Assembly: GCA_031263565.1 (NCBI GenBank)
Contig: JAISFR010000114.1
Coordinates: 1 to 64,000, forward strand
Origin: Candidatus Adiutrix sp.
GTDB taxonomy: Bacteria > Desulfobacterota > Desulfarculia > Adiutricales > Adiutricaceae
Reading direction: 5' to 3'
DNA: 64,000 bases
Part shown: positions 1 to 64,000 of the stretch, one piece after another
How positions within the stretch are numbered: position 1 is the first letter of the stretch
Layout: every line of letters starts with the position of its first letter
Made by a program: the position numbers and the translations under genes
The notes under the pieces: generated by a model
Told to the model about the DNA's origin: nothing
Database searches by the model: none
What the model saw: only the letters and a program-made list of their open reading frames with translations

Positions 1-189
1 TTCGCCATTGATATTCCCGGCCATCTTCTTAAACAGCCGGATAGTCCGGCCGGCTCGTCTGAGAATGGCGGCTTTTTCAAAAATGATGATCCAGCAAAGC
101 AAAGAAGCCAGAAGAAGCAGCACCATAACGCCCTGCACCACCGGGTCGGCGTTGAGAAACATTTCGGTAACGGATAAATTGCCCGACAT
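1..189 (-). CDS. exbB: ExbB/TolQ-type proton-channel protein, N-terminal part
   Basis: The last 63 codons visible at the window edge read from an ATG at 189 with a GGAG ribosome-binding site about 8 bases upstream. The start MSGNLSVTEMFLNADPVVQG followed by a strongly hydrophobic stretch and then FEKAAILRR is the ExbB/TolQ/MotA pattern: a periplasmic N-terminal helix, transmembrane helix 1, then a basic cytoplasmic loop. In the family this protein forms the proton-conducting pentamer with ExbD (or TolR) that energises TonB (or TolA). It follows a TonB-dependent receptor operon on the same strand, which favours ExbB over TolQ. The C-terminal three-quarters lies outside the window, so the ExbB/TolQ choice is inference. 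Confidence 0.75.
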   Translation of the reverse strand, partial: MSGNLSVTEMFLNADPVVQGVMVLLLLASLLCWIIIFEKAAILRRAGRTIRLFKKMAGNINGE

Positions 190-304
190 TCAGGTCTCCA
201 GACAGGTAAAAGCCTGCGTTAATCAAGTTATGGTAAAAGACAGCGACGCGCTGAAGCGCTCCGTAGCGCACTTTTCTAAATATGTTTCAGATTGCGGCCA
301 CGGT

Positions 305-1066
305 TCAGCTTATGGCCGCGCCGAAGGCTACGGTGAATTGGGGCTGGGGCAAGACTTTGACCTCCATCAGCAGTTCATCTTCGAGAGCGTCAAGCAGGCC
401 GGGGTTCTGGGAAGGCCCGCCGTCAAGATAAATATCTCCGCCTGTTTGCTGGCGCCCCAGTAAATGGGTGATGCGCCTGGCGATGGAATAGTGAAGGCCC
501 TTGATGATGTTTTCTTTTCTGGCGCCTTTGGCCAAAAGAGAGACGATTTCGCTTTCCGCGAAAACAACGCAGGTGCTGTTGAGTTCCAGGGCCTCGTCGG
601 CCTTCAGGCTCAGCTCTCCAAAAAGCTCCAGGGGCGTGTCCAGAATGCGGGCCACCTGTTCAAAGAAGCGGCCGGTTCCCGCCGCGCATTTGTCGTTCAT
701 CCTGAAGTCGTAAATTTTTCCATTGTCGGACAAATTAATGACTTTCAAATCCTGGCCGCCGATATTGATGATGGTGCGGCATTTACCGCCGCTCAATATG
801 AACATGCCCTGGGCGTTGGCTGAAATTTCGTCAACCGTGTGCCCCACGGAGCTGAGCAACTTTTTGCCGTAGCCAGTCGCCGATACTTTTTCTATGTCGC
901 CTTCCGCAAGGCCAAGCTGTTCCAGAGCGTCTTTGACCAGGCCCATGGCCAAATGATCCTGCCCGGGGGCGGTGGCCACCTTTCGGCGCCAGGCCATGTC
1001 GTTACCATTGACCAGCACTGCCTTGATGGCCGTGCTGCCAAGATCAAGCCCGATTTTATAGCCCAT
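305..1066 (-). CDS. 2-hydroxyacyl-CoA dehydratase activator (BadF/BadG/BcrA/HgdC family ATPase)
   Basis: A 253-residue ASKHA-fold ATPase of usual length for HgdC-like archerase activators. The phosphate-1 motif GLDLGSTAIKAVLV is at residues 6-19, IGGQD is at 102-106, and the family signature MNDKCAAGTGRFFE is near 123-136. Two cysteines, C127 and C166, match the ligands for the [4Fe-4S] cluster shared between the two monomers. Such activators use ATP hydrolysis to inject a low-potential electron into a partner dehydratase or double-cubane reductase. That partner is encoded immediately upstream at 1114-2367. The ATG has a strong GGAGG ribosome-binding site. A membrane polyferredoxin two genes upstream is a plausible electron donor. 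The substrate is unknown. Confidence 0.9.
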   Translation of the reverse strand: MGYKIGLDLGSTAIKAVLVNGNDMAWRRKVATAPGQDHLAMGLVKDALEQLGLAEGDIEKVSATGYGKKLLSSVGHTVDEISANAQGMFILSGGKCRTIINIGGQDLKVINLSDNGKIYDFRMNDKCAAGTGRFFEQVARILDTPLELFGELSLKADEALELNSTCVVFAESEIVSLLAKGARKENIIKGLHYSIARRITHLLGRQQTGGDIYLDGGPSQNPGLLDALEDELLMEVKVLPQPQFTVAFGAAIS

Positions 1067-1113
1067 GTCTTACCTCCGGAAGGCGAAAAAACAATCAAGT
1101 TGAAAGGCGCGGC

Positions 1114-2367
1114 TCAGGAATCAAGGGTTCTCCGATAGGCTTCCAGCCTGGTCAGAAGATTCTGGCTGTCTTCTGAAGTGTAGTCGGTTTCGACTTTGAT
1201 GAACTTGAGCCCTTCATCCTTCAGCCGTCTTTCCAGGGTCATACTTTCCAGATCGAAGGGATGGCAGCCTTTGAGCACCTGAAAGACCACGCCCCGGTAA
1301 AGCGCTTTGTGCGAGGGAGAGATTATATTGTTGATTCGCCGGTCATTGTCGGCAAATGACGGACAGAGACAGCCCTGATGATAGCGCTGGGCCAGGGCTT
1401 TAAGCAGCCCATGCTCCGAAGGGTCATCAAAAAAGACCGCGCCGGGAAAAAGCCTTTCCGAGGAACAAAGATCATCCATGACCACTTTCAGGCCGGCATC
1501 TTCCAGCAGGTGCATTATTTTCAGGTTGGGAAAAAATACCGGTGAACCGGCCAGATACACTTCCGGTCCCGCAGCCGCCGGTCTTTCCCGGAACTTCGGC
1601 AGAGTGGCCTCCACCGCCGCCATCCATTTTTGAACATCGTCAAAGAAAAATGAATTGCTGATGACCACCGACCAGGGGCCGGACAGCCGGCCGGCGCGTT
1701 TCAGCATGGTCAGTTCGGTAAAGACCTGCCAGGCCTTTTGATAAACGGCCATGGATCGCGCCAGAGCCCCGCGGTCCGGTTTCTTTCGGCCGGTCAATTC
1801 GCCCAGAAAATTCCTGAGGCCGTAGATTTCCTCCAGCCAGCGCCCCTGGCTTTCGTCGCGGTCTTTCAGGTGGGGCAGTTCCAGCCGATGCACCGGCCGC
1901 CGGTTTTCCTGGCCGCAGTTGGCCATCATCTCCATGAACTTGACCGCCCAATCGCAGGTGGTGGGCAAGACCCAGGCGGCGAATCCGCCGGAATCTCCGG
2001 CTGAAGCCGAATCCAACTGAAGAAGCCCCAGGGCGGAGCGGAGCATCGGACACATGACCGCCGGCAACGACGGCGACGACAGCCTCGAGGCGGCTTGGGA
2101 GCCTCCGAACACCTTGAACGGATGGAGGCCATAGGCCTGAAAAAGTTCCAGCGGGGCCTGAAGGCACAGCAGAGCGGCCACCGGACGGCCCACCCGCCCG
2201 GCAATGACCGACGAGGACTGGCCGGCCGACAAAAGGTCCAAAAAATAATCAAGTTCCGGGAAATAATCTTTCCGCTGACGCAAAAGACTGATTTCCAGTT
2301 CCACTTCCTCGTCGCAGCGCGATCTTATTTTTTCCCTGATGCGGTTTTCACGGTCAGTTACGGTCAT
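1114..2367 (-). CDS. single-subunit 2-hydroxyacyl-CoA dehydratase / double-cubane-cluster-type reductase
   Basis: A 417-residue protein resembling HgdB/BcrB-C/YjiM. The candidate cluster cysteines are C106 (MCPML), C138 (PTTCDW), C301 (DDLCSSERLF), C333/C335 (GCLCPSF) and C368 (KGCHPFDLES). The last matches the C-terminal CDPH/CHPFD signature of the family. Classical 2-hydroxyacyl-CoA dehydratases have two different subunits, but only one is present here beside the activator, as in double-cubane cluster proteins that perform ATP-dependent reductions. The ATG overlaps the stop of the polyferredoxin gene by four bases (ATGA), so the two are probably translationally coupled. No acyl-CoA ligase or transferase is nearby, which argues against ordinary amino-acid fermentation. 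The actual substrate cannot be read from sequence. Confidence 0.8.
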   Translation of the reverse strand: MTVTDRENRIREKIRSRCDEEVELEISLLRQRKDYFPELDYFLDLLSAGQSSSVIAGRVGRPVAALLCLQAPLELFQAYGLHPFKVFGGSQAASRLSSPSLPAVMCPMLRSALGLLQLDSASAGDSGGFAAWVLPTTCDWAVKFMEMMANCGQENRRPVHRLELPHLKDRDESQGRWLEEIYGLRNFLGELTGRKKPDRGALARSMAVYQKAWQVFTELTMLKRAGRLSGPWSVVISNSFFFDDVQKWMAAVEATLPKFRERPAAAGPEVYLAGSPVFFPNLKIMHLLEDAGLKVVMDDLCSSERLFPGAVFFDDPSEHGLLKALAQRYHQGCLCPSFADNDRRINNIISPSHKALYRGVVFQVLKGCHPFDLESMTLERRLKDEGLKFIKVETDYTSEDSQNLLTRLEAYRRTLDS

Positions 2368-3335
2368 GGCTTCACTTTGGCGAATAATTTGGCGGCATAG
2401 CGCCTGGATGACGAGAAAATTTTAAAGGGGCCGAATTTTACGGCCAGGGAGCCGTCGGAGGCGCATGATTCCGCACAGTTGAAGCAGCCGGAACAATCGG
2501 GGTCATAGACGTTCGGCTTGATCCGCTCACGATAGGAGGTTTCATTGTCCATGCAACAGCCGCGGCGGCAATTTCCGCAGCCTTGGCAGGCTTCAGGCTC
2601 CTTGACTACTTTTAAAAGGTAAAACGGTTTCAGAAGATTAATCAGAGCCATCATCGGGCAAAGCAGGCAGAAAAACCGTTCCTTAAAAAACATGCCCGCG
2701 ACCATGCCGCCGGTAATGATCATGAGCAGAATGGAAAAAATCGACCGGGCGTCGCCATTCGCGGTAATCCCCAAATGGTGAAAGTCGCCGACGAAGATAG
2801 GCATGAGAGGCTTGGCCGGGCAGATGTTACAGAAGGCCAGGACAAAATCGCGGGGCAGCCAGCCCAGAGAGACCATAACCGGCATAGCTATCAGGTAGGC
2901 CAGAAGGACGTATTTCAATTTGGAGACGACCCGCTTATGGCGATTTGACAGTTCCGCCTCCCGCAGTTTGAGCGCTTGACGCAGGCGGGTCATCCAGTCC
3001 TGCAAAAGCCCGAATGGGCAGAGCCAGCCGCACCAGCTTTTGCCGAACAGAATCACCACTATGACAAAGATGCCGAAGCCGCTCAAGAAATAACTGAAAG
3101 TTTGCCAGACCTGCTCCCAGGAGCCGGCTCCGTCAATCAGTTGAAACAAAGGCAGGAAAAGCCAGCTCATGGCTCTCTGAAAAGCCATCAAATAGCATCC
3201 GCCTCCGCAACTGCCGATAAAAGGGCAGGAGAGACAGGGGATGGCGCTTCCCAGGGAGATTTTAAAATGCCCGCCGTAGGTCAGAACCGCGAAGGCCAGA
3301 TGCTGGGTGACCAGCCTGAATCTCTTGATGGTCAT
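2364..3335 (-). CDS. membrane-bound 4Fe-4S polyferredoxin (NapH/NosR/RdxA-like)
   Basis: A 323-residue integral membrane electron-transfer protein. It has the CGWLCPFG motif (C102, C106), a second and a third Cys-x-x-Cys-Pro pair (C169/C172 and C223/C226) between hydrophobic helices, and two C-terminal ferredoxin motifs (C250/253/256/260 and C281/284/287/291). This is the layout of NapH/NosR/CcoG relatives that pass electrons across or along the cytoplasmic membrane. Additional cysteines near residues 34-47 (CLSCPF, CGGGC) are a less usual N-terminal cluster site. The gene is coupled by an ATGA overlap to the reductase downstream, so the likely role is to feed electrons to the activator-reductase pair. 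That link is inference from position. Confidence 0.82.
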   Translation of the reverse strand: MTIKRFRLVTQHLAFAVLTYGGHFKISLGSAIPCLSCPFIGSCGGGCYLMAFQRAMSWLFLPLFQLIDGAGSWEQVWQTFSYFLSGFGIFVIVVILFGKSWCGWLCPFGLLQDWMTRLRQALKLREAELSNRHKRVVSKLKYVLLAYLIAMPVMVSLGWLPRDFVLAFCNICPAKPLMPIFVGDFHHLGITANGDARSIFSILLMIITGGMVAGMFFKERFFCLLCPMMALINLLKPFYLLKVVKEPEACQGCGNCRRGCCMDNETSYRERIKPNVYDPDCSGCFNCAESCASDGSLAVKFGPFKIFSSSRRYAAKLFAKVKP

Positions 3336-3345
3336 AACAGCCCGT

Positions 3346-4512
3346 TCAATTGAATTTAAATTTGCGGCGATGTCGCCGGATCATCAGGCCGACGATCAGA
3401 CAAGTTCCGCCGGCCAGGGCCAGGCCCTGAGGAATTTTAACGTTGCTCCAGCGGTTGCGGTTCACGGTCAGGCTGAAGCTCAGGCTGCCGCCTTCCGGGG
3501 TATTGACCACCATCACCACTTGACGGCCGCCCCGTCCGCCGCTTGCGCCTTCATTGATTTCGTCCTCGGCCGTATAAGTGAATTGGCCGCTCTTCACGCC
3601 AAAAGCCAGGGGCGTCGGCTGCTCTCCATAGCTGGCCTCAGTCGCCGCCAGGGCCGACAAGACGCCGGAAGCCTGGTCATTCGACCGGCCTGACAGCCCG
3701 AAATTCACGCTTTGCCCGACCGTCAGGCCGCGAAAAGGCAGGCTGTCCCCGCCGGCGGGCAGGACCAGGCGCGGCCACAAATTCGGGATTTCAGCGGGTC
3801 GATCCCCAAGACCTTCACTCCCCCCGGCCGGCCCGGCCACCAGACAGTTAATCTGGCTGTAAAATGACTGCCCGGCCAGGATAAAATGCGAAAATACCTC
3901 GGCCATACCGGGCGCCGGGGCCGCGAAATTTATCCGCCAGGTATCTCCATCCCGAAGCACCGCCGGCTGAAGCACCAGGGCTGAAGACGCGCCGTCTTGA
4001 GCGCCGGGAGTGAAGCGATAATAAACTTCCGGCGCTGAATCCGGGACTTCGGCCCCGGAGATTCCTAAATGAAGACTCTGGACCGCATTGGGGCGTCGGC
4101 CGCCCCCGCCGCCCCCGCCTCCGCCGCCCGGTCTTCCGCCGCCCCGGCCCCCGCCGCGCCCTTCCGGGCGCGGCCGCTCAGCGCTCTGACTGGGACTGCC
4201 GGGCTGAACCTCAGCTCGCGGGCGTTCCCCGCCCTGTTCCAGACCTTCGGGGCGGCCGCCGCCTCGCGGGCCTTCCCTGCCCTGTTCCGAGCCTTCAGGG
4301 CGGCCGACATCCGCGCTTCGCAGCGCCTGGCCAGCAGGGCCGCTGACCGGGCTGGCGTTAAGCGGCAGGGCTTTTACATACCACCACGCATATGGCCGGC
4401 CAAGGCCGGACATCTCGTCCGGACTGGCCAGGGCCGGGCAGGCGCCGGACAAAGCCAGAAAAAAAACCAGGCCTGATATGAACGGCCGGTTACAAGGCCA
4501 TTTTCCGAACAT
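3346..4512 (-). CDS. exported Gly/Pro/Arg-rich protein with C-terminal membrane anchor, function unknown
   Basis: A 388-residue protein. Residues 1-29 look like a signal peptide ending in a Sec signal-peptidase I site (PALA before SPDE). Residues 70-140 are low complexity, with GRPEG-type repeats and a run of glycines. About 145-350 is a beta-rich region, possibly related to DUF4198-like uptake accessory domains, but I cannot confirm a family. One hydrophobic helix near 368-384 is followed by RRHRRKF, predicting a C-terminal inner-membrane anchor with the body in the periplasm. It sits between the TonB receptor plus small repeat protein and the polyferredoxin, so it is probably a periplasmic component of the same import/reduction system. 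The start at 4512 is an ATG with only a weak ribosome-binding site. Confidence 0.6.
   Translation of the reverse strand: MFGKWPCNRPFISGLVFFLALSGACPALASPDEMSGLGRPYAWWYVKALPLNASPVSGPAGQALRSADVGRPEGSEQGREGPRGGGRPEGLEQGGERPRAEVQPGSPSQSAERPRPEGRGGGRGGGRPGGGGGGGGGGRRPNAVQSLHLGISGAEVPDSAPEVYYRFTPGAQDGASSALVLQPAVLRDGDTWRINFAAPAPGMAEVFSHFILAGQSFYSQINCLVAGPAGGSEGLGDRPAEIPNLWPRLVLPAGGDSLPFRGLTVGQSVNFGLSGRSNDQASGVLSALAATEASYGEQPTPLAFGVKSGQFTYTAEDEINEGASGGRGGRQVVMVVNTPEGGSLSFSLTVNRNRWSNVKIPQGLALAGGTCLIVGLMIRRHRRKFKFN
4093..4305 (-). repeat. low-complexity Gly/Arg/Pro-rich coding repeat
   Basis: This stretch encodes repeated GRPEG(L/S)EQG units, then an Arg/Gly-rich segment and a run of about nine glycines. 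It is a GC-only tract prone to slippage and lies inside the 388-residue exported protein. Confidence 0.65.
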
Positions 4513-4514
4513 TT

Positions 4515-4892
4515 TTACTTGTCTTTATCCTGGCGTTCGCCGTCCCGGTCCCCTTCAGGGCGCCCTTCGCCCTTGCGGTCGCCGTGCTTCATTCCCTCAG
4601 GGCGTCCTTCGCCTTTACGGTCGCCGCGTTTCAGACCTTCCGGCCGCCCTTCGCCTTGGCGGTGGCGCTCCCCGCTGCGCACCGCGGCGTCAGGGCCGCT
4701 TCTGTCCCGGTCGGCGCCGGTATCGGCCGCCGCGACTTTCAGCGGCGGTTCAGCGGGGAGTACGTCGATATCCGACCCGGCCAGGGCCGGACCGGCGCTG
4801 CCGAGGCTCAGAAATAAAATCGATCCCAGCACCAGCGAGCAGGGGCTAAAAAGCCCGGCCGCGCGTTTTTCAGTTTTTTGCATATCCTTCAT
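4515..4892 (-). CDS. small exported charged repeat protein (GDRKGEGRPEG repeats)
   Basis: About 126 residues if it starts at the ATG at 4892. A second ATG at 4883 is also possible, and the open frame extends to a TTG at 4976 just after the receptor stop. The 4892 or 4883 start gives a normal signal peptide: basic MQKTEKRA, hydrophobic core, then GPALA before GSDID. The mature part ends in tandem repeats of GDRKGEGRPEG with small changes (nucleotides 4551-4655) and a highly charged tail. It is likely a disordered periplasmic or surface protein. The repeat unit is shared with the next gene in the operon. No enzymatic motif is visible. Confidence 0.55.
   Translation of the reverse strand: MKDMQKTEKRAAGLFSPCSLVLGSILFLSLGSAGPALAGSDIDVLPAEPPLKVAAADTGADRDRSGPDAAVRSGERHRQGEGRPEGLKRGDRKGEGRPEGMKHGDRKGEGRPEGDRDGERQDKDK
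4551..4655 (-). repeat. in-frame tandem repeat encoding GEGRPEG-type units
   Basis: Three imperfect copies of a unit of about 36 bases encode GEGRPEG(L/M)K(R/H)GDRK within the small exported protein. The DNA copies differ at several third positions, so the repeat is not very recent. Confidence 0.7.
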
Positions 4893-4988
4893 CCAGGGTT
4901 CTGATTTGCCGCCGGTTGCACGGCGGACAGCATTGAAGAAGTGCCCGGTTGCTTCCGAGCTGTACCCGACAGGCAAGCGGACGGCCGC

Positions 4989-7283
4989 TCAGAATTCGTA
5001 AGTCACCCCCAGAACCACATGCCTGGCCGGCGCCGGCAGGTTGTTGCCGCCGCCGGTGCCCCTGTTGGCCGAGCGGGCGGGACTGTAATGCTCATTTAAA
5101 ATGTTGTTGAGGCTGAGGTTCACTGTGTAACGATGTTCCTCGCCGCCCTGAAGGCCCAGGTTAAGATTGTAGCATTGCCAGCCGGCATAAAATCCATTGC
5201 CGCCGCGGGCACTGGCCCCATCAGTGGTTTCAGCGCTCCAGTTCATATAAAGATCACTGTAGAAAAGCATATCGCCATTGCCGATAGAGTTGAGGTCCTT
5301 TTCATATCTGAGGCCGACTTTACCGGAATACGGAGGATTCCGGGTCTTGGAAGTGACCTCGCCCGTAGTGCTCCGGCCCAGGGTCTGCTTGCGATGCAGA
5401 TAAGTCACGCTGGTGTAAGGGGTAAGCCCCAGACTCTCGAACAGATAGGAAGCCGTCAGCTCCACCCCGGTGCTATTGGCCCAGCCGAGGTTGCAAAAGG
5501 TAGTACCGGCAATGCCGCTGGAGGGACATTGGACCCGTTCGATGAAATTTTTGGCCCGGGTATGGTAAACGGCCAGGTCCAGACTCAGAGCCTCGCCCGC
5601 GTAGCGGGCGCCGATCTCATAACTGGTGGATTCTTCGGGTTCCAAATCCGGGTTGGGGGTGATAGGTTCACCACCTCCAGCGCTGCCCGAGCCGGTATAC
5701 ATCTGAGCCACGGTGGGGTAACGGACGCCCTGCGACCATTGAGCCCTCAGCGCCAGATTGTCGGTGAGGTTATAGACCAGGCCCAGGCTGCCGACCAGGT
5801 CGGAAAATTTTCTACTGGGATTGCCAAAGTCTCTATAAGTGTTGCCGCGAACTGATTTCACCCGGCCTTCCTGCCAGGTCTGGCGCAGCCCCAGCACCGC
5901 CTTCCAGTCCGTGGCGAAATCCCATTCGTCCTGGAGGAAGACGCTGTAGTTTTTCAGATCGACATCGGCTGACCCTTCACCGTAATCCCGCGCGGGATCA
6001 TAGGTACTGGGAGCGCCTGGGTTTCCGACGGGCGGGGCCTTCTCGCCACGATTGCTGACGAGAACATCGTCGAAAGATGATTCAAAGCCGGCGGTCACAT
6101 AGTGTTTGCCGACTTGCCATTCGCCCTGGACGGTGGCGGTCAGTTGTTTCTGTGTGCTGGACAGATAGCGGTCAAAGTCGTAAGGGTTCACTAAAAGCTG
6201 GCCGCCAGGATTGGCGATTTGCGTCCAGCCGTAATCATTCTGTTCCCGATCAATCTTTTGATAGGAGGTGGTGACGGTCAGTTTGCGGAAATGTTCGCCA
6301 AGATCGTCGGCCATGAAAGTGGCCAAAATGGTGTCGCGATCATTAACCGGAGCCCAGCTTTTGCTCTCGGTAGTGGTTATCTGGGTGCCCTGGTTGTTGG
6401 CGCTCGCCGTTTCACTTTCCCTGGGGCGCGAGTTGAAGGACTGGCTCTCAAAATGGTCGGCCTGGAGGGTGAAGCTGTAGTTGTCCCAATCGTAACCTAC
6501 CTGACCGGCATAAGAACGGTTCTTGTACTCGGTGCCATAACCTTTGTCAACCAGATTGCCTTGGTTGTCAAGGCTGCCGCTGGGCACCTTCCTCATGCCG
6601 GCATTGGTCATGTTGCCGGAAAAGCGGTAATTGAAGCCGTTGTCCAGGCGGCCGAAAAGCGCGGCCGTGCCGTTTTTGCCGTCGGTGGAGGAATCATAGA
6701 TCGAACCGAGGCTGAAGCCCACCGGCTTGTCGCCGCCTTTTTTGGTGATGATGTTGACCACGCCGCCGATGGCCTCGGCCCCGTAAAGAACGCTGGCCGG
6801 GCCTTTGATGACCTCGATCCGCTCAATCTGGCTGGGGCTGATGTAGATGTTCGAATAGCCCTTGTTCTGGTCAACCTGCTTGACCCCGTTGACCAGAATC
6901 AAAGTCCGGCCGGTGGTTTCGCCGCGCAGCGAGATGCTGCTCATGCCCGCGTTGGGCACGTCGTTGATGTCCGGGGCCACGTCAATCCCGGGAATCCTGG
7001 TCAGGACGTCGGTGATGGTGTTGGCCGGCATGCGCTCGATCTCTTCGGCGGTGATGACGTTGACCGTCTGGGACAGCTCCATCAAGTCGCGTTCCACCCG
7101 GTTGGCGGTGACGTTAATGGTTTTCATCGCCACCGCCTGGTTCTCGGGGCCGGCCGTTTCTTCTTCCTCATCGGCTGCCCAGGCCGAACCGGTCAGAATT
7201 AAAGTCAGCGACAACATGCCGGCGCCAAAGCGTCTTAAGAAGCGCGGTGGCGGCTTAATCTCAAATTTTTCCATTTTTACCAT
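4989..7283 (-). CDS. TonB-dependent outer-membrane receptor
   Basis: A 764-residue protein with a signal peptide (residues about 1-36, ending SAWA). A short linker is followed by the TonB-dependent plug (about 50-170): TINVTA is a TonB-box-like stretch, and the plug has ITAEEIERMPANTITDVLTRIPGI and RIEVIKGPASVLYG, followed by IGGVVNIITK. A 22-strand-type beta-barrel ends in the aromatic terminal residue of HVVLGVTYEF. Such receptors import scarce ligands such as metal chelates, haem or corrinoids using TonB-ExbBD. Barrel sequence does not let me name the ligand. The ATG has an AGGAG site only 2 bases away, and a second in-frame ATG at 7274 has better spacing. It is the first gene of the operon running to the ExbB-like gene at the window edge. 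Confidence 0.93.
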   Translation of the reverse strand: MVKMEKFEIKPPPRFLRRFGAGMLSLTLILTGSAWAADEEEETAGPENQAVAMKTINVTANRVERDLMELSQTVNVITAEEIERMPANTITDVLTRIPGIDVAPDINDVPNAGMSSISLRGETTGRTLILVNGVKQVDQNKGYSNIYISPSQIERIEVIKGPASVLYGAEAIGGVVNIITKKGGDKPVGFSLGSIYDSSTDGKNGTAALFGRLDNGFNYRFSGNMTNAGMRKVPSGSLDNQGNLVDKGYGTEYKNRSYAGQVGYDWDNYSFTLQADHFESQSFNSRPRESETASANNQGTQITTTESKSWAPVNDRDTILATFMADDLGEHFRKLTVTTSYQKIDREQNDYGWTQIANPGGQLLVNPYDFDRYLSSTQKQLTATVQGEWQVGKHYVTAGFESSFDDVLVSNRGEKAPPVGNPGAPSTYDPARDYGEGSADVDLKNYSVFLQDEWDFATDWKAVLGLRQTWQEGRVKSVRGNTYRDFGNPSRKFSDLVGSLGLVYNLTDNLALRAQWSQGVRYPTVAQMYTGSGSAGGGEPITPNPDLEPEESTSYEIGARYAGEALSLDLAVYHTRAKNFIERVQCPSSGIAGTTFCNLGWANSTGVELTASYLFESLGLTPYTSVTYLHRKQTLGRSTTGEVTSKTRNPPYSGKVGLRYEKDLNSIGNGDMLFYSDLYMNWSAETTDGASARGGNGFYAGWQCYNLNLGLQGGEEHRYTVNLSLNNILNEHYSPARSANRGTGGGNNLPAPARHVVLGVTYEF

Positions 7284-7346
7284 TTCTCCTCGTTAAAAAC
7301 TGTCAGGAAATCGGTCATCCCCTAATTTTGGCGCAAAAATACCCTC

Positions 7347-7381
7347 CCGCCGTAGGCGGATTCACTGCCTTCCGGGCCGCC
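7347..7381 (-). promoter_or_regulatory. candidate attenuator/riboswitch-like leader of the TonB receptor operon
   Basis: On the minus strand GGCGG at 7377-7381 can pair with CCGCC at 7355-7359. The same CCGCC can instead pair with GGCGG at 7347-7351 across a 3-base loop. The two hairpins are mutually exclusive, and the second is followed 7 bases later by a run of five T. The segment GGAAGGCAGTGAATCC (7358-7373) faintly recalls the cobalamin-riboswitch core, but the canonical CCCGCCACTG and AGCCAGGAGACC boxes are not clear. A regulated leader is plausible; ligand identity is speculative. Confidence 0.35.
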
Positions 7382-7414
7382 GATACAGCACAGGCGCTAT
7401 GAATTTGCTTATCT

Positions 7415-7437
7415 TTGCTAGTGATACTCAATAGCAA
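7415..7437. promoter_or_regulatory. Fur-like inverted repeat upstream of the receptor operon
   Basis: TTGCTA and TAGCAA form a perfect inverted repeat 11 bases apart. On the minus strand it reads TTGCTATTGAGTATCACTAGCAA. The internal ATTGAGTATCA matches 10 of 11 positions of ATTGAGAATCA, a form common in Fur-type iron boxes. Its position, about 130 bases upstream of the receptor start, suits iron or metal control of TonB-dependent uptake. Confidence 0.35.
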
Positions 7438-7571
7438 AACAGCCGGAATAATGCCAGTTAAATCTTTTGTTAACTATAAAACCTGATGGTAATTGAGGAC
7501 TATCTCTTTAAGGCCATAACATCACCGCCGGCGCCGGCAAACGATTGCCCTGCAAAGTAACTGAGTCGCAA

Positions 7572-7600
7572 TTGCATTTTACTGGATTTTGGCCTATAGT
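7572..7600 (+). promoter_or_regulatory. candidate sigma-70 promoter of the two-component genes
   Basis: TTGCAT (7572-7577) and TATAGT (7595-7600) are separated by exactly 17 bases. The -10 is a 5/6 match and the -35 only 3/6. The predicted transcript starts about 170 bases before the kinase ATG. Confidence 0.4.
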
Positions 7601-7775
7601 AAAAAACAGCCGGTAGCGAAAAAGTTTGGCGAGGCCAGGCCCGCTGAAAAATTGCCATTTGGCCTGTTCAAGGCGAGGTTACGATTCAGCGGCGTCCCGG
7701 TCGCTGTAATATGAAAAAACGCCGATGCCCGGGCGGGCACATCCCCGGTCGAGCTTGGCGTCAGGCTGGTTTTCG

Positions 7776-9227
7776 ATGACTCTCAACCGTCGTCTCCATT
7801 TGTCCAATATTTTGAACTTTATAATTATCGTGGCCCTGTTGGCTGGCCTGGCCATGATAGGCCGGGCGTCCTTAATCATATTTGACATGGACGGCTATGT
7901 TGATTACGGCTTTATCAGAGCCAAAGTGCTTGAGGTGAGCAAATGGGCGGACACGCTGACCGGTCCGGAAAATGAAAAAATTTTGATTGAAACGGCGGCT
8001 TCGTTCAACAGCAGATACTTTGCCAAAAGTGGTTTTGGAGTTTTCGTTTATCGGGACGGCCGCAAATTAGCCGGCCCTGAGGCTGACATAATGGACAGCA
8101 TTCCCCACCCCTTGCTGGAAGCGGAAGACGACCGGCTGATGGTGTTGGATTCGAATGTGTATTTTTCCGCGCTCAGGGGCGATTGCCGCCTGATACTCGT
8201 AAACGACCGATTCTCCATCAAGCACTCGAACGAGGTGACGGACCATGCTTTCATGCTCTTCGCCCTCCTCTTTATAGTTTTGACCCTGACCGTCACTTTG
8301 AGCGGGCTGCTGACGCGGCGGATGATCATCAGGCCCATAATGGCCGCGATAAATGTTTTGAGCCGCGGAGTCAGCCAGATACGGGAAGGGAATCTGGCCT
8401 ATAAACTGAATTACGATGTCAAAGATGAGTTTTATGACATTTGCCGCGTCTTTAATGAAATGGCCGACCGCCTCTTGCAGTCGGACGGGCAGAAGCGGCG
8501 GGACGAAGAAAGCCGGCGCTGCCTGATAGCCGGCATTTCCCACGATCTCCGCAGCCCCCTGGCTTCCATTAAAGCCTATGCGGAAGGACTGCTTGACGGC
8601 GCCGCGGAAACGGAAGAGGAGAAAGAAGAGTATTTGCGGGTCATCGTGACCAGGTCCGATAACATGGAAAAAATAGTCCAACAGTTATTCATGTTTTCAC
8701 AACTCGACCTGTATAATTATCCCATAAGCTTGAAACTGTGCGATTTTGACGAAGAACTGGAAAAATTAATCTATCGGGAGCGGGACGCCTATGCGCTGGA
8801 CGGCCTGGGCCTGTCGCTGAACCTGGCGGCAAAACCGGCTAAGGTCAATCTGGATTTGTCTCTTTTTCAGATCGTCTTGAGCAATATTTTCGGCAACAGC
8901 CTGAAATATGGCGACCAGGCCCGATCTTTGATGAAGATAAGCAGCCGGGTCGAGTCGGCCACGGTCCATTTGGATTTGACCGACAACGGACCTGGCGTGC
9001 CGGAGGAAAAACTGGGCCAGTTGTTTGACATGTTTTTCCGGGTTGACGACGACGGGCTCCGGACCGGCCATGGCCTGGGCCTGGCGATCAGCGCGAAAAT
9101 CATCAGCCGCCTGGGCGGGACCATTGCCGCCAGGAACGCGCCGGAAGGCGGTCTGTGTATCGAGATAAAACTGCCGATAATCTGGAATGGAGAGGACGAT
9201 GAACGGCAAAGTTTTAATAATAGATGA
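7776..9227 (+). CDS. membrane sensor histidine kinase (HAMP, HisKA, HATPase)
   Basis: From the ATG at 7776 the protein has 483 residues. Transmembrane helix 1 is near residues 11-38, followed by a periplasmic sensor region of about 120 residues and transmembrane helix 2 near 158-180. A HAMP linker comes next. The phosphoacceptor H-box ISHDLRSPLASIKAYAEGLL has His256. N-box NIFGNSLKYG and G boxes DNGPGVPEE and GHGLGLAISAKI are intact, so the enzyme should be active. An upstream in-frame ATG at 7725 would add 17 non-conserved residues before the first helix, so I prefer 7776. It overlaps the response regulator gene by 29 bases. Its neighbours, the receptor operon on one side and the MacAB efflux operon on the other, are both possible targets. 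Confidence 0.93.
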   Translation: MTLNRRLHLSNILNFIIIVALLAGLAMIGRASLIIFDMDGYVDYGFIRAKVLEVSKWADTLTGPENEKILIETAASFNSRYFAKSGFGVFVYRDGRKLAGPEADIMDSIPHPLLEAEDDRLMVLDSNVYFSALRGDCRLILVNDRFSIKHSNEVTDHAFMLFALLFIVLTLTVTLSGLLTRRMIIRPIMAAINVLSRGVSQIREGNLAYKLNYDVKDEFYDICRVFNEMADRLLQSDGQKRRDEESRRCLIAGISHDLRSPLASIKAYAEGLLDGAAETEEEKEEYLRVIVTRSDNMEKIVQQLFMFSQLDLYNYPISLKLCDFDEELEKLIYRERDAYALDGLGLSLNLAAKPAKVNLDLSLFQIVLSNIFGNSLKYGDQARSLMKISSRVESATVHLDLTDNGPGVPEEKLGQLFDMFFRVDDDGLRTGHGLGLAISAKIISRLGGTIAARNAPEGGLCIEIKLPIIWNGEDDERQSFNNR

Positions 9228-9897
9228 CGACCCCTATATTTCCAAAATTCAGCGGACCTATCTGGAAAAGGCCGGGTTTGAAGTTTCAACGGCTTTGGAC
9301 GGTGAAAGCGGCTATGCCCTGGCGCTCGGCGAACAGCCGAAGATGGTCATTTTGGATTTGAATCTCCCGGGGGCGACCGGTTTTGAAATTTGCCGGCGGA
9401 TGAGGGAAAAACTGGACATGCCCATAATCATTGTCACCAGTCGGACTGATGAGGCCCTAAAAATCAAGGGGCTGGAACTGGGGGCGGTCGATTACGTCAC
9501 CAAGCCCTTCTCTACTCCGGAACTTGTGGCCAGGGTCAAAGCCCAGTTGGCCCAGGGCGACCGCTTGGCCAGATCAATAAATCCTGAAAGTCGGTCGGAG
9601 AGAAAATTCGGACGAATCAGGATCATGCTTGACAATCGCGAACTTTATATCGGCGGCCGAAAAATAAAGCTGCCCCTGAAAGAATATGAATTACTCTGCC
9701 ATTTATCGGCCAATCCCAACCTGGACTTCAGCACCGAGCAGCTTTATGAAGCCGTCTGGGGCAATGACCGCCAGGGCGACCTGAAAACCGTGGCGGTCCA
9801 CATCAAGCGTCTTCGCGACAAAGTTGAGGGCGATCCTTCCAAACCCCGCTATATTCAGACTATTCAAGGCCGCGTCTATCGCTTTGTGCCTGATTGA
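9199..9897 (+). CDS. OmpR/PhoB-family response regulator
   Basis: A 232-residue protein from the ATG at 9199, chosen because GGAGAGG lies 5-10 bases upstream. Another ATG at 9187 is in frame. The receiver domain has the acidic pair D9/D10 in LIIDDDPY, phosphoacceptor D53 in VILDLNLPG, and the conserved Lys in VDYVTKPF. The C-terminal winged-helix domain has the typical RR family sequence KLPLKEYELLCHL followed by VHIKRLRDKVE and IQTIQGRVYRFV. It is co-transcribed with the kinase. The 3' end overlaps the 3' end of the convergent efflux gene by 38 bases. Confidence 0.95.
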   Translation: MNGKVLIIDDDPYISKIQRTYLEKAGFEVSTALDGESGYALALGEQPKMVILDLNLPGATGFEICRRMREKLDMPIIIVTSRTDEALKIKGLELGAVDYVTKPFSTPELVARVKAQLAQGDRLARSINPESRSERKFGRIRIMLDNRELYIGGRKIKLPLKEYELLCHLSANPNLDFSTEQLYEAVWGNDRQGDLKTVAVHIKRLRDKVEGDPSKPRYIQTIQGRVYRFVPD

Positions 9898-11314
9898 TCC
9901 CCTCCCTTGAACCGGCCCTGTCGTTCTGACTGGACGGCACGGGAACCGTTCGCCAGCGCCCGGCCATGGCCTTATGCACCATATTTTCATAACGCAAGGC
10001 CTGGTAAAGGGAATCCAGAGCGGACAGACGGGAACTGTTGGCGGCATTGATGGCCGACAGCCAATCCGACAGTTCGGCGGCTCCGCTGTCATAGCGATCC
10101 CGCTGGTAAACGGCAACGCGCAGGTCTTCGGCGTACTTGCGGCGGATATTGTCCAGATTGCGCCGGGCCTGGGTATAGGCGAAGTAATAAGTGTCCACTT
10201 CGTTGAGGGCCGTGGTCAGGCTTTGCTCGAAAGCCAGCCGGGCGCTTTCAAAATCCAATTCTGAAATCCTGAGATTGTTCAGAACCCGGTTCCAGTCCAG
10301 GAAAGGCAGGCTGAGGGAGGCGCCGGCGCTGGCGACGGGATTGTTGAGGGCGGTGCCGATGGAATTCGAAGACGAGGCCAGGGCCGAACTGAGGCTGATG
10401 GTGGGCAGCCAGCCCTTTTCAGCCACTTCCACGTTTTTAAAGGCCTTTTCCAGGCGAAATTCGGCCGCCCGCAGATCGGGCCGGTTGGCCAGCACCGCCA
10501 GGGGCACGTCAAGGTCAAGGCCCGGCAATTTGAGCCTGGCCAAAGTGGGGGGGCCGGAAAAAGCCAGGGGCGTGTCCGGCGGAAGGTTTAAGAGATTGCG
10601 CAGAGTCTGTTCGGCGTTTTTGTGCTGGGTCTCCAGGTCGGTGAGGCTGTTTTCGGCCGACAGCACTGACTGGCGGGCCTGGGCCTTTTCCAGGGCGGCC
10701 ACTTTGCCGCTTTCGTATTTGGCCTTGACCATGTTTTCGACCAGCCGAAGATTGGCCAGATTTTTCCGGCTGGATTCGAGGGCGTCACCCAGATAGGCCA
10801 GGTTGTAATAGGCGTCCACAGTGCTGTTGACAAGGGCCAGGCGGCTGTTTTCCATATCTTCGACCGTGGCCAGATGTTCCCAGGCGGAGGCGCTGGCCGA
10901 AGCGGCCACTTTTCGCCACAAATCGAGTTCGTAGCTGAGGCTTGAATTTCCCCCGAAGGAACGGCTGGCGGGGCCGCCTTCATTGATGTTTTTACGGGTC
11001 GAGGACTCCAGGCCGCCGGAGAATTTGGGAAAAAGATCCAGGCCGATGAGCCGGGCCTGATAAAGAGCCCGGTTGACGCTGACGGCGGCCTTGGCCAGAT
11101 CGAGGTTGCGGGCCAGGGCCAGTTCCACCGTCTCGTTCAACTGGGGATCGTCATAGATTTTCCACCATTCGGGCTCCAGTTGATAACGGGCCTTGACTTC
11201 GGCGTCATAGGCCAGGCGTTCCGCAAGGTTCTGCTCCGGCCGGCTGACCCGGGCGCAGCCGACGGCCCCGAAGATCGCCAGGGCAATTAGGGTTATGGCC
11301 GTCAACGGCCTCAT
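9860..11314 (-). CDS. TolC/NodT-family outer-membrane efflux lipoprotein
   Basis: A 484-residue protein from the ATG at 11314, which has GGAGG five bases upstream. An ATG at 11335 overlaps the macB stop and is the alternative. Residues 1-20 form a lipoprotein-like signal ending GAVGC, so the mature N-terminus is probably a lipidated cysteine. Two repeats of the outer-membrane efflux domain follow, with the features LARNLDLAKAAVSVNRAL, LPPDTPLAF and VLANRPDLRAAEFRLEKA (the RPD motif of OM efflux channels). It forms the outer-membrane duct for the MacA-MacB pump encoded just upstream. It is convergent with the response regulator. Confidence 0.92.
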   Translation of the reverse strand: MRPLTAITLIALAIFGAVGCARVSRPEQNLAERLAYDAEVKARYQLEPEWWKIYDDPQLNETVELALARNLDLAKAAVSVNRALYQARLIGLDLFPKFSGGLESSTRKNINEGGPASRSFGGNSSLSYELDLWRKVAASASASAWEHLATVEDMENSRLALVNSTVDAYYNLAYLGDALESSRKNLANLRLVENMVKAKYESGKVAALEKAQARQSVLSAENSLTDLETQHKNAEQTLRNLLNLPPDTPLAFSGPPTLARLKLPGLDLDVPLAVLANRPDLRAAEFRLEKAFKNVEVAEKGWLPTISLSSALASSSNSIGTALNNPVASAGASLSLPFLDWNRVLNNLRISELDFESARLAFEQSLTTALNEVDTYYFAYTQARRNLDNIRRKYAEDLRVAVYQRDRYDSGAAELSDWLSAINAANSSRLSALDSLYQALRYENMVHKAMAGRWRTVPVPSSQNDRAGSREGINQAQSDRRGLE

Positions 11315-11327
11315 GCCGGCCTCCGGT

Positions 11328-13271
11328 TTATTCATAAGCCAGGGCGTCAATGGGATTCAGCATCGAAGCGTTGCGGGCCGGCATATAGCCGAAGCCTATC
11401 CCGATCAGGCTGGAACAGCCCAGCGCCAGAAAGACGGAAGCGGTGGAGAAGGACATGGTGAAATCGCTGGAGAAGCTGTTGAAGCCCAGACCGATGGCCC
11501 CGGCGAAGACGATGCCGGTCAGCCCGCCGAAAACGCACAGGAGCACGGCTTCGATGAGGAACTGCTCCAGAATGTTGAAACGCCTGGCCCCGATGGCCAT
11601 GCGCACGCCGATTTCCCTGGTGCGTTCGGTAACCGAGACCAGCATGATGTTCATCACCCCGATGCCGCCCACCACCAGCGAGATCAGGGCGATGGAGGAA
11701 ATCAGGATGGTCATGGTCTGGCTGGTGCTGGCGATGGTCTGCTTGATGGTGTCGGTGTTCTGGGTATAAAAATCTTTTCGGCCGTGCTTGACGGTCAGGA
11801 GGTTGGTCAGGTTCTTCTCCGCCACCTGGGAACTGATCTGGTCGTTGACTTTGACGATGATGGAGCTGATATGGCGGTCGCCGCTGATCTTGCTCATCAC
11901 CGCGGTATAAGGGGCCCAAAGGCTCAATTGATCGGAGGGGCCGAACATGGCGGTCTGGGGCTGAGTGACGCCGATGATGGTCAGCGGCTGTCGCCGGAAG
12001 ATGATGACCTGGCCCAGGGGATCCTGGCCGTAGGGAAAGAGCTTGTTTCTGGTGTTGGGATCGATGACCACCACCGAAGCCACGTCGTTGACGTCGGCCT
12101 CGTTGAAAAGACGGCCTTCCGCGATTCTCAGTCCCCGCACATCGAAGAACTGCTCGCCCACCCCGTTGAGCGAGGCCGTCAAGGTCTGGTTGCCGAAGGC
12201 CAGATTGCCGTTGGTGGAAACGCTGGGAGTGGAGCTGTCCAGATAGCTTTGCTGGGCCAGAATGTCCGAGTCGGACACCGTCAGCGTCCGCACCCGGGCG
12301 CTGCGGCGGTCGCCGAAGCCGGTGCCGGGATAGATGCCGATGGTATTGGTGCCCATGGAACTGATGTTGGCCATGATGCGTTCCTGGGAACCCCGGCCCA
12401 GAGCGACGACCGAGACCACCGAGGCGATGCCGATAATGATGCCCAGCATGGTCAGGAGCGACCGCAGCTTATGGGCCATGATGGCCTGGATCGACATTTT
12501 GAAGGCTTCAAGGAACTGGTCGCGATAAAAGGCGAAGGGATTGACGCCGTTTTCCACCTGGCTTTCATAGTCGGCCGCGCTGAAAGCCTGGTCCCGCCTC
12601 CGGTCGGAAATTACGAGGCCGTCCTTCAGCTCGATGATCCGGTGGGCATGGGCGGCGATGCTGTGGTCGTGGGTGACCAGGATGATGGTGTGCCCGTCCC
12701 GGTGCAGAGTCTCCAGAATACCCATGACCATCTCGCCGCTTTTGGAGTCAAGGGCGCCGGTGAGTTCATCGGCCAGAATTATATCGCCGCCGTTCATCAG
12801 GGCCCGGGCGATGCTGACCCGCTGCTGCTGACCGCCGGAAAGCTGGTAGGGAAAATTTTTAAACTTGTCGTCCAGGCCCAGGCGGGTCAGGAGTTCTCTG
12901 GCCCTTTCCATCCGGGTCAGATGGCTCAGGCCGGCGTAGACCGCCGGCAGGGCGACATTATCCAGGGCGGTCAGGCTGGGCAAAAGGTTGTAACGCTGGA
13001 AGATGAAGCCCAATTTGCGGCCTCTGACCCAGGCCAGAGCGTTGGCCGACAGACCGCTGGTTTCGATGCCGTCCACTTTATAAGTGCCTGAGCTGGGAAC
13101 GTCCAGGCAGCCGATGGTATTCATCAAGGTGGTTTTGCCCGAACCGGACTGCCCGATGATGGCCACAAAATCGCCGCGCTTGATTTCCAGGTCGATATCC
13201 CTGAGCACGTGAATGCGGCTTTCCCCCTCGCCAAAAAATTTGTTTACCTTATGTAATTCAATAATGTTCAT
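11328..13271 (-). CDS. macB: MacB-type ABC efflux transporter (ATPase-permease fusion)
   Basis: A 647-residue protein from the ATG at 13271, seven bases after the macA stop. The N-terminal ABC ATPase has Walker A GQSGSGKTT, signature LSGGQQQRVSIARAL, Walker B and D-loop ILADELTGALD, and H-loop THDHS. A linker leads to four transmembrane helices with a large periplasmic MacB-core domain, and a C-terminal FtsX permease segment with ERTREIGVRMAIGARR. This is the standard MacB layout and length. With MacA and a TolC-like channel it exports macrolides, peptides, lipids or haem-like compounds from the periplasm in known systems; the substrate here is unknown. Confidence 0.95.
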   Translation of the reverse strand: MNIIELHKVNKFFGEGESRIHVLRDIDLEIKRGDFVAIIGQSGSGKTTLMNTIGCLDVPSSGTYKVDGIETSGLSANALAWVRGRKLGFIFQRYNLLPSLTALDNVALPAVYAGLSHLTRMERARELLTRLGLDDKFKNFPYQLSGGQQQRVSIARALMNGGDIILADELTGALDSKSGEMVMGILETLHRDGHTIILVTHDHSIAAHAHRIIELKDGLVISDRRRDQAFSAADYESQVENGVNPFAFYRDQFLEAFKMSIQAIMAHKLRSLLTMLGIIIGIASVVSVVALGRGSQERIMANISSMGTNTIGIYPGTGFGDRRSARVRTLTVSDSDILAQQSYLDSSTPSVSTNGNLAFGNQTLTASLNGVGEQFFDVRGLRIAEGRLFNEADVNDVASVVVIDPNTRNKLFPYGQDPLGQVIIFRRQPLTIIGVTQPQTAMFGPSDQLSLWAPYTAVMSKISGDRHISSIIVKVNDQISSQVAEKNLTNLLTVKHGRKDFYTQNTDTIKQTIASTSQTMTILISSIALISLVVGGIGVMNIMLVSVTERTREIGVRMAIGARRFNILEQFLIEAVLLCVFGGLTGIVFAGAIGLGFNSFSSDFTMSFSTASVFLALGCSSLIGIGFGYMPARNASMLNPIDALAYE

Positions 13272-13278
13272 GATCGGC

Positions 13279-14700
13279 TCATAACCTGGGGCCGCCGGCG
13301 CCGGCGCCGCGGAATTGAGTGCTTCTGCCGGCCTGAGCCAATTCCGAGGTCGACATCTGGGCGGAAACCACTTCATCGCCTTCTTTAAGGCCGGCGACCA
13401 CCTCCGTGTTCATGCTGTCGAAAATTCCGGTCTCTATCTCTCTTTCCACCGGCCGGCCTTTTTCCATAACGCTGACCAGGGCCCTGCCGCCAGTCAGGGG
13501 CGGGTTGAATCCGGCTGGCGCCGGCCCCTCGCCACGCCGCCCTTGACCCGCGCCGTCCAGGTCACGCTGGCCGCCACGCCGCCCCTGACCGGCCCCTTCC
13601 TGGCCCGGCCCGCCGCCACGCCGGTTCTGAGCTTCTCCGTTCATAGCTTGCCCGCCGCCACGCCGGTCCTGGGCACTGCTTCCGGCCTGGCCCGAACCCT
13701 GGCCAGGCCCGCCGACCGGCCGAAGGGCGATGGTCGGCACGATCAGAACGTCACGGGCTTCGGCAATGGTGATGGTGTTCTGGGTGGTCATGCCGATGCG
13801 CAGGATACCGCGCTCGTTGGGGACGACGAATTTTCCATAATAATATATGGCCGTCCCGGCGTCGGTGGCGCCGGTATACTTGCCGTCGGAAAGGGTGATC
13901 AAACCTGGGTCGACCATATGCAATTCTCCGCTGAAGACGCGGTTCGGCTCGGACAGGATGCTATAGGTCACCCTCATGCCGGGTTGGACCTTGGTGACAT
14001 CACCTTCGGATATCTGCATACGGATTTCCATCTGGCTGAGGTCGGCCAGATGGACGATGGTGGGCGCGGCCTGGTTGGCGTTGACGGTCTGGCCTTCCTC
14101 CACCGGTATGGAAACTACCGTGCCGTCGAGAGGAGCGGAGATGCGGGTATAACCCAGATTGGTTTCAGCGGTGTTGACCGAGATGACGGTCTGGGCGATA
14201 AGCGAGGTTGTTTCATCCACCGCCGCCCGAGCCGAAGCCAGGGTATTTTCGGCATTTTCCAGACTTTCATCGGAGGCCGCATCGCGTTTTTTCAGCTTCA
14301 AGGCTCTTTCGTATTGTTGTTCAGCTACTTTCAAGGCTATTTTGCGGGAAACCAGTTGGGCTTCATAGGTTTTGAGCTTGGCCTTGTTGATTTCCAGATC
14401 ATTGCGCTGGGTGGTCGAATCAATTTCGGCGATCAGTTCGCCTTTTTTAACCTGCTGACCGAGAGTGACGGCCAGAGTCTCAATCTGCCCGGAAACCTGA
14501 GCGCCGACGTTGACCAGTTGCACCGCCGCCACTTCGCCGGTGGCGTTGACGGTTCTGACGATGTTGCCCCGGCGAACCTGTTCGGTCAGGTAGCTGACCT
14601 TTTCCGCACCGTTGGAGCAGCTTCTGAAAATAACCAGAAGCAGAAGCGCGGCCAGGGCGATCATCATTTTTTTTCCAAAAATAATTTCAGACGCGGACAT
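13279..14700 (-). CDS. macA: MacA-type periplasmic adaptor with Arg/Gly-rich insertion
   Basis: A 473-residue HlyD/MacA-family membrane-fusion protein. The start at the ATG 14700 is the best conventional choice; a GTG at 14712 and an ATG at 14667 are alternatives, and none has a clear ribosome-binding site. It has an N-terminal membrane anchor (MMIALAALLLLVIF), a lipoyl half-motif VNVGAQVSGQIETL, a coiled-coil hairpin (about 103-185), a second lipoyl half ISAPLDGTVVSIPVEEGQTV, and the beta-barrel. An insertion of about 70 residues rich in GQGRRGG repeats interrupts the C-terminal membrane-proximal region. It bridges MacB and the TolC-like duct. Confidence 0.92.
   Translation of the reverse strand: MSASEIIFGKKMMIALAALLLLVIFRSCSNGAEKVSYLTEQVRRGNIVRTVNATGEVAAVQLVNVGAQVSGQIETLAVTLGQQVKKGELIAEIDSTTQRNDLEINKAKLKTYEAQLVSRKIALKVAEQQYERALKLKKRDAASDESLENAENTLASARAAVDETTSLIAQTVISVNTAETNLGYTRISAPLDGTVVSIPVEEGQTVNANQAAPTIVHLADLSQMEIRMQISEGDVTKVQPGMRVTYSILSEPNRVFSGELHMVDPGLITLSDGKYTGATDAGTAIYYYGKFVVPNERGILRIGMTTQNTITIAEARDVLIVPTIALRPVGGPGQGSGQAGSSAQDRRGGGQAMNGEAQNRRGGGPGQEGAGQGRRGGQRDLDGAGQGRRGEGPAPAGFNPPLTGGRALVSVMEKGRPVEREIETGIFDSMNTEVVAGLKEGDEVVSAQMSTSELAQAGRSTQFRGAGAGGPRL
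13498..13716 (-). repeat. Arg/Gly-rich RRGG-repeat insertion in the MacA adaptor
   Basis: Several imperfect repeats of GGGQ/GQGRRGG occupy the region between the conserved adaptor segment DVLIVPTIALRPV and the C-terminal domain ALVSVMEKGRPVE. Ordinary MacA proteins have a short loop here. Confidence 0.65.
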
Positions 14701-15178
14701 AGGCAAAAACACTCGCTGTCAGTGTCGATCGGTAAGCCCGGACGGGAAGATTGGGGCACAGTATGTCGCGCCCTAATATTTGTTCAGGCCAAAGTGCTGT
14801 GTGATGGGTTCTGCAAATGAAAGGCCTGATTCCGCATTAACAGCGGTTAATTGTCATCGTTTTTTAAAGGCGGGGATTGCTTGATAAATTTTGGGGATTG
14901 TTTACCCGGCCTCCAAAATACGCCCTGAGGCCCGGCAGACCTTGATGGATATTTTTTGCCGCAGGCGAGTAAATATTGCCCGGCTGTCGTCATCGTCAGA
15001 GCTCTGGTCCGCAAGCGTTTATTTAGCCGGGCGGCAGGGGATTTTTCAATGAGGCTATTGGCAGGGGATTTTTTGGGCGCTGATAATATACCTATAGGGG
15101 GTAGTGCTTACGGACGCTATGGCCGGATCATTCGCCGAGCGCCGGGAAAAGCTGAATACCGGGCTCTGTTGATCACCC
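14701..15178. other. intergenic region upstream of macA
   Basis: About 480 bases with no convincing gene. It contains a perfect TTAACAGCGGTTAA inverted repeat (14837-14850) that could be an operator for macAB-tolC, and a plus-strand promoter-like pair TTGGCA (15058-15063), 18 bases, GATAAT (15082-15087). It also has a C-rich/G-rich TACCTATAGGGGGTA stretch near 15089-15103. No clear minus-strand promoter for macA was found. Confidence 0.6.
14837..14850. promoter_or_regulatory. perfect inverted repeat, candidate operator for macA
   Basis: TTAAC-AGCG-GTTAA is a perfect inverted repeat about 140 bases upstream of the macA start. Nothing shows which regulator binds it; the adjacent OmpR-type regulator usually prefers direct repeats. 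Confidence 0.3.
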
Positions 15179-15973
15179 TCACCCTTTGGCCGGCTGTCCG
15201 GAGCCGACGGGAAAAATAGGAAAATTCAGTATTCGGGAGCGAGGGGGGCTGCTGATTTCGACGGAGGAACCCAGCCAGCGAATCAGCAATCCGGGCTCCG
15301 GGTGGTCGTGGTTCAAACAAGTGGGCCGCATTTCAAAATGGCTGGCGGGTCGCTCGGAACTGAGCTCCAGAGCGCTGATTTCCCGGCAGGTCTCCGGATT
15401 CAAGTCCTGAATGAAATATTTAAATATCCGGGACTCGGCGCCGCTGTAGTTCACCGACCGGCTCAAGCTGGTCCGGCGCATTATTTCACGGCGAAGATAG
15501 ATCAGATCCGTCCGAACCTGTTCCCGGCCATAGGCCTTTTCCGGCGCTAAAGTGGGCGGGGAGGCCAGGCGCCCGGGCGGGCGATTGTCTTTTAAGACCA
15601 GAAAGGCGGCCGTGACCGCGATAAGCACCACCATTGAGCAGATCAGGGCCTGAAGCCGGTAATTGGGGGGCCTGAGCAGCGACAGAATGACCAGGTCTTC
15701 ATCATTAAAAAAAGCCGCGGCCAGCCCGGCCCTTTCCGGCCTCAGGCGATCGAGCAGGGCCTGGGCCTCAGGGCTGCGCCCCCCGGCCCTGTCGGGCCGG
15801 CTTTGCGGCGGCCCGGCGCCTGGGGCCGGCCTATCGGCCGCCCAGTCAAAACCCTGAGGCCTGATGAAAAAACGTTCGGCGCATTGAGGACATTGGGCCC
15901 AGGCGCCGGCCTGGGGCACTTTATCATCCGGCACGAAACAACGGGCCCGACATTTGGGACAAGTCAGCTTCAT
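15179..15973 (-). CDS. zinc-ribbon (MJ0042-type) single-pass membrane protein
   Basis: A 264-residue protein with a GGGAGGG ribosome-binding site just before the ATG. The N-terminus MKLTCPKCRARCFVPDDKVP, followed by CPQCAERFFIRP, is the MJ0042 zinc-finger pattern: C5/C8 and C28/C31 are the metal ligands, and C12 is extra. A Pro/Gly-rich linker leads to one transmembrane helix near residues 127-148 (LICSMVVLIAVTAAFLVL) and a soluble domain of about 110 residues with no family I recognise. Deltaproteobacteria have many such proteins of unknown role. It lies 80 bases downstream of pilY1 on the same strand, with a strong hairpin between them, so its membership in the pilus operon is uncertain. 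Confidence 0.75.
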   Translation of the reverse strand: MKLTCPKCRARCFVPDDKVPQAGAWAQCPQCAERFFIRPQGFDWAADRPAPGAGPPQSRPDRAGGRSPEAQALLDRLRPERAGLAAAFFNDEDLVILSLLRPPNYRLQALICSMVVLIAVTAAFLVLKDNRPPGRLASPPTLAPEKAYGREQVRTDLIYLRREIMRRTSLSRSVNYSGAESRIFKYFIQDLNPETCREISALELSSERPASHFEMRPTCLNHDHPEPGLLIRWLGSSVEISSPPRSRILNFPIFPVGSGQPAKG

Positions 15974-16011
15974 AAACCCTCCCGGCTTCAGCGGCCGCGG
16001 TGACCGGCCTT

Positions 16012-16036
16012 GAGGCTGTCGCCGGGCGACAGCCTC
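16012..16036. terminator. strong 11-bp hairpin after pilY1
   Basis: GAGGCTGTCGC and GCGACAGCCTC form a perfect 11-bp stem with a 3-base loop. It lies between the pilY1 stop and the zinc-ribbon gene. There is no T-run on either side, so it may be an RNA-stability or processing hairpin rather than a classical intrinsic terminator. Confidence 0.45.
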
Positions 16037-16053
16037 GATAATGGGAAGTCAGA

Positions 16054-19000
16054 TCAGCGCCGCAGCAATTCGCTCCAATCCAAGATCTCGCGCCAACTGA
16101 TCACGCCGCTGACCGGGCTCTTCTCATTCGGGATGTTGATAAAATCAACATCCAGGCGGTTGTTCGTGCTTACCTTGGTGCCTTTGCTGCTGGAAACCAG
16201 GTAAATGGCGGAACTCATACCCAGCACTTTCCGAAGGTTGGTGCTGACCACCCGGTTCCTTTTTCCGTCAGGGCCGATCTTGTCAGACGCCCCGGTCGCT
16301 TCCCAGGCGGCGCTGGTCCCATAGGTCAGGAAATCAGGGTGGGGAAGGCCGTTGAAGGCGTCCAGCAGATAGGGCCGGCTGTAGCCCAGACCGCCGCAAA
16401 TATCGCTCGAGGGCTCATAGGTGGTGAAGGACACATAGGCGCCCCCCCCGGCGACCGGCATTATGGCCGGTTTAAACAAATTCATCTCATGGGTTATGCC
16501 GGTCTGGGTCGCAGTGCTCCGCCACCAGTCGCTTTGCGGATAGGAAGCCGGGCTTTTCAGATCAGCGACATTCAGCCTCTGGCTCAGGCTGCCGGCCAGG
16601 GCCCGTTTCCAGCCGGCGGCGCCGCTTTGGGTGAAATAACGGCTCAGGTCCTGATAGCGGCCTATGGTCTGGCCGGTCAGGGTGGTGAAAGCCGGGGCGG
16701 CGTCGCTGGCGCCCGAAGTCCAATTGGAGAGGTCGCCGTTTTCATAAACCACGATATTGCTGACATCCTCGACTTTATCGGGCTCGGCCGGCTCGAAAGT
16801 CGGCAGGCCCAGGCTCCCCTGCTTCTCCCTGATCCCGTAGAAATAATGGAGATGGTTGAAGTTGCAGAGTTTATAGTCAGCGCCGTTCAGAATTTCGCAG
16901 GGGGTGCTGTCGGCCTGGCTCCACATGCGGCCGGTGCCGAAATAGACCCAGAGCCGGCCGTCGGAGTCGTAAGTGGCCTCAATCGCGCCGGTTATCGCTT
17001 TGCCGGCGTTGAAGAATTCAGCCAGTTGCCACTGGGTCGGCATCAAGCCCTGGCCGTCGTCGCCGGAGACCAGCTGAACCCGCCATATGCCGCCGCGGTC
17101 ATTGTAAGAGGAGGCGGCTTCATAGCCGGACGGCCCGGCCGGGAACTTGGAGGCTATGGAACGTTCGGCGCTCGACTGCGTCAGGCTCAGGTAAATCATG
17201 GGATTGCTCCAGCGGGTATGATAGACGTAAGACGCATAGCTCCCCATTCGCGGCGTGGCCACCCCGAAGGAATCCGCAAAGAAACTGTCGGGCACCCCGG
17301 AGTCCATATATTGCTCGCCGTTGGCCAGGCTTTGCCGCTCGCCGGTGAGGGCCTTGACCACGAAAATCCGGGCCGACTGATTGCTGTAACCGCTGTAGGC
17401 GTTCGAGCTTTCAGCCGTGGTGCTGCCGTCGGGCTCATCCCAGGTCGGCCCGCTGGGAATGAAGACGAACCAGTCATCGGGGGTATTGCGGTCCTCATGG
17501 TACTGGAGGCGGACGGCCACCGGCTTGGCCACCGGCAGACCCAGTTGGGGATCGGAAAAGCTCCACAGGAGCTCCGGCTCCCGCTCAGGATCGGTTATAT
17601 CCAGGGCGAAAACTTCGGAGTAGGAATAAGAGCCGTCGTTCAGTTCGATGCTGCGGCCGCCCAGGCGCAGAGTGGAGATCAGCAGCGTGCGCCAGCGGGT
17701 CTCGTCGCCGCTGCATTTTTTGACGCTGGGCTGCCATTTCCCCCCCGGAGACCAGGAGCCCGGGCTCCAGACGTTCCCGTCCGCGGAACAGATGCCGTTC
17801 TGGTCGCTGACTCTTTTCACCTCCACCGCCACCGGCTTGAGGTCCACATAATAACTGTGGTCGTATTCCGGGTCGCTCAGCCATTTCAGGTGCGGCAGAA
17901 CAGATTTGGGAATGAAGGCCCACAGTTCGGCGCCCATCTCGTGGGCCACCCGTTCCGCGGCGGCCCCGTTCGGCGGGCTTTTGAAGTGCCGGGGGTCGAA
18001 ATAGGGATCCTCGGCCTGATAGCCGGCGCTGCCCTGTTTCAGGCTGACGGCGAAACCCAGGTTGACCGCGTGGAGCATACCGTCGTTGCTGCCGAAATAG
18101 GCCACGTGCCGGCGGTTGGCCTGGGCGATCCGGTAATCGGAATAAGAGGCGTCCCGCTGGGTTACGTCATAGTTCGAAAAAGCCGGGCCGACAATGACCG
18201 GAGTGGAATTGATGACGTCGCCCAGCCGCCAGGTTTTGACCGACTGCCCGAAGCCGCGCCACGGGGCTTCCACCTGCCGCGAACGCAGGCCCGGCTGATC
18301 CTGGCCCATGACGTAGTTGACCAGGCGGCGGCCTTCCTCTTCATTCCCGACTCTCAGGTATTTTTGGTATTCCTTGAATTTGCCGGGGCTGTCGGCATCG
18401 CTGATAATGTCGGCGCTGAAGAGCTCCAGGCTGCTCTTTCGATCCGCGGGCGGCGTATTGAGCGGCTGGACGGCGGGTTTTTCGTAGTAGATCCGGCGCC
18501 CTTCCTCGGCCGGCCGGCCATAGGCGCGCGGCGTAAGCACCGCGGCGTCATTTAATTCAGCCAGATTCGCGGCCAGATCCCAAAGGCTGAAGACGCTTTC
18601 CAGGGTCTGGCCGGGCAGTGAACCGTGATCTTCGGGAAGGCCTTCCCCGAATTGGTCGGGCTTCAGGGTGATCAGGGGACCCTCGCTGCCTTCGTGGAAT
18701 TCGACTATCCAGTCGCCGCCGCTCAGTTCGGGCAAGTCGGGACTGTAGGGCGTGCCGCGGGGATTGCCGTTGGTGGCCAAGGTCAGGATGCCGTCCTGAT
18801 TGGAATCTTCCCTCAGGTTGCCCCAGGCGTCGATAAAGAAGGCGTAGACCCCGCCCACCCAGCCCACGGCCGGCAGGGAGCTGTTGACGGCGCTCTTTTT
18901 GTTGTAGTCGCTGTGGTAATAGGTCCGGATGGCCAAGCCGCCGCCCAGGACCGAATTGATGGTGGCCGCGGTCGGGGTGCCGGTGCTCATGGCCCCCAGG

Positions 19001-22000
19001 ATGCGGGTGAAGGCCTTGTCCAACTGGTCTTTGAGCTGGGTGAGGTTGGCGGCGTAGAAATAGTTGTCGGGGTTGCCGTCGCCGTCGCCGTCCCATTCGG
19101 AGACATTGTGTTCCACTTCGCCATAGGCGTCGCCCGGCCGCCCGTCGTTGTCGTAATCATTAAAACCGCCGTATTTGGCCGCCAGCCACAGGGGATTGGG
19201 CAGGTTTTCCCCGGCCTGGGCGCTGTCGTCGCCGAACTTGAACAGGCGGGTGGCGGTCAGGGGCAGCTTGGGGCTGCCGCAATAGGGCACATTTTGGCCG
19301 CCGATCAGTTTCCGGATGCCCAGGGAGTCCTCCTGCGAAGTACTGTAGGTGGCGTATTGAAACGAGTAAATGGAGGTCAGGCTGCTCAGCCCGGCCGCCG
19401 GGCAGGTGGGCGGAGTGTTCATTTTGTGGGCCACCGGCCGGCTGCCGCTGCTGTTGATGTCATCGGCTACATAGGTGGTGTCGGAGATGATTTCCAGGTA
19501 GCCCCCGTCGGCCGTGGTGCCGCTCATGGTATAGCCGACCTGGGCCGGGTAGCTGTTGTTCGTGCCGCCGTCGGTGTAGAGGAACATGGCCAGGCCGACG
19601 GCCTCGGAAACATCGTCGGGATGGTCTATTTTCTTGTAATACTTGCCGGCGGGGCCGATGAGCCCGTAAATATCGATCACTTCACCATAGCGCCTTTGGC
19701 CGTTGGGCCGGCCGCCGGTATATTGAGCGGACGAGACGCTGGTCTCCATGAACGACGGATCAGCCGTACTTTTGATGTAGTTCGGGGCTTTAGGGTTGTC
19801 CCAGCTTTTGTAGACCCATTCGTAGCCGCGATACAGGAGCGTGCCCCTTTTAAAGGCGTCCGCTTCCGCAAGGTTGGTGAGGCCCGTAGTGCCGGCGTTG
19901 GAAAGGTTTTTGCCGTAACAGGTCTCGCCGGGCCGGCATTCCCGGATCAGGTCGAAATAATAGCGGGCCCCCACGTCACGGTCGTAGTCCACATAGTTGC
20001 CGGTGCCTTCCAGGTGGTCGTCGAAGTTGACGAAAACCGCGCCGCTGTAAGGTTGCCCGCGCTTGTCGGTCTTCCAGTGAATGATGAAGGTGTTGATGGC
20101 GTTGGTGGAAATGGTGCCGCTGGCGGCGGTCGTGCTGATGGTGGCGCCGCCGGGGCTGGAGGTGGCGATGGCGATGGGGGCAAAGGATATCTGCCCTTTC
20201 AGGCTACCCTGGCTGTCGTCTTCGTAAACCTTGAAAGTCAGGTCAGGAAAAGGGGAAGCCATGGCCACCGCGTAAGTCTGAACATTGCGGCCGTCGTACA
20301 GGTCGTGGGTGTTGCCGTAATAGGCGGCGGCCACGAGGCTGTAGCTGCCGTAGGTCTGGGGATCGGTGGGGCAGATGCCCCGGGCCAGGGCCAGGTTGCT
20401 CAAGGGTTTGGCGGTGCAGGTGTTGTCGTCGCCGGCGCCGACGGCCTGGGTCGAGCCGCCGCTGTTGCCGGTGGCCCGGCCGGCGCCCGGGTTGCTGTTG
20501 GCTATATAGAATTTGCGGCCGTTTTTATTGTAGCCCTCGTGTCCGGTGACCACCGCCAGGTATTTTTCCATGTTGAAGGCGTCGGTCAGATCTCCGGGCA
20601 GGCTGCGGCCCCGGTAGGGCGTCCGGCTCAGGCCCTTGATGTTTCCGATATGCGTGGGCGACTGGTGGGGGCTGCCCGGGAGCATGTCGGCGTCGTGGCT
20701 GGGGGTGACGTCGCTGATGACCATGATCACCGGCTGCAGGCATTCCCTGACCTTCGAATAACTGTGTTTCGCGGTATCGGACAGATTGAAGGGGCTGGCC
20801 CAGTTGTCGACCTTGTCGGTGCTGCTCATCGGGCTAGATTCGGAGAACATGTTGGTGGTGGGCGCCCTGGATTCCCCGGCAAAATAGAGCAGCGCCTGAT
20901 AAACCATCTCCCCGATGGGGTTGCCGAAGTTGGACTGGGCCGGTGATTCCCAGGAGTCGCCGCTGCCGATCAACTGTAATTTGTCGATGATCTTCATCAT
21001 GCTGCCGGCGACGAAAGTTCCGTCTTCATTGATCTGGTCATCAATGAATTTGACGTTCTGGCGCAGGTAGCCGCCGTCCCAGCGGTTGCCGTTGTTGACC
21101 ACGCCGGTGAAAAGACCGAAAAGGGCCGAGTCCCCTTCGCCGTATTTCTGCAAAAGGCCCACCGGCTTGTAGGCGTTCTGGTATTGCTGGCAGAAGTCGC
21201 CCTCTTCCAGATAATCAAGATCGTCCGGAGTCTTGCCGGACAGGGGCCGGCAGACTTCCACCCGGGCGCTGTAAGATGAAAAAGCCTGGGCGCTGATGCT
21301 GGAGTTGCGGGGGTTGGCGGCGCCTGATTCGGGCGTGACCCAGTCCCAGATGCGCACGCCTTCGGGGTTGCCGGCGCTGCTGACCGGGTTGACGTTGTGG
21401 GCGATATGCAGAAGCTGTCGGCTGCGGGCGAAGAAATGCCCCCGACCGGCGGCGGGTTTGTCCAGGTTGGTGTATTTGGTGAGGTCGTAATAAGGCGAAG
21501 ACGAGCTTTTGGTCATCCAGATGGAATCGCTCCAGAGCTCCATGCCCCAGACGTGCGAATTTTCCTGCACCGAGGAGGGCTCCAGAACGGCCGGGGAAAG
21601 TTCGTTGATGTTGTTGCCGCTCCCGCTGACGGCGCGCTTGCCGCCGTAAAGAACCTTGCGGACGGCGTCGATGCGGCTGGTGACCACCCAGTTGAGCCAG
21701 TTGCCGCTCCAGAGCCGGGGGCCGCCGCCGGCATTGCAGATGCCGACCGCCGAACGGGGGGCCGGGTGATCGGCCGGGAAATTGCCGACGCCGGGCAGAG
21801 CGGACGGGCCGTCGGGAATCGCCCGGCTTTTTCTGGTGAACATGGAATTTTCATAAGAATAGCAGGAATAGGAGTCAAAATAGCCGAGATAGACGATCGA
21901 CGGGTTGAAGCCGATATCCAGACCGCCGTCGCCGTTGACGTCCATGGTGTCGCTGTAGGCCTGCATGAACATCTTCTGGTCCTTGCTCATGACCAGCAGA

Positions 22001-22131
22001 ACCGCGGGTATCTGCCCGCCGGTCAGCAGCGGCGGGCTGACCGTGTAATGCGGCAGCGCAGGGGGGATCGCGGCGGCTCGTCCGGCTGTAAGCAGCATGA
22101 CAAGCAGGGCTGTGGCGACAGTTTTTTGCAT
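16054..22131 (-). CDS. pilY1: PilY1/PilC-type type IV pilus tip adhesin and assembly protein
   Basis: A 2025-residue protein from the ATG at 22131, chosen because GGAG lies upstream at good distance and the next residues form a signal peptide (MQKTVATALLVMLLTAG, AAA before IPPALP). The upstream frame has only a TTG. The N-terminal half shows a loop DVNGDGGLD resembling a calcium site and a von-Willebrand-like segment (QPVIMVISDVTP). A middle region has DYDNDGRPGD and DGDGDGNPDN, also calcium-loop-like. The C-terminal part has the PilC/PilY1 beta-propeller signature (VAYFGSNDGMLHAVN, GAELWAFIPKSVLPHL, YYVDLKP). PilY1 primes pilus assembly and acts in adhesion or mechanosensing. It is much longer than the roughly 1160 residues of Pseudomonas PilY1. 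It follows the minor pilin genes. Confidence 0.92.
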   Translation of the reverse strand: MQKTVATALLVMLLTAGRAAAIPPALPHYTVSPPLLTGGQIPAVLLVMSKDQKMFMQAYSDTMDVNGDGGLDIGFNPSIVYLGYFDSYSCYSYENSMFTRKSRAIPDGPSALPGVGNFPADHPAPRSAVGICNAGGGPRLWSGNWLNWVVTSRIDAVRKVLYGGKRAVSGSGNNINELSPAVLEPSSVQENSHVWGMELWSDSIWMTKSSSSPYYDLTKYTNLDKPAAGRGHFFARSRQLLHIAHNVNPVSSAGNPEGVRIWDWVTPESGAANPRNSSISAQAFSSYSARVEVCRPLSGKTPDDLDYLEEGDFCQQYQNAYKPVGLLQKYGEGDSALFGLFTGVVNNGNRWDGGYLRQNVKFIDDQINEDGTFVAGSMMKIIDKLQLIGSGDSWESPAQSNFGNPIGEMVYQALLYFAGESRAPTTNMFSESSPMSSTDKVDNWASPFNLSDTAKHSYSKVRECLQPVIMVISDVTPSHDADMLPGSPHQSPTHIGNIKGLSRTPYRGRSLPGDLTDAFNMEKYLAVVTGHEGYNKNGRKFYIANSNPGAGRATGNSGGSTQAVGAGDDNTCTAKPLSNLALARGICPTDPQTYGSYSLVAAAYYGNTHDLYDGRNVQTYAVAMASPFPDLTFKVYEDDSQGSLKGQISFAPIAIATSSPGGATISTTAASGTISTNAINTFIIHWKTDKRGQPYSGAVFVNFDDHLEGTGNYVDYDRDVGARYYFDLIRECRPGETCYGKNLSNAGTTGLTNLAEADAFKRGTLLYRGYEWVYKSWDNPKAPNYIKSTADPSFMETSVSSAQYTGGRPNGQRRYGEVIDIYGLIGPAGKYYKKIDHPDDVSEAVGLAMFLYTDGGTNNSYPAQVGYTMSGTTADGGYLEIISDTTYVADDINSSGSRPVAHKMNTPPTCPAAGLSSLTSIYSFQYATYSTSQEDSLGIRKLIGGQNVPYCGSPKLPLTATRLFKFGDDSAQAGENLPNPLWLAAKYGGFNDYDNDGRPGDAYGEVEHNVSEWDGDGDGNPDNYFYAANLTQLKDQLDKAFTRILGAMSTGTPTAATINSVLGGGLAIRTYYHSDYNKKSAVNSSLPAVGWVGGVYAFFIDAWGNLREDSNQDGILTLATNGNPRGTPYSPDLPELSGGDWIVEFHEGSEGPLITLKPDQFGEGLPEDHGSLPGQTLESVFSLWDLAANLAELNDAAVLTPRAYGRPAEEGRRIYYEKPAVQPLNTPPADRKSSLELFSADIISDADSPGKFKEYQKYLRVGNEEEGRRLVNYVMGQDQPGLRSRQVEAPWRGFGQSVKTWRLGDVINSTPVIVGPAFSNYDVTQRDASYSDYRIAQANRRHVAYFGSNDGMLHAVNLGFAVSLKQGSAGYQAEDPYFDPRHFKSPPNGAAAERVAHEMGAELWAFIPKSVLPHLKWLSDPEYDHSYYVDLKPVAVEVKRVSDQNGICSADGNVWSPGSWSPGGKWQPSVKKCSGDETRWRTLLISTLRLGGRSIELNDGSYSYSEVFALDITDPEREPELLWSFSDPQLGLPVAKPVAVRLQYHEDRNTPDDWFVFIPSGPTWDEPDGSTTAESSNAYSGYSNQSARIFVVKALTGERQSLANGEQYMDSGVPDSFFADSFGVATPRMGSYASYVYHTRWSNPMIYLSLTQSSAERSIASKFPAGPSGYEAASSYNDRGGIWRVQLVSGDDGQGLMPTQWQLAEFFNAGKAITGAIEATYDSDGRLWVYFGTGRMWSQADSTPCEILNGADYKLCNFNHLHYFYGIREKQGSLGLPTFEPAEPDKVEDVSNIVVYENGDLSNWTSGASDAAPAFTTLTGQTIGRYQDLSRYFTQSGAAGWKRALAGSLSQRLNVADLKSPASYPQSDWWRSTATQTGITHEMNLFKPAIMPVAGGGAYVSFTTYEPSSDICGGLGYSRPYLLDAFNGLPHPDFLTYGTSAAWEATGASDKIGPDGKRNRVVSTNLRKVLGMSSAIYLVSSSKGTKVSTNNRLDVDFINIPNEKSPVSGVISWREILDWSELLRR

Positions 22132-22208
22132 GATTCCAACTCCGTTTACGGGCCGACGCCCGCCTTGCTGGCAACGGGAAACGAAACAGTCGCTTTCCCG
22201 GGGGTAGT

Positions 22209-23009
22209 TCAATAGTAAAAAATAGCCCGGTACAGGACGGTCAGGACGCTTTGCGGCCCCACATCTTCGGCCGGGCTGGAGATGCCGAAGAAAGAGCTCG
22301 AAGATCTGTCCGACGGCTGGCGCCCGAACACCGAGATGGCAAAAGACATGGTCACCGGCTGAGGATTGCCGGAACTGCCGCTGTCGGCAATGCCGATCGA
22401 GGTGCCGGCCATATGCCCGGAACCGCCGGCCATATCCATTTCCTCACGGAAATCCCGGGTGACGGCCACGGTGGACACCAACTGGCCGCCGGCCCGGTCG
22501 TAAATCAGCAGGTCGGGCTTGTGGGAGCCGTCGTTGACGGCGCCCGAGCCGGCGGAAGCATAACGGGTCTTGATGGAGCCCCGGTCAAAGGCGGTCAGCA
22601 AATTGGTCCGGCCGAAACGTCTCTGGCCGTCGGCGTCGTTCGGAAATTCAATGGAATAGGCGCTGTCGAGCTGGCCTGACGGCCCCGTGACGGCCTCATC
22701 GCTCAAATAACTGTCGATTTCGTAATCGCCGGCGCTGGCGATCAGGAGCACGTTGAGCAGTTGAGAGGCGATGGCCGTGGCGGAATCAGCCCTGGTGAAA
22801 GCGTCGCGGCTCTGACTGGTGTTGCCGGAGATCTGAATTTCGGTTCTGGTGTTCAGCAGCAGCACGGCGCCCAAAAAGGCCATAATGGCCATGGCCGCCA
22901 TCGTGACCGGCAGGATCACGCCCTGGGGGCGCCGCCGGTCGACGGCCGAAGCCGCCCGGGCTTCCGCCGGCCGATCGGGATTTTGAGAGTTCGAACGCTT
23001 TTCAGGCAT
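22209..23009 (-). CDS. pilX: PilX-like minor pilin / pilus assembly protein
   Basis: A 266-residue protein; the ATG has GAGGT six bases upstream. A basic N-terminus of about 30 residues precedes GVILPVTMAAMAIMAFLGAVLLLNTRTEIQISG, the pattern of PilX proteins (GVVL before a hydrophobic helix, then an N-terminal T-E-x-x-x-xGN segment). The globular part carries no catalytic motif. PilX is part of the priming complex with PilV, PilW, FimU/FimT and PilY1 at the pilus tip. Its stop lies 78 bases before the pilY1 start. Confidence 0.82.
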   Translation of the reverse strand: MPEKRSNSQNPDRPAEARAASAVDRRRPQGVILPVTMAAMAIMAFLGAVLLLNTRTEIQISGNTSQSRDAFTRADSATAIASQLLNVLLIASAGDYEIDSYLSDEAVTGPSGQLDSAYSIEFPNDADGQRRFGRTNLLTAFDRGSIKTRYASAGSGAVNDGSHKPDLLIYDRAGGQLVSTVAVTRDFREEMDMAGGSGHMAGTSIGIADSGSSGNPQPVTMSFAISVFGRQPSDRSSSSFFGISSPAEDVGPQSVLTVLYRAIFYY

Positions 23010-23055
23010 TTTTTACCTCGTCGATGGTTCTTCCGGGCCGAAGAGCGGGCCGATA

Positions 23056-23493
23056 TCAGAAAGCGGCCAAGACCGAGACATAGCGCAGGGGTTGAAAGGC
23101 CCCGGGCCAACTGATCTCCACTTCCACCTCATTGCTTTGGGAAGTCGGGCAGCCCTGCCTTAAAACCGTCCGGCGGATGTAGAGGACCTCATTGGCGTCC
23201 TGGCCTTCAGGAATATGAAGGCCCAGGCGGTTCAGCCTCTCTTCGACCTGCACTCCGCCGGAACGCAGTTCAGCGGGCATCTGGGAAACCGGCAAGGCGC
23301 TTATCTGGTCTATTTTCGATTCGGCCAGAAAAACGGCCACCGTGCGCCGGTCCGCCAGGGCCCCGCCGCCTATGGCTTTGCTTTCCATCATAATGGCCGC
23401 CAAGAGACCGATGGAGATCATAAAGACGGCCGCCAGCGTCTCCAAAATGGTAAAGCCGGGTTTCATTTTTTTATGGCGATCGTTTTGTTTCAT
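23056..23493 (-). CDS. pilV: PilV-like minor pilin
   Basis: A 145-residue prepilin. The leader MKQNDRHKKMKPG is basic and ends in Gly before FTILETLAAVFMISIGLLAA. This is the type IV prepilin cleavage site with Glu at position +5, then the conserved hydrophobic helix. The remainder resembles PilV (type IV pilus modification protein). It lies 47 bases before pilX and 18 bases after the fimT stop, and is clearly in the same operon. Confidence 0.85.
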   Translation of the reverse strand: MKQNDRHKKMKPGFTILETLAAVFMISIGLLAAIMMESKAIGGGALADRRTVAVFLAESKIDQISALPVSQMPAELRSGGVQVEERLNRLGLHIPEGQDANEVLYIRRTVLRQGCPTSQSNEVEVEISWPGAFQPLRYVSVLAAF

Positions 23494-23511
23494 CGAGAAG
23501 CCCCCAATCTG

Positions 23512-24195
23512 TCAAAGCCGCTGAGTCTTGACCTGCCCGGTGGTGGCGGTCAGGTTCAGATTCCAGGCCAGGCGGGTTCTATCCCGGTTAAAGGCCTTGG
23601 AGACAAAAAGCAGATCCAGCGGCGGACCCCAGCGGCTGACGATTTCCCCGCCCGGCAGACACAGGAAGACCAGCACCACGTTACTGGTCTCCAGAGGCGG
23701 CGAACCCGGAACTTTAGATGAAACCACCGGGGAAAGCTGAAAAAAGGCCTTATAGCGTTCATAACGGGCGGATTCGGACGGCGCCGGCTCATTGCGGTAG
23801 ATGATCGCGGTATTCCGGTTAAGACTTCTGGCGGCGCCGCCATCCCCCAAGTCCAGAGTCCGCCAGGCCACGCCCTCGCCGCTTTCCAGAAAGAAAACCT
23901 GTTGACCGCTCAATTGGCAGACTTCCGCCGCTCCGCCCACCGCCTGCGTACAGTCAATGGTCACCCTGACCGGCCGTTGACCGTTGATGGCCGCCAGCCG
24001 GGCCCGCTGAACGGCCGAAGCGACCGACCTGACATCGGCCCTCACCTCAAAATAAGGCCGCTGCCGGTCATAGGCCGCCAGGCCCAGAAGCATCAAGATG
24101 GCCGAAACACCGAGCACCGCCAGCATCTCCATCAGGGAAAATCCGGCCGGCCGGGGCGACCGCCTCTTCATAACGCGGCGGGACAGATTGAACAT
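23512..24195 (-). CDS. fimT: FimT/GspH-type minor pseudopilin
   Basis: A 227-residue prepilin with AAGGGG about 7 bases before the ATG. The leader ends in PAG before FSLMEMLAVLGVSAILMLLGLAAYDRQ, giving the G|F...E5 prepilin site. It is followed by the GspH/FimT pattern RADVRSVASAVQRARLAAINGQRPVRVTID (about residues 55-85). Two cysteines (near residues 87 and 97) may form a disulphide. FimT/FimU is one of the minor pilins at the tip complex and in some species binds DNA during natural transformation. Confidence 0.87.
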   Translation of the reverse strand: MFNLSRRVMKRRSPRPAGFSLMEMLAVLGVSAILMLLGLAAYDRQRPYFEVRADVRSVASAVQRARLAAINGQRPVRVTIDCTQAVGGAAEVCQLSGQQVFFLESGEGVAWRTLDLGDGGAARSLNRNTAIIYRNEPAPSESARYERYKAFFQLSPVVSSKVPGSPPLETSNVVLVFLCLPGGEIVSRWGPPLDLLFVSKAFNRDRTRLAWNLNLTATTGQVKTQRL

Positions 24196-24219
24196 GCGCT
24201 TTCCCCTTCTTTACCACAT

Positions 24220-25359
24220 CTAACGAATGCGGTTGCGTAAGGTTACGGTCTCGCTGAGAACGCGACGCGGATGGCCGTCCGCCGTCGGTTCCACATCAAT
24301 GCGGTTATAAAGAGAGATGGCTTTGTGTCCGCCGTGGTAGGGGTCTCTTTCCGGGCTGCGGTGAATGGCGGACAACTGCAGCGCCTGAATGGGGTTGGCC
24401 TTCAGATCAATATGTTTCAAGTCACTGTGCCCGTTGGTCCACTCGGCGGTGTTCTCGCCCCGTAAAAAATAAATCGCCTGGAGATCTTCAAAGCCGGGGG
24501 CTTCCACCACCGCGCCCTTTTCGTCGGCGTCGCCGAAGTCCTGGCCGTGGAGGTTGGCCATCAGGTTCCTGTTCAGCTCATCGATGAAATAGGTCACCAG
24601 TCGAATTTCCCGAACGTTATATATCTTGGAACCGACCGGAAAGCTCAGGCCGTCGGGGAAGTTGCGCGGCAGGGCTTTGACCCGGTAACGTCCGCCCGTT
24701 CCTCCGCCTTCGGTCGCGAGATACTCGACAATGACCGCCTCGCCTTCCGGATTGACCACCGCCCACTTGTCGCCGGCATTAAAAATATGTTGCCAATCAA
24801 TATTGTCCTCCCAGAGGTCACTGAGCGCTATCCGGGTTTTCAAAAGGCCTGAATCGTAGGTGAAATCCTCTTCCAGAACTCCCAGGGAACTGCCGAATTC
24901 CGGGGCCAGCCAGCAGATGGTCACGCTGTCGCTGCCCCCGTCTCCGCCGTCCACCCCGTAAATGGCCCTGGCCCCGTATTCGCTCTCGCCTTCATACTTA
25001 AACCAGTCGCCCGCCTTTTCATCATAAAACTGAAGGCGCTCGGTCAGTCCGTCGCCCAGCATGGCAAATCCGCTGCCGGCCATCCGGGCGTCAACGGCCA
25101 CGGAATGGAGGCCCACGCGCAGATTCTGCATCTGCGCCAGGATCTGCTCCTGGCGGGTGTAATTGTTGGCCGAGGAGAAAAAAACCGCGATCACCACTGA
25201 AAAAACTATCAGCCCCATCAGCATGGCCACCAGCAGTTCCACCAGGGTCATGGCCTTTTTCCAGCCGGGCCTTCCCGGGGGACTGTCCGGCCCGGCCGGG
25301 CGGGAAGCCGGGCGGACAGGCCCGGGGCGGCTGAAAATATGGGGCTTGGCTCTGGGCAT
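24220..25359 (-). CDS. pilW: PilW-like minor pilin
   Basis: A 379-residue protein from the ATG at 25359, chosen for the AAGGAG site 8 bases upstream; the frame runs further upstream but without a credible start. A long basic, Pro-rich leader of about 40 residues ends in KKA before MTLVELLVAMLMGLIVFSVVIAVFF. The residue before the predicted cleavage is Ala rather than the usual Gly. The following QMQNLRVGLHSVAVDARMAGSGF is typical of PilW. It is the first gene of the pilus operon behind a sigma-54-like promoter. Confidence 0.85.
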   Translation of the reverse strand: MPRAKPHIFSRPGPVRPASRPAGPDSPPGRPGWKKAMTLVELLVAMLMGLIVFSVVIAVFFSSANNYTRQEQILAQMQNLRVGLHSVAVDARMAGSGFAMLGDGLTERLQFYDEKAGDWFKYEGESEYGARAIYGVDGGDGGSDSVTICWLAPEFGSSLGVLEEDFTYDSGLLKTRIALSDLWEDNIDWQHIFNAGDKWAVVNPEGEAVIVEYLATEGGGTGGRYRVKALPRNFPDGLSFPVGSKIYNVREIRLVTYFIDELNRNLMANLHGQDFGDADEKGAVVEAPGFEDLQAIYFLRGENTAEWTNGHSDLKHIDLKANPIQALQLSAIHRSPERDPYHGGHKAISLYNRIDVEPTADGHPRRVLSETVTLRNRIR

Positions 25360-25398
25360 AACTGCTTCTCCTTTATACAGTCCGGCAGAAAAGTCAGA

Positions 25399-25416
25399 AG
25401 CAAAAAACATTCCAAC
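25399..25416 (-). promoter_or_regulatory. candidate sigma-54 promoter of the pilus operon
   Basis: On the minus strand TTGGAATGTTTTTTGCTT places GG (25412-25413) and GC (25400-25401) exactly 10 bases apart. It matches the -24 TTGG and -12 TTGC elements of the sigma-54 consensus. Predicted transcription starts near 25388, about 29 bases before the pilW ATG. Pilin genes are frequently sigma-54 dependent. Confidence 0.5.
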
Positions 25417-25513
25417 CGGGCAAATTTGTGACAAAAATTTATTCCGTAAATTCCGCTACTTCTTGTTTTACAATTCCGATTCTCCGCCCGGCTCGCAAGT
25501 CGCCTGTAAATAT

Positions 25514-25544
25514 TTTTAACAGCGGTGGCAAAAATTTTAACAGC
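25514..25544. repeat. direct repeat pair, candidate activator-binding site
   Basis: TTTTAACAGC occurs at 25514-25523 and again at 25535-25544, starts 21 bases apart, which is two helical turns. Relative to the predicted sigma-54 start site the pair lies roughly 125-155 bases upstream. That is the usual position of enhancer-binding-protein sites. Confidence 0.4.
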
Positions 25545-25693
25545 CATTGCCCTCCCGGGGCCGCCGGCCCCGCGCCACTCTTTTAGCTACATAATCGGGC
25601 CGAAATATGCTATGCTTTGCAACGGTCGAAGCCGGGCCCGCGGCTCGCGGACCCGGTCATTTACCGGTTATAAAAACACAGAAAGAAACAACG

Positions 25694-27385
25694 GTGGACT
25701 GGCATCTGGTTATCTTCAACACCGTCGGCGGCCTGGGCATGTTCATTTACGGCATGACCATCATGTCCGACTGCCTGCAGCGCATCGCCGGCGAACGGCT
25801 CAAAAGCATTTTGGCGGCGGTCTCCGGCAACCGGCTGGCGGCCTGTCTGACCGGTCTGGTCATCACGGGCATCATTCAGAGTTCCAGCGCCACCACGGTC
25901 ATGCTGGTGGGCTTTGTCAACGCCGGGCTCATGAATCTGACCCAGGCCGTGGGCGTGGCCCTGGGGGCCAAGATCGGCACGACGGTCACCGGGCAGCTCC
26001 TGGCCTTCAATATTGCCGAAGTGGCCCTGCCGGCCGTCGCCCTCGGCACCTTTATGCGGGTTTTCTGCGGCAACCGCAACGCCCGGGAAATCGGCGGCAT
26101 CATTTTGGGCTTCGGTTTTTTGTTTTTCGGCATGGAACTGATGAAAGCCGGGGTCAGCCCCTTCAAGGATTCGGGCCTGATGGTGGATTTTTTCACCCGC
26201 TTTGACGCCAACAGTTTCGGCGGCATTGTGCTCTGCATTCTGGTGGGCACCGGCTGCACCATGATCGTCCAGTCCAGTTCGGTGACCGTCGGCCTGACCA
26301 TGGCTCTGGCCACCCAGGGCCTTTTGACCCTTCCGGGAGCGGCGGCCCTGGTTCTGGGCGACAATATCGGCACCACCATCACCGCCGAACTGGCCGCCCT
26401 GAAGACCGACGTGGCCGCCCGCCGCACGGCCCGGGCCAATTCCATTTGCAGTATTATCGGGGCCTCTTATATGGCCCTCTTATTTCCCTTCTATGTGGAT
26501 CTGGTGGTATGGCTGACCCAGCTCGGTTCCAGCCTGGGCCCGGCCGACCTGGTGGTGGACGGGATCAAGCCCAATATCGCCCGTTACGTGGCCAACGCCC
26601 ACAGCATATTCAATGTGATCAATTCCGCTGTTTTCCTGGTGGCTCTGCCCCTGCTGGTCAAGGCGGCCATCGCCCTGACCGCCAAAGGCAAGGAGCCGGA
26701 CCGGGACGACCTGATGGCCCCCATGTTTCTGGATGAAGGCTCGCTTAAGACGCCCATGGTGGCCCTGAGCCAGTCCCGCAAGGAAATCGTCCGCATGGCT
26801 GAAATCAGCCGCCAGATGGCGGCCGACGTCTTTCCGGCCTTTGTCAGCCGAAAACGCCGGGACATGAACCGGCCGGACTTGAAAGAGGAAGCCCTGGACG
26901 GACTGCAGCGCTCCATTCACCGCTATCTGGTGCAGCTCTACGGCGACCACAACAGCCCGGAAGAGCAGGAACTCATCACCACCCAGATGACCATGGTCAA
27001 CGCCATCGAACGGCTGGGCGACACCACCACCAATATCGCCGAACTGATCAGTTCGGCCATTGACAATAATGTCCAGCTCTCCGGCGAGGCCATGGGGGAT
27101 TACCGGCAAATATCCGACACCGCCCTGGAGTTCTACGATCTGGTGGTCACGGCTTTCAAGGAAAACAGGGTCGATATCCTGCCCCGGGCCAAGGAACTGG
27201 AAGAACGCCTGGATCAGATGCGCCTGACCATGCGCGACGGTCACCTGACCCGCCTGAGAGAGGGCGTCTGCAATGTGGACCAGGGCCTGGTCTTCACCGA
27301 CATGCTCAATTATTTCGAACGCCTGGGGGATTATCTGCTGAAGATCAGCCGGGCCTGGGTGGAACAGGCGGCCACCACTTTGTAA
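25694..27385 (+). CDS. Na+/phosphate cotransporter with PhoU-like C-terminal domain
   Basis: About 563 residues from the GTG at 25694 (VDWHLVIFNTVGGLGMFIYG); no ATG lies close, and an ATG at 25607 would add a non-hydrophobic extension. It has the two inverted Na/Pi-cotransporter repeats, each with a QSSS motif (IIQSSSATTVMLVGFVNAG and IVQSSSVTVGLTMALA) and a GxxIGTT motif (AKIGTTVTGQ, DNIGTTITAE). After about nine transmembrane helices, residues near 370-560 form a helical PhoU-like domain (ERLGDTTTNIAELISSAI, FERLGDYLLKISR). In relatives this class takes up or exports phosphate with sodium, and the PhoU part probably senses phosphate status. Confidence 0.9.
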   Translation: MDWHLVIFNTVGGLGMFIYGMTIMSDCLQRIAGERLKSILAAVSGNRLAACLTGLVITGIIQSSSATTVMLVGFVNAGLMNLTQAVGVALGAKIGTTVTGQLLAFNIAEVALPAVALGTFMRVFCGNRNAREIGGIILGFGFLFFGMELMKAGVSPFKDSGLMVDFFTRFDANSFGGIVLCILVGTGCTMIVQSSSVTVGLTMALATQGLLTLPGAAALVLGDNIGTTITAELAALKTDVAARRTARANSICSIIGASYMALLFPFYVDLVVWLTQLGSSLGPADLVVDGIKPNIARYVANAHSIFNVINSAVFLVALPLLVKAAIALTAKGKEPDRDDLMAPMFLDEGSLKTPMVALSQSRKEIVRMAEISRQMAADVFPAFVSRKRRDMNRPDLKEEALDGLQRSIHRYLVQLYGDHNSPEEQELITTQMTMVNAIERLGDTTTNIAELISSAIDNNVQLSGEAMGDYRQISDTALEFYDLVVTAFKENRVDILPRAKELEERLDQMRLTMRDGHLTRLREGVCNVDQGLVFTDMLNYFERLGDYLLKISRAWVEQAATTL

Positions 27386-27421
27386 AGGGCCATATTTTCA
27401 AGGTTGGAAGGGAGACTTGTC

Positions 27422-27946
27422 ATGAGGGAACGCATAGTGGTCAAAGAAGGCGACATCACCAAAGAGACAGTGGAGGCCATCGTCAATGCCGCCAACAATT
27501 CCCTTCTGGGCGGCGGGGGGGTGGACGGGGCCATCCACCGGGCCGCCGGCCCCGGCCTCCTGGCCGACTGCCGCGCTCTGGGCGGCTGCGCCACGGGCGA
27601 CGCCAAGGTCACCTGCGGCCATCAACTGCCGGCCAGATGGATCATCCACACCGTGGGCCCCGTCTGGCACGGCGGCCATAACGGCGAGCCGGGGCTCCTG
27701 GCTTCGGCCTACCGCCGCTCCCTGGAGGAAGCCGCCCGGGTCGGGGCCAGGACGGTGGCCTTCCCGGCCATTTCCACGGGCGTTTACGGCTACCCCAAAG
27801 ACAAGGCCGCTTGCGTGGCCGTCAGCACCATCAGCCAATTTTTGGCTCAACACCCGGAAATTGAGGAAGTGCGGCTGGTCTGCTTTTCGGCCGATTCCGC
27901 CGAAACCCATTGCCAGGCCCTGGAACAGGCCCTGGAGAACGCCTGA
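27422..27946 (+). CDS. macro-domain protein, probable O-acetyl-ADP-ribose deacetylase
   Basis: A 174-residue single-domain macro protein, about the family's usual length. The ATG at 27422 has GGGAG about 8 bases upstream. Conserved motifs are GDIT near residue 10, [24 protein letters not shown] (adenosine and distal ribose loop), and [12 protein letters not shown] (phosphate-binding loop). These match the MacroD/YmdB group that removes ADP-ribose or hydrolyses O-acetyl-ADP-ribose. The gene starts 36 bases after the transporter stop and ends at a strong terminator, so the two are likely co-transcribed. Whether that reflects a shared function is unknown. Confidence 0.93.
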
Positions 27947-27956
27947 GCGCAACCAG

Positions 27957-27980
27957 CCCGCGGCCGACCAGCGCCGCGGG
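27957..27980. terminator. GC hairpin in the convergent macro/proB interval
   Basis: CCCGCGGC and GCCGCGGG form a perfect 8-bp stem with an 8-base loop, directly after the macro-domain gene. No T-run follows it; it probably acts with the next hairpin. Confidence 0.4.
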
Positions 27981-27992
27981 ACACAAAAGCAC

Positions 27993-28016
27993 GGCCGGCT
28001 TGAAGCCGGACCTTTT
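27993..28016 (+). terminator. intrinsic terminator of the transporter/macro-domain unit
   Basis: CCGGCTT and AAGCCGG pair around a single G, followed by ACCTTTT. It lies between the convergent macro-domain and proB genes and should stop transcripts from the plus strand. Confidence 0.55.
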
Positions 28017-28025
28017 CGGGCCCGG

Positions 28026-29159
28026 TCAGAGCAGCCCCTCGGAGAGGGCCAGATTGTCGCAGTGAACGACTTCGTCGGAATGGCTGTAGCCCAGTATTTC
28101 GGCGATGCGGCGGCTGGGGCGGCCCATTATTTTCTCGATTTCGGCCGAACTGTAATTGCTGAGCCCCAGAGCCAGGGTCCGCCCCTCTTCATCCTGAACG
28201 GCCACCGGGTCCCCGGGGGCAAAACTCCCTTCGACCCCGCTGATGCCGCCGGGCAGCAAGCTCTTGCCCCGCCGGGTCAGGGCCTGGGCGCAGCCCCGGT
28301 CCACGGTGACCCGCCCTCTGGGCCGGCTGGCGAAGGCCAGCCAGTCTTTTTTGCCATGCAGTTTCTTGGGGTGCGGCCGGAAGAAGGTGCCCACATCCTG
28401 GCCCTCGACGATTTTCAGCAGAACATCGCGCCGGGCCCCGGAGGCGATGACGCTGGCCGTTCCGGCCTCGGCCAGGCGTTTGGCCGCCCGCAGCTTGGTG
28501 TACATGCCCCCGGAGCCCAAAGGCCCGCCGCCGCCGGCCAGGGCCAGCACCGAGGGGCTGATCCTCTCCACCAGCGACAACAGGCTGGCCTGGGGATCAC
28601 GGCGGGGGTCGGCGTCATAGAGGCCCTCGATATCGGTCAGGTTGATGAAGAGTTCGGCCTCGGCCAGGCCGGCGACCAGGGCGCCGAGAGTGTCGTTTTC
28701 CCCGAATTTCAGTTCGTCCACGGCCACGGTGTCGTTTTCGTTGATGACCGGCACCACCTTGTGGGCCAGCAGGGTCTGGAGGGTGTTTTTGGTGTTGAGG
28801 AATCCGGCCCGGTCAGCCAGGTCGCCGGCGGTGATGAGAATCTGGGCGCTGAGGAGCCCGGCCTGGGACAAGGCCTTTTCCCAGGCGGCCATCAGAAAGA
28901 CCTGGCCCACGGCGGCGCTGGCCTGCTTGAGTTTCAGGGTGCGGGGCCGTTCGGCCAGACCCAGTTTTTTAAAGCCGGCCCCAATGGCCCCGGAAGAGAC
29001 GATCAGCACCTCGCAGCCCTGGCGGCGCAGAGTGGCCGTCTGCCGGGCCAGCGCTTTCAGGCGGTTGCCGGACAGGCCGTCTTTTTCAAAGAGAACATTG
29101 GTGCCCGCCTTGAAGACCAGGCGGCGGCACTTGCGCAGGGCTTGGCGATTTTCGAGCAT
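28026..29159 (-). CDS. proB: glutamate 5-kinase
   Basis: A 377-residue protein with an amino-acid-kinase domain (about 1-260) and a C-terminal PUA domain (about 275-375), as in full-length ProB. Motifs include VFKAGTNVLF near the N-terminus, EVLIVSSGAIGAG, PVINENDTVAVDELKFGENDTLGALVA (glutamate and ATP site), and GSGGMYTKLRAAKRLAEAG. It phosphorylates L-glutamate in the first step of proline synthesis. It is the last gene of the valS-nadC-proB unit, 13 bases after nadC. No proA is visible nearby. Confidence 0.95.
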   Translation of the reverse strand: MLENRQALRKCRRLVFKAGTNVLFEKDGLSGNRLKALARQTATLRRQGCEVLIVSSGAIGAGFKKLGLAERPRTLKLKQASAAVGQVFLMAAWEKALSQAGLLSAQILITAGDLADRAGFLNTKNTLQTLLAHKVVPVINENDTVAVDELKFGENDTLGALVAGLAEAELFINLTDIEGLYDADPRRDPQASLLSLVERISPSVLALAGGGGPLGSGGMYTKLRAAKRLAEAGTASVIASGARRDVLLKIVEGQDVGTFFRPHPKKLHGKKDWLAFASRPRGRVTVDRGCAQALTRRGKSLLPGGISGVEGSFAPGDPVAVQDEEGRTLALGLSNYSSAEIEKIMGRPSRRIAEILGYSHSDEVVHCDNLALSEGLL

Positions 29160-29172
29160 AGCTGATCCGAAA

Positions 29173-30036
29173 TTAGCCGGCGTTAAAATCCCAATCCAAG
29201 CCCAGGTCTACCGAAGGGGCCGAGTGGGTCAGGGCGCCGACGGAAATCATGTCCACCCCGGTCTGGGCCACGGCCCCGATGGTCTGGAGGTTGATGCCCC
29301 CGGAGGCTTCCAGGATGGTGCCCCGGACGGTGGGGTCGGGGTGTTCCCGGGTCAGGCGCACGCCTTCGCGCAGGATTTCCGGCCCGATGTTGTCCAGCAT
29401 GATCATGTCGGGTCTGGCGGCCAGGGCTTCGCGAAGCTGCTCCAGGGTCTCGACTTCCACCTCTATTTTCAGGGTGTGGGGCGCCTGGCGGCGGGCCTGT
29501 TCCACGGCCCCGGCTATGGAGCCGGCGGCGGCGATGTGGTTGTCTTTGATCAGAATGCCGTCATAGAGGGCGAAGCGGTGGTTACGGCCGCCGCCGTGGC
29601 GCACGGCCGCTTTTTCCAATAAGCGCAAGCCCGGGGTGGTCTTGCGGGTGTCGATCACGGACACCCGGGGATTGTTGGCGGCGGCCACGTATTTGGCGGT
29701 CAGGGTGGCCACGCCCGACATGTGCATCAGAAAATTCAGGGTCACCCGCTCGGAGGCCAGGAGCGACTGCGCCGGCCCCTCGACCCGGGCTATTTCGGCC
29801 CCGGGGCGGAGGCGGTCGCCGTCAGCCGCCAGGGGGGTGAAAACAGCGGTGGGGTCCACCTGATGGAGAGTTTCCACGGCGGCGGTCAGACCGGAGAGCA
29901 CCAGGTCGCCCCGGGCCACCAGGCTGGCCCGGCCGCGCCGTTTGTAAGGAATGGTCAGACGGGAGGTGATGTCGCCCGGCCCCAGATCTTCCTCCAGGGC
30001 CAGGCGGACGATGTCGCTTACGGAAAAGGGATTCAT
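29173..30036 (-). CDS. nadC: nicotinate-nucleotide pyrophosphorylase (quinolinate phosphoribosyltransferase)
   Basis: A 287-residue enzyme of normal length. It carries LALEEDLGPGDITSRLT at the start, then ERVTLNFLMHMSGVATLT, DTRKTTPGLRLLEKAAVRHGGGRNHRF (phosphoribosyl-pyrophosphate and quinolinate site), ILIKDNHIAAAG, and EVEVETLEQLREAL. The C-terminal EASGGINLQTIGAVAQTGVDMISVGALTHS closes the barrel. It converts quinolinate and PRPP to nicotinate mononucleotide in NAD synthesis. The start overlaps the valS stop by four bases (ATGA), indicating translational coupling. Confidence 0.96.
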   Translation of the reverse strand: MNPFSVSDIVRLALEEDLGPGDITSRLTIPYKRRGRASLVARGDLVLSGLTAAVETLHQVDPTAVFTPLAADGDRLRPGAEIARVEGPAQSLLASERVTLNFLMHMSGVATLTAKYVAAANNPRVSVIDTRKTTPGLRLLEKAAVRHGGGRNHRFALYDGILIKDNHIAAAGSIAGAVEQARRQAPHTLKIEVEVETLEQLREALAARPDMIMLDNIGPEILREGVRLTREHPDPTVRGTILEASGGINLQTIGAVAQTGVDMISVGALTHSAPSVDLGLDWDFNAG

Positions 30037-32693
30037 GGGGCCTCCATTTCCCTGAGCAGGTTCAAAGAACGTTTCAGGGTTTCAGTGCGGGCCTCCATGG
30101 CGCTGAGCCGTTCTCGGGTTTCCTCCACGATTTCCTCGGGGGCCTTGTTGACATAGTCGGCGTTGGCCAGCTTGGCCCGGGCGGCCTTGGCCTCTTTCCC
30201 CAGGCCGGCCAGTTCTTTTTCCAGGCGCCGGCTTTCCTCGGCCAGGTCGATGTGGCCGGCCAGCGGCAGCCAGACTTCGCCCCAGGGGAAGGCGGCCAGA
30301 GCCGCGTCGCGGGGTTTGGCCGTTTCCGCCCCGGCCAGGCCGAGGCTTTCGGCGCCCATGAGCTTCAGGAGCAGCGGGCTGTACTCCTCAAGGGCCGAGG
30401 CCAGGGCGGGCTCGCCGCACTTGACCAGCGGGGCCAGTTTCTGGGCCTGGGGCAGCCCGAAATCGGCCCGCATGGAACGCGTCGCCCGGGTCACATCCAT
30501 CAGAAAGCCGATGCGCTCTTCGGCGGCCGGGTCCAGCACCTGATCGTCGCCCTCGGGGAAAGGGGCCAGCATGAGGCTGCCGGGGGCCCCGGGCAGTTTG
30601 GACCACAGTTCCTCGGTGACGAAGGGCATGATGGGGTGCAACAGTTTCAGAAGCACCGACAGGGAATAGACCAGGTTGGACTGGACGCTGACCCTGGCCG
30701 CCTCGTCCTCGCCGTAGAGCATGGGCTTGATGAGTTCCAGATGCCAGTCGCAGAACTCGTCCCAGACGAAGTGATAGATGACGTCGGCCAGGCGGTCGTA
30801 ATAGAATTCGTCCAGATGTCGGCGCATCAGGCGCACGGTGCGGTCCAGGCGGCTGCGCAGCCAGCGGTCGGGAAGAGTGAGCGGGGCCGGCGCTCCATCG
30901 CTGAGGCGGGCCGCGCCGAGGTTATTTAAGACCAGCTTGGCGGCGTTCCAGAGCTTGTTGACGAATTTGCCGTAACCGGCAACGCGTTCGTCGCTCAGGC
31001 GGATGTCCCGGCCGTGCCCGGCCAGGGAACAGAGGGTGAAGCGGAAGGCATCGGCCCCGTAGCGGTCGACGATATTGAGGGGATCGACCACGTTGCCTTT
31101 GGACTTGCTCATCTTCCGGCCTTCGGCGTCCTTGACCAGGGCGTGGATGATGACCGTCCTGAAGGGCGTTTCCTTCATGAAATGGAGGCCCATCATCATC
31201 ATCCGGGCCACCCAGAAGAAGATGATGTCAAAGCCGGTCACCAGGCAGGTGGTCGGGTAATAGCGCGCCAGGTCCGGGCTTTGGTCCGGCCAGCCCAGGG
31301 TGGAGAAGGGCCAGAGAGCCGAGGAGAACCAGGTGTCCAGCACATCCGGGTCCCGCTCCAGATCTTCCCCGCAGTAGGGGCAGGCCAAAGGATCTTCCCG
31401 GCTGACAATGGTCTGTCCGCAGCTCAGGCAATGCCACGCCGGAATCTGATGGCCCCACCACAACTGGCGGCTGATGCACCAGTCGCGGATATTGTCCAGC
31501 CACTCGAAATAGGTCTTTTCCCAGTTTTTGGGCACAAAGGCGGTTTCGCCGTCCCGCACGGCCCGGGCGGCCCGGGCGGCCAGAGGGGCGGTGCGGACGA
31601 ACCACTGCCTGGAAAGGTTGGGCTCAACCACGGTTTTGCAGCGATAACAGACGCCCACGGCGTGAGTCAGGGGCTCGGTCTTTTCCAGAAGACCGCCCTC
31701 TTCCAGTTCGGCCAGCATGTTCCGGCGGCAGTCGAAGCGGTCCTGCCCGGCATAGCGGCCGGCGGCCTGGTTCATGCGGCCGTCGTCGTCAATACATTTG
31801 AGGCTGGGAAGCCGATGGGCCTGCCCCAGCTTAAAGTCGTTGGGGTCGTGGGCCGGGGTGACCTTGAGAGCCCCGGTGCCGAAGTCCGGGTCCACATAGC
31901 TGTCGGCGATAATGGGCGCCACCCGGTCGGTCAGCGGCACCAGGACTTTTTCCCCGATCAGATCCTGGAAACGGGAATCCTGAGGATTGACGGCCACGGC
32001 CGTGTCGCCGAAAATGGTCTCCGGCCGGGTGGTGGCCACGGTCAGCACGGCCTCTTTCCCGACCACCGGATAGCGCACATAGTAAAGGTGGTCTGGCCGG
32101 TCTTCGTGTTCGACCTCCAGGTCGGCCAGGGCCGTCCGGCAGCGGGGGCACCAGTTGATGATGTAATAGTCCCGGTAGATGAGGCCCTGCTCGTAGAGGC
32201 TGACGAAAACTTCCCGCACCGCCCGGGAGAGGCCCTCATCCATAGTGAAGCGCTCGCGGCTCCAGTCGCAGGAAGCCCCCAGGCGGCGCAACTGATGGAC
32301 GATGTCGGCGCCGTATTCATTTTTCCACCGCCAGACCCGCTCCACGAATTTTTCCCGGCCCAGTTCCTCCCGGCTGCCGCCTTCGGCGGCCAGGGCCCGC
32401 TCCACCACGTTCTGGGTGGCGATGCCGGCGTGGTCGGTGCCCGGGAGCCATAAGGTATTGTCCCCGCACATGCGGTGGTAGCGGGTCAATATATCCTGAA
32501 GGGTTTCGTCGAGAGCGTGGCCCATGTGGAGCTTGCCGGTGACGTTGGGCGGAGGGATGACGATGACGAAAGGCCGGCCGGGAGCGGCAGGGTCGGCCCT
32601 GAAAAATCCGCTTTCCTCCCACCACTTGTAGAGCCTGGCTTCGGCCTCCTGATGGTTGAAGTTTTTATCCAGCCCGGCGGCGTCTCTGGTCAT
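30033..32693 (-). CDS. valS: valyl-tRNA synthetase
   Basis: 886 residues from the ATG at 32693, which has AAGGA about 6 bases upstream; the frame continues upstream without need. The class I signature is PPPNVTGKLHMGHAL (HMGH) and the second motif is GRKMSKSKGNVVDP. The editing domain (TTRPETIFGDTAVAVNP) and the C-terminal coiled coil (SRRLEKELAGLGKEAKAARAKLAN) are present. It charges tRNA-Val and edits threonine. It has its own promoter-like sequence in the gap from the OleD-like gene. Confidence 0.97.
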   Translation of the reverse strand: MTRDAAGLDKNFNHQEAEARLYKWWEESGFFRADPAAPGRPFVIVIPPPNVTGKLHMGHALDETLQDILTRYHRMCGDNTLWLPGTDHAGIATQNVVERALAAEGGSREELGREKFVERVWRWKNEYGADIVHQLRRLGASCDWSRERFTMDEGLSRAVREVFVSLYEQGLIYRDYYIINWCPRCRTALADLEVEHEDRPDHLYYVRYPVVGKEAVLTVATTRPETIFGDTAVAVNPQDSRFQDLIGEKVLVPLTDRVAPIIADSYVDPDFGTGALKVTPAHDPNDFKLGQAHRLPSLKCIDDDGRMNQAAGRYAGQDRFDCRRNMLAELEEGGLLEKTEPLTHAVGVCYRCKTVVEPNLSRQWFVRTAPLAARAARAVRDGETAFVPKNWEKTYFEWLDNIRDWCISRQLWWGHQIPAWHCLSCGQTIVSREDPLACPYCGEDLERDPDVLDTWFSSALWPFSTLGWPDQSPDLARYYPTTCLVTGFDIIFFWVARMMMMGLHFMKETPFRTVIIHALVKDAEGRKMSKSKGNVVDPLNIVDRYGADAFRFTLCSLAGHGRDIRLSDERVAGYGKFVNKLWNAAKLVLNNLGAARLSDGAPAPLTLPDRWLRSRLDRTVRLMRRHLDEFYYDRLADVIYHFVWDEFCDWHLELIKPMLYGEDEAARVSVQSNLVYSLSVLLKLLHPIMPFVTEELWSKLPGAPGSLMLAPFPEGDDQVLDPAAEERIGFLMDVTRATRSMRADFGLPQAQKLAPLVKCGEPALASALEEYSPLLLKLMGAESLGLAGAETAKPRDAALAAFPWGEVWLPLAGHIDLAEESRRLEKELAGLGKEAKAARAKLANADYVNKAPEEIVEETRERLSAMEARTETLKRSLNLLREMEAP

Positions 32694-32742
32694 TGGCGGT
32701 CCTTCTCTCTTCCCCTGTTTCACGGCGCGGTTACAAGCTTTT

Positions 32743-32771
32743 ATTATCCGATATTTGAAGGGAAAATACAA
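32743..32771 (-). promoter_or_regulatory. candidate sigma-70 promoter of valS-nadC-proB
   Basis: On the minus strand TTGTAT (32766-32771) and GATAAT (32743-32748) are separated by 17 bases. The -10 is a 5/6 match. The predicted 5' untranslated region is about 45 bases. It separates the housekeeping genes from the lipid-synthase cluster. Confidence 0.5.
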
Positions 32772-32821
32772 GCGGCGAAACAGCGGCACAGCGGCGATGA
32801 GTGGGCCAAAGGCCGGAGTCC

Positions 32822-33838
32822 TTAAAGGCGCGATTCCCGCCGGCTGTGCTGCCGCAGTCTTTCCAGTCCTTCGGCCAGACTCACCGGCGCCTTAAAATCC
32901 AAATCCCTTTTCAGGCGGTCCAGGCGGAACCAGTGAGGCAGGCTCAGTTCTTCGGCCACAAAACCGGTCAAAGGCGGTTCGCCTTTAAGGCGCAGCAGGT
33001 ACCAGGCCCTTTCCAGGACCGAGCCGCCGGCCCGGCCCAGCCAGGCCGGCAGAAGGCCGGACGCTTTCAAGCTCTGACCGGGAGGGGAGACGGCCTGGAG
33101 TATCCTGGAAATCAGGTCGGGGGCGGTCAGCGGTTCCCCCTGGGCCACAAAATAGGCCCGGCCGCCTATCACGTCGCCCCGGCCCGCCCTGAAGAGCCCG
33201 GCGGCCGCCAGAAAAGCTTCGGCCGCGGTGTCGATGTAAGTGCCGTCCACCAGGGCCGTGGATTTCAGCAGCCATAAGCGCCCGGCCGCGGCTTTGGCTT
33301 TGAGGCGCGGCAAAAAATGGGGATCCCCCGGCCCCCAGATCAGGTGGGGGCGCAAGGCCGCGGTGCGGAAGCCCCCGGGCTGGTCGGCCGCCAGAATCAT
33401 CCGCTCGGCCAGCATCTTGGAATAGGCGTAAGGCCGCTCGGGCCGGGCCGCGTAAGGCGCGCTTTCATCCACCCCGTCCAGGGGCCGGCCGCTGTGGACC
33501 ACGCTGGGGGAACTGGCCCCCACCAGCCAGGCCGCGCCGCCCCGGCGGGCGGCTTCCAGAACATTGAAGCTGCCGACCAGATTGGCCTGAAGGTAATCGT
33601 CCAAGGGCCCCCAGACCCCGCTTTTGGCCGCGCAGTGGATGACCCCGTCCACCCCCCGGGCGGCGGCCCTGACGGCCGGCCCGTCCCGGAGGTCGGCTAA
33701 AAGCGTCTCCACCCCCCGGGCGGCGATCTCCGGGGCCGGCCGCCGGGTGACGGTCCGCACCGTCCAGCCGCGCTCCAAAAGAAAATCCAGGATCCGCCCG
33801 CCCAGGAAACCCTGGGCGCCGCTCAAAAGCACTTTCAT
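32822..33838 (-). CDS. OleD-like NAD(P)-dependent 2-alkyl-3-ketoalkanoate reductase / 3-beta-HSD family
   Basis: A 338-residue extended short-chain dehydrogenase. The Rossmann motif is GAQGFLGGRIL (residues 7-17), followed by GVIHCAAKSGVWG, the catalytic Ser region (GASSPSVVHSG) and the YAYSK motif. ALRPHLIWGPGDPHFLPRL and the C-terminal RLKGEPPLTGFVAEELSLPHWF closely match the pattern of OleD, which reduces the beta-ketoacid from OleA in long-chain olefin synthesis. No oleA, oleB or oleC is visible here. The start overlaps the SGNH-esterase stop (ATGA), so it belongs to the lipid cluster, probably reducing a keto group of its product. That role is inference. Confidence 0.82.
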   Translation of the reverse strand: MKVLLSGAQGFLGGRILDFLLERGWTVRTVTRRPAPEIAARGVETLLADLRDGPAVRAAARGVDGVIHCAAKSGVWGPLDDYLQANLVGSFNVLEAARRGGAAWLVGASSPSVVHSGRPLDGVDESAPYAARPERPYAYSKMLAERMILAADQPGGFRTAALRPHLIWGPGDPHFLPRLKAKAAAGRLWLLKSTALVDGTYIDTAAEAFLAAAGLFRAGRGDVIGGRAYFVAQGEPLTAPDLISRILQAVSPPGQSLKASGLLPAWLGRAGGSVLERAWYLLRLKGEPPLTGFVAEELSLPHWFRLDRLKRDLDFKAPVSLAEGLERLRQHSRRESRL

Positions 33839-35883
33839 TTTTTGCCCGACCTCAATTTTTCGCTCATAAATTCCAGATGCAGAGGCAGTTGAGACGACCA
33901 GAAGCGCCAGTCATGGCCGCCGGGGACCTCCCGGTAGAGGTGATCAATATTCAGGCCGACCAGAAGCCGGTGATAGGCCCGGTTTTCAGCCAAAGTCAGG
34001 CTGTCGGAAAGCCCGGCGCTGATGAGAAGCGGCTTCCCGGCCAGGACTTCGGGCCGGGCCCCGGTCAGGCGCCGGGCGTCGAAGGGCCGCCAGCGGCCGC
34101 CGCCCTCCCCGGCCGGCCCCAGAACCTTTTCAATTTTCAACTGCCGATTCAGTTTGTGGGAGTCGCCGGCGTGGGCGGCCAAATCGGTCACCGCGCTCAT
34201 GGCCCCCACGGCCTTGAACAGTTCCGGGTATTTCAGGGCCAAAGTCAGCGCCCCGTGCCCGCCCATGGAAAGTCCCGTAAGGCCCACCCGCTCCGGATCG
34301 GCCTCCGGCCGGGAACTCAGTATATGGGGCATCAATTCAGCGATCAGGTAGCTCTCAATGGCGCTTTCCAGGCCGTCAAGATACCAGCCGAACGGTTCGC
34401 CGTCAGGCATGACCAAAATCAGGCCGAAACGGTCGGCCAGTTCGGCCAGACGCCGGTCGCCCATCTGTTTGACCCAGGCGTCATGGCCGTCCCAGGCGCC
34501 GTGCAGCAAAAAAACCACCGGGTATGGGCCGGGGTATCCGGAACCGTCGCCCGGCAGAGCCAGATAATAGGCCGTCTCCTTATTGCGGAGCGGGGAGAAA
34601 AATTTCCGCTCGCTGATTCGGCCGCCGGCGGCCGGCAGATCGCTTTCATCCCGGCCGTCGCCGGCTGAAGGCGCCAAAGGCGGCTGTTCCCCGGGTTGGA
34701 CGGCCGGCGCCGGGCCCTCCTCTTCGCTTTTCTGGCGGTAATCGGCCCAGTCGGCCGTTTCGGCCAGAAATTGCTCGGCCATGATCCGGCCGCCGAACTC
34801 GGTCAGATGGATCTTGTCTTTACCCCGGACCCGGGCGCTCCTGCCCTGGGCGTCGGGCAGATAAGTGGAATAACACCCCTGGGCGTCGGCCACCGTCAGC
34901 CAGGAATCCCAAAAACGGCAATTGGGGGCCGCCTCGCAGCCGGCCCGGACCACTTGATTGATGACGGCCACCCGCGAGCCATAGGGCTCCAGCCCCATAA
35001 TCGGCAGGCCCACCCAGAAGACCCGGACTCCCCGGGCCTCGGCCCGGCCCAGAAGATCGGCGACCCGCTCGCCATAGATGCGCCGCCAGTCGTCGCCGCC
35101 CACCCCGACCCGCTTCTGGCCGGGACTGACCATATCCTGCGGATCATTGCCGCCGAGGGTCAGGATGACCAGATCGGGGCGGTATTTTTCCAGCATCTGG
35201 ACGAAATAAGCGAGCCAGTCGAAGTTGTCCAGACGGGTCAGCCCGGTGCCGTAGCGGCCGTCGCGGTTGACGCTCAGCCCTTCGTATTTCTTGAGTTCCC
35301 GCTGCAGTTGGGGTCCCAGCCCCTCCAGCATCATGGAGTCGCCCAGGAGGAGGACCCGGGCGGGGTTGAAGGAATCCGCCCCCGGGGTCCGGGCCCGGGC
35401 GGTCTCCCGGGGCAGAGCGGCCAGGAGTTTTTCGTCCGGCGCCGCGGAAGCGCCGGTCCCGGCGGCGGCGGTCGGCCCCGGGCCGTCGATCAATAGGGGC
35501 GCGGCTGGCCGGGGCTCGGGCGGCCGCCCTTCTCTGTCCGGAGGGGGAAGACCGGTGGCCATGGGGATCAGGGGGGGCGCGGCCGTCGGCGCCCCGGCCC
35601 GGGCGCCGATGGTCAGGTCGGCGGGAAATAGAGAGAGCAGACGGTCTTCATCGATTTTCAGGCGGCCCGGGCCCCAGGTCAGGACCTTTTCCCGGAGAGT
35701 CACGGCGGCGCTGAAGGCCAGTTCGGAAACCAGGCCCTCGCTGGACAGGGCCTGGTCGTCAAACCACTCGGCCAGCCGGCCGGCCTGATGCCAGCCCACC
35801 AGAAGGAAGGCCAGGCTGTAGACGAAAACCACCTTGGTGGGGTTCATGGTCCGGCGGCGGGCGCTCAGGCGCTCCCGGTTCAT
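33835..35883 (-). CDS. SGNH hydrolase (DUF459-like) fused to esterase D/antigen-85-like hydrolase
   Basis: A 682-residue two-domain enzyme. An N-terminal membrane helix (about 18-32) and a Pro/Ala-rich linker precede an SGNH domain (about 175-380): GDSMMLEG with Ser183, GGND with Asn246, and DKIH with Asp356 and His359. A second Pro-rich linker leads to an alpha/beta hydrolase domain (about 425-682): HGAWDGHDAW, nucleophile Ser539 in GLSMGG, probable Asp627 and His657 (PGGHDWRFW). Both active sites look complete. It probably faces the periplasm. It starts four bases after the PfaC-like stop and is ATGA-coupled to the OleD-like gene, so it may release or transfer the synthase product. The fusion is unusual in my experience. 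Confidence 0.8.
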   Translation of the reverse strand: MNRERLSARRRTMNPTKVVFVYSLAFLLVGWHQAGRLAEWFDDQALSSEGLVSELAFSAAVTLREKVLTWGPGRLKIDEDRLLSLFPADLTIGARAGAPTAAPPLIPMATGLPPPDREGRPPEPRPAAPLLIDGPGPTAAAGTGASAAPDEKLLAALPRETARARTPGADSFNPARVLLLGDSMMLEGLGPQLQRELKKYEGLSVNRDGRYGTGLTRLDNFDWLAYFVQMLEKYRPDLVILTLGGNDPQDMVSPGQKRVGVGGDDWRRIYGERVADLLGRAEARGVRVFWVGLPIMGLEPYGSRVAVINQVVRAGCEAAPNCRFWDSWLTVADAQGCYSTYLPDAQGRSARVRGKDKIHLTEFGGRIMAEQFLAETADWADYRQKSEEEGPAPAVQPGEQPPLAPSAGDGRDESDLPAAGGRISERKFFSPLRNKETAYYLALPGDGSGYPGPYPVVFLLHGAWDGHDAWVKQMGDRRLAELADRFGLILVMPDGEPFGWYLDGLESAIESYLIAELMPHILSSRPEADPERVGLTGLSMGGHGALTLALKYPELFKAVGAMSAVTDLAAHAGDSHKLNRQLKIEKVLGPAGEGGGRWRPFDARRLTGARPEVLAGKPLLISAGLSDSLTLAENRAYHRLLVGLNIDHLYREVPGGHDWRFWSSQLPLHLEFMSEKLRSGKK

Positions 35884-35886
35884 GGG

Positions 35887-38800
35887 TCAATCCTCGAGCA
35901 CGGCCAGAATTTTCCGGGCCAGGCCGAGGTTCAGGCCCCGCTTGCCCAGTTCGATAAGGCCGATCAGAGTGGCGGTCACCCCGACCTGGTCGGCCAGTTT
36001 CTTCTGACTCAGGCCCCTGGCCAGGCGCAGTTCCCGAAGCCGTTCCGGACTCAGCAGCCTGGAAGCGGCCTCCTTTTCCTCCCGCCGGCTTTTCAGGGTG
36101 CCCTTGGCCAGAATTTCCGAATGGCGCCCGGAGACCAGGCCGTCGTTCAATTCCCCGGCCAATATCAAATTGAGCTTTTCGGCCATCAGGGGGCTGATGT
36201 TGCGTTTGCCGCGCTCCATCAGGCTGATGTAGATGGAGGTCACCCCCATCAGCCTGGCCAGCTGGCCCTGGCTGAGGCCCTTTTCCCGGCGGAAGCCCAA
36301 AAGGCGATCGGGGGTGATGGCCGGCCCGCCGGCCCCGGCCCGGGCGGCCTTCAGCAGCCCGACCGTGAAGCCGCTTATTTTGTAGATGGGCAGACCATCG
36401 GCCATCAAGAGGCCGTCGGCAGTCAGGCTGCGCCCGGCCCGATTCTCCGAGCGGACCTGCAGGGCCAGGGACATTTCATGACGTTCCGGGGTGATCTGGC
36501 CGCGATAGAGCCATTCGTGACGGCCGCCACAGGCCGGGGCCGCCCAGGAATCCAGAGTTTCATCAGCGCCGAAACGCCGGCTGACCACCAGCTTCAGAGT
36601 CTGGATAAAGGCTTCCAGCCCCAGGGAGCCGGGCCAGACCGGATCTTGGTAAAAGTGGGCCTTGAAGAACCAGGCCTCGGGATCAACCGCGGCAACGGCA
36701 AAGGCCGCGCCCAGGGCTTCGGGGCCGCCCCGGGGGTCGACGCCGGCCCGCTCGATCATCCGCCAGCGGCCTTTGGGCCAGAGGGGACCTTCAGGGTAGG
36801 GTTCCATTTGGGCCGGGCGGGCCGGCCAGCCGTCAGGCTTCTCACCGGTCAGGCCGGCCTGGCGCGACAGGGCCAGGGGGCTGAAGAAGCCGAAATGGGT
36901 CAGACCTTCGTAAACCGGCCGCCCGCCGACCCGGCAAGTGAAGGAGAAATGCTGAATGACCATCTCGCCCGTCCGGCTGGAAGAGGTCAGTTTAGCGCTG
37001 GTCTCCACTTTCTGGCCGCCTTTGACCGGCGCCAGAACGGAGGCCCGACCGCCGAGGTTGCGGAAGTGCATGGGGCCTTGGAAAGGCAGGGCCGAGCCCA
37101 TATAGGCCGCCAGAAAGCCGCAGGGTTGAAGGGCTATCTCATTGAGAGCCGCATACGGCAGGGCCGGGTCGGCCCCGCCGGCCTCGCCGAAGAGCCAGGC
37201 GTCGGCGGGCGGGGTATAGACGGCCCGAACTTCAGAACCCACCAGCGCCTCATAGCGACGCCCGTTGACCACGACCGCCTGATCGACGAAATCATATGGC
37301 GGGCGGGGCAGACGGGCCACGAAGGCCCCGTCGTCAAAGCGGGCGTAGGCCCTCCCCAGAGCCTCGGAAGGACGGCCCTGGGCCAGGGCCAGCAAGCGCT
37401 CCTTGTTGAAGGTGTTTTCACTGTTCAGCGGCGTCGCTTCGGAGGCCGCCGGCCGGGACGGCCGCCCCGCCCAGACGGCTTTCAGTTTTTCCAGAGAGGA
37501 ACCGGCCAGGCGCAGATTGAGATTGCGAACCTCCACCACGGGTCGCTCGTCGGCCAGCATGACGGCCTCGGCCACGGCCACCGGCTCGGGCGGCTGGCCG
37601 GGTTCGAGGGCCTGGAAGCCCAGACGCCGAATATGCAGTTCATAGGCGGCCACCCGGGTGCGCGCGGTGACCTGGCCCCGGCATTTGAGGGCGGCGGGGA
37701 GACCTTTAACGGGCTGCCAGTCGTCCTGGCCGCTTTCCCCCACCCAGCCGGAAGCGGTCAAAAAGAGCCGCAGGGCATGGAGACAACTTTCATACATCAG
37801 GGTACCGGGCATGACCTCGTCGCCCACAAAGTGGCAGGTCAGAAACCAGGCCTGGGGATCGATGTCGATTTCGGCCCGGATAAAGCCGGCGCCATAGCGC
37901 CCCCCCCCTTTCTCCAGGCGGGTGACCCGGTCGATGAGGCTCATCCGTTCGCCGGGGAGAGACAGGGGATTCTTCAAAGCCGGCCGGAAGTCCGGCCCGA
38001 AAGCCCCGGCCAGATCACCCCGCCGAAAGGCCTGAAGCTGTTCCCGGCTCAGGGCGCCCGGCAGGACGGAGCGAAAAGCGACGGCCGCCGGATCCACCTC
38101 GGCCGGGGGAGCTTTATCCAAAAGGCCGCCGCCCGGCAGACCCCGCCCGCCGGCCAGTTCGGCCGGGGTGAAGAAGCCGGCGCAGCCGCCTTTCATGCTC
38201 AGGAGCGGCTGGCCGCCCGCCGTGCCCCGGAACTCGAAGCGGAAAAGGCGAGTCTGACCGTATTTGAAAAAGCGCAGAATGCGGATGTCGTAGCGGGCCG
38301 TTTCCCCGGCCCGGGGCAAAGCCCGATGAAAGGTGACTTCAGCATCCAAAAGCCGGTAAAAGGCCAGACCCCGGGTGGTGAAATCGGCTCCCAGCCAGGC
38401 CGAGAGCAGCAGGTCGGCCTGACCCGATTCAATGGCCAGCCCGGCCGGGATGTGCCCCTGATCCAGATACCAGGCCCCGGCCAGAATATCGTGTTCGGTG
38501 ACAATGCGGCCGGAAGTCATCGACAGGGGCCGCCCTTCCAGAGCCAGGACCCGGTCGACCAGCATCAGGGGTTCGTCCGGGAGCCGCACCCGGGAGGGGA
38601 AACGATCCGCCTCGCTGAAGCGGGGCCCCAGCACCCGGGCAATGCGGCCCACGGCAAATTCCAGGCAGTCGGCCCGGCTGAGGGGGGCCGGGCTGTCGGC
38701 CTTTTGAGCCGCCTCTTCCCTTAGCCTCAGTTCCCTATTTTCCGCCAGCCAGGAGTCGAAGGCGCCCCGGGCCTGGTCCACGGTCCGCCTGACCGGGTCG

Positions 38801-41800
38801 GCGGCCGCCGCCGGCGCCTCGACCGGCGGCTTTTCAGCGGCCGCCGGAACTTTGAAAATATCACGCTCTTCGGCGGCCTGGGCCAGAGCCTCTTCGGGCG
38901 ACGGCCACATTTCCGCGGTCGGGGCCAGGGTGACGGGCACCGGCAAGGCCAGGGAAGCCCCGGCGGCGTCCGGATAGAGAACCGACATTTTCAGGGGATA
39001 GCCGGCCATCCACAGTTCCACCAGCAAACGGTGCAGGCCCAGCCAGCCTTCATCATGGGCGCTGCCCGCCAGGCTGGAGGCCAGGTGGGGCTGCCCCTGG
39101 AGAATGTTGTTGATCATCCGGCTGCTGCCCGAGCCGGGCCCCACTTCCACGAAAAAGCGCACCCCGTCGGCATAGGCCTGCCGGATCAGACGGGTGAAAT
39201 CGTGGCCGCCAAGGGCCTGGTCGGTCAGGGAGCGGGCCGCGGTCCTGGAGTTGAGCTCATAGGCTTTAGCCCAGGCCGAGGAATAAAAACGCAGGCCGGG
39301 AGGGACCACCGTGGGCCGGGTGTGGAAGCGCTCATATTCGGCGATCACCGGCCTGACGCTGGGGTTGTGAACCGCGGCCACGCCTTCCAGAGAGCAGAGC
39401 ACCGCGGAAAGCGACTGGGCCAGGGCCCGCACCGCCCCCTCTTCGCCGCCCACCACCCCTTCGCCGGGGGTGTTGATCAGCAAGAGGAAAGCCCGGCCGC
39501 GATGGACCTCGGGCAGCCTGGCCAGGGCCTTGTTGATTTCCTCGGCCGAGCGGGGCAGAACGCCCATGACCCAGCGGAAAGGCCTGTCCTTGGGCCAGTT
39601 GAAATAGCGGCGGGCGGCCAGGTATTCGCCGGCCAGATCGTGGGTGAAGAGAGGCGATTTCATCAGGTCGTCATAAAGGCTTTCCCGGTCGCGCCAGGCC
39701 CCGGTGGCCACCAGGGCCGTGGTCTCGCCCAGGGAGTAGCCCAGAACCGCCTGGGGCACTACTTTGAACTGGTTGAGGACCCGGGCCCCCAAGAGGCCGA
39801 AGGAAACCTGGCCTAAAATGGCCTGAATGGGGCTGATGTCCTTCTGCCCCGGCCCCCAGAAGACCGGGCTCTGGAAATGGTCGGCCAGGCGGCTGACCCC
39901 GTCTTCCAATTGGCCCATCAAATGCGGAAAGCTCATGGCCAGGCGGCGGCCCAGGCCATGGTAATGACTGCCCGAACCGGGGAAGACCCAGGCCAGTTCG
40001 CCCCGCACCCGCTCGCCTTCCAGGGCCCAGATGATGCGCCCCTTCTGGTCGGGCGGCAGGGTCTGGGCCTCGCCGCGCAAACGGGCTCTGGCCTTTTTGA
40101 TCAAGCCCAGAAGGTCTTCAAAGCCCCGGGCCAGCATGGCCAGAATCGGCCGGGCCCCGGAAGCGTAACCGTATTCGGCCCAGAAGCGGTCCCCCAGGCG
40201 TTTCAAAGCCCGTTTTTCAGCCCGCACCGGCCCCAGCACCTCCACCAGATAGTGCTCGTTCTGGGCGGCCAGGGTCAAATTCTCCAGACGGTTCAGGAGG
40301 GCCAGGCTGTCCTCGCGGCTGCGGGCCCGCACCAGAAACCAGGTGGCGTCTTCATAGGAATAGGGCGGCGAAGAGACATCCTCCCCGCCTTTTTCGGTAA
40401 TGACGAAGCCGGGGGCTTCCAGGCTCCGGGGCGGGTCGCTCTTGTTTTTGATCCAATAGGCCGCGCCGGCGCCCAAACCTCTGGAAACCAGGCGGTGGCT
40501 GATGAAGAAAGCGTTCTTGACCAGGGTGAAGAGGCCGCCCAGGCCGCCCAGCCGGCCTTCAAGCTCCGGCAGTTCGGTCAGTTCCGGGGCCTGGCCCCGG
40601 CCGAGCGCGGCCGCGGCCTGGTCGGAGGCCAGAACCAGCATGGCCGCGCCCTCTTCCCACAAACGGCGGGGCGCCAGGGCGGCGGTTTTGGGGTCGCCCA
40701 TGCTGTCCACCACCCCGGCCAGGGCCAGATCGATCTCGCCGCGATTGATGGCGGCCATGGCCATTTTCAGGACCCTGAGCCCGGAAATGTTTTCTTCGGA
40801 AACCGTAAAGGCCGGGCCCCCGGAGCCGATGAAGCGGGCCACCCGGCTGGCCACCAGGCTGCCGAGGGCGCCCACCACCCGGCTGGCGGTCAGCCGGGGA
40901 TGACTGCGGCGACGCAGAACCTCGACAAATTCCGGCAGATCCCTGGCGCGCAGTTCGCCGGCGGCCACCAGGGCTTCGGCGGCCCGGAGCGGCCCCAGCC
41001 AGCGGAACGCGTAATCGGCCGAGCGGGGGTCGATGTCCACGCCCATGAAAATGCCCACCCGGGTCTTATCCACCCCCTGAGAACCGGCGGCCGCGCCCAG
41101 GCCGGTAATCACGGGCCGGCCGTGGGCCACATCCAGACGGGCGCTGGCCAGGGCCTCGTCGGCCATCTTCAGGGCCAGGGCCTGCTGGGGCAGAATATGG
41201 GCCAGATCCTTGGGCGCCATACGCAGAGAGGCCCCTTCCAGCACCAGGCTGTTAAAAAAGAGACCGGTGGCCTTCAGAGCCCCGAAACGGCGGGTGGCGA
41301 TGATGGGCGGTCCTTCCGAATCCATCCAGTTTTGAGCCAGAGAGGCGAAATCAGGCCAGGGCGCCGACAGGGCCCGGGCCGACAGAAGCCGCACCCGAGG
41401 CGGATCCCCGGGGCCGGAGCTGACGGCCCGGGGCCGGCCGCGGGCCGGCCTGACCCAGAGCTCGGGCCGGTATTCCTCGACAATGGCCTGGCCGTTAACC
41501 CCGCCGAAGCCAAAGGCGTTGACCGCGGCCAGACGCCCCCGCCAGTCGGGGGGAGCCGGCCAGGCTTCGGGGCGGGTCAGGACCCTTAAGGCCGGCTCGC
41601 CCGCCAGATTGAGCTCCGGGGCCTCTTGTTCAAAGCCGGCCGTGGGCGGCAGCACCGCCTTTTCCAGGGACAAAACCGCCTTGGCCAGGCCGGCCGCCGC
41701 GGCCGCCGACAGGAGGTGCCCGATATTGCTTTTGACCGAGCCGACGACCGGGGTGGTCTCGGCCGGGCCGCCGAAAGCGAATTCAGGATCGGCCAAAAGT

Positions 41801-42855
41801 TCCTTGAGGGTGGAAACCTCCACCAGGTCGCCCAGAATGGTGCCGGTGCCGTGGGCTTCGATGAGGCCGGCCGAACGAGGGCTGAGGCCGGCGTTCCGCC
41901 AGGCGGACTTCATGGCCCGCAACTGCCCTTCGGCCTGGGGGGCCAGGAGGTTCCCGGTCTGGTCGTTGGAGAGGCCCACGCCGCGAATGACGGCCCGGAT
42001 ATGGTCGCCGTGGGCCAGGGCCGTATCCAGGCGTTTGAGCACAAAGGCCACCGCGCCTTCCCCGACGATGAGCCCGTCGGCGCTCCGATCAAACGGCGTC
42101 AGACAGCCGGAGGCGGCCAGGGCCCTGAGCTGGCAAAAGCCCAGTTGGGTGAACAGGGCGTCGGCCTTGGCCACGCCGCCGCTGAAGACGGCTTCCAGGG
42201 AGCCGTTCAAAAGATCTTCGACGGCCAGGTGAACGGCGTAGAGCGACGAGGCGCAGGCCGCGTCCAGAGTATAGGCCGGGCCGCTGAAACCCAGGGACTG
42301 GGCCAGAAGCCGGGCCGAATAGCCCATCAGGCGGAAAGCGTCCCTGGGCGGCGGCTCCAGTTGGGGCTTGGTCGCCCAGTCGCGCGTGGCTTCCCGGGTG
42401 TAGAGGCTGACGGCCGCCTCGGCCATGGCCGTGGAAGGGAGGATGACATGCCCGGAAATGACCCCTACCTTGCCGGGATCGACCTTGTCCCATTTGACTT
42501 CCCGGGCCGCGTCGCGCCCGGCGGCCAGCCAGAAGGCCAGGGAGCCGTCGGCGCTTTTGGGGTCAAAACCTTCCGGCAGCTTCAGGCCTTCGGGATCAAT
42601 GGTCCGCCGATTATTGAAGGCGCCGTTCAGGCTGTAGGCCCGGTCCAGGGCCGGGCCGCCCTCCTGGTAAAAATGCTCCGGCTCGGCGCCCCAGTCCAGG
42701 GCCGTGGCCGGCTGGAAAAAGCGCCGCCTTTCCAGGATATTGTTCCAGAATTCGTCCACAGTCCCCGCGCCGGGCAGGCTCAGGCCCAAGCCGACCACGG
42801 CCGCCACTTCATGGGGCTGAGGCCTCTTTTTATCCGATTTATTCCGCGTAGTCAT
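35887..42855 (-). CDS. pfaC: PfaC-like polyunsaturated lipid synthase (KS-CLF-AT-DH-DH) with C-terminal tandem XRE HTH domains
   Basis: A 2322-residue megaenzyme in one uninterrupted frame. The KS (about 15-465) has Cys201 in DAACASS, His335 in EAHGTGT and His380. The CLF (about 540-760) aligns Asn689 with the KS cysteine, so it is not catalytic. The AT (about 950-1290) has Ser1041 in GYSLGE. Four hotdog units form two FabA-like DH domains: about 1395-1790 (His1675/Glu1689) and 1815-2170 (His2067/Glu2081), each pair 14 residues apart as in FabA. Residues 2181-2234 and 2269-2322 are two helix-turn-helix domains of XRE type (GLSQGQLARLMGVTSIYISL and GLSQKKLADQVGVTATLIGL). Myxobacterial Pfa3 has the same KS-CLF-AT-DH-DH order but ends in a lysophospholipid-type acyltransferase. 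It follows pfaA by about 20 bases. Confidence 0.92.
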   Translation of the reverse strand: MTTRNKSDKKRPQPHEVAAVVGLGLSLPGAGTVDEFWNNILERRRFFQPATALDWGAEPEHFYQEGGPALDRAYSLNGAFNNRRTIDPEGLKLPEGFDPKSADGSLAFWLAAGRDAAREVKWDKVDPGKVGVISGHVILPSTAMAEAAVSLYTREATRDWATKPQLEPPPRDAFRLMGYSARLLAQSLGFSGPAYTLDAACASSLYAVHLAVEDLLNGSLEAVFSGGVAKADALFTQLGFCQLRALAASGCLTPFDRSADGLIVGEGAVAFVLKRLDTALAHGDHIRAVIRGVGLSNDQTGNLLAPQAEGQLRAMKSAWRNAGLSPRSAGLIEAHGTGTILGDLVEVSTLKELLADPEFAFGGPAETTPVVGSVKSNIGHLLSAAAAAGLAKAVLSLEKAVLPPTAGFEQEAPELNLAGEPALRVLTRPEAWPAPPDWRGRLAAVNAFGFGGVNGQAIVEEYRPELWVRPARGRPRAVSSGPGDPPRVRLLSARALSAPWPDFASLAQNWMDSEGPPIIATRRFGALKATGLFFNSLVLEGASLRMAPKDLAHILPQQALALKMADEALASARLDVAHGRPVITGLGAAAGSQGVDKTRVGIFMGVDIDPRSADYAFRWLGPLRAAEALVAAGELRARDLPEFVEVLRRRSHPRLTASRVVGALGSLVASRVARFIGSGGPAFTVSEENISGLRVLKMAMAAINRGEIDLALAGVVDSMGDPKTAALAPRRLWEEGAAMLVLASDQAAAALGRGQAPELTELPELEGRLGGLGGLFTLVKNAFFISHRLVSRGLGAGAAYWIKNKSDPPRSLEAPGFVITEKGGEDVSSPPYSYEDATWFLVRARSREDSLALLNRLENLTLAAQNEHYLVEVLGPVRAEKRALKRLGDRFWAEYGYASGARPILAMLARGFEDLLGLIKKARARLRGEAQTLPPDQKGRIIWALEGERVRGELAWVFPGSGSHYHGLGRRLAMSFPHLMGQLEDGVSRLADHFQSPVFWGPGQKDISPIQAILGQVSFGLLGARVLNQFKVVPQAVLGYSLGETTALVATGAWRDRESLYDDLMKSPLFTHDLAGEYLAARRYFNWPKDRPFRWVMGVLPRSAEEINKALARLPEVHRGRAFLLLINTPGEGVVGGEEGAVRALAQSLSAVLCSLEGVAAVHNPSVRPVIAEYERFHTRPTVVPPGLRFYSSAWAKAYELNSRTAARSLTDQALGGHDFTRLIRQAYADGVRFFVEVGPGSGSSRMINNILQGQPHLASSLAGSAHDEGWLGLHRLLVELWMAGYPLKMSVLYPDAAGASLALPVPVTLAPTAEMWPSPEEALAQAAEERDIFKVPAAAEKPPVEAPAAAADPVRRTVDQARGAFDSWLAENRELRLREEAAQKADSPAPLSRADCLEFAVGRIARVLGPRFSEADRFPSRVRLPDEPLMLVDRVLALEGRPLSMTSGRIVTEHDILAGAWYLDQGHIPAGLAIESGQADLLLSAWLGADFTTRGLAFYRLLDAEVTFHRALPRAGETARYDIRILRFFKYGQTRLFRFEFRGTAGGQPLLSMKGGCAGFFTPAELAGGRGLPGGGLLDKAPPAEVDPAAVAFRSVLPGALSREQLQAFRRGDLAGAFGPDFRPALKNPLSLPGERMSLIDRVTRLEKGGGRYGAGFIRAEIDIDPQAWFLTCHFVGDEVMPGTLMYESCLHALRLFLTASGWVGESGQDDWQPVKGLPAALKCRGQVTARTRVAAYELHIRRLGFQALEPGQPPEPVAVAEAVMLADERPVVEVRNLNLRLAGSSLEKLKAVWAGRPSRPAASEATPLNSENTFNKERLLALAQGRPSEALGRAYARFDDGAFVARLPRPPYDFVDQAVVVNGRRYEALVGSEVRAVYTPPADAWLFGEAGGADPALPYAALNEIALQPCGFLAAYMGSALPFQGPMHFRNLGGRASVLAPVKGGQKVETSAKLTSSSRTGEMVIQHFSFTCRVGGRPVYEGLTHFGFFSPLALSRQAGLTGEKPDGWPARPAQMEPYPEGPLWPKGRWRMIERAGVDPRGGPEALGAAFAVAAVDPEAWFFKAHFYQDPVWPGSLGLEAFIQTLKLVVSRRFGADETLDSWAAPACGGRHEWLYRGQITPERHEMSLALQVRSENRAGRSLTADGLLMADGLPIYKISGFTVGLLKAARAGAGGPAITPDRLLGFRREKGLSQGQLARLMGVTSIYISLMERGKRNISPLMAEKLNLILAGELNDGLVSGRHSEILAKGTLKSRREEKEAASRLLSPERLRELRLARGLSQKKLADQVGVTATLIGLIELGKRGLNLGLARKILAVLED
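35890..36315 (-). other. C-terminal tandem XRE-type HTH module of the PfaC-like synthase
   Basis: This segment encodes two Cro/cI-like helix-turn-helix domains joined by a charged linker of about 34 residues, in the same frame as the dehydratase domains. The first reads LLGFRREKGLSQGQLARLMG, and the second reads LRELRLARGLSQKKLADQVG. The stop codon ends the second domain immediately. There is no internal stop, frameshift or start site that would clearly make it a separate gene. Confidence 0.88.
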
Positions 42856-42876
42856 AACCGACCCTAAATTTATATC

Positions 42877-45800
42877 TTATAGTGAAGCTAAATCCGTGGC
42901 CGGTCCCAGAACCACCACTTCCACCGGATCGTTCTTGGGCGCCCCGGTCAGGGCGGCGAAAAAACGGGCGCCTTCAGCCAGGGGGATCAGTCCCACGCCT
43001 TCGGATTCGAAGAGCCGCTTAAGACCGCCGTCGACCATGCCGCCTGCCCAGGGCCCCCAATTGACCGACAGGCATTTGGACCCCTGGCGAAGGCCGGCGC
43101 AGGCCCGGGCCAGTTTGTTGAGCACCTCGTTGCCGGCCGCGTAGTCGGCCTGCCCCCGACGCCCGAAGCGGGCCGTGCTGGAGGAGAAAAAGGCGATCAG
43201 GCTGAGAGGCTGGCCGGCCAGTTCATCGAGAATCAAAGCGGCCATTTGAGCCTTGGTGTTGAAGACCAGATCGAAATCCGCGTCCTTTTTGTCCAGCAAA
43301 AGACTGTCGGCCAGAACCCCGGCGCCGTGAATGAAGCCGCAAATGGGGCCGTGACGGTCTTTGACGTCGCTCAGGGCGGTCCTGAGGCGGTCGAGGTTTT
43401 CGAAATTGCCGGATAAATAGGTCACCTTGGCCCCGACTTTTTCCATGGCCGCGATATTGGCCCGGATTTCCCGGCCGGCCAGCAGAAGACGGCTGTCTCT
43501 GGCCAGTTCCAGGGGGCCGGGCTTGACCTCGGCCCGGTCGAAGAGAGCCTGGCGAACGGCGGCCTCGTCCTTAAGCGCGGCCAGCCAGGCCGGCTCGGCA
43601 GGCGCCAGGGGGGTCCGCCCTAAAATGACCAGATTGGGCCGATAAGCCCGGGCCACTTCCTTTAAGGCGGCGGCGGTCACCCCCCGGGCGCCGCCGGTGA
43701 CCAGCACGGTCTGCCCTTCCCGCAGATGCCGCACCCGGATATTCTTTAATTTATAGGGCGACAAAGCCGGGGCCCCCAGTTCCCGGGGACCGCCCAGACC
43801 TATTTCCACCGGGGCGCCTTCAGCGGCGCAGGCGGCCGCCAGGCCCGGCCGATAGAGCTCAAAGACCGGCCCGTAGGCCTCAGGCGGCAGATCCAAAGCC
43901 AGGACCCTGACCTGGGGCCATTCGCGGGCCGCGCTCTTTAAAAGCCCGGTCAGGGCGGCCGAAGCCGGGGCCAGGCCGGCCTCGGAGCCCGCCAAGGCAA
44001 AGTCGCCGCCCATAAAAGTGAGACCCAGAAGCAGGGCCCGTTCCCCTTGCCCGGCCGCCTTGAGCAGGGCCGGGCCGGCGCCGCGCACCGCCCGGAAGGC
44101 CCTGGCCGGCAGATCCAGATCATTGAGCTGGCCCGGCCAGACCAGAATCAGGCCCCGGAGCGTTTCGGGCTCATCGAATTCCTCAAAATCAGACCAGCCC
44201 AGACGGACCGGGCGCTGCCCTCCATCCCGCAGCAGGTTCTCCAACCCCTGGCCCACGGGCCCGGGCTCGGCCACGATCAGCACCCGGTCGCCCGAATCAA
44301 GGCCCAGGCCATCGGGCGCGGTTTCCGGCCAGGGCCAGGGTTTCATCTGAACCTTAAAGGCCGAAACCGAACTGGTCCGGGTGACGACCGGAGCTTCCTC
44401 CTCGGCAGCCTTGAAGGCCGGCGGGCTGTTTTTCGGCGGCCGGCCCGGACCCCGCCGCCGGGGTCTGATCGAGGCGGCCGGGACGGAGGCGACCTCCTGG
44501 GCGACCGGGCCGGAGCCGACGGCCGGCGAATCAGTCGGCTTCGGCCGACCGGCCCTGGATTTCAGCAGAATATCCCGCAGATCGCCCAGAGTCACGGCCC
44601 CGCTCAATATCTCGGCCGCCGGGGCGCTCAGGCTGTCGTCGCCCAGTTTTTCGCTCAGGGCGGCCATGATCTCCACCCGTTTGATGGAATCCAGGCCCAG
44701 GTCAGCCTCCAGAGCGGATTCAAAGCGCAGCATCTCCTGCGGATAACCGGTTTCCGCGGCCACCACTTCCAGCAGAAGATCGCCCGGCGGCTGAACGGTC
44801 ACGAGAGCCCGTTCAGGAGCGGCCGGAGCCCGGTCGGCCGCCTGATTCACGAAGGCCGCCAGATCGCCGATGGTCGCCAGGCCGGCCAGGGCTTCGCCGG
44901 CGCCCAGGGCCGGAAGCCCCTCAAGCCGCTCGCTCAGGGCCGCCATTATTTCCACTTTTTTAATGGAATCCAGACCCAGGTCGGCCGCCAGATTCATCGA
45001 CGGCCGCAGCATGTCGCGAGGGTAGCCGGTCTCCCGGGAAAGTACTTCCATGACCATTTCAGAGGCCGAAAAATCGGCCGACGGTCTCCGCGGCGGCTGT
45101 TCCGGCCAGGCGGCCGGAGGCCGGTCCGCCGGGGCGGAAGCCAGTTCCAGGGCGGCGGCCAAATCGGCCAGGGTCCGGGCGCCGCTTAAAACTTCAGCCG
45201 AAACCTGACCGGCCCCCGGCAGCCGCTCGCTCAGGGAACCGGCTATTTCCACCAGCTTGATGGAATCCAGGCCCAGATCGTCGCCCAGGCGCATCCGGGG
45301 ATCAAGCATTTCCGGGGGATAGCCGGTCTCCCCGGCCACCACTTCCCGCAGAAGCGGCCAGAGCCCGGGCCCGGCCGCCGACGCCTCGGTCGCCTCCGGG
45401 CCCGGCGAAGGCCGGCCGGACCGGGCCAGGGCTATCAGATCCTTGAGGGTGCGGGCCCCGCTCAGGCTTTCAGCCTCCAGGCCCGGCCCGGCCGCGAGCT
45501 TTTCGCTCAACACGGCCATGATCTCCACCTTCTTGATGGAATCCAGGCCCAGGTCGCTTTCCAGATCCATGTCGGCCTTCAACATTTCCACGGGATAGCC
45601 GGTCTCTCCGGCCACCACGCCCAGGACCAGATTTTCCGTCTCGGCGGCCGCGGAATCGGCCGGCGCCGCCGGAGGGGCGGCGGGCGCCGGAGCCGGGGGA
45701 GCGCCCTGCAATTTCACAGGCGCCTCCGAAGTTGTCCGCCTATCCAGCTCACGGCTCATCAGGCTCAGGACGTCGGATTGCTGCCTGAGGAATTCCTGGT

Positions 45801-48237
45801 GCAGGCGAGCGGTTTCCGTGCTCAGACTGTCCAGCAGATCCAGAGCCGAGCGGCCGGCCGGGGCCTCCGGGGGGGTCGCTTTGGCTTTGGAAGGCGGCAG
45901 CGACTTTTTGACGAAGTAGTTGGCCCCGCTGATCATGACCGTAAAAGTGCCGGCCGGATCGGCCTGGGCGCCCAGAACATTTTCCGGCCAGGCCTGAAAA
46001 TCCACCGGCAGGCCCCAGGCGGCCAGGCGGGCCAGCAGACAGGCCAGATCCAGAGAACCGCCCTGGTCGCCATCCAGGGCCAGGGCCTGACGGCCGGCCC
46101 CGGAGGCGGCCTGGGCCAATTTCCGGCCCGGGCCCAGTTCCAGCCAGAGATCGATATTTTTATTGGCGGCCTTCGCCAGTTCCTGGGCCAAAGAGGCCGG
46201 GGACTCCAGGCCGCTGATGACGGCCGAAGCCGTCAGGCCGAATTTCCCCAAAAGCCCGGTCAAACCCCGCTGCAGGGCCGAAACCGCGATCTTCCGCAGC
46301 CGGCCGTCGCCCAGGTCAGCGCTCCAGGCGGCCTGCTTTTCCGGGGAAGCCAAATCCGGCGGATAAAGGGCCAGGTCCAGCGGGGCCAGTTCCGGGGCGG
46401 CGGCCGCCAGTTCGGCGGCGGCCTGGCTCAGGGCCGCGATCAGCTCCGGGCGTTCGGCCACCAGGGCCCGATATTGATCCGGCTTCAGTTCGGCGGGGGC
46501 GGACATCAGAAAACCCAGGGCCGAGGCCCTGGCCGGACCGGAGCTGAAAAACGCGCCTTCCGGGAAATCCGCTTCCTTTACTTCCGGGCGATCCAGAATC
46601 CGGACGCTTTCGCTGATCAGCGAGGGCAGATGCTCGACCGGCGAGACCAGGACCAGACGGCAGCCGGCGGCCGGTTCAAAGTTCTCCCGGGCCCGACGGG
46701 CGGCCGAAGACGGCTCATCAGCCAAAAATTCATTCAGGCGGCCGACCAGGCCGGCCGGACTGTCGGCGCCGACGGGCAGCAGCTCCAGCCCGAAAGGCCC
46801 CTCGGCCACCGCCTTTTCAGGCCCGGCTTCCTCCAGCACGCAGTGAAAATTGCTGCCCCCGAAGCCAAAGGCGCTGACCCCGGCCCGGCGGGGGCCGGCC
46901 GAAAGCCAGGGCCGGGGGCGGGTGGAAAGATGAAAGGGGGAAGCCGGCGCGGTCAGAATCGGCAGCGGCGCCCGAACTTTGGCCGCCGGCGGCAACGTCT
47001 TGAAATACAGGGCCAGGGCGGCCTTGAGCAGCCCGGCCGCGCCGGCGGCGGCCTTGGTGTGGCCGATCTGGGACTTGACCGAACCCAGGGCGCACCAGGG
47101 CCGGCCGATTTCCGCCCGGGGGCTCTGGCTGAAAACCTGGCTCAGGGCCTCGACTTCCACGGCATCGCCCACGGCCGTGCCGGTTCCGTGACCTTCCACC
47201 ATTTCCACGGTCTCGGCCCCGAAACCGGCCTGCTCATAGGCGTCTTTCAAAGCCCGAACCTGCCCTTCGGCACTCGGGGCAAAAACGGCCGCGCCCTTGC
47301 CGTCGCTGGAGGAACCCACGCCGCGAATAACGGCGTAAACCCGGTCTCCGTCGCGCCGCGCGTCATTCAGCCTTTTCAGGACCAGCATCCCCAGGCCCTC
47401 ACCCAGCATGGTGCCGTCGCCGTCGCGGTCGTAAGCCCGAACCTCGCCGGAAGGGGCCAGGGCCGGGGTTTTGGAAAAACAAGTGTACATGAAGGGATCG
47501 CTGAAGGTGTCCAGCCCGCCGCTGAGCACCAGATCGGCCCGGCCGGAATTCAGTTCCATCAGGCCCTGGCGGACGGCGGCCAGAGAGCTGGCGCAGGCGG
47601 CGTCCACCACCAGGTTGGCGCCGCCCAGGTTCAGGCGGTTGGCGATGCGGCCGGCGGTGACGTTGCCCAAAAGGCCCGGAAAGGAATTCTCTTTCCAGGG
47701 GGCGAATTCAGAGGCGAAACGGGCCAGCACCTCTTCGGCCACCGACCCGGCCACCCCGCTGTCGGCCAGAGCCCGGCGCAGTTGGGGATGAGCCAGCCGG
47801 GAGCCCAGGCTGACCACTATCTTCATGGCCCCGGTCACCCCCAGCATGACCGCCGTGCGGCGATGATCCCAACCGTTGTCGGCGCTGTAGCCGGCATCTT
47901 TCAAGGCCAGGTCGGCGGCCACCAGCCCCAGGAGCTGGGTGCTGTCAATGGCCGACAAATCATTGGGCACAATGCCGTATTTGAGGGGCTCAAAGGCGAC
48001 GGGCTCCAGAAAGCCGCCCCGGCGGCCATAGGTCTTATCCTCGGCCTTGGGATCGGGGTCGTAATATTCAGACGGCGACCAGTGGTCCTCCGGAATATCG
48101 CCGACGGCTTCCCGGCCGCTTTTTAACAGAGCCCAGTAGGCGGCCAGGTCGGGGGAGCCGGGGAAGAGACAGCTGAGGCCGATAATGGCCACCGGTTCGG
48201 CCGTTATTTCCCGGGGACTGGAATTATCCTGAGTCAT
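42877..48237 (-). CDS. pfaA: PfaA-like polyunsaturated lipid synthase (KS, eroded AT, four ACPs, KR)
   Basis: A 1786-residue megaenzyme. The KS (about 12-470) has Cys215 in DAACASS, His350 in EGHGTGT and NFHC near 464. The following 280 residues occupy the acyltransferase position but lack a GHSxG nucleophile; only the late AT-like LWLELGPG survives. Four ACPs each carry LGLDSIK with phosphopantetheine serines near 900, 992, 1091 and 1184. The ketoreductase (about 1509-1760) has TGGARGVT and the Ser-Tyr pair in SSSTARFG...DYAAGN. There is no dehydratase domain; those are in the PfaC-like partner. A basic RPRRRGPGRPPKN linker (about 1258-1270) precedes the KR. It works with PfaC, PfaD and a phosphopantetheinyl transferase to build a long unsaturated acyl chain. 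The product is not predictable. Confidence 0.93.
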   Translation of the reverse strand: MTQDNSSPREITAEPVAIIGLSCLFPGSPDLAAYWALLKSGREAVGDIPEDHWSPSEYYDPDPKAEDKTYGRRGGFLEPVAFEPLKYGIVPNDLSAIDSTQLLGLVAADLALKDAGYSADNGWDHRRTAVMLGVTGAMKIVVSLGSRLAHPQLRRALADSGVAGSVAEEVLARFASEFAPWKENSFPGLLGNVTAGRIANRLNLGGANLVVDAACASSLAAVRQGLMELNSGRADLVLSGGLDTFSDPFMYTCFSKTPALAPSGEVRAYDRDGDGTMLGEGLGMLVLKRLNDARRDGDRVYAVIRGVGSSSDGKGAAVFAPSAEGQVRALKDAYEQAGFGAETVEMVEGHGTGTAVGDAVEVEALSQVFSQSPRAEIGRPWCALGSVKSQIGHTKAAAGAAGLLKAALALYFKTLPPAAKVRAPLPILTAPASPFHLSTRPRPWLSAGPRRAGVSAFGFGGSNFHCVLEEAGPEKAVAEGPFGLELLPVGADSPAGLVGRLNEFLADEPSSAARRARENFEPAAGCRLVLVSPVEHLPSLISESVRILDRPEVKEADFPEGAFFSSGPARASALGFLMSAPAELKPDQYRALVAERPELIAALSQAAAELAAAAPELAPLDLALYPPDLASPEKQAAWSADLGDGRLRKIAVSALQRGLTGLLGKFGLTASAVISGLESPASLAQELAKAANKNIDLWLELGPGRKLAQAASGAGRQALALDGDQGGSLDLACLLARLAAWGLPVDFQAWPENVLGAQADPAGTFTVMISGANYFVKKSLPPSKAKATPPEAPAGRSALDLLDSLSTETARLHQEFLRQQSDVLSLMSRELDRRTTSEAPVKLQGAPPAPAPAAPPAAPADSAAAETENLVLGVVAGETGYPVEMLKADMDLESDLGLDSIKKVEIMAVLSEKLAAGPGLEAESLSGARTLKDLIALARSGRPSPGPEATEASAAGPGLWPLLREVVAGETGYPPEMLDPRMRLGDDLGLDSIKLVEIAGSLSERLPGAGQVSAEVLSGARTLADLAAALELASAPADRPPAAWPEQPPRRPSADFSASEMVMEVLSRETGYPRDMLRPSMNLAADLGLDSIKKVEIMAALSERLEGLPALGAGEALAGLATIGDLAAFVNQAADRAPAAPERALVTVQPPGDLLLEVVAAETGYPQEMLRFESALEADLGLDSIKRVEIMAALSEKLGDDSLSAPAAEILSGAVTLGDLRDILLKSRAGRPKPTDSPAVGSGPVAQEVASVPAASIRPRRRGPGRPPKNSPPAFKAAEEEAPVVTRTSSVSAFKVQMKPWPWPETAPDGLGLDSGDRVLIVAEPGPVGQGLENLLRDGGQRPVRLGWSDFEEFDEPETLRGLILVWPGQLNDLDLPARAFRAVRGAGPALLKAAGQGERALLLGLTFMGGDFALAGSEAGLAPASAALTGLLKSAAREWPQVRVLALDLPPEAYGPVFELYRPGLAAACAAEGAPVEIGLGGPRELGAPALSPYKLKNIRVRHLREGQTVLVTGGARGVTAAALKEVARAYRPNLVILGRTPLAPAEPAWLAALKDEAAVRQALFDRAEVKPGPLELARDSRLLLAGREIRANIAAMEKVGAKVTYLSGNFENLDRLRTALSDVKDRHGPICGFIHGAGVLADSLLLDKKDADFDLVFNTKAQMAALILDELAGQPLSLIAFFSSSTARFGRRGQADYAAGNEVLNKLARACAGLRQGSKCLSVNWGPWAGGMVDGGLKRLFESEGVGLIPLAEGARFFAALTGAPKNDPVEVVVLGPATDLASL

Positions 48238-48378
48238 TGAAGTCTTACCTTGAACATTACTTATTTTTTCATCCCGGCCCGGGCAGTTGAAACAGCAAAA
48301 CGCTCCGGGCGGGGCAACCTTGTTAAAGGCGCTCCACAGCGTCTTTCACAAATCAGGCCAGATCGCCTTCTTGAGGCC

Positions 48379-49917
48379 TCAATTCAAATAGGTCTTTATT
48401 TCAGATATGGGCCGGGGCTTTAAGGCCGGCGCCGCCCCGAAAGGCAGAACCCCCAGGGCCACGGCCAGGTTCCGGCGGGCCAGCACGGCCGCCCCGTAAA
48501 GCAGGTTGAGGGCCAGATCCATCACCCGCCGATTTTCGGGAGCTTCAAAGACGCTGCCTTTGGCCCATTCATTGAAAGCCCCCTGGGCCGGGCCGCAGAA
48601 AATCTGCCAGTCGGGGCGCCGGTCTTCCACCCCGCCGATGGCCCAGCGGGAAGCCTGCCCCAGGTACCAGCGAAAAACCAGGGCCATTTTGTATTTCGGG
48701 TCGCCTTCGGCCCTGAGCACCTGGGCCGGGTCACGTTCCCCGAAGAAGGCGCGGGTCTGGGCCCAGATGTCGGCCAGGGGCTGCTTGAATATCTGGGTCT
48801 CGAACATTTCGCGGTCAGCGGCCGGGATATCGTCCAGGGAGGCGCACTGATGATAGGCTTCGGCCAGCTTCTGGGCCCTCATGGCGTAAAGGGTTCCGAA
48901 TTTCAAGACCTGAACCTTGGCGCCCAGTTCAAACATATCCGCCGCCGGCCCCTGGACCATGTCGGCCTGGCCGGCCCTGGCCAGGAGTTCCCGGCCGGCC
49001 GGGGCCAGACCCGACTCCAGGCAGGACTGATTGATGGAAGCGGTGACCACGTAAGAGGCCCCCACCGAGGCGGCGGCCAAAAGGGCCGCGGGCGTGCCGA
49101 TGCCGCCGGCCGCGCCCACCCTCAGGGGGACGGCGTAGTTGTATTTTTCGGTCATCTCCCGGGCGGCGGCGGCCATGGCCGGCCACAAGGGCAGCGAGGG
49201 GCGAAAATCGGTATGGCCGCCGCTGTCGGCCTCGGCGGTCAGGTCGCCGGCCATGGGGACAAAGGGGGCCAGGGCGGCCTCGGCCTCGTTCAGCCAGCCG
49301 CGCTTAAGACATTCCTTGACCAGCTTGTCAGGCGGCGGGGCGAAAAAGCGGCGGGCCAGTTCCAGCCGGGAAACCTTGGCCAGAATCCGGTTGGGCGTAA
49401 AAATGGAGCCGTCAGGCCGCCGGGCCGCGCCGCTCAAGCGGTAGCGCACCAGGGAAGGGGTCAGTTGCATGAAAGCCGAGGCTTCGATAACCCGCACCTG
49501 GCGCTTCAGGTATATTTCCGCGGCCTTCTCCTCCCAGGACGGGTCCTGAGGGGTGTGGATCAGGCAGGCGCCGAAGGCCCGGCCGGCCAGTTCCCCGCTC
49601 AGGGCGGCCACCTCTTCGTCCACCCGGGCCGGGGTCAGACCGGAAGCGCCCAGAAAGCCCAGGGCGCCGCCCTCGGCCAGGGCCTTGACCATGGCCCGGG
49701 AACTGATGGCCCCGACCATGGAGCCGCCCACATAGGCGTATTTCAGGCCATATTCAGCCTTGAAGGCGGGGCTCCCGAAAGAGGAGGGGGGCAGCGCGGG
49801 GATGATCCCCCGCAGGTGGTCGTCCTCAGGCCCGCCCAGACTGCCGTCGGCCCTGATATATACCCTTTGTCCGGGATCTTCTAGAAGCCGCAGCAGTTTT
49901 TGCTGATCTTGCATCAT
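48379..49917 (-). CDS. pfaD: PfaD-like FMN enoyl reductase of the lipid synthase
   Basis: A 512-residue protein of typical PfaD length and sequence. It has an N-terminal lid (RLLEDPGQRVYIRADG), a TIM-barrel 2-nitropropane-dioxygenase-like core with KYAYVGGSMVGAISSRAMVKALAEGGALGFLGASG, the FMN loop RVGAAGGIGTPAALLAAASVGASYVVTASINQS, and a C-terminal domain ending with FCGPAQGAFNEWAKG. In Pfa systems this separate reductase saturates selected double bonds, deciding the final unsaturation pattern. It lies between the phosphopantetheinyl transferase (20 bases) and pfaA (141 bases) on the same strand. Confidence 0.94.
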   Translation of the reverse strand: MMQDQQKLLRLLEDPGQRVYIRADGSLGGPEDDHLRGIIPALPPSSFGSPAFKAEYGLKYAYVGGSMVGAISSRAMVKALAEGGALGFLGASGLTPARVDEEVAALSGELAGRAFGACLIHTPQDPSWEEKAAEIYLKRQVRVIEASAFMQLTPSLVRYRLSGAARRPDGSIFTPNRILAKVSRLELARRFFAPPPDKLVKECLKRGWLNEAEAALAPFVPMAGDLTAEADSGGHTDFRPSLPLWPAMAAAAREMTEKYNYAVPLRVGAAGGIGTPAALLAAASVGASYVVTASINQSCLESGLAPAGRELLARAGQADMVQGPAADMFELGAKVQVLKFGTLYAMRAQKLAEAYHQCASLDDIPAADREMFETQIFKQPLADIWAQTRAFFGERDPAQVLRAEGDPKYKMALVFRWYLGQASRWAIGGVEDRRPDWQIFCGPAQGAFNEWAKGSVFEAPENRRVMDLALNLLYGAAVLARRNLAVALGVLPFGAAPALKPRPISEIKTYLN

Positions 49918-49937
49918 GTCTCTACCTTGTCGTTGTT

Positions 49938-50627
49938 TTATTCAGGGCCCGGCTCTTGCTGGAAAGAGCCGGCCAGGGCCAGGAGATGTTCCGCCCGGTT
50001 AAAAAGCGCCACCCGGCTTTGCCGGCGGGGTTCCGCCAACCAGTCCACCCACAGGAGCCCAGAGCGCCAGTCGGCCCGGGTGACGCGGACTTTATCCAGA
50101 TGCTTCAAAAGCGCCCGCCCCCATGATTTGGCGGCGGCTTCGCGGCCGCACCACAAAGCCAGGGCCGGGGAAAAGCGGCTGCCCGCGCCTTGGTCGATCA
50201 GAGTCAACTCCCGCCCATTAAAAGCCCAGCGGCGGACCCGCTCGCCCAAGGCCCGATCCCGACGTTCCAGATCCACCCCCAACGGCCGGCCGGAGACCGC
50301 CGCCAGGGCCGCGCCGGGACAGTGACTGATGGAAAGGCAGCCTGAAAAATCCGGGCGGCCCGGCCAAACCAGGAGCGGCTCGCCTTCCGGCCCGTTGAAT
50401 ATTTCCGGATCGCCGCCGGCCGGCTTCCAGAACTCGACCGCCGCGGCCTTGGCCGCCCAGCGCCCCAGGAGCCAGGCCCGGTAAGCGGCGGATGATCTTT
50501 TTTCGCGGCCGCGAGCCGTCTCCTTCGGACCGAGCCGGCTTTCATAAACCCCGACGGGCAGGGCCGGGTCATCCAGAAGCAGGGTCAGGGTCAGGTCCGA
50601 ATTGTTAATAAAATGCCGTATATTCAA
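49938..50627 (-). CDS. Sfp-type 4'-phosphopantetheinyl transferase
   Basis: A 229-residue protein starting at a TTG (50627); no in-frame ATG lies near and the first residues are LNIRHFINNSDLTLTLLL. The family motifs are SISHCPGAALAAVSG, GVDLE with the two magnesium ligands (near residue 118), and LWCGREAAAKSWGRAL, equivalent to WxxKEA with Arg replacing Lys. It installs the phosphopantetheine arm on the four ACPs of PfaA, matching the role of PfaE. It is the first gene of the lipid-synthase operon. Confidence 0.88.
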   Translation of the reverse strand: MNIRHFINNSDLTLTLLLDDPALPVGVYESRLGPKETARGREKRSSAAYRAWLLGRWAAKAAAVEFWKPAGGDPEIFNGPEGEPLLVWPGRPDFSGCLSISHCPGAALAAVSGRPLGVDLERRDRALGERVRRWAFNGRELTLIDQGAGSRFSPALALWCGREAAAKSWGRALLKHLDKVRVTRADWRSGLLWVDWLAEPRRQSRVALFNRAEHLLALAGSFQQEPGPE

Positions 50628-50932
50628 GGCAACTAAGCCTTTTGACTGTGCTTTTTCAGAAACAGGCCAGAGGCCGCTCCTTTAATCCATCCAATTTATA
50701 CTATAGACGCCGATGAATCAACCATTATTCGACTAAAATCTAAATAAATAGTCACATACTTTTTTATGTTGTTGCTTCGCCTGACTCCGCCGCTGTTTAT
50801 GGCTGTTTTTCATCATATTCCATTTTGACCCCGGCCGTAAAATATGCGATGATGTTCCTCCCCCGACCTTCCCGGACCTCCTGATCTTTGAGATCTGCGG
50901 AGGCGGGAGGAATATTCGCCGGAGGTTGGCCG
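50628..50932. other. intergenic divergent region, lipid-synthase operon / rimO
   Basis: About 305 bases without a gene and clearly AT-richer than its surroundings. It carries a minus-strand promoter-like pair for the lipid cluster. For rimO only a weak TTGACC near 50825 is visible. As the promoter of a gene that encodes its own fused HTH domains it is the first place to look for autoregulatory operators, but I see no strong palindrome. Confidence 0.55.
50695..50721 (-). promoter_or_regulatory. candidate promoter of the lipid-synthase operon
   Basis: On the minus strand TTGATT (50716-50721) and TATAAA (50695-50700) are 15 bases apart, shorter than ideal. The start would lie about 60 bases before the TTG start of the phosphopantetheinyl transferase. 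Confidence 0.35.
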
Positions 50933-52276
50933 TTGAACAAAAAAATCCATCTGGTCTCTCTGGGCTGCGCCAAAAATCTGGTGGACAGCGAGCGCCTCCT
51001 GGCCTCGGCCCTGGGCGGTCTGGGCCTTGAAGCCGCCCCCGGCGCGGAAGAAGCCGACCTCATAGTGCTCAACACCTGCGCTTTCCTGGAGAGCGCGGTG
51101 AAAGAAGCCCTGGAGACTCTGATGGATCTGGGGGCCAGGAAGAAAGCCGGCGGCGCCCTGATGGTCTGCGGCTGTCTTCCGGCCCGCTACCACGGGCCGG
51201 AAGGGGAGGAACTGATCAAGGGGCTGCCGGAAGTCGATCTCTGGCTGCGCCCCGACCAGTACCATAATTTCGAAAAAAGCGTGGCCGGGCTTTTGGGCCT
51301 GAAAAACGCGCCGCCGGCCGGACCGTCTTTTCAGGCCGACGGCCGGCCCGTCGGCGGCCGAATCCTGGGCACGCCTTTTTTCCGGGCCTATCTGAAAATC
51401 GCCGAAGGCTGCGACAACCGCTGCCGCTATTGCCTGATCCCCAGCCTGCGCGGCCCGCTGAAAAGCTATCCGGCCGAAGGGCTGGTCAAGGAAGCCGGGG
51501 ATCTGGTCGACGGCGGGGTCCGGGAACTGACCCTGGTGGCCCAGGACCTGACCGCCTATGGCCGGGACCTGGGCCGGCCCGGCGCCCTGCCCGCCCTGGT
51601 CAGAGAACTGAGCGCCCGGCCCGGCCTGGACTGGCTGCGTCTTTTATATGCCTACCCGGAGCGTTTGAGCGAGAGGCTGGTCAAGGATCTGGCCGGGACG
51701 CCCAAAGTCGTGCCCTATCTGGACCTGCCCTTTCAGCACGCCTCCCCGGAAATTTTAAAGCGCATGGGGCGCAACCCCGCGCCGCCGCTGCGACTGGTCG
51801 AAAACCTGCGCCGCTGGTGGCCCGGTCTGGCCCTGAGAAGCACCTTCATCGTGGGTCTGCCGGGCGAGACCGAAGAGCGGTTCGCCGAACTGGAAAGCCT
51901 GGTGGCCGCGGCGGCCTTCGACCATCTGGGCGTCTTCAAATACAGCCCTGAGCCGGGCACCCCGGCCGCCGGCCGGCCCGACCAGACGCCCCAGTCTCTC
52001 AAGGAAAAGCGCCGCCGCCGGATCATGGCCGCCCAAAGGAAAATTTCCCTGGCCCGCAACCGGGCCCGGCTGGGGCAAATTTTCCCGGTTCTGGTGGAAG
52101 GCCCGGCCCCGGACAGCGATCTTTTGACGGTCGGCCGGGCGCCCTTCCAGGCCCCGGAAGTGGATGGGCTGATTTATTTTGAAGGCGAACAGCCCCGGGC
52201 CGGACAAATAGTCGAAACCGAAATAATCCGGGCCGCCCCCTATGATCTGGTGGGCCGCCTGAGGCCCTGTCAATAA
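50933..52276 (+). CDS. rimO: ribosomal protein S12 methylthiotransferase
   Basis: 447 residues from the TTG at 50933, chosen because GGAGG lies 7 bases upstream and the protein then begins LNKKIHLVSLGCAKNLVDSE, the RimO N-terminus. It has the N-terminal MTTase domain with cluster cysteines C12, C49 and one in VCGCLP, the radical-SAM motif CDNRCRYC, and a C-terminal TRAM domain. The SLGCAKNLVDSE and IPSLRGPLKSYP-type sequences favour RimO over MiaB. It methylthiolates an aspartate of ribosomal protein S12. A small exported protein gene follows 27 bases later. Confidence 0.95.
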   Translation: MNKKIHLVSLGCAKNLVDSERLLASALGGLGLEAAPGAEEADLIVLNTCAFLESAVKEALETLMDLGARKKAGGALMVCGCLPARYHGPEGEELIKGLPEVDLWLRPDQYHNFEKSVAGLLGLKNAPPAGPSFQADGRPVGGRILGTPFFRAYLKIAEGCDNRCRYCLIPSLRGPLKSYPAEGLVKEAGDLVDGGVRELTLVAQDLTAYGRDLGRPGALPALVRELSARPGLDWLRLLYAYPERLSERLVKDLAGTPKVVPYLDLPFQHASPEILKRMGRNPAPPLRLVENLRRWWPGLALRSTFIVGLPGETEERFAELESLVAAAAFDHLGVFKYSPEPGTPAAGRPDQTPQSLKEKRRRRIMAAQRKISLARNRARLGQIFPVLVEGPAPDSDLLTVGRAPFQAPEVDGLIYFEGEQPRAGQIVETEIIRAAPYDLVGRLRPCQ

Positions 52277-52303
52277 TAATGATTCCAGGAGAATCCAAGA
52301 CCT

Positions 52304-52753
52304 ATGAAAAAATACCTGATCACCCTTCTGGCCCTGTCGTTTCTGATCTGTCCGGCGGCTCAGTCCCTGAGCGCGGAACGGGCCCCGGCCGGGCGTTCCG
52401 GCAAAAGCGGCCTGGCCATTTCCTCGGAAATGTTCCAGGCCCTGAAAGCCGCGCCCAAAGCGGCCGGGCGGACGGTCTTCGAAGGCGGGGCCAAAGAATT
52501 CAACCGCATGATCGACAAGGAATACGCCGACCGCCCCAAAAGCGAGCGCCCCTATCTGAGCCCCCTGCGCCTGGCCGAGCTCTCTGACTCCCTGGTCAGG
52601 AGTTACCGCGCCGGCAACCGGGCCCTGGCCGAGGAACTGGCCGCGCGCCTGCCCATAGAAGCCAGCATCGACGAAAAAATAGACTTCCTGGAACAGATAA
52701 CCAAGCTCTACCTCCAACAGGCCGGGCCGGGCCCCGGCGCCAAGTCCAAGTGA
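52304..52753 (+). CDS. small exported protein of unknown function
   Basis: A 149-residue protein with AGGAGAA about 10 bases before the ATG. It has a classic Sec signal peptide, MKKYLITLLALSFLICPAAQ, with cleavage likely after SLSA. The mature part is about 125 residues, charged and mostly helical in appearance (KEFNRMIDKEYADR, LAEELAARLPIEAS, EKIDFLEQITKLYLQQ), with a Pro/Gly/Lys tail. I recognise no family. It is probably co-transcribed with rimO. Confidence 0.65.
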   Translation: MKKYLITLLALSFLICPAAQSLSAERAPAGRSGKSGLAISSEMFQALKAAPKAAGRTVFEGGAKEFNRMIDKEYADRPKSERPYLSPLRLAELSDSLVRSYRAGNRALAEELAARLPIEASIDEKIDFLEQITKLYLQQAGPGPGAKSK

Positions 52754-52769
52754 GCGGCCATCCGCCGGC

Positions 52770-52804
52770 CTCTGTCCGATATTGACAGAGCCTAATAATC
52801 TTTT
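52770..52804 (+). terminator. weak terminator between rimO unit and tamB
   Basis: CTCTGTC and GACAGAG pair across a 7-base loop (52770-52790), followed after 8 bases by TTTTTT. It lies in the 38-base gap between convergent genes. The T-run is a little far, so efficiency is doubtful. Confidence 0.35.
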
Positions 52805-55800
52805 TTCCAGCCCACCCCGAAGCGGCTGGATTCGGCTGAAGTGCGGGCTTCGAAGGAGATGCTGGGGGCCAGCTCGACTTCCACGCGAACGGCCGCGCCG
52901 GCCAGGCCGCTGTGTTCCACGCCGACGTAGATGCTGTCGCTGATGTACTTGCCGGCCTCCACGGCCAGGTCGTCGCTCTGCCCGCCCCCTCCGGACGGAC
53001 CGCCGGCCATTTCCCGGCCCAGGCTGCCGCTCAGGCTGGAGGCCCGGCGTTCGCGGTCGTTGTCGGTGCCGCCGACCCGCAGAACATCCAGGCCGGTGGC
53101 CCCGCGCAGACGGCCGATGACGCTGACCCCGCCCTGCCCGAAGCTGCGCAGTTCATTGACGGCGCCGGCCAGTTGGATGGCTTCGAAGGGGCTCAGGCCG
53201 GAGGCGCTTTTGCCGAACAGAACCTGGGCCAGGACCTCGTCCTGCGGGAGCGGCGGGCGGCTTTCCAGGCTCAGGCCCGGTTTCCGGGCCGTACCGGTGA
53301 TGCGGGCGATGGCCGCTATGTTGGGGCCGTTGTTGGTCAATTCCAGGTTCAGGCTGGGGTTGGCGCCGCCGTTCAAGGCGATCTGGCCGCCGGTGAACTG
53401 GAATTCCTTGGAAAAGATCTCGAAATAACCGCGCACCGGCGCCAGTTGGCCCACCAGGGAGGGCCGGTCGGCGGAGCCGCCGATATTCAGCTCGCCGCGC
53501 CATTCGCTTTCCAGGCCGTAGCCCCGGATGAAGAACTGGTTGGGGATCTTGATCTTCAGGCCCAGGCGGCCGCGGTCGGCGCCGGCGCCCCCGGCCCGCC
53601 CGTCGGGCCGGCTGCTGGTCAGGGTGGGAATGGAATTGGCCGACTGGACGATCTTGAGGTCCAGTTCGCCCCGGTCGACGGTCAGGTCGGAACTGAGCGA
53701 GAGGCGGTCCAGGGGGCCTTCGGCGCCGAAATCGCCGGAAACAAAGACCACCAGATCATCGCGGTGAACAGGGCTGAAACGGCTCAGGCGGCCTTTGGCC
53801 GAAATATCGGGATGGTTGAGGTCCCTGACCTGGGCTTCCAGGGCCAGGCCGCCGCTCCGGCCGTCTTTGGCCGAGACCAGGGCTTTGAGGGGCAGTTCCG
53901 GGCTGGAGTGGGCCTCCACCTGGATATCGTTGACCAGAACGCCCCAGAGCTGATCTTCAAAGCGGCCGCCGGCCAGGTAGGCCGTGCCGCGGGGCAGAGG
54001 CCGGCTGAGGGTGCCGCCCAGTTCGGCGTCTATCTGGGCCAGGCCGGTCAGGCTGCGGTCGGGCTGGCCCAGAAGGCCCCAGAGAGGGCCGACCGGCCCG
54101 ACGAACTTGACTTTGGCGGCCAGGGGCGCCTGATAGTCGGGTACGGGGAAAGCGCCGTCGGTCCCCTGGCTGAGGGGCAGGCGGGCGCTTAAGTCGCCTT
54201 GGGCTTTCCAGTTGGCGCCCCCGCTGATCCGGCCTTCCAGTTCCAGGGCCGGAGAGGCCCCGGCCTTCAGGCGGCCCTGGAGAGCCAGCCCGGGTTGGAT
54301 GTTTTTCAGTTCCCTGGGCGAAGCCTGGGTCTGGAGCTCAAAATCGCCGGCCAGGCCGCCGCCGCTCTGGTCGAGGTCCAGGCGCAGATTTTGAATTTCG
54401 CCGTCCGGCAGGTCCAGGCCGGCAAAAGCTTTAAAAAAACTGTAGGGCACTTTTTTCAGGTCGGCCTTTATTTTCATAGCCCCGGGGCTGAGGTCCACTT
54501 CGGCGCTCATCTGGCCGGCAGGCCGAAAGACGGCTGAAAACGGGCTTATTTTCAAATTGGCGCCCAGGGAGACCGTCAGGGGCTCCTTCAGGCTCAGGCC
54601 GCTTTTGGCCACGCCCAGTTCCAGGCGCTTCAACTGGACTTCTGGTTCCCGGCCCAGGGCGTAAGTCCCGGCCAGGTTCAGGCCGTCCCGGCCCTGGCCG
54701 CCGGCCCCGGCCAGTCTGGCGTTTTTCAGTTCCGCCGCAAAATCTCCGCGCCCGCCGCGCCCGGCGGCCCTGACTTCGCCGCCGCCCCAGGACAGCGGCC
54801 CGGCCAGGCCGGCCCCCAGGCGGAAATCCAAATCCAGGTCGAGAGCCTCAAAAATATCGTCGGCCTTTAAATTCAACCGGGCCGCTTTCAGCGACAGGCT
54901 TTCCTCCCGGCCCCGGCCCAGCTTGAGACTGGGCAGATCCAGGTCGGCTTCGGCGCTCTGGCGTCCTTCGGGGGCCTCCAGACGCAGGCTGAGCCTGGCC
55001 GGCGAGCCGGCGAGAGGCTGCCCGGTCAGGGCGGCCAGCCGGCTCCAGTCGTCGACTTCGGCCCGCAGCCCGCCGCCCAGCCTCGGCCTCCCGCCGCCGG
55101 GCAGGTCGGCCCGGAAGTCTCCGCCCAAAAGCAGCCCGGCCAATTGTCCGTCGATATTTGAGGCGGCCAGCGACAGATCCGGGCCGTCTTGCCGGAAAAG
55201 CCAGTCCGACTTGAAAGCCAGGGGCCCGCCGGGACTGTCTTCAGCGCTGAACTCCAGGTTGCCCGAGAGGTCGGGGTTCAGTTCGGAACCGGAATCGCGG
55301 AACAGGCCGCCAGCGGCCTCCAGCCGCAGCTTCAGGCCGCTGACGGTCCCGGGTGCGGCCCGGAGCCCGGGGCTGGCCAGATCGAGCCCGGCCCGCAACC
55401 GGTCCAGACGGCCCGAGCCGGTCAGCCGCAGATCCAGGGGGCCGGCCAGATCGGCGGCCAGGGGATTTACGTCGCCCAGGGCCGCTTGCAGATCGGCCTG
55501 AAATTCGCTGTGGGCCAGGGACCCGGCCGGGCGACAGTCGATCTGGCCGTTAAGCGACAAGAGCCCCGCCCCGGCATCGCGGATCAAGAGGGTCAGCGCT
55601 TCGCCGGCGCCGCCGCTCAGCCCGGCCGTAATATCCAGGGCCGGGCCCAGCAATTGTTCCCAACGCCGGTCGGGCCAGCGCATATTCCGGCCCTCGACTT
55701 GAAAATGACCGGCAGCGGCTTCCAAGGGGCCGCGCCAATCAAGGTCGCCGCCGATGCGGAGCGAGCCGCCGAAATCATCCTCCCCCAGGCCGGCCAGCCT

Positions 55801-57111
55801 CAGCAGCTCTTTCAAGAGCGGCGAGCCGTCGGCCAGGTTCAGGTCCAGATCGCCCTGGACGGCCCCGCTGTCCAGGTGGCGCCGGGCCGCGCCCGAAAGA
55901 CTCAGGCCGGCGCCGTTCAGCTTCAAATCGTCGACTTTCTGGCTCTGCCGATCCAGGTTGAATTTGGCCGACAGGGTTAAGGGCTGTTCGTCACCTGAAA
56001 AGCCGCCCAGCCCGTTCAGGGTCGAGTCGAACTGAAAATCGCCGCCGCCCGGCTTCAAGCTGCCGCTCAAGCGGCCGGCCAGGGCCAGGGCGGGCTCGCC
56101 CGCGCTTTCCGCGCTGAGGTCCGCCCGGAGATCGGCGCCCTGGCGGCTGACGGCGGCCGCCAGTTGGAGGCCGGTGGCCAGGTGAACGGGCGAGGCCAGC
56201 TCGGCCCGCAAATCGGCCAGCCAGGCCTGGCCGGCCACCAGATCATACCAGATCAGGCCGCTTTGGCCCCGGAAAACCAGCTCGGCTTTCAGATCCCCCA
56301 GGGCCGCCGTGCTCAGGTCCAGACGGCCGCGCCAGTCGTTCAGGGGCCCGGCGCCCTTAAATTCCAGATTAAGCCCGGACCACTGGGGGTCCGCGAGCAG
56401 TTTGCTCAAAAAGCCGCCGGGGCGATCACTGATTTTTAAATCGAGCTCCAGGCGGTCGGCCGGCTCCAGCCGGGTTCCGCCGCCGACTTTGGCGGTCAGC
56501 CCCAGAAGCCGGCCGCCGTCGGCCTCGCTGACCAGGGTCTCCAGATCCAGGGCGGTCAGCCCGGGTTCCAACCGGGCCTGACCGCCGACGGAAAACAGCA
56601 GTTCCGGGTTCTCCAGACCCAGGGCGGCCAGGGCCCCGGCCTGGACGCGGCCGCCGTTCAAGTCAAGCCGGTCCACGCGGACGGCCACCGGCAGAGAAAA
56701 GGGGCCGGACTCTTCTTCGCCCGGCTCCGCCGGGGCCGGAACTCTGAGCAGTTCCGGATTTTCTATCCTGATCAGCGGCAGGTGGGCCAGACCGCGCAAA
56801 AGAGCCGTCGGGGCCAGCTCCACTTCCAATAAACCGGCTCTGGCCAGCGGCCCCCGGGCATCGCTGAAAAGCGCGTCCCTGACCAGCAGGCGGCCGGGCA
56901 GCGGGCCTTCGATCTGGCCGACCGTCAATTCAAAGCCGTCGGCCGCCAGAATTTTGGCCGTCTGCCGGTAAACAAAGCGGGCCCCGGACGAAGTTCCGAG
57001 CCAGATAAAGAGCCCGGCCACGGTCAGCAGCAGCAGGGTCAGGGCCAGAGCGGCGATTTTCAGGGCTTTTTTCCAGGGGCGGCGCGCCCGCGTTTTTTTC
57101 AGTTCCGTCAT
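52792..57111 (-). CDS. tamB: TamB-like translocation and assembly protein
   Basis: A 1439-residue protein from the ATG at 57111. One N-terminal membrane helix (ALKIAALALTLLLLTVAGLFIWLG) follows a basic stretch. A very long beta-rich body of repeating amphipathic strands (AsmA/DUF490-like groove) has a conserved C-terminal TamB domain, with IPNQFFIRGYGLESEWRGELNIGG, PSLVGQLAPVRGYFEIFSKEF, and VELAPSISFEARTS near the end. TamB spans the periplasm and, with TamA, helps insert outer-membrane proteins and probably moves phospholipids. It sits 33 bases downstream of tamA. Confidence 0.93.
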   Translation of the reverse strand: MTELKKTRARRPWKKALKIAALALTLLLLTVAGLFIWLGTSSGARFVYRQTAKILAADGFELTVGQIEGPLPGRLLVRDALFSDARGPLARAGLLEVELAPTALLRGLAHLPLIRIENPELLRVPAPAEPGEEESGPFSLPVAVRVDRLDLNGGRVQAGALAALGLENPELLFSVGGQARLEPGLTALDLETLVSEADGGRLLGLTAKVGGGTRLEPADRLELDLKISDRPGGFLSKLLADPQWSGLNLEFKGAGPLNDWRGRLDLSTAALGDLKAELVFRGQSGLIWYDLVAGQAWLADLRAELASPVHLATGLQLAAAVSRQGADLRADLSAESAGEPALALAGRLSGSLKPGGGDFQFDSTLNGLGGFSGDEQPLTLSAKFNLDRQSQKVDDLKLNGAGLSLSGAARRHLDSGAVQGDLDLNLADGSPLLKELLRLAGLGEDDFGGSLRIGGDLDWRGPLEAAAGHFQVEGRNMRWPDRRWEQLLGPALDITAGLSGGAGEALTLLIRDAGAGLLSLNGQIDCRPAGSLAHSEFQADLQAALGDVNPLAADLAGPLDLRLTGSGRLDRLRAGLDLASPGLRAAPGTVSGLKLRLEAAGGLFRDSGSELNPDLSGNLEFSAEDSPGGPLAFKSDWLFRQDGPDLSLAASNIDGQLAGLLLGGDFRADLPGGGRPRLGGGLRAEVDDWSRLAALTGQPLAGSPARLSLRLEAPEGRQSAEADLDLPSLKLGRGREESLSLKAARLNLKADDIFEALDLDLDFRLGAGLAGPLSWGGGEVRAAGRGGRGDFAAELKNARLAGAGGQGRDGLNLAGTYALGREPEVQLKRLELGVAKSGLSLKEPLTVSLGANLKISPFSAVFRPAGQMSAEVDLSPGAMKIKADLKKVPYSFFKAFAGLDLPDGEIQNLRLDLDQSGGGLAGDFELQTQASPRELKNIQPGLALQGRLKAGASPALELEGRISGGANWKAQGDLSARLPLSQGTDGAFPVPDYQAPLAAKVKFVGPVGPLWGLLGQPDRSLTGLAQIDAELGGTLSRPLPRGTAYLAGGRFEDQLWGVLVNDIQVEAHSSPELPLKALVSAKDGRSGGLALEAQVRDLNHPDISAKGRLSRFSPVHRDDLVVFVSGDFGAEGPLDRLSLSSDLTVDRGELDLKIVQSANSIPTLTSSRPDGRAGGAGADRGRLGLKIKIPNQFFIRGYGLESEWRGELNIGGSADRPSLVGQLAPVRGYFEIFSKEFQFTGGQIALNGGANPSLNLELTNNGPNIAAIARITGTARKPGLSLESRPPLPQDEVLAQVLFGKSASGLSPFEAIQLAGAVNELRSFGQGGVSVIGRLRGATGLDVLRVGGTDNDRERRASSLSGSLGREMAGGPSGGGGQSDDLAVEAGKYISDSIYVGVEHSGLAGAAVRVEVELAPSISFEARTSAESSRFGVGWKKDY

Positions 57112-57144
57112 CAATAGAACCTGTATATATTTCCCGGCGTCGAT

Positions 57145-59094
57145 TTAAAAACTCTGGCCGAGGCTGAGATAAAGCTGCCAGTCGTCGTCGTCCGGCCGTT
57201 TGTCCAGGGGGAAGGCCACGTCCAGGCGGACCGGGCCGATGGCCGTATAGTAGCGGTAGCCGAGCCCGGCGCCCCAGAGCATGTTCTGGAAGATTTTTTC
57301 ATCCACGTTTTCGTAAACCATGCCGCCGTCGATGAAGGCCACCAGGCCCATATCCGTCAGGAAGCGCCAGCGGGCTTCGGCCCCCAGTTCCACCTGGGAA
57401 ACGCCGCCCAAAGGTTCCAGCTTTTCATTGCGGGGGCCCACCGACTGATAGTCATAGCCGCGCACCGAACCGCCGCCGCCGCTGTAGAAGCGGAGGGCGC
57501 TGGGCACGGTCTGGCTGTTGTCGACCCCCCAGAGAGAGCCCCAGACTCCGCGCAGGGCCAGCACAAAGCGGTCGTCCGAGCCGAGGGGCACAAAGCCCTG
57601 GGCCTCCAGGCGACTGCGGAACACGTTAAAGTCCTGGTGGAAGCTGCCGGTGTAGGGCGCGGCCTGGAGCATCAGGCGCAGGCCCCTGGTCGGGTCCAGA
57701 AGGCTGCCCGTGCTGTCGTAGTTGACGGCGGCCGGGAGGCCGAACATGATAAATTCTTTTTTGTCCTGGTCGGGGTCCCTCAAGGAGCCGCCTTCCACCG
57801 AGCCCATCAGGCTGACCGTCAAACGGCGCGACAGACGGCGTTCCAGGCCGACGGCGGCCGCCCCGGAACTCAGCTCATAGGCATCCGTATCCTGGTGCAG
57901 GAAACCGCCCCGGGCCACGATGTCCTGGTCGGGCCCGAGAAAATAGGGATAGCGGTAAGTGGCCGTGAATTCCTGCATGTCCGCCCACAGGGGCAGGTCC
58001 AGGCGCAGCCGGTCGCCGTGGCCGGTCAGGTTGCGGTGTTCCCAGTAGGCGGTCAGGCCCGGCCCGAAGTCGGTGTCGTAACTGAGCAGGCCGCCCACGG
58101 TCCGTTCCGGGGCGCCGACCAGCTTGACGCTTATGGGGCGGTAGCCGCGGGGGTCGTTTTCACTGGCCGGGAAAGCCTCCACCGACTGGAAAAGGCCGGT
58201 CTGCCTGAGGGCGCCGAGGTAATTGTCCAACTGTTCCTGGTGCCAGGGCTGGCCGACGGCCCAGGGCCGCAGGGCGTCCAGATAGCCCTGGTCCACGGTG
58301 GCCCCGTCGACGGGCAGCACCTCGCCCATGCGGGCGAAACGGCCGGGCTTGACCTGGATTTCGGCCTCCAGACTGCGCTTGGCCCGGTCCACCGTATAGC
58401 GGGCGCCTTCGACGGCCGCCAGGGGGTAGCCGCGGTTGCGGAAGGCGTCCTCCACCCGGGAAACGGCCGCCAGGACTTCGTCGGCCAGGGCCGGGCCGCC
58501 GGGCGTCAAGCCCACCTCGGCCAAAGTCCGGGGCGGAGCCGGAGCTTCGCTTTCCCCGGCCAGGGCGCCGTCCAGAATTATGCGGCTGGGGCCGAGGCTG
58601 TAACGCGGGCCGGACCGGAAGCTGAAAACGGCCCTGGCCTTGTCCGCTCCTTCGGCGGTCAGCCGGCCCTCGACCGTGCCTTCATAATAGCCCCGGCTTT
58701 TCAGGAGACTGCGGGCCTCTTCCAGGGAGACGTTCAGGCGCTGCTCCAGAGTGGTCATGGTGGCCGGCTGGTCTTTCATGAGAGCCAGGCGGCTGACCTT
58801 CTCAAAAGCGTCGGCCAGTTCGGGGTCCTCGGGGGACTGGACGTCCAGGGTATAGCTGTAAAGACGGCCGTCGTCGCCCCGGGTCTGGGACGAGGCCCCG
58901 GCCCGGGCCTTCAGTTCCGGGGGGACGGCAGGGGCGGGAATGGTGGCGTGCAGGGCCGGGCCGCCGGAAGCGGGCGCGTTCTTGCCGCTGCCCAGAACGG
59001 CCGGGCCGCCGGCCTCCGGTTCCGGCGAATGAAAAGCTCCGCAGCCGGCCAGAAACAGTGCGCCGGTCAGCAATATCAGGCCTCTGACAATCAT
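57145..59094 (-). CDS. tamA: TamA-like Omp85 outer-membrane assembly protein
   Basis: 649 residues from the ATG at 59094 (a GTG at 59112 is an alternative). The signal peptide ends in a lipobox-like LAGC. POTRA domains occupy about 85-320 (SLEEARSLLKSRGYYEGTVEG; RNRGYPLAAVEGARYTVD; KPGRFARMGEVLPVDG). The 16-stranded Omp85 barrel follows, with SVRGYDYQSVGP, the RGY motif of the L6 loop, and a terminal Phe in LYLSLGQSF. With TamB it inserts selected outer-membrane proteins. A lipoprotein-type signal is atypical for a TamA barrel. Confidence 0.92.
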   Translation of the reverse strand: MIVRGLILLTGALFLAGCGAFHSPEPEAGGPAVLGSGKNAPASGGPALHATIPAPAVPPELKARAGASSQTRGDDGRLYSYTLDVQSPEDPELADAFEKVSRLALMKDQPATMTTLEQRLNVSLEEARSLLKSRGYYEGTVEGRLTAEGADKARAVFSFRSGPRYSLGPSRIILDGALAGESEAPAPPRTLAEVGLTPGGPALADEVLAAVSRVEDAFRNRGYPLAAVEGARYTVDRAKRSLEAEIQVKPGRFARMGEVLPVDGATVDQGYLDALRPWAVGQPWHQEQLDNYLGALRQTGLFQSVEAFPASENDPRGYRPISVKLVGAPERTVGGLLSYDTDFGPGLTAYWEHRNLTGHGDRLRLDLPLWADMQEFTATYRYPYFLGPDQDIVARGGFLHQDTDAYELSSGAAAVGLERRLSRRLTVSLMGSVEGGSLRDPDQDKKEFIMFGLPAAVNYDSTGSLLDPTRGLRLMLQAAPYTGSFHQDFNVFRSRLEAQGFVPLGSDDRFVLALRGVWGSLWGVDNSQTVPSALRFYSGGGGSVRGYDYQSVGPRNEKLEPLGGVSQVELGAEARWRFLTDMGLVAFIDGGMVYENVDEKIFQNMLWGAGLGYRYYTAIGPVRLDVAFPLDKRPDDDDWQLYLSLGQSF

Positions 59095-59205
59095 GCCCTC
59101 ATAAAACTCCACTTTTTTAGATCAATATCACAACTGGGGGAGGTCTCTTAAAATTCCATTTTCAGGGACGTCCCGCCCAGGGTCACTAAACACTAAATAC
59201 CGAAA

Positions 59206-59658
59206 TCAATTCCCGGCGGTATAGGGATCCTCCACCGGCGGCCACCGGTCTTCCAACTGGCCGGCCTTTTCCCTGGTCAGATCCAGGATCGGACCAGGCT
59301 GCAGGGCCAGGGGCAGGTCGCTTAAATTCTGCGCCCCGTCCAGAGTCTCCCCCAAAGCGCCCGGCTTCAGGGGAGAAGGTCCGGCGGCGGCTTTGGGCTG
59401 GTTGTCGGCGCTTAAGACGAAGAAAAGCGCGGCCGAAGCGATGACCAGGATCAGCACCGCCAGCCCCAGAATCAAACGCCCCCGCCAGCCCGGCGCCTCT
59501 TCGGCTTCCGGCCGGTAGCCGGTGCGCAGATGGGCGCCGCAGCGGGGGCACTTTTCCGCCGGAAGCGTGACCAGGGACGCGCAGGCCGGACAGCGCAGTT
59601 TGGGCCGCCGGTCATCCTGCGGGTTCATCTCCTGCGGGTTCATATTGTTCTGCGGCAT
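59206..59658 (-). CDS. zinc-ribbon single-pass membrane protein
   Basis: 150 residues from the ATG at 59658, which has AAAGGAT about 6 bases upstream. After a short MNPQEMNPQD repeat, CPACASLVTLPAEKCPRCGAHLR forms a zinc ribbon (two CxxC pairs). A membrane helix (LILGLAVLILVIASAALFFVL, about 75-95) is followed by a C-terminal tail of about 55 residues without a known domain. It resembles, in layout only, the zinc-ribbon membrane protein next to pilY1. Its function is unknown; it lies upstream of tamA on the same strand. Confidence 0.7.
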   Translation of the reverse strand: MPQNNMNPQEMNPQDDRRPKLRCPACASLVTLPAEKCPRCGAHLRTGYRPEAEEAPGWRGRLILGLAVLILVIASAALFFVLSADNQPKAAAGPSPLKPGALGETLDGAQNLSDLPLALQPGPILDLTREKAGQLEDRWPPVEDPYTAGN

Positions 59659-60001
59659 GACCGATCCTTTCCGGCGTCCATGATAAACATGAATTGCTCT
59701 CCCGACCTTTTCTGTGGTACAACAATCAGGTTCCAAGAGGGACCGGGCCCCGCCGGCGACGCGGGCCCATCGCCCCCGACTGCTTGAAGACCCTGAAAAA
59801 ATTATAATACAGCCCCAATCTAAAAAGAAGGGCATATTTTGCGGTCGGGAGCCCCTTTAGGAAAAACGGCGCCGCATCTGGTAGGGCGGCCCGGGTCGTA
59901 AAAAGCCGCCTGAAAGGGAGGCCGACCGGGCCGGATCGGGCCTTGTCGTTAAAATATAGATTATAATCAACAGGATACCCGACTAGGCCGTTGGCCAGAC
60001 C

Positions 60002-60019
60002 GGTCAGATATTTTTGACC
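60002..60019. promoter_or_regulatory. GGTCA-N8-TGACC inverted repeat
   Basis: GGTCA (60002-60006) and TGACC (60015-60019) form a perfect inverted repeat with an AT-only-like spacer, five bases before the larger palindrome. A candidate operator half of a composite control site for the SCP2 gene. Confidence 0.35.
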
Positions 60020-60023
60020 CGAA

Positions 60024-60053
60024 GATATTTAAGCATAATTATGCCTAAATATC
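60024..60053. promoter_or_regulatory. 30-bp near-perfect AT-rich palindrome
   Basis: GATATTTAAGCATAATTATG followed by CCTAAATATC pairs at 14 of 15 positions, centred between 60038 and 60039. It is 55 bases before the SCP2 start. A T-run (60059-60066) follows, so it could act as an operator or as an AT-rich hairpin that ends upstream transcription. The odds of such a palindrome by chance in this GC-rich DNA are low. Confidence 0.5.
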
Positions 60054-60107
60054 CATCATTTTTTTTACAAAACACCCAAATATTGAAAATTATTTTCAGG
60101 AGCCCCT

Positions 60108-60434
60108 ATGACTAGTAGTGAATTGTTCAATGTTCTCAAAGGCCTCGCGTCAGAAGCCCGGGTCGATCCGCAACTGGAAGCCAGCATCTTTATTGAGCTC
60201 GGCGACCCTGACCCGGCCCAATGGCACGGCCGCATCAGCGGCGGCGCCTTGCTTCTGGCCGAAGAAGCCCCGCCGAGGCCCGATCTGACCGTCAGCGCCT
60301 CCAGCGACACGGCCGTGGGCCTTTTTGAAAAGAAAATAAATCCCATGACCGCCCTCATGACCGGCAAGATAAAGGTCAGGGGCGACGTGGCCAAGATCAT
60401 GCTGTTGAAGGATCTTTTGAGCAAGAAGAACTGA
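60108..60434 (+). CDS. SCP2 sterol-carrier-like lipid-binding protein
   Basis: A 108-residue protein with AGGAG about 6 bases before the ATG. It matches the SCP2 fold: a buried hydrophobic cavity built from WHGRISGGALLLAEEAPPRPDLTVSASSDTAV, with the C-terminal GKIKVRGDVAKIMLLKDLL typical of the family (KxxGD...KLxxLF). Bacterial SCP2 proteins bind fatty acyl chains or other lipids. It is alone downstream of the palindromic control region; a small GCGGC-CAA-GCCGC hairpin follows its stop. Confidence 0.88.
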   Translation: MTSSELFNVLKGLASEARVDPQLEASIFIELGDPDPAQWHGRISGGALLLAEEAPPRPDLTVSASSDTAVGLFEKKINPMTALMTGKIKVRGDVAKIMLLKDLLSKKN

Positions 60435-60436
60435 AG

Positions 60437-60449
60437 GCGGCCAAGCCGC
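60437..60449 (+). terminator. short GC hairpin after the SCP2 gene
   Basis: GCGGC-CAA-GCCGC forms a 5-bp stem immediately after the stop codon, followed by AATTTC. It is too short and lacks a clear T-run, so it is only a possible terminator. Confidence 0.3.
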
Positions 60450-60514
60450 AATTTCAAATCCCCGAGCTCTGCGCCGGCCACCAGGTGGGCTCCCCACATT
60501 CAGGCCATTTATGA

Positions 60515-60520
60515 TATACT
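60515..60520 (+). promoter_or_regulatory. candidate -10 element of the toxin-antitoxin operon
   Basis: TATACT lies 23 bases before the antitoxin ATG and is a 5/6 match to the consensus. No good -35 is seen at 17 bases. AGGGGG precedes the ATG at a good distance. Confidence 0.35.
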
Positions 60521-60542
60521 CAGACCAGGCAAGGGGGACATC

Positions 60543-60791
60543 ATGTCGATAAGCATATCCATCAATCCGGCAATAGAAGAAAAATTAAGTTATATAGCCA
60601 ACTTAACCAACACTGATATCGGAACGGTCCTGGAGAATTTATTGTCGGAAGGTCTGGAGGCCAAGCTTGATCGTCTGGCCGCCATTCAGGAGGGCCTTGA
60701 CGATATAGCCGCCGGCCGCATTGTCGACCACGGAGAAGTTATCAGCAAGGCCAGGGCGCGAATTGCCCGGATCAGAGCCGGGCGATCGTGA
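60543..60791 (+). CDS. ParD/CopG-like antitoxin
   Basis: An 82-residue protein. The N-terminal MSISISINPAIEEKLSYIAN is a ribbon-helix-helix-like strand and helix. The C-terminal IAAGRIVDHGEVISKARARI matches the toxin-wrapping tail common to ParD-type antitoxins. It should bind its own promoter and neutralise the toxin encoded next. The stop overlaps the GTG start of the toxin (GTGA), the usual arrangement for tight coupling. Confidence 0.8.
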   Translation: MSISISINPAIEEKLSYIANLTNTDIGTVLENLLSEGLEAKLDRLAAIQEGLDDIAAGRIVDHGEVISKARARIARIRAGRS

Positions 60792-61078
60792 AAAAACCTC
60801 GCCAGGTCGGATGGTCCAGAAGAGCTGAGAACGACCTGTACGGCATTTCCGATTACATCGCCCAAAACAATCCCGAGGCGGCCGATGCCTTTGTCGATTA
60901 CGTTGAAGCTGTCGTCGCTGACCTGGCTGTAAGTCCGATTGGTCGCCGAGGTGAACTCGAAGGCAGCACGGAAAAAGTTTTAGCAAATTATCCAAATTAT
61001 TTAATAATTTATAAATATGATGACTCACATATACATATTGTTCGAGTTTTTCATGTCAAACAAGGCAGCAAGAAATAA
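60788..61078 (+). CDS. RelE/ParE-family toxin
   Basis: A 96-residue protein from a GTG that overlaps the antitoxin stop. Signature elements are VGWSRRAENDLYGISDYIAQNNPEAADAFV, GRRGELEGSTEKVL, YLIIYKYDDSHIHIVRVFHVKQ. The terminal VRVFHxxQ is typical of ParE/RelE. ParE members poison DNA gyrase and RelE members cut mRNA on ribosomes; the sequence alone leans to ParE. It is followed by a slightly AT-rich 136-base gap. Confidence 0.85.
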   Translation: MKKPRQVGWSRRAENDLYGISDYIAQNNPEAADAFVDYVEAVVADLAVSPIGRRGELEGSTEKVLANYPNYLIIYKYDDSHIHIVRVFHVKQGSKK

Positions 61079-61214
61079 GAATTGATCTCAATGAAATCGA
61101 TAAAAAACAAATTCAGGCCCGGCACTGCGCGGCTCTATTTTTTATTTTTTCAGAGCTTATTTTCAGCACTTTTCTGTGTTGACAGGGGGGACCACCTCAC
61201 TCCGGCGCCGGCCG

Positions 61215-61664
61215 TCAAACAGCCATCCACCACCCATGATAGGGCGCCCGGCTGAAGCCCAGCTTTTGATACAGAAGGCTGACCCCCTCATTGGCCGGGG
61301 CCGTTTCCAACCGGAAACCGCGCACCTGGTCCCGGCTTTTCAGTTCCCGCATGACCTGCTCGATAGTTTCCCGCCCCAGGCCCAGCCCCCTGGCCTCCGG
61401 CCGGAGATACAGTTCCTCCAGCCAGGCCACCCGGCCGCCGAATTCGTTGGACCAGGCCAGAGAGGCCAGCATATAGCCCGCAGGCCGGTCGGCTTCAGCG
61501 CTGATCAGCCAGCCCCGGGCCAGGACCGAGCCGCTGACGGTTTCCTGAAAAGTCCGGTGGAAGTGATCTTCAGGCACCGGGTGGTCAGTGGCCTGGCTGG
61601 AGTAAAACTCCCGGCTCAGGGCCAGATAGGCCTCGAGATCTTCGGCTTGAAAAGGTCTGAACAC
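61215..61664 (-). CDS. GNAT-family N-acetyltransferase
   Basis: A 149-residue protein from a GTG (61664) with GGAGG about 8 bases upstream. The acetyl-CoA-binding motif A is LEELYLRPEARGLGLGRETI, with the RxxGLG pyrophosphate loop. NEGVSLLYQKLGF is motif B. The acceptor substrate cannot be predicted. It is 26 bases after the stop of the fused methyltransferase gene on the same strand. Confidence 0.85.
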   Translation of the reverse strand: MFRPFQAEDLEAYLALSREFYSSQATDHPVPEDHFHRTFQETVSGSVLARGWLISAEADRPAGYMLASLAWSNEFGGRVAWLEELYLRPEARGLGLGRETIEQVMRELKSRDQVRGFRLETAPANEGVSLLYQKLGFSRAPYHGWWMAV

Positions 61665-61690
61665 TATGTTCCTCCGTCGGCGTCTGGTCT

Positions 61691-63151
61691 TTACCGGGGC
61701 GGCCGGCCAGGGCGGGCCAGCCAGACGCCCAAAGCCAGGGCCAGGGCGGCGGCGGCGTTCAGCGATTCCACCCCCGGGACCATGGGAATGGCCAGGCGGC
61801 GGTCCGGCGGCCAGCTCCGGTCCAGCCCCGGGCCCTCAAGCCCGAAAACCAAGCCGCAGCGGGGCGGGAACTCCTTTCGCAAAAGGTCGGTTCCGGTGGG
61901 CGACAGGGCCAGCAGGCCGGGTTGATCCAGGGCCGCCAGTTCGCCCAGGGAAGGCCCCCGCCTCAGATCGGCCGCCAGGACCGCCGGGCCCGAGGCCCGG
62001 AGGCTTTTGGGGTGCCAGGGGCTGGCCGCTTCCTTCAGAAGAACGACGGGCACGCCCAGGGCGGCGGCGCTGCGGATGGCCGTGCCCAGGTTGGCCGGGT
62101 CCTGAAAAGGCAGAAACACGGTCAGCCCGCCGGCCAGGCGGCCGTCCCACAGCGGCGGTTCCGGAATGCTCAGAAGCATCAGCGGGGGGCCGGCCCCGAA
62201 AAGATCCAGCGGCGGCCACAGTTCCGGCCGCAGCAGAAAAACCGGCAGGCCGTCCGGCAGGCTCAGGGCGCCCAGTTCGTCCAGCCGGCGGACCAGGAGG
62301 CCGGCGCTCCGCCCGGGCTGGGCCTTCAGTATCTCGCCGATAAATTTGCGGCCGGAGATCAGGGCCAGGCCGCCCTTCTTCAGGCCCCGCCCGCTTAAGG
62401 CCCTGAGCCAGCTTTTGTAGCGGGGGTTTTCCCGGCTGGCTATTTCCGTCAGCCTGAAAGGCGGCGGCGGCGCCGGGCGGCGGCCGTGCTCCTTTTTGCG
62501 CCAGGTGATCAGGCGGCGTTTTAAGCCGCCCCCCAATTCGTAGGCCCGGTCATCCTCCAATTCGAAATCGTTCCATTCCGGGAGGCTCCGGGCCTCTTTG
62601 AGTTCCGGGTCCACCCCGGCGCCCTTCATGAGATAGACCCGCCCGCCCGGGGGAATGATCAGGGCCGCCCGCCGGAGGCTGTCCGGGGCCGACTCGAAAT
62701 CGCGGGTGATGAAGTTGTCGATGGCCCGGTCAAAACGGGGCCCCACCTTGTGGGGATAAAAATCCACGTTTCCCAGGCCCAGGAGAAGGGCCGCCTCTTC
62801 CATGAAAGCCAGCCGGCGGCCCCGGGGTTCGGCCAACAGCAGCGGCCAGTCCGGCCGGCGGATGGCCAGCGGCAGGCCCGGAAAGCCGGCCCCGCTGCCC
62901 AGGTCCATGGTCAGGCCCCGGGGGCTGATCAATTCGGCGGCCAGGGCCCCGTCTATATAATGCCGGTAAAGAATATCGCCAAAGCTCCGCAAGCGGGTCA
63001 GGTCGCCCCCGGGGTTGCGCCTGGCCAGCAATTCATTGAGAGCCAGGAATTTTTCGGCTTCCGGCCGGCTCAGGTTCAAACCGGCCGATTTAAATTCCCT
63101 GACGATGACTTCCAGGGACGGCGCCAGATCTTTCCAGGCTTTTTCCGGCAT
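61691..63151 (-). CDS. rsmG: RsmG 16S rRNA methyltransferase fused to SpoU/TrmH-family RNA methyltransferase
   Basis: A 486-residue fusion. Residues 1-220 are a full RsmG (GidB): LNELLARRNPGGDLTRLRSFGDILYRHYIDG, then DLGSGAGFPGLPLAI for the S-adenosylmethionine site. A basic, Pro-rich linker (GRRPAPPPPFRL) leads to residues about 232-486. These have the SpoU substrate-binding subdomain (IASRENPRYKSWLRALSGR) and the knotted SPOUT domain with DPANLGTAIRSAAALG, FGLEGPGL and IPMVPGVESLNAAAALALALG (motifs 1-3). RsmG methylates G527 of 16S rRNA at N7, and the SpoU domain methylates a ribose in rRNA or tRNA. Both halves look active. Confidence 0.9.
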   Translation of the reverse strand: MPEKAWKDLAPSLEVIVREFKSAGLNLSRPEAEKFLALNELLARRNPGGDLTRLRSFGDILYRHYIDGALAAELISPRGLTMDLGSGAGFPGLPLAIRRPDWPLLLAEPRGRRLAFMEEAALLLGLGNVDFYPHKVGPRFDRAIDNFITRDFESAPDSLRRAALIIPPGGRVYLMKGAGVDPELKEARSLPEWNDFELEDDRAYELGGGLKRRLITWRKKEHGRRPAPPPPFRLTEIASRENPRYKSWLRALSGRGLKKGGLALISGRKFIGEILKAQPGRSAGLLVRRLDELGALSLPDGLPVFLLRPELWPPLDLFGAGPPLMLLSIPEPPLWDGRLAGGLTVFLPFQDPANLGTAIRSAAALGVPVVLLKEAASPWHPKSLRASGPAVLAADLRRGPSLGELAALDQPGLLALSPTGTDLLRKEFPPRCGLVFGLEGPGLDRSWPPDRRLAIPMVPGVESLNAAAALALALGVWLARPGRPPR

Positions 63152-63197
63152 TTTTTTTACCCTTTGCTTATCGCGGCCGAACGGCTATAATAGTCGA

Positions 63198-63860
63198 ATG
63201 CTCGCGCCGGCCATTATATACGAAGACAATCACCTTTTGATAGTCCAAAAAGCGCCGGGCTGGCTGGCCCAGCCCGACGGCGGCGCCCGGCCGGACCTTT
63301 TGAGCTGGGCCGGAACTTATCTGGCCCGCCGCAAGCCGGGGCGGGCCTTTGTGGGGCTGGTCCACCGCCTGGACCGGGCCGTGGGCGGGGTAACGGCCCT
63401 GGCCAAGACCTCCAAGGCCGCCGCCCGGCTCAGCCGGCAGTTCCGCGAAGGCACGGCCGATAAAATATACCTGGCCCTGGTCGAAGCCCCCCCGCCGGCC
63501 GAAAGCGGCCGCCTGGAGCAAGCCCTTTTTCGGGACCGGACCGTGACCCGCCCGGCCCGGGGGGAGCGGGAGGGCACGGCGGCCGCCCTGGAATGGAAGA
63601 CGCGCCTTAAAACGCGATCTCTGACCGTTCTGGAGATAAAACTTCTGAGCGGCTTCAAACACCAGATCAGGGCCCAACTGGCCACCCTGGGCCTGCCGGT
63701 GCTGGGCGACCTGAAATACGGGAGCCGGCTTGCGCCTCACGGCCCGGCCATCGGCCTGTGGGCCGAATCCCTGGGCCTGGACCACCCCACCCTGGGGCGG
63801 CGGCTGACTTTCAAGGCCGCCCCGCCTGAAATCTGGCCCTGGAATTTGTTGGATGCCTGA
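63198..63860 (+). CDS. RluA-family pseudouridine synthase
   Basis: 220 residues from the ATG at 63198. The catalytic motif HRLDRAVGGVTALAKT (Asp of HRLD) is at residues about 55-70, with IIYEDNHLLIVQKAPGWLAQPDG at the start and GFKHQIRAQLATLGLPVLGDLKYG near the end. It lacks an S4 RNA-binding domain, like RluA/TruC-type short members. It isomerises uridines in rRNA or tRNA. It is divergent from rsmG with a 46-base gap. Confidence 0.93.
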   Translation: MLAPAIIYEDNHLLIVQKAPGWLAQPDGGARPDLLSWAGTYLARRKPGRAFVGLVHRLDRAVGGVTALAKTSKAAARLSRQFREGTADKIYLALVEAPPPAESGRLEQALFRDRTVTRPARGEREGTAAALEWKTRLKTRSLTVLEIKLLSGFKHQIRAQLATLGLPVLGDLKYGSRLAPHGPAIGLWAESLGLDHPTLGRRLTFKAAPPEIWPWNLLDA

Positions 63861-64000
63861 AAAAATGGCGATCAACAAAATTCCCTTTTTCAGGCTGGCC
63901 GGCCTGGCCCGGGGCCGGAAAAAGCGCAACCGGGCCCTTCTGGAACGCCTGGCGGCGGCCAATCTGGCCCTGAAGGAGCCCTGGGAAATCAGCGGGGAAG
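63853..64000 (+). CDS. unidentified gene, N-terminal part only
   Basis: A frame opens at the ATG 63853, overlapping the end of the pseudouridine synthase gene by 8 bases, and remains open to the window edge (49 codons). A second ATG at 63865 is also possible. The sequence is basic and helical (RLAGLARGRKKRNRALLERL, AANLALKEPWEISG). It is too short to assign to a family. Confidence 0.45.
   Translation, partial: MPEKMAINKIPFFRLAGLARGRKKRNRALLERLAAANLALKEPWEISGE

Follow-up and report, generated by a model that had tools for sequence, protein, structure and literature searches.

A conserved TonB-linked gene cassette with a putative ATP-driven, double-cubane-type reductase and mainly corrinoid-related neighbours

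At least eight phyla include gut and sediment anaerobes whose genomes carry a conserved import-reductase gene set, which joins the outer-membrane import of large metal-containing nutrients, mostly of the vitamin B12 type, to a putative ATP-driven strong reductase. We read this set as a TonB-linked reduction cassette that may act mainly, or may have acted ancestrally, on corrinoids and that may act on another metal complex in the copy described here, a reading to which we give roughly an even chance (probability about 0.5). This copy lies in the window, by which we mean the whole stretch of 64,000 nucleotides analysed, which begins at base 1 of a 68 kb contig in a 2.97 Mb genome of Candidatus Adiutrix sp. 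We know of no published description of the cassette from our literature searches, whose coverage of subscription papers was incomplete, so one may exist.

The operon is a run of genes on the minus strand: a TonB-dependent outer-membrane receptor (764 aa; 4989-7283), whose plug and barrel both score above the Pfam cut-offs (PF07715 98 bits, PF00593 167 bits), an exported RPEG-repeat protein (153 aa; 4515-4976; open reading frame), a protein that we call X (388 aa; 3346-4512), a membrane polyferredoxin (323 aa; 2364-3335; Fer4_5 and a weak NapH match), a double-cubane-type reductase with a single HGD-D subunit (417 aa; 1114-2367; PF06050 204 bits), an ATPase activator of the acyl-CoA dehydratase activase type (253 aa; 305-1066; PF01869 172 bits) and the start of an ExbB/TolQ-type proton channel (1-189; TIGR02796 1.3e-11, TIGR02797 3.5e-9). 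The contig end truncates the operon inside this last gene, and the operon is thus seen incomplete. The polyferredoxin and reductase genes overlap by exactly four bases (2364-2367), and coordinates and domain matches bear out what an earlier note, made from the sequence alone, had described as consecutive same-strand genes with a four-base overlap. That note had also counted two exported repeat proteins; the longer of them, with 388 residues, represents the conserved family X and contains an insert rich in Gly and Arg. Its ExbB-like gene does belong to the channel family, but only the first 63 residues are present and these score slightly higher as TolQ than as ExbB. Because no relative of the 153-residue repeat protein was found at any other locus examined, we place it outside the conserved core; an alternative ATG at 4892 gives this protein a plain signal peptide. 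Upstream of the operon stand a divergent two-component system on the plus strand, with a sensor histidine kinase that is a possible regulator (7725-9227; HAMP, HisKA, HATPase_c) and an OmpR-type response regulator (9187-9897; PF00072, PF00486), and, on the minus strand, a MacA-type membrane fusion protein (13279-14712; HlyD_D23, HlyD_3), a MacB-type ABC efflux pump (11328-13376; MacB_PCD, ABC_tran, FtsX) and a TolC-type outer membrane efflux protein (9860-11350; PF02321 140 bits). A scan for Fur boxes gave an unconvincing best match of 14/19 at 7417.

The closest solved structure to the reductase is that of a DCCP (6eno/7yyl, E 5e-33). Six reductase cysteines (C68, C106, C138, C301, C335 and C368) all align with cysteines of 6eno/7yyl and are invariant in 19 relatives; we take them to correspond to the double-cubane ligands in 6ENO. 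As expected of a DCCP, one HGD-D gene is followed by an activator, with no alpha/beta pair. On the NCBIfam DCCP model NF040772 the reductase scores 189 bits, below the equivalog cut-off of 350, and on sequence grounds it is a member of a separate DCCP-like subfamily outside the curated equivalog. The activator passes the TIGR00241 cut-off (221 bits against 125), and two cysteines, C127 and C166, are kept in at least 95% of 68 relatives, matching the two cluster cysteines per monomer of the activase family. From membership in these families we infer that the imported ligand would be reduced at the cost of ATP.

The polyferredoxin has 18 cysteines that are invariant among 18 relatives. Hydropathy, positive charge and an AlphaFold 2 model of middling confidence (pLDDT 73) together predict four membrane helices with cysteines on both faces; by hydropathy and charge, six of these (C34, C37, C43, C47, C169 and C172) would be periplasmic and 12 cytosolic. 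Protein X, which is kept upstream of the polyferredoxin in relatives, is predicted by hydropathy (peaks at 11-29 and 360-378) and AlphaFold 2 to comprise a signal peptide, the Gly/Arg-rich insert, two beta-sandwich domains (pLDDT mostly above 90) and a C-terminal membrane anchor. It matches no Pfam family, with a single one of 41 members touching DUF4198 (4.8e-5). Fold searches suggested a function for neither protein, returning ferredoxin domains only for the polyferredoxin and generic immunoglobulin-like sandwiches only for X (best Z 4.9).

A search of 60 related genomes revealed a distinct reductase clade whose members are 38% or more identical to the window protein, all other HGD-D proteins reaching at most 31%, and within this clade X, polyferredoxin and activator hold the same order. 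Across 40 genomes, the polyferredoxin profile and the reductase clade occurred together in 19 and were jointly missing in 21, a pattern of shared presence and absence which argues that their link is not due to chance. A control HGD-D pair elsewhere in the window's genome (contig C91) has none of the core's neighbours. A scan of GTDB genomes yielded 196 relatives, the best 80 of which were used as loci. Over these 80 loci, the core of X, polyferredoxin, reductase and activator recurs in many phyla: where there is enough contig, X lies upstream at 65 of 70 loci, the polyferredoxin is present at 64/77 and the activator lies downstream at 66/76. Some loci of the window's own branch (L085, L094 and L152, for example) lack an adjacent activator. 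Of 61 testable loci, 31, again in many phyla, have a receptor no more than 6 kb away on that strand. Hosts of the best 80 include termite-gut Deltaproteobacteria, Synergistaceae, Accumulibacter-like bacteria, Acidobacteriota, Spirochaetes, Planctomycetes, Omnitrophota, Lentisphaerota and Desulfobacterales, and the core is present in the isolates Sporomusa ovata DSM 2662, Sporomusa sp. KB1 and Desulfospira joergensenii DSM 10085. The earlier note had proposed looking for its gene order in other genomes and had taken a lack of conserved co-occurrence of receptor and reductase pair as refuting its reading. This refutation clearly fails: the core is kept across phyla, and the receptors co-segregate with the branches of the reductase tree.

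Outside the branch to which the window copy belongs (hereafter, the window branch), this cassette is closely associated with corrinoids. Counting only Rfam matches that lie just before X or another gene of its operon, cobalamin riboswitches precede 28 of 37 operons with enough upstream sequence outside the window branch and none of 12 inside it; over all scanned loci the counts are 28/48 and 0/19 (Fisher p 3.5e-6). The riboswitch labels on the reductase tree (n=31) combine these matches with a B12-box motif scan, which gave false positives such as position 3907 of L079, so that a few, such as L112, which was flagged by the motif and unconfirmed by Rfam, are less certain. Neighbours in the riboswitch lineages include CbiZ fused to a BtuF-like domain, CobN (one neighbourhood label, SLB519, mixes CbiZ and CobN), DUF2149, DUF2162 and ExbB, with CbiK and CbiZ in S. 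ovata, corrin biosynthesis genes at L131, CobB/CbiA-type amidases at L119 and L145, and CbiD and CbiG also among cassette neighbours; the regulon of Sporomusa sp. KB1 includes a RACo-like reductive activator. The riboswitches, together with CbiZ, CobN, CbiK and BtuB-like receptors as neighbours, suggest that the core acts mainly in corrinoid uptake or salvage, and we regard this as strong genomic evidence that corrinoids are the ligand class of the riboswitch-bearing majority. Corrinoid uptake or salvage is thereby a candidate physiological role for DCCPs, whose biological function was stated to be unknown as of 2025 (PMC11971306). The earlier note had listed corrinoids as one possible ligand; this fits most of the family, whereas the window copy has no riboswitch.

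Among the best 80 of 196 relatives, the window branch is confined to termite-gut Deltaproteobacteria, and it splits from the riboswitch side in both the reductase tree (100/98) and the receptor tree (100/97). A search of window positions 1-16000 with Rfam found no cobalamin riboswitch, even at E values up to 10. The partners in this branch are DUF4198 proteins or MacAB-TolC, with an ExbB and TonB of its own. A third cassette in the same genome (contig C95) has a cobalamin riboswitch 79 bases before X, such that a single genome holds one corrinoid-controlled cassette and two under other control. A second riboswitch-free group of termite copies sits inside the other side of the tree, indicating that cassette and riboswitch control do not always go together. 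The ligand of the window copy is probably another metal complex, either a different metal chelate or a tetrapyrrole, and a changed ligand is the simplest reading of the window branch; it is possible instead that riboswitch control was lost with the ligand unchanged. A very long outgroup branch makes the root of the tree uncertain, so that a change in the opposite direction is also possible.

The receptor lineage is specific to the window branch. Its best family model is TonB-hemin (TIGR01785; 225 bits, below the cut-off of 316.85), and this match was dropped as evidence of a heme ligand, since B12-linked receptors score nearly as high on the same model (176-201 bits). On the vitamin B12 receptor model TIGR01779 the window receptor scores 126 bits, short of the cut-off of 599.7. 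The receptors that adjoin riboswitch-controlled copies align with vitamin B12 receptors along their entire length (L098 418 bits, L099 229 bits), the score for L098 also lying under the TIGR01779 cut-off. In the nearest complete relative (L083/L061), one strand carries receptor, X, polyferredoxin, reductase, activator, ExbB, ExbD, TonB, MacA, MacB and TolC. The ExbB start in the window is closest to the ExbB of this relative (55% identity), in which ExbD and then TonB follow; in the window their position falls beyond the contig end, where both genes are expected. MacA, MacB, TolC, ExbB and the receptor of the window are all closest to L083/L061 cassette genes, MacB and MacA being 74% and 71% identical to their L083 counterparts, and relatives of the window TolC lie inside the cassettes of L083, L087 and L092. 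The MacB label in our neighbourhood listing is loose (the match at L091 is an ABC exporter); the MacB proteins of the window and L083 were checked by Pfam.

How the cassette might work can be outlined tentatively. The receptor would bring a large metal complex into the periplasm, while in the cytosol the activator would hydrolyse ATP and drive low-potential electrons onto the double cubane cluster of the reductase. The reductase would hand these electrons to the polyferredoxin, which would conduct them outward over the inner membrane. From there they would reach the metal complex, kept close to X, and a drop in the metal's oxidation state would then allow the complex to be remodelled, released or taken further. 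In the termite-gut window branch, which would have lost or never had riboswitch control and would use another receptor, MacA-MacB-TolC may return the emptied chelator. The outward path is suggested by a core that combines a periplasmic protein with a two-faced Fe-S membrane protein and has no inner-membrane permease, and by BzdN, a related subunit of benzoyl-CoA reductase, whose double cubane is buried, can be reached only via a narrow channel and is considered an electron store and relay (PMC11971306). The predicted direction of the electrons rests on the topology model described above. We consider such an ATP-powered transmembrane electron injector, delivering very-low-potential electrons to the periplasm and reducing TonB-imported corrinoids (or, in the window branch, another metal complex), to be possible, at less than even odds.

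The main rival is an inward route, in which the polyferredoxin would collect electrons and pass them to activator and reductase; in the cytosol these would turn imported cob(III/II)alamin into cob(I)alamin, ready for adenosylation or for reactivating enzymes. Activators of this activase family normally receive electrons from ferredoxins, and the riboswitch control, the corrin-metabolism neighbours and the RACo-like activator in the KB1 regulon would all suit this route. However, it would leave the anchored periplasmic X and the six invariant cysteines on the predicted periplasmic face unneeded, the core is without an inner-membrane permease and, if the BzdN structure is a guide, a corrinoid could hardly reach the buried cluster directly (PMC11971306). 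We think the inward route unlikely, if less so than the other alternatives. A use in anaerobic heme metabolism, with the window-branch receptor importing heme and the cassette giving electrons for iron removal, as in the NADH-dependent action of HmuS (PMC12583661), would be consistent with the receptor's TonB-hemin match and with the CobN/HmuS-type chelatase, DUF2149, DUF2162 and ExbB genes that adjoin the cassette in riboswitch lineages. Yet this match lies below the curated cut-off (225 against 317 bits) and is approached by B12-linked receptors, no CobN/HmuS gene was seen beside window-branch cassettes, and DUF4198 and MacAB-TolC suit a metal chelate equally, making heme use improbable. That mere coincidence placed a receptor next to a general redox module is already disfavoured and very improbable, even with a contig that ends inside the operon, so that the transcript cannot be followed, and a window-branch relative (L105) that has room for a receptor and shows none, given that the genome holds only eight plug-domain receptors, two of which adjoin two of its three cassettes, that same-strand receptors recur at about half of testable loci in many phyla, and that the reductase and receptor trees match.

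Should the ATP-powered electron injector prove real, DCCP-type enzymes would gain their first physiological role and corrinoid salvage a new step. Corrinoid reduction during uptake or salvage would also mean that corrinoid or metal uptake by anaerobes includes a reduction paid for with ATP, perhaps on the periplasmic side, a compartment that has no ATP. The riboswitch-controlled cassettes of the cultured S. ovata and Sporomusa sp. KB1 make such a role, corrinoid reduction in uptake or salvage, testable.

Parts of the cassette resemble several known systems. Like the DCCP and DCCP reductase of Carboxydothermus hydrogenoformans (6ENO, 7YYL), it pairs one HGD-D subunit, whose six cluster cysteines align, with a separate ATPase activator; that DCCP is distant in sequence from the window reductase, which, unlike it, comes linked with X, with a membrane polyferredoxin and with TonB import. 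The polyferredoxin shares four membrane helices, CX3CP motifs and a cytosolic 2[4Fe-4S] ferredoxin domain with membrane ferredoxins of the NapH/NosR type (57 bits on the NapH/MauN model TIGR02163, not reaching the cut-off of 213), but it also has invariant cysteines on the predicted periplasmic face, and its genetic partner is a putative ATP-driven reductase. Riboswitch-controlled relatives share BtuB-like receptors, CbiZ and CobN with vitamin B12 uptake systems (BtuB, TonB, CbiZ salvage, cobalamin riboswitches), from which the window copy differs by its lack of a riboswitch; to our knowledge, known vitamin B12 uptake systems have neither an ATP-driven low-potential reductase nor a polyferredoxin. 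The HmuYRSTUV system for anaerobic extraction of heme iron (PMC12583661) needs a reductant, and its TonB receptor, ExbB-type, DUF2149 and CobN-like chelatase genes have counterparts adjoining cassette relatives; no DCCP module has been described for it, and the riboswitches of the cassette point to a corrinoid instead. Finally, the MacAB-TolC-type pump at the window locus, as looked for in pyoverdine-type recycling, invites comparison with FpvGHJK-FpvCDEF and PvdRT-OpmQ, which combine a TonB receptor with an inner-membrane reductase that works in the periplasm: iron is reduced there, and a tripartite ATP-driven pump exports the empty siderophore, so that the chelator is recycled (PMC6954188). 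No FpvG-type reductase or FpvCDEF was noticed among the annotated neighbours of the cassette, in which the electrons would come from an ATP-driven Fe-S system.

Among the relatives that carry the cassette, in which X (an anchored periplasmic protein), a membrane polyferredoxin, a double-cubane-type reductase (DCCP-like) and its ATPase activator are encoded together, long Gly- or Ala-rich inserts were found only in termite-gut copies of X, as judged from the X sequences that were read. In the window, X and the exported 153-aa protein have RPEG/Gly-Arg-rich repeats in common (3346-4976). Elsewhere in the window, a PUFA/PKS-like synthase cluster (35890-50627, minus strand) comprises genes for a ketosynthase, a FabA-type dehydratase, an acyltransferase-like protein and a phosphopantetheinyl transferase.

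Three cassettes of the window branch of the reductase tree (L085, L094 and L152) have no adjoining activator gene, though for the L094 locus, also labelled L068, the reductase cysteines are retained. Other termite-gut copies that lack the cobalamin riboswitch form a second group (L110, L130, L132, L141 and L154), nested within the riboswitch side of this tree.

The Sporomusa ovata DSM 2662 locus (L093) harbours a B12-controlled region with two adjoining ATP-driven reductases: a nitrogenase-like set (3382-7114; a NifH-like and two component-1-like proteins) follows a cobalamin riboswitch, and the X-polyferredoxin-DCCP-activator core lies directly downstream of this set. In Sporomusa sp. KB1 (L099, 2904-4973 and 13664-16854), a cobalamin riboswitch is followed by a RACo-like reductive activator, and a B12-type receptor by HlyD and AcrB-type pump genes, a further case of a receptor followed by efflux genes.

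Near other cassettes, a CbiZ corrinoid amidohydrolase is fused to a BtuF-like binding domain (L136, 6577-8589; L128, 11091-12707; L100, 1022-3079). This fusion, which bears an evident signal peptide in L128, suggests the periplasm as a place of corrinoid remodelling.

Follow-up and report, generated by a model that had tools for sequence, protein, structure and literature searches.

The closest described systems are the Type I Pfa clusters of Geobacter, Desulfuromonas and planctomycetes, in which the gene order is pfaDAC-oleABCD (PMC3098273); Geobacter bemidjiensis, which carries such a cluster, makes a C31:9 hydrocarbon (PMC3098273). Shewanella and Photobacterium form hentriacontanonaene (C31:9) with pfaABCDE and oleABCD genes, and Pfa supplies OleA in Shewanella (PMC6463001). 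The ole genes may be located elsewhere in the genome than pfa (PMC3098273). Further points of comparison are the Xanthomonas-type OleABCD pathway for long-chain olefins and, for one part of the locus described here, small autoregulatory proteins of the XRE family.

We analyzed a window of 64,000 nucleotides from Candidatus Adiutrix sp. (contig JAISFR010000114.1, positions 1 to 64,000). The ‘Ca. Adiutrix’ group consists of arthropod-gut bacteria. Six open reading frames, all on the minus strand, occupy positions 32822-50627; in the order of transcription, they are separated by 20, 141, 21 and 3 bp, followed by a 4-bp ATGA overlap. The six genes, their coordinates, the shared strand and the ATGA overlap are as the first-pass annotation had given them, and the profile matches of PfaD, PfaA and PfaC agree with its assignment to a Pfa-type lipid cluster. 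The same six-gene order, which it had proposed to look for in relatives, was present in the ‘Ca. Adiutrix’ genus members, including the closed genome Smac51, at amino-acid identities of approximately 42-75% per gene. The conserved order indicates that the locus is real and under selection. We regard it as the Pfa half of a dispersed Pfa-Ole system for polyunsaturated hydrocarbons, in which the synthase would bind an element of its own operon through a helix-turn-helix (HTH) tail and a hydrolase would fall under the same control; we assign this reading a probability of roughly 0.6.

The locus resembles the Type I Pfa clusters in its PfaD-PfaA-PfaC order, in the fused KS-CLF-AT-DH PfaBC protein, and in the co-encoded OleABCD and phosphopantetheinyl transferase. 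It differs from them in that oleA and oleBC are located elsewhere in the genome, leaving oleD as the sole ole gene of the operon, that PfaA lacks the MAT and C-terminal DH, that PfaC has two HTH domains, and that pfaC and oleD are separated by a gene for an SGNH/esterase protein. Compared with Shewanella and Photobacterium, where Pfa likewise feeds acyl chains to OleA and the ole operon may be unlinked, the Adiutrix AT is fused into PfaC, the PfaA MAT is degenerate, the HTH fusion is added and the gene order is different.

The first gene of the operon encodes a 4’-phosphopantetheinyl transferase with a TTG start (49938-50627; ACPS PF01648, 39 bits), and a homologue was found at the equivalent place in five genus members (G001-G005). 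It is followed by the enoyl reductase PfaD of the Pfa/PUFA-type secondary lipid synthases (48379-49917; TIGR02814, 538 bits against a cut-off of 449). PfaA (42877-48237) contains a KS, a degenerate MAT, four tandem ACPs (PP-binding) and a KR, and its score of 983 bits falls just under the TIGR02813 cut-off of 1010. A C-terminal DH was absent from PfaA in both profile search and alignment. The malonyl-acyltransferase remnant, at approximately 45898-46581, gave no Acyl_transf_1 match, compared with 109 bits for Geobacter PfaA. In an alignment with PfaA of Geobacter, Malonomonas, planctomycetes and gammaproteobacteria, all of which retain GHS[YF]GE, the catalytic GHSxGE and approximately 200 residues were deleted from the Adiutrix protein. 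As the usual malonyl transferase domain of PfaA is missing, we call the cluster a variant rather than a plain Pfa member.

PfaC is a PfaBC fusion of 2322 residues (35887-42855) with the arrangement KS-CLF-AT-DH-DH-HTH-HTH, and profile searches identified ketoacyl-synt, two FabA and two HTH_3 domains together with a PfaB-family AT. The KS, chain-length factor and FabA-type DH expected of PfaC are thus present; the second KS has no active-site Cys. The AT is of the PfaB type with the motif GYSLGE (39097-40008, residues 950-1253; TIGR02816, 77.6 bits). No other AT in the synthase looks intact, so that our best reading is a system with a single cis AT; the other PF00698 match in the source genome was a stand-alone FabD-like gene on contig C86. 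With the PfaA MAT dead, the loading of malonyl units would fall to the PfaC AT or to FabD acting in trans. The loss of the MAT and the C-terminal DH from PfaA could alter the chain made.

Our analysis revealed two XRE-type HTH domains at the C-terminus of PfaC, where Pfam HTH_3 matched two stretches (E = 5.9e-17) and the predicted structure showed the XRE fold. Domain 1 lies at approximately 36157-36312, as bounded by HTH_3 and the AlphaFold helices, and domain 2 at 35893-36051 (HTH_3 at residues 2273-2320; pLDDT of approximately 89-95). In structure comparison, the fold was closest to the autoregulatory C-proteins, HipB/HigA and SinR. Each domain therefore resembles the autoregulatory XRE proteins (the controller proteins C.AhdI and C.BclI, HipB, SinR) in predicted fold, but the Adiutrix pair is fused to a 2322-residue lipid synthase. 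The tail was present in all five genus members with an assembled PfaC end, and its recurrence across these five assemblies, one of them a closed chromosome, rules out an assembly or frameshift artefact. It was found in none of the 28 sister-genus PfaC proteins of the family and in no PfaC of the Pfa loci outside the genus; it is not a common feature of Pfa clusters. Plasmid relatives of PfaC were distant matches only, none covering 80%, and a brief search of the literature for megasynthases fused to an HTH domain gave nothing relevant. The HTH domains, the degenerate MAT and missing C-terminal DH of PfaA, and the promoter element described below were absent from the first-pass annotation.

Upstream of the operon lies a conserved promoter/operator-like element, CTATTTATTTA..TTGATTCAT..GTATANATTG (50680-50752, minus strand), recognized by column conservation. 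When this element of approximately 70 bp was compared among four genus members, 35 columns of the best 70-column window were invariant, compared with a mean of 8 and a maximum of 12 in shuffled sequences. One pfa-linked copy was present in each of the genomes G000-G004, and none in the five inspected pfaD upstream regions of sister genera. No copy was found ahead of oleA or oleBC, and the pathway is therefore not one regulon by motif; other matches in the genomes were unrelated AT-rich stretches. The element may be merely a strong sigma-70-like promoter.

We propose that the tandem XRE domains of PfaC most likely bind this element ahead of the phosphopantetheinyl transferase gene, by which the synthase would adjust its own operon. 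The synthase is probably autoregulatory in this way; that it binds DNA, and in which direction it regulates, are inferences. The fuller picture is tentative, and we place it somewhat below even odds: PfaC would combine a megasynthase that works without the PfaA MAT with a transcription factor, so that the amount or occupancy of the synthase would feed back on its expression. For such a trigger-enzyme arrangement the brief literature search gave no precedent among polyketide or fatty-acid megasynthases. XRE folds are also able to act as protein-protein modules, which favors the alternative that the HTH pair is a docking or structural module by which the enzyme is tethered to a partner protein or the nucleoid. 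This alternative, which competes with the regulatory part only, is unlikely, since neither domain departs from the canonical XRE sequence, the recognition helix of the second (residues 2284-2303) is 90-100% identical to those of G001-G003, and an operon-specific conserved cis-element exists in the same genus.

The last gene of the operon (32822-33838) overlaps the preceding hydrolase gene by ATGA, an overlap also present in G001 and G003 and replaced by a gap of approximately 30 bp in G002. It encodes a 2-alkyl-3-oxoalkanoate reductase of the OleD clade, which scored 301 bits with NF042422 against 79 bits for the next unrelated family. This is below the NCBIfam equivalog cut-off of 580 bits, as are the pfa-linked OleD proteins of Malonomonas (460) and Geobacter (450). 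In a tree of 38 OleDs and 12 SDRs, some of the latter long-branched, it grouped with pfa-linked OleDs, apart from the generic extended SDRs of the same genomes (split 99). The score gap and the tree rule out a generic sugar epimerase or SDR, and the OleD-like assignment of the first-pass annotation, which a phylogeny among generic dehydrogenases was to refute, stands.

That annotation had described an OleD without OleA, OleB and OleC, which is true at the locus only: the source genome encodes OleA at G000:C77:21066-22076 and an adjoining OleB-OleC pair at G000:C3:37880-40461. OleA scored 352 bits with PRK09258 (cut-off 285) and, aligned to the X. campestris OleA structures, has all four catalytic residues (Cys, the Glu of RD-x-x-EPS, His and Asn); its identity to the pfa-linked OleA of Malonomonas is only 33%. 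OleB has the Asp nucleophile in HDWGG, and OleC matched the olefin beta-lactone synthetase profile at 562 bits, below the NCBI curated olefin-specific cut-offs (850-900). The Adiutrix genes thus share the OleA catalytic residues and OleB, OleC and OleD homologues with the Xanthomonas-type pathway, and differ in lying at three loci and in being divergent, at 33-47% to pfa-linked homologues.

We favor a Pfa-Ole pathway in which the phosphopantetheinyl transferase would activate PfaA/PfaC/PfaD and a polyunsaturated acyl chain would be built on the four ACPs. OleA would join two chains head to head, OleD would reduce the 2-alkyl-3-keto acid, OleC would close the beta-lactone, and OleB would decarboxylate it to an internal olefin. 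A polyunsaturated olefin is the likeliest output of this dispersed pathway. With oleA and oleB-oleC at two other chromosomal places, only oleD would have joined the pfa operon. The two are separate in the sister genera, which makes the linkage of oleD to pfa specific to this genus. This, and the many Pfa clusters elsewhere that make fatty acids (PMC3098273), would suit a synthase whose polyunsaturated fatty acid goes into phospholipids or glycolipids of the membrane independently of Ole, with oleD as a chance passenger. We consider this improbable, since Pfa-oleABCD adjacency recurs across several phyla and all four ole functions were observed in nearly every pfa-bearing genome of the family (among 37 family genomes, OleA in 37, OleB in 33 and OleC in 33). 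The same Pfa genes adjoin oleABCD in Geobacter, Malonomonas, planctomycetes and others; OleD follows them in 44 of the 77 Pfa loci outside the genus, several others ending too early to tell, and OleA-OleB-OleC lie between in those loci that were read.

The gene between pfaC and oleD (33835-35883) encodes an N-terminal membrane anchor, a PatB-like SGNH domain (DUF459, 191 bits) and a PF00756 esterase (81 bits), a putative two-headed envelope hydrolase/acyltransferase. Its structural matches were PatB (7tjb) and a feruloyl/ferulic acid esterase (7xrt), and the SGNH motifs GDS, GGND (GxND) and DKIH (DxxH) of the PatB/OafB type are present. Both domains therefore match solved members of the PatB/OafB-type DUF459 acyltransferase-esterases and CE1 feruloyl esterases, with catalytic motifs read by eye; unlike these, the Adiutrix protein fuses both on one membrane-anchored chain, a fusion found throughout the Adiutrix family. 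In sister genera the gene sits in a ribosomal-protein/ABC-exporter operon away from pfa, which rules out a Pfa-specific enzyme and speaks against the tailoring role first given to it. Gene positions indicate that it moved beside pfaC only in the Adiutrix genus, where it would be an envelope enzyme brought under pfa operon control. The new end product first envisaged, a polyunsaturated hydroxy acid, ester or ketone that OleD, acting without OleA/B/C, makes from a keto acid supplied by Pfa and that the hydrolase releases or transfers, would fit the sub-cut-off OleD score and the presence of both genes in the pfa operon wherever this region is assembled in a genus member, but is the least probable reading, as OleA, OleB and OleC in the same genome make it unnecessary, the hydrolase has its own operon in sister genera and its anchor points to the periplasm.

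The comparison thus removes the false lead of a new Ole-like product. It ties an arthropod-gut symbiont lineage to the biosynthesis of polyunsaturated hydrocarbons, compounds with a poorly understood role in the cell. Since the PfaA MAT has been lost throughout the family, these bacteria lend themselves to the question of which AT loads a PUFA synthase. Should the HTH tail bind the promoter of its own operon, a giant lipid synthase would be signalling about itself to the transcription machinery.

The six genes of the pfa operon (minus strand, 32822-50627), encoding PPTase, PfaD, PfaA, PfaC, an SGNH/esterase and an OleD-like protein, were read in the window with the positions and close spacing that the first-pass annotation had described. 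The draft genome holding the window is 2.97 Mb, and among the same-genus records are “Candidatus Adiutrix sp.” and Deltaproteobacteria bacterium Smac51, the latter with a closed chromosome. The order PPTase-PfaD-PfaA-PfaC-SGNH/esterase-OleD is kept in the genus members G001, G002, and G003, and G004 and G006 show it in contig fragments; in G005, PPTase-PfaD-PfaA alone is assembled on one contig. The 4-bp overlap ahead of oleD recurs in G001 and G003. Downstream of oleD, Smac51 carries a gene unrelated to valS of the window, as would be expected if the operon ends at oleD. Directly upstream of the pfa region, TamB adjoins an Omp85 protein as a translocation and assembly module pair (52792-59112, minus strand). 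Elsewhere on this strand, a 486-aa ORF (61691-63151) carries an unusual fusion of an RsmG/GidB methyltransferase (residues 33-192) and a SpoU rRNA methylase (349-474), and a 2052-aa ORF (16054-22212), whose sole match is a short, sub-threshold PilY1 beta-propeller, is possibly a giant pilus-tip adhesin.

The first-pass annotation had noted OleD without OleA, OleB, or OleC and proposed a new end product. This absence is true at the pfa locus; however, the same genome (G000) encodes OleA at C77:21066-22076 and OleB-OleC at C3:37880-40461, so the proposed novelty falls away. Its OleA scores above the PRK09258 cut-off, with Cys, Glu, His, and Asn aligned with those of X. campestris OleA, and its OleC scores 562 bits against the olefin beta-lactone synthetase model. 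OleA occurs in 37/37 family genomes, and OleB and OleC in 33/37 each. In the tree, family OleDs form a single clade (100*) split from other pfa-linked OleDs, and both groups stand jointly apart from generic SDRs. Sister genera carry oleD by itself, flanked by genes resembling ligA and mutL by eye. With OleA and OleB-OleC elsewhere and oleD apart in sister genera, all steps of the pathway, judged by gene content, are present but at scattered loci, and only in this genus is oleD linked to the pfa operon. Directly 3' of oleC lie three closely similar tandem genes (L206:10570-13194, a locus on G000:C3), which look like formylglycine-generating-enzyme-like secreted proteins.

A PfaC search over 84,980 genomes yielded 80 loci, those outside the genus mostly from Desulfuromonadales, planctomycetes, gammaproteobacteria, Elusimicrobia, and Verrucomicrobia. 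OleD lies ~3-6 kb past pfaC in 44/77 outside loci. In those read, this interval holds OleA, OleB, and OleC, often with a PPTase further on, whereas the SGNH/esterase takes their place in the window's genome. OleA of Shewanella is fed by Pfa products; ole genes can either be clustered with pfa or be located elsewhere (PMC6463001). Hentriacontanonaene is produced by Geobacter bemidjiensis, whose cluster is of Type I (PMC3098273). We infer the product by analogy with this Shewanella and Geobacter literature.

The hydrolase comprises an N-terminal hydrophobic segment, DUF459 (PatB-like), and a PF00756 esterase; the DUF459-esterase fusion occurs in 34/37 family genomes. It accompanies two ABC exporter genes in all ten sister-genus loci inspected (L226, L227, L230-L237), in nine of them directly downstream of genes reading as rpsB-tsf-pyrH-frr, forming a family-wide operon in sister genera. 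Genus members with a clear orthologue still carry the ABC genes elsewhere. By gene order, relocation next to pfaC is specific to the genus, and this position says little about the hydrolase's substrate. At L208 (G001:C68:38000-54000), a few kb separate oleB-oleC from rpsB-tsf, where sister genera have the hydrolase gene.

The first reading overlooked that PfaA lacks both the MAT catalytic motif and the C-terminal dehydratase in this genus and the sister genera examined, whereas Geobacter PfaA has both. The AT of PfaC is therefore the only one that the predicted domains leave to the synthase; a stand-alone FabD-like gene occurs elsewhere in G000.

Also overlooked were two XRE-type HTH domains C-terminal to the second DH of PfaC. 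This tail is found in 5/5 genus members with an assembled PfaC end and is absent from 28/28 sister-genus PfaC and from outside Pfa loci; a PfaC search of other families in the class gave zero matches. The tail is overall about as conserved as the PfaC catalytic domains; its second recognition helix shows 90-100% identity in G001-G003 and only 65% in G006. The predicted model contains two five-helix domains, whose closest structures are controller proteins, HipB/HigA, and SinR (Foldseek, with the weak E-values to be expected of domains this small). A further overlooked feature is a ~70-bp block upstream of the PPTase gene, conserved across G000-G004; 35/70 columns are invariant in four genomes, whereas shuffled sequence gives 8 on average and 12 at most. 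A pattern scan placed one copy at the pfa operon in each of the five, the few further matches being unrelated; the element was not found in five inspected sister-genus pfaD upstream regions. The TTGATT/17-bp/TACATT pair within it could be the promoter itself.

We propose that PfaA/C/D build polyunsaturated chains, which would be handed to OleA; OleD would reduce the OleA product, OleC would then form a lactone, and OleB would decarboxylate it last. Through its HTH tail, PfaC probably recognises the conserved element and adjusts operon expression to synthase level or acyl load. The real oddity that remains is a different one: a lipid megasynthase with built-in predicted DNA-binding domains and a genus-specific putative control element.

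Follow-up and report, generated by a model that had tools for sequence, protein, structure and literature searches.

How can a subunit of a lipid megasynthase end in two DNA-binding domains, and what might such domains do there? The question was raised by a gene of Candidatus Adiutrix, a genus of termite-gut bacteria, lying within the stretch of 64,000 nucleotides analysed here (the window). Its initial annotation had described a PfaC-like protein running without interruption through four hotdog units into two XRE-type helix-turn-helix (HTH) domains. Translation confirmed this: positions 35887..42855 of the minus strand formed a single open frame of 2322 codons that continued uninterrupted into two XRE/Cro-type HTH domains, and the Pfam HTH_3 profile matched the protein over two stretches (E=5.9e-17, 61.9 bits, cut-off 23).

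The synthase, its tail and its operon

According to the Pfam and NCBIfam profiles and the motifs, the 2322-aa protein was a PfaBC-type synthase subunit with the order KS-CLF-AT-four hotdog units-two HTHs. Namely, the KS occupied residues 19-466, the CLF was a second KS-like region at ~480-900, the AT lay at ~950-1258 (with a PfaB-family match at 950-1253), and four FabA-like hotdog/DH units extended over ~1395-2165. The catalytic motifs found by motif search were intact (DAACASSL in the KS, GYSLGE in the AT and HFxxDxVxPG in two of the hotdog units), and the enzyme is apparently active.

Between DH4 and HTH1 lay a linker (36319..36360, minus strand, residues ~2166-2179), which was variable in the alignment and of low confidence in the AlphaFold2 model. 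It was followed on the same strand by HTH1 (36160..36318, residues ~2180-2232, helix 2-3 being SQGQLARLMGVTSIYISLMERGKRNIS) and HTH2 (35890..36057, residues ~2267-2322), both assigned to XRE/HTH_3 by profiles and AlphaFold2 and 42% identical to each other over 53 aa. At the DNA level HTH_3 matched 35896-36039 with 40.5 bits and 36172-36291 with 38.6 bits, both above the curated cut-off of 23; the 2.97-Mb genome had 22 such matches, including the two of the synthase. In NCBIfam and PHROGs the tail matched HipB-like antitoxin and phage-repressor families. A structure prediction, which had been proposed for this tail, gave two XRE-type helix bundles (AlphaFold2, pLDDT ~80-92) with low-confidence linkers between. 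The nearest Foldseek structures were C.Kpn2I, HigA2, HipB and SinR (prob 1.00, E 7e-3 and weaker); these matches were for single domains, the E-value of the whole tail not falling below 1e-3. The closest sequence and fold matches of each HTH were XRE controller and antitoxin proteins (C.AhdI, C.BclI, HigA, HipB, SinR), many of which control their own operon. In contrast to these small, stand-alone proteins, the Adiutrix HTHs were arranged in tandem on an enzyme.

The gene was the fourth in an operon with the order PPTase, PfaD, PfaA, PfaC-HTH, DUF459/esterase and SDR, all on the minus strand, and about 20 bp separated PfaA from PfaC. The first gene encoded a 4'-phosphopantetheinyl transferase (49938..50627), whose position was conserved in Adiutrix, and the second a PfaD-type enoyl reductase (48379..49917; TIGR02814, 538 bits, cut-off 449). 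The PfaA-type subunit (42877..48237) had, by profiles and motifs, a KS, four ACPs and a KR but no recognisable AT motif; its TIGR02813 score of 983 fell below the cut-off, 1010, so that it was not a strict PfaA equivalent. Downstream, a DUF459 (GDSL) and esterase protein (33835..35883) started 3 bp past the synthase stop and was followed by a 3-beta-HSD-like short-chain dehydrogenase (32822..33838), the order being kept in four Adiutrix genomes. Among the loci examined, the DUF459 gene adjoined PfaC in Adiutrix only. Thus, the gene set of a Pfa-like secondary lipid synthase was complete: PfaA (KS...ACPn-KR), PfaC (KS-CLF...DH), the PfaD ER and the PPTase.

Several other features of the locus and genome were observed. 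The stretch of PfaA between the KS and the first ACP was ~680 aa long versus ~900 in a Geobacter homologue. The only clear AT was in PfaC, and a pattern search found no GxSxG-type AT motif in PfaA; loss of the AT from PfaA is tentative because the Geobacter PfaA, too, was missed by this pattern. The DUF459/GDSL-esterase and PPTase genes flanked pfa in Adiutrix; in the loci of the sister genera neither gene was found next to pfa. Both may have been recruited along with the tail. In strain Smac51 the pfaA-pfaC spacer was ~366 bp and carried long GC-rich inverted repeats (L040 9620-10020), versus ~20 bp in the window. A 764-aa protein encoded at 4989-7283 (minus strand) was one of three copies in the genome, the other two being 37-41% identical. 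Finally, the Omp85-like gene of Smac51 (G003:C1:3496345-3498269; L202, L203) gave two separate matches, one of them interrupted by a stop, unlike that gene in the other six Adiutrix genomes.

Distribution and conservation of the tail

All five Candidatus Adiutrix species with a complete gene (G000, G001, G002, G003 and G005) had the tail, and one of them, Smac51 (G003), was represented by a closed chromosome (CP026657). The junction between DH4 and the tail lay in one open frame in each of these five separately assembled genomes. The remaining two were uninformative on the tail, since the contig of G004 ended inside PfaC and G006 had no hotdog or tail match. Outside the genus the tail was absent from every homologue whose end was resolved. 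In each of 14 genomes from sister genera within the family, the protein ended 1-6 residues past the last hotdog. About 70 more distant homologues (from Geobacter, Desulfuromonas, Thiotrichaceae, Planctomycetes, Elusimicrobia and others) ended within ~18 residues of it, apart from one that read on through low-complexity sequence, likewise lacking an HTH, and a few whose ends were not resolved. Similarly, in 395 genomes sampled evenly across the phylum the homologues ended at the hotdog, Adiutrix excepted. Weak matches of the tail elsewhere were generic XRE proteins. A separate tandem-HTH gene near pfa was considered as a source of the tail and rejected, as a tblastn search of the relatives' loci with the tail matched Adiutrix only.

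The initial annotation had compared the tail with the acyltransferase (AGPAT) domain that ends the myxobacterial enzyme. This comparison was taken from a more distant relative and did not hold for the lineage. A Pfam search of the protein gave no acyltransferase match after DH4, and the myxobacterial Pfa3 architecture was not found. Since the nearest homologues, from the sister genera and from Geobacter/Desulfuromonas-type clusters, ended after the last hotdog, the tail replaced nothing, and its role as an AGPAT substitute was ruled out.

The two HTHs were better conserved than the catalytic domain next to them. Pairwise identity among four genomes (G000, G001, G003 and G005) was 66-82% in HTH1 and HTH2, 53-65% in the adjacent DH4 and 7-43% in linker A. 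The ratio of differences at codon positions 1+2 to those at position 3 was 0.41 for HTH1, 0.39 for HTH2, 0.51 for DH4 and 0.86 for the linker in the five genomes. Moreover, about half of all HTH residues were invariant, and 70% in helix 2-3 of HTH1. By these identities, ratios and invariant positions, both HTHs are constrained at the protein level and the tether is not. The fusion was thus kept in related genomes, a check that had been proposed initially, and is under purifying selection. Because the tail was limited to Adiutrix, its HTHs were conserved above the hotdog level, its linkers were not and the catalytic motifs were intact, we conclude from the sequence comparison that selection has kept it as an addition, peculiar to the genus, to an enzyme that is apparently active.

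A conserved element upstream of the operon

If the tail binds DNA, the operon's own upstream region would be a candidate target, as had been suggested initially. The region did hold a conserved footprint unique to the fusion-bearing genus, which gave the suggestion that the tail might act there independent circumstantial support. The footprint spanned ~75 bp upstream of the first gene (50677..50752, minus strand) and had the form CTATTTATTTAG-N18-TTGATTCA-N12-GTATA... In the window the element read CTATTTATTTAGATTTTAGTCGAATAATGGTTGATTCATCGGCGTCTATAGTATAAATTG (about 50692-50751, minus strand), and the flanking DNA was unrelated among the Adiutrix genomes. It included a probable sigma70-type promoter (TTGATT, 17 bp, TAAATT; 50693..50721, minus strand) and, by comparison of the Adiutrix genomes, a candidate operator, the CTATTTATTTAG box (50740..50751, minus strand). 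The box preceded the -35, its first base being 29-30 bp away from it in six genomes and 25 bp in the seventh; judging from this spacing, the box would be centred near -60 of the presumed promoter. Such a position would suit an activator or a distal operator, and repression would also be possible. Against the box as the site of the tail, its symmetry was only weak (palindromic at 6-8 of 12 positions), whereas the usual targets of XRE proteins are palindromes, bound by dimers.

The element was present in all seven Adiutrix genomes, with one strong site in each and no other strong site. The sequence-only model was built from six of them, and in the held-out genome (G002) it matched directly upstream of the PPTase gene at E=3.3e-8. 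In contrast, 18 sister-genus genomes, whose synthase lacked the tail, gave no strong match, the best being E=0.03 on another contig. Mean identity of the best 24-mer was 0.79 upstream of the operon versus 0.60 and 0.63 at the two genes that served as the only controls, and ~0.58 in shuffles. In G002, CTATTTATTTAG was identical to that of the window, whereas the -35 and -10 were altered (TTGATTCA to TTGCTTCA, GTATA to GTTTA). Since the box was identical despite the changed presumed promoter hexamers, it is probably constrained for its own sake. Copies of the element were also considered as a wider regulon and rejected: a match in G005 (contig C114) lay inside a coding frame, and the other sub-threshold matches were weak.

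The tail as a possible regulator of its own operon

Two hallmarks of a trigger enzyme, namely enzymatic domains with intact catalytic residues and a recognisable DNA-binding domain on the same chain, were seen in the synthase sequence. For a third, the binding of DNA at genes that are regulated, the operon-specific promoter element is circumstantial evidence; a fourth would be regulation that depends on substrate, product or catalytic state. The tail and the promoter element were, moreover, both genus-specific, both conserved and associated with one operon, and on these grounds we favour a synthase resembling a trigger enzyme, the promoter of its operon being read by its own tail, although we put the probability somewhat short of even. 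According to this reading, PfaC of the ancestor of the genus, a catalytically competent subunit of a polyunsaturated-fatty-acid-type synthase, would have gained a tandem XRE-type DNA-binding tail. Held on flexible linkers, the tail would bind the conserved element at the promoter of the ppt-pfaD-pfaA-pfaC-DUF459-SDR operon, and through this binding transcription of the operon would be tied to how much synthase is present or to its working state. Three points are inferred here: DNA binding by the tail, the element as the place where it binds, and occupancy that varies with the state of the synthase. The initial suggestion that the synthase could sense its product or acyl state is hypothetical. 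A more specific form, in which the synthase serves as the transcription factor of its own operon and DNA binding is switched by its acyl loading, its assembly state or its engagement with the membrane, is doubtful. Since the tail and the element share the same genus boundary, their co-occurrence counts as one evolutionary event and may be a coincidence; the case is circumstantial because both may simply mark the same ancestor.

The tail might instead bind DNA elsewhere, regulating other genes or tethering the synthase to the nucleoid, and the element would then belong to another factor or be a constrained promoter. The conserved HTH helices would fit this, the footprint was single-copy, and the -35/-10-like hexamers alone account for part of its conservation; the promoter within the element looks ordinary, and the element may be that of a different regulator. 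However, the CTATTTATTTAG box lay outside the core promoter and was unchanged in G002 despite the altered hexamers, and no second strong copy of the element defined a wider regulon, so we consider such other targets unlikely. It is likewise improbable that the HTH pair has lost DNA binding and become a docking or dimerisation module, for instance onto PfaA, PfaD or RNA polymerase. XRE folds are sometimes re-employed for protein contacts, the tail is carried by a multi-subunit synthase, and the recognition helix of HTH2 (TATLIGLIELGKR) deviated from the usual pattern. On the other hand, HTH1 kept a textbook XRE helix 2-turn-helix 3 with an almost invariant recognition helix, and the family matches were to DNA-binding repressors.

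That the tail exists as a small regulator on its own, made from an internal start or set free when a protease cuts the linker, appears very unlikely. Cleavage would be possible because the linker was variable and predicted to be disordered. However, one open frame passed through the junction in all five genomes, and an internal start, which had been raised initially, found no support in them: in-frame ATG, GTG and TTG codons near the junction were either not conserved in position or lacked a well-placed Shine-Dalgarno sequence. The window came from an assembly of 145 contigs, but both an artefact of assembly or frameshift and a run-on fusion in decay are refuted: five species, each assembled separately and one of them as a closed chromosome, had the identical in-frame junction, which excluded the suspected stop or frameshift, and the codon-position differences showed purifying selection on both HTHs.

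The reading of the tail as a regulator at the promoter of its own operon has parallels. PutA, BirA and NadR regulate the genes of their own pathways. Together with PepA, they are established trigger enzymes, in which an enzyme with a DNA-binding domain regulates genes, and similar to them the Adiutrix protein joined a DNA-binding domain to a metabolic enzyme within a single chain (PMC8249747). However, PutA, BirA and NadR catalyse one or two steps and have demonstrated DNA targets, whereas the Adiutrix protein is a multi-domain acyl megasynthase with a tandem XRE pair and putative DNA binding.

Among lipid synthases, Shulse and Allen sorted the Pfa-like clusters into types, with a fused pfaBC in the Type I clusters of Geobacter and Desulfuromonas (PMC3098273). 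These fused proteins were among the nearest relatives outside the family (~38-42% identity), and the Adiutrix locus shared the PfaD, PfaA and PfaC genes with this type; homologues of the Type I kind, by contrast, ended after the last hotdog without an HTH, and the text of that paper does not mention helix, DNA-binding or regulator. Myxobacterial Pfa3 (KS-CLF-AT-DH-DH(-DH4)-AGPAT; PMC6731297) had the same KS-CLF-AT-DH order but a C-terminal AGPAT in contrast to the two HTHs of the Adiutrix lineage. The marine pfa gene regulator PfaR, modelled on MuA transposase (PMC4744452), also exemplifies a pfa cluster under dedicated control, as proposed for Adiutrix; unlike the tail, it is a separate protein without an XRE HTH.

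In the open-access literature we found no PUFA synthase or PKS described as carrying a fused HTH. PKS and FAS megasynthases are usually controlled by separate regulators, and we know of no earlier case of direct transcriptional feedback from a megasynthase of this type; if true, the Adiutrix case would be the first as far as we know. The Adiutrix PfaC-HTH is thus best read as an extension of the trigger-enzyme idea to an uncommon class of enzyme and as the first lipid megasynthase example found. It offers a concrete, testable enzyme-regulator fusion within a single genus, with the sister genera as natural controls, and the conserved element reduces testing to one protein fragment and one DNA of ~75 bp. 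A synthase that carries a conserved DNA-binding module of its own would amount to a feedback device made of a single protein.
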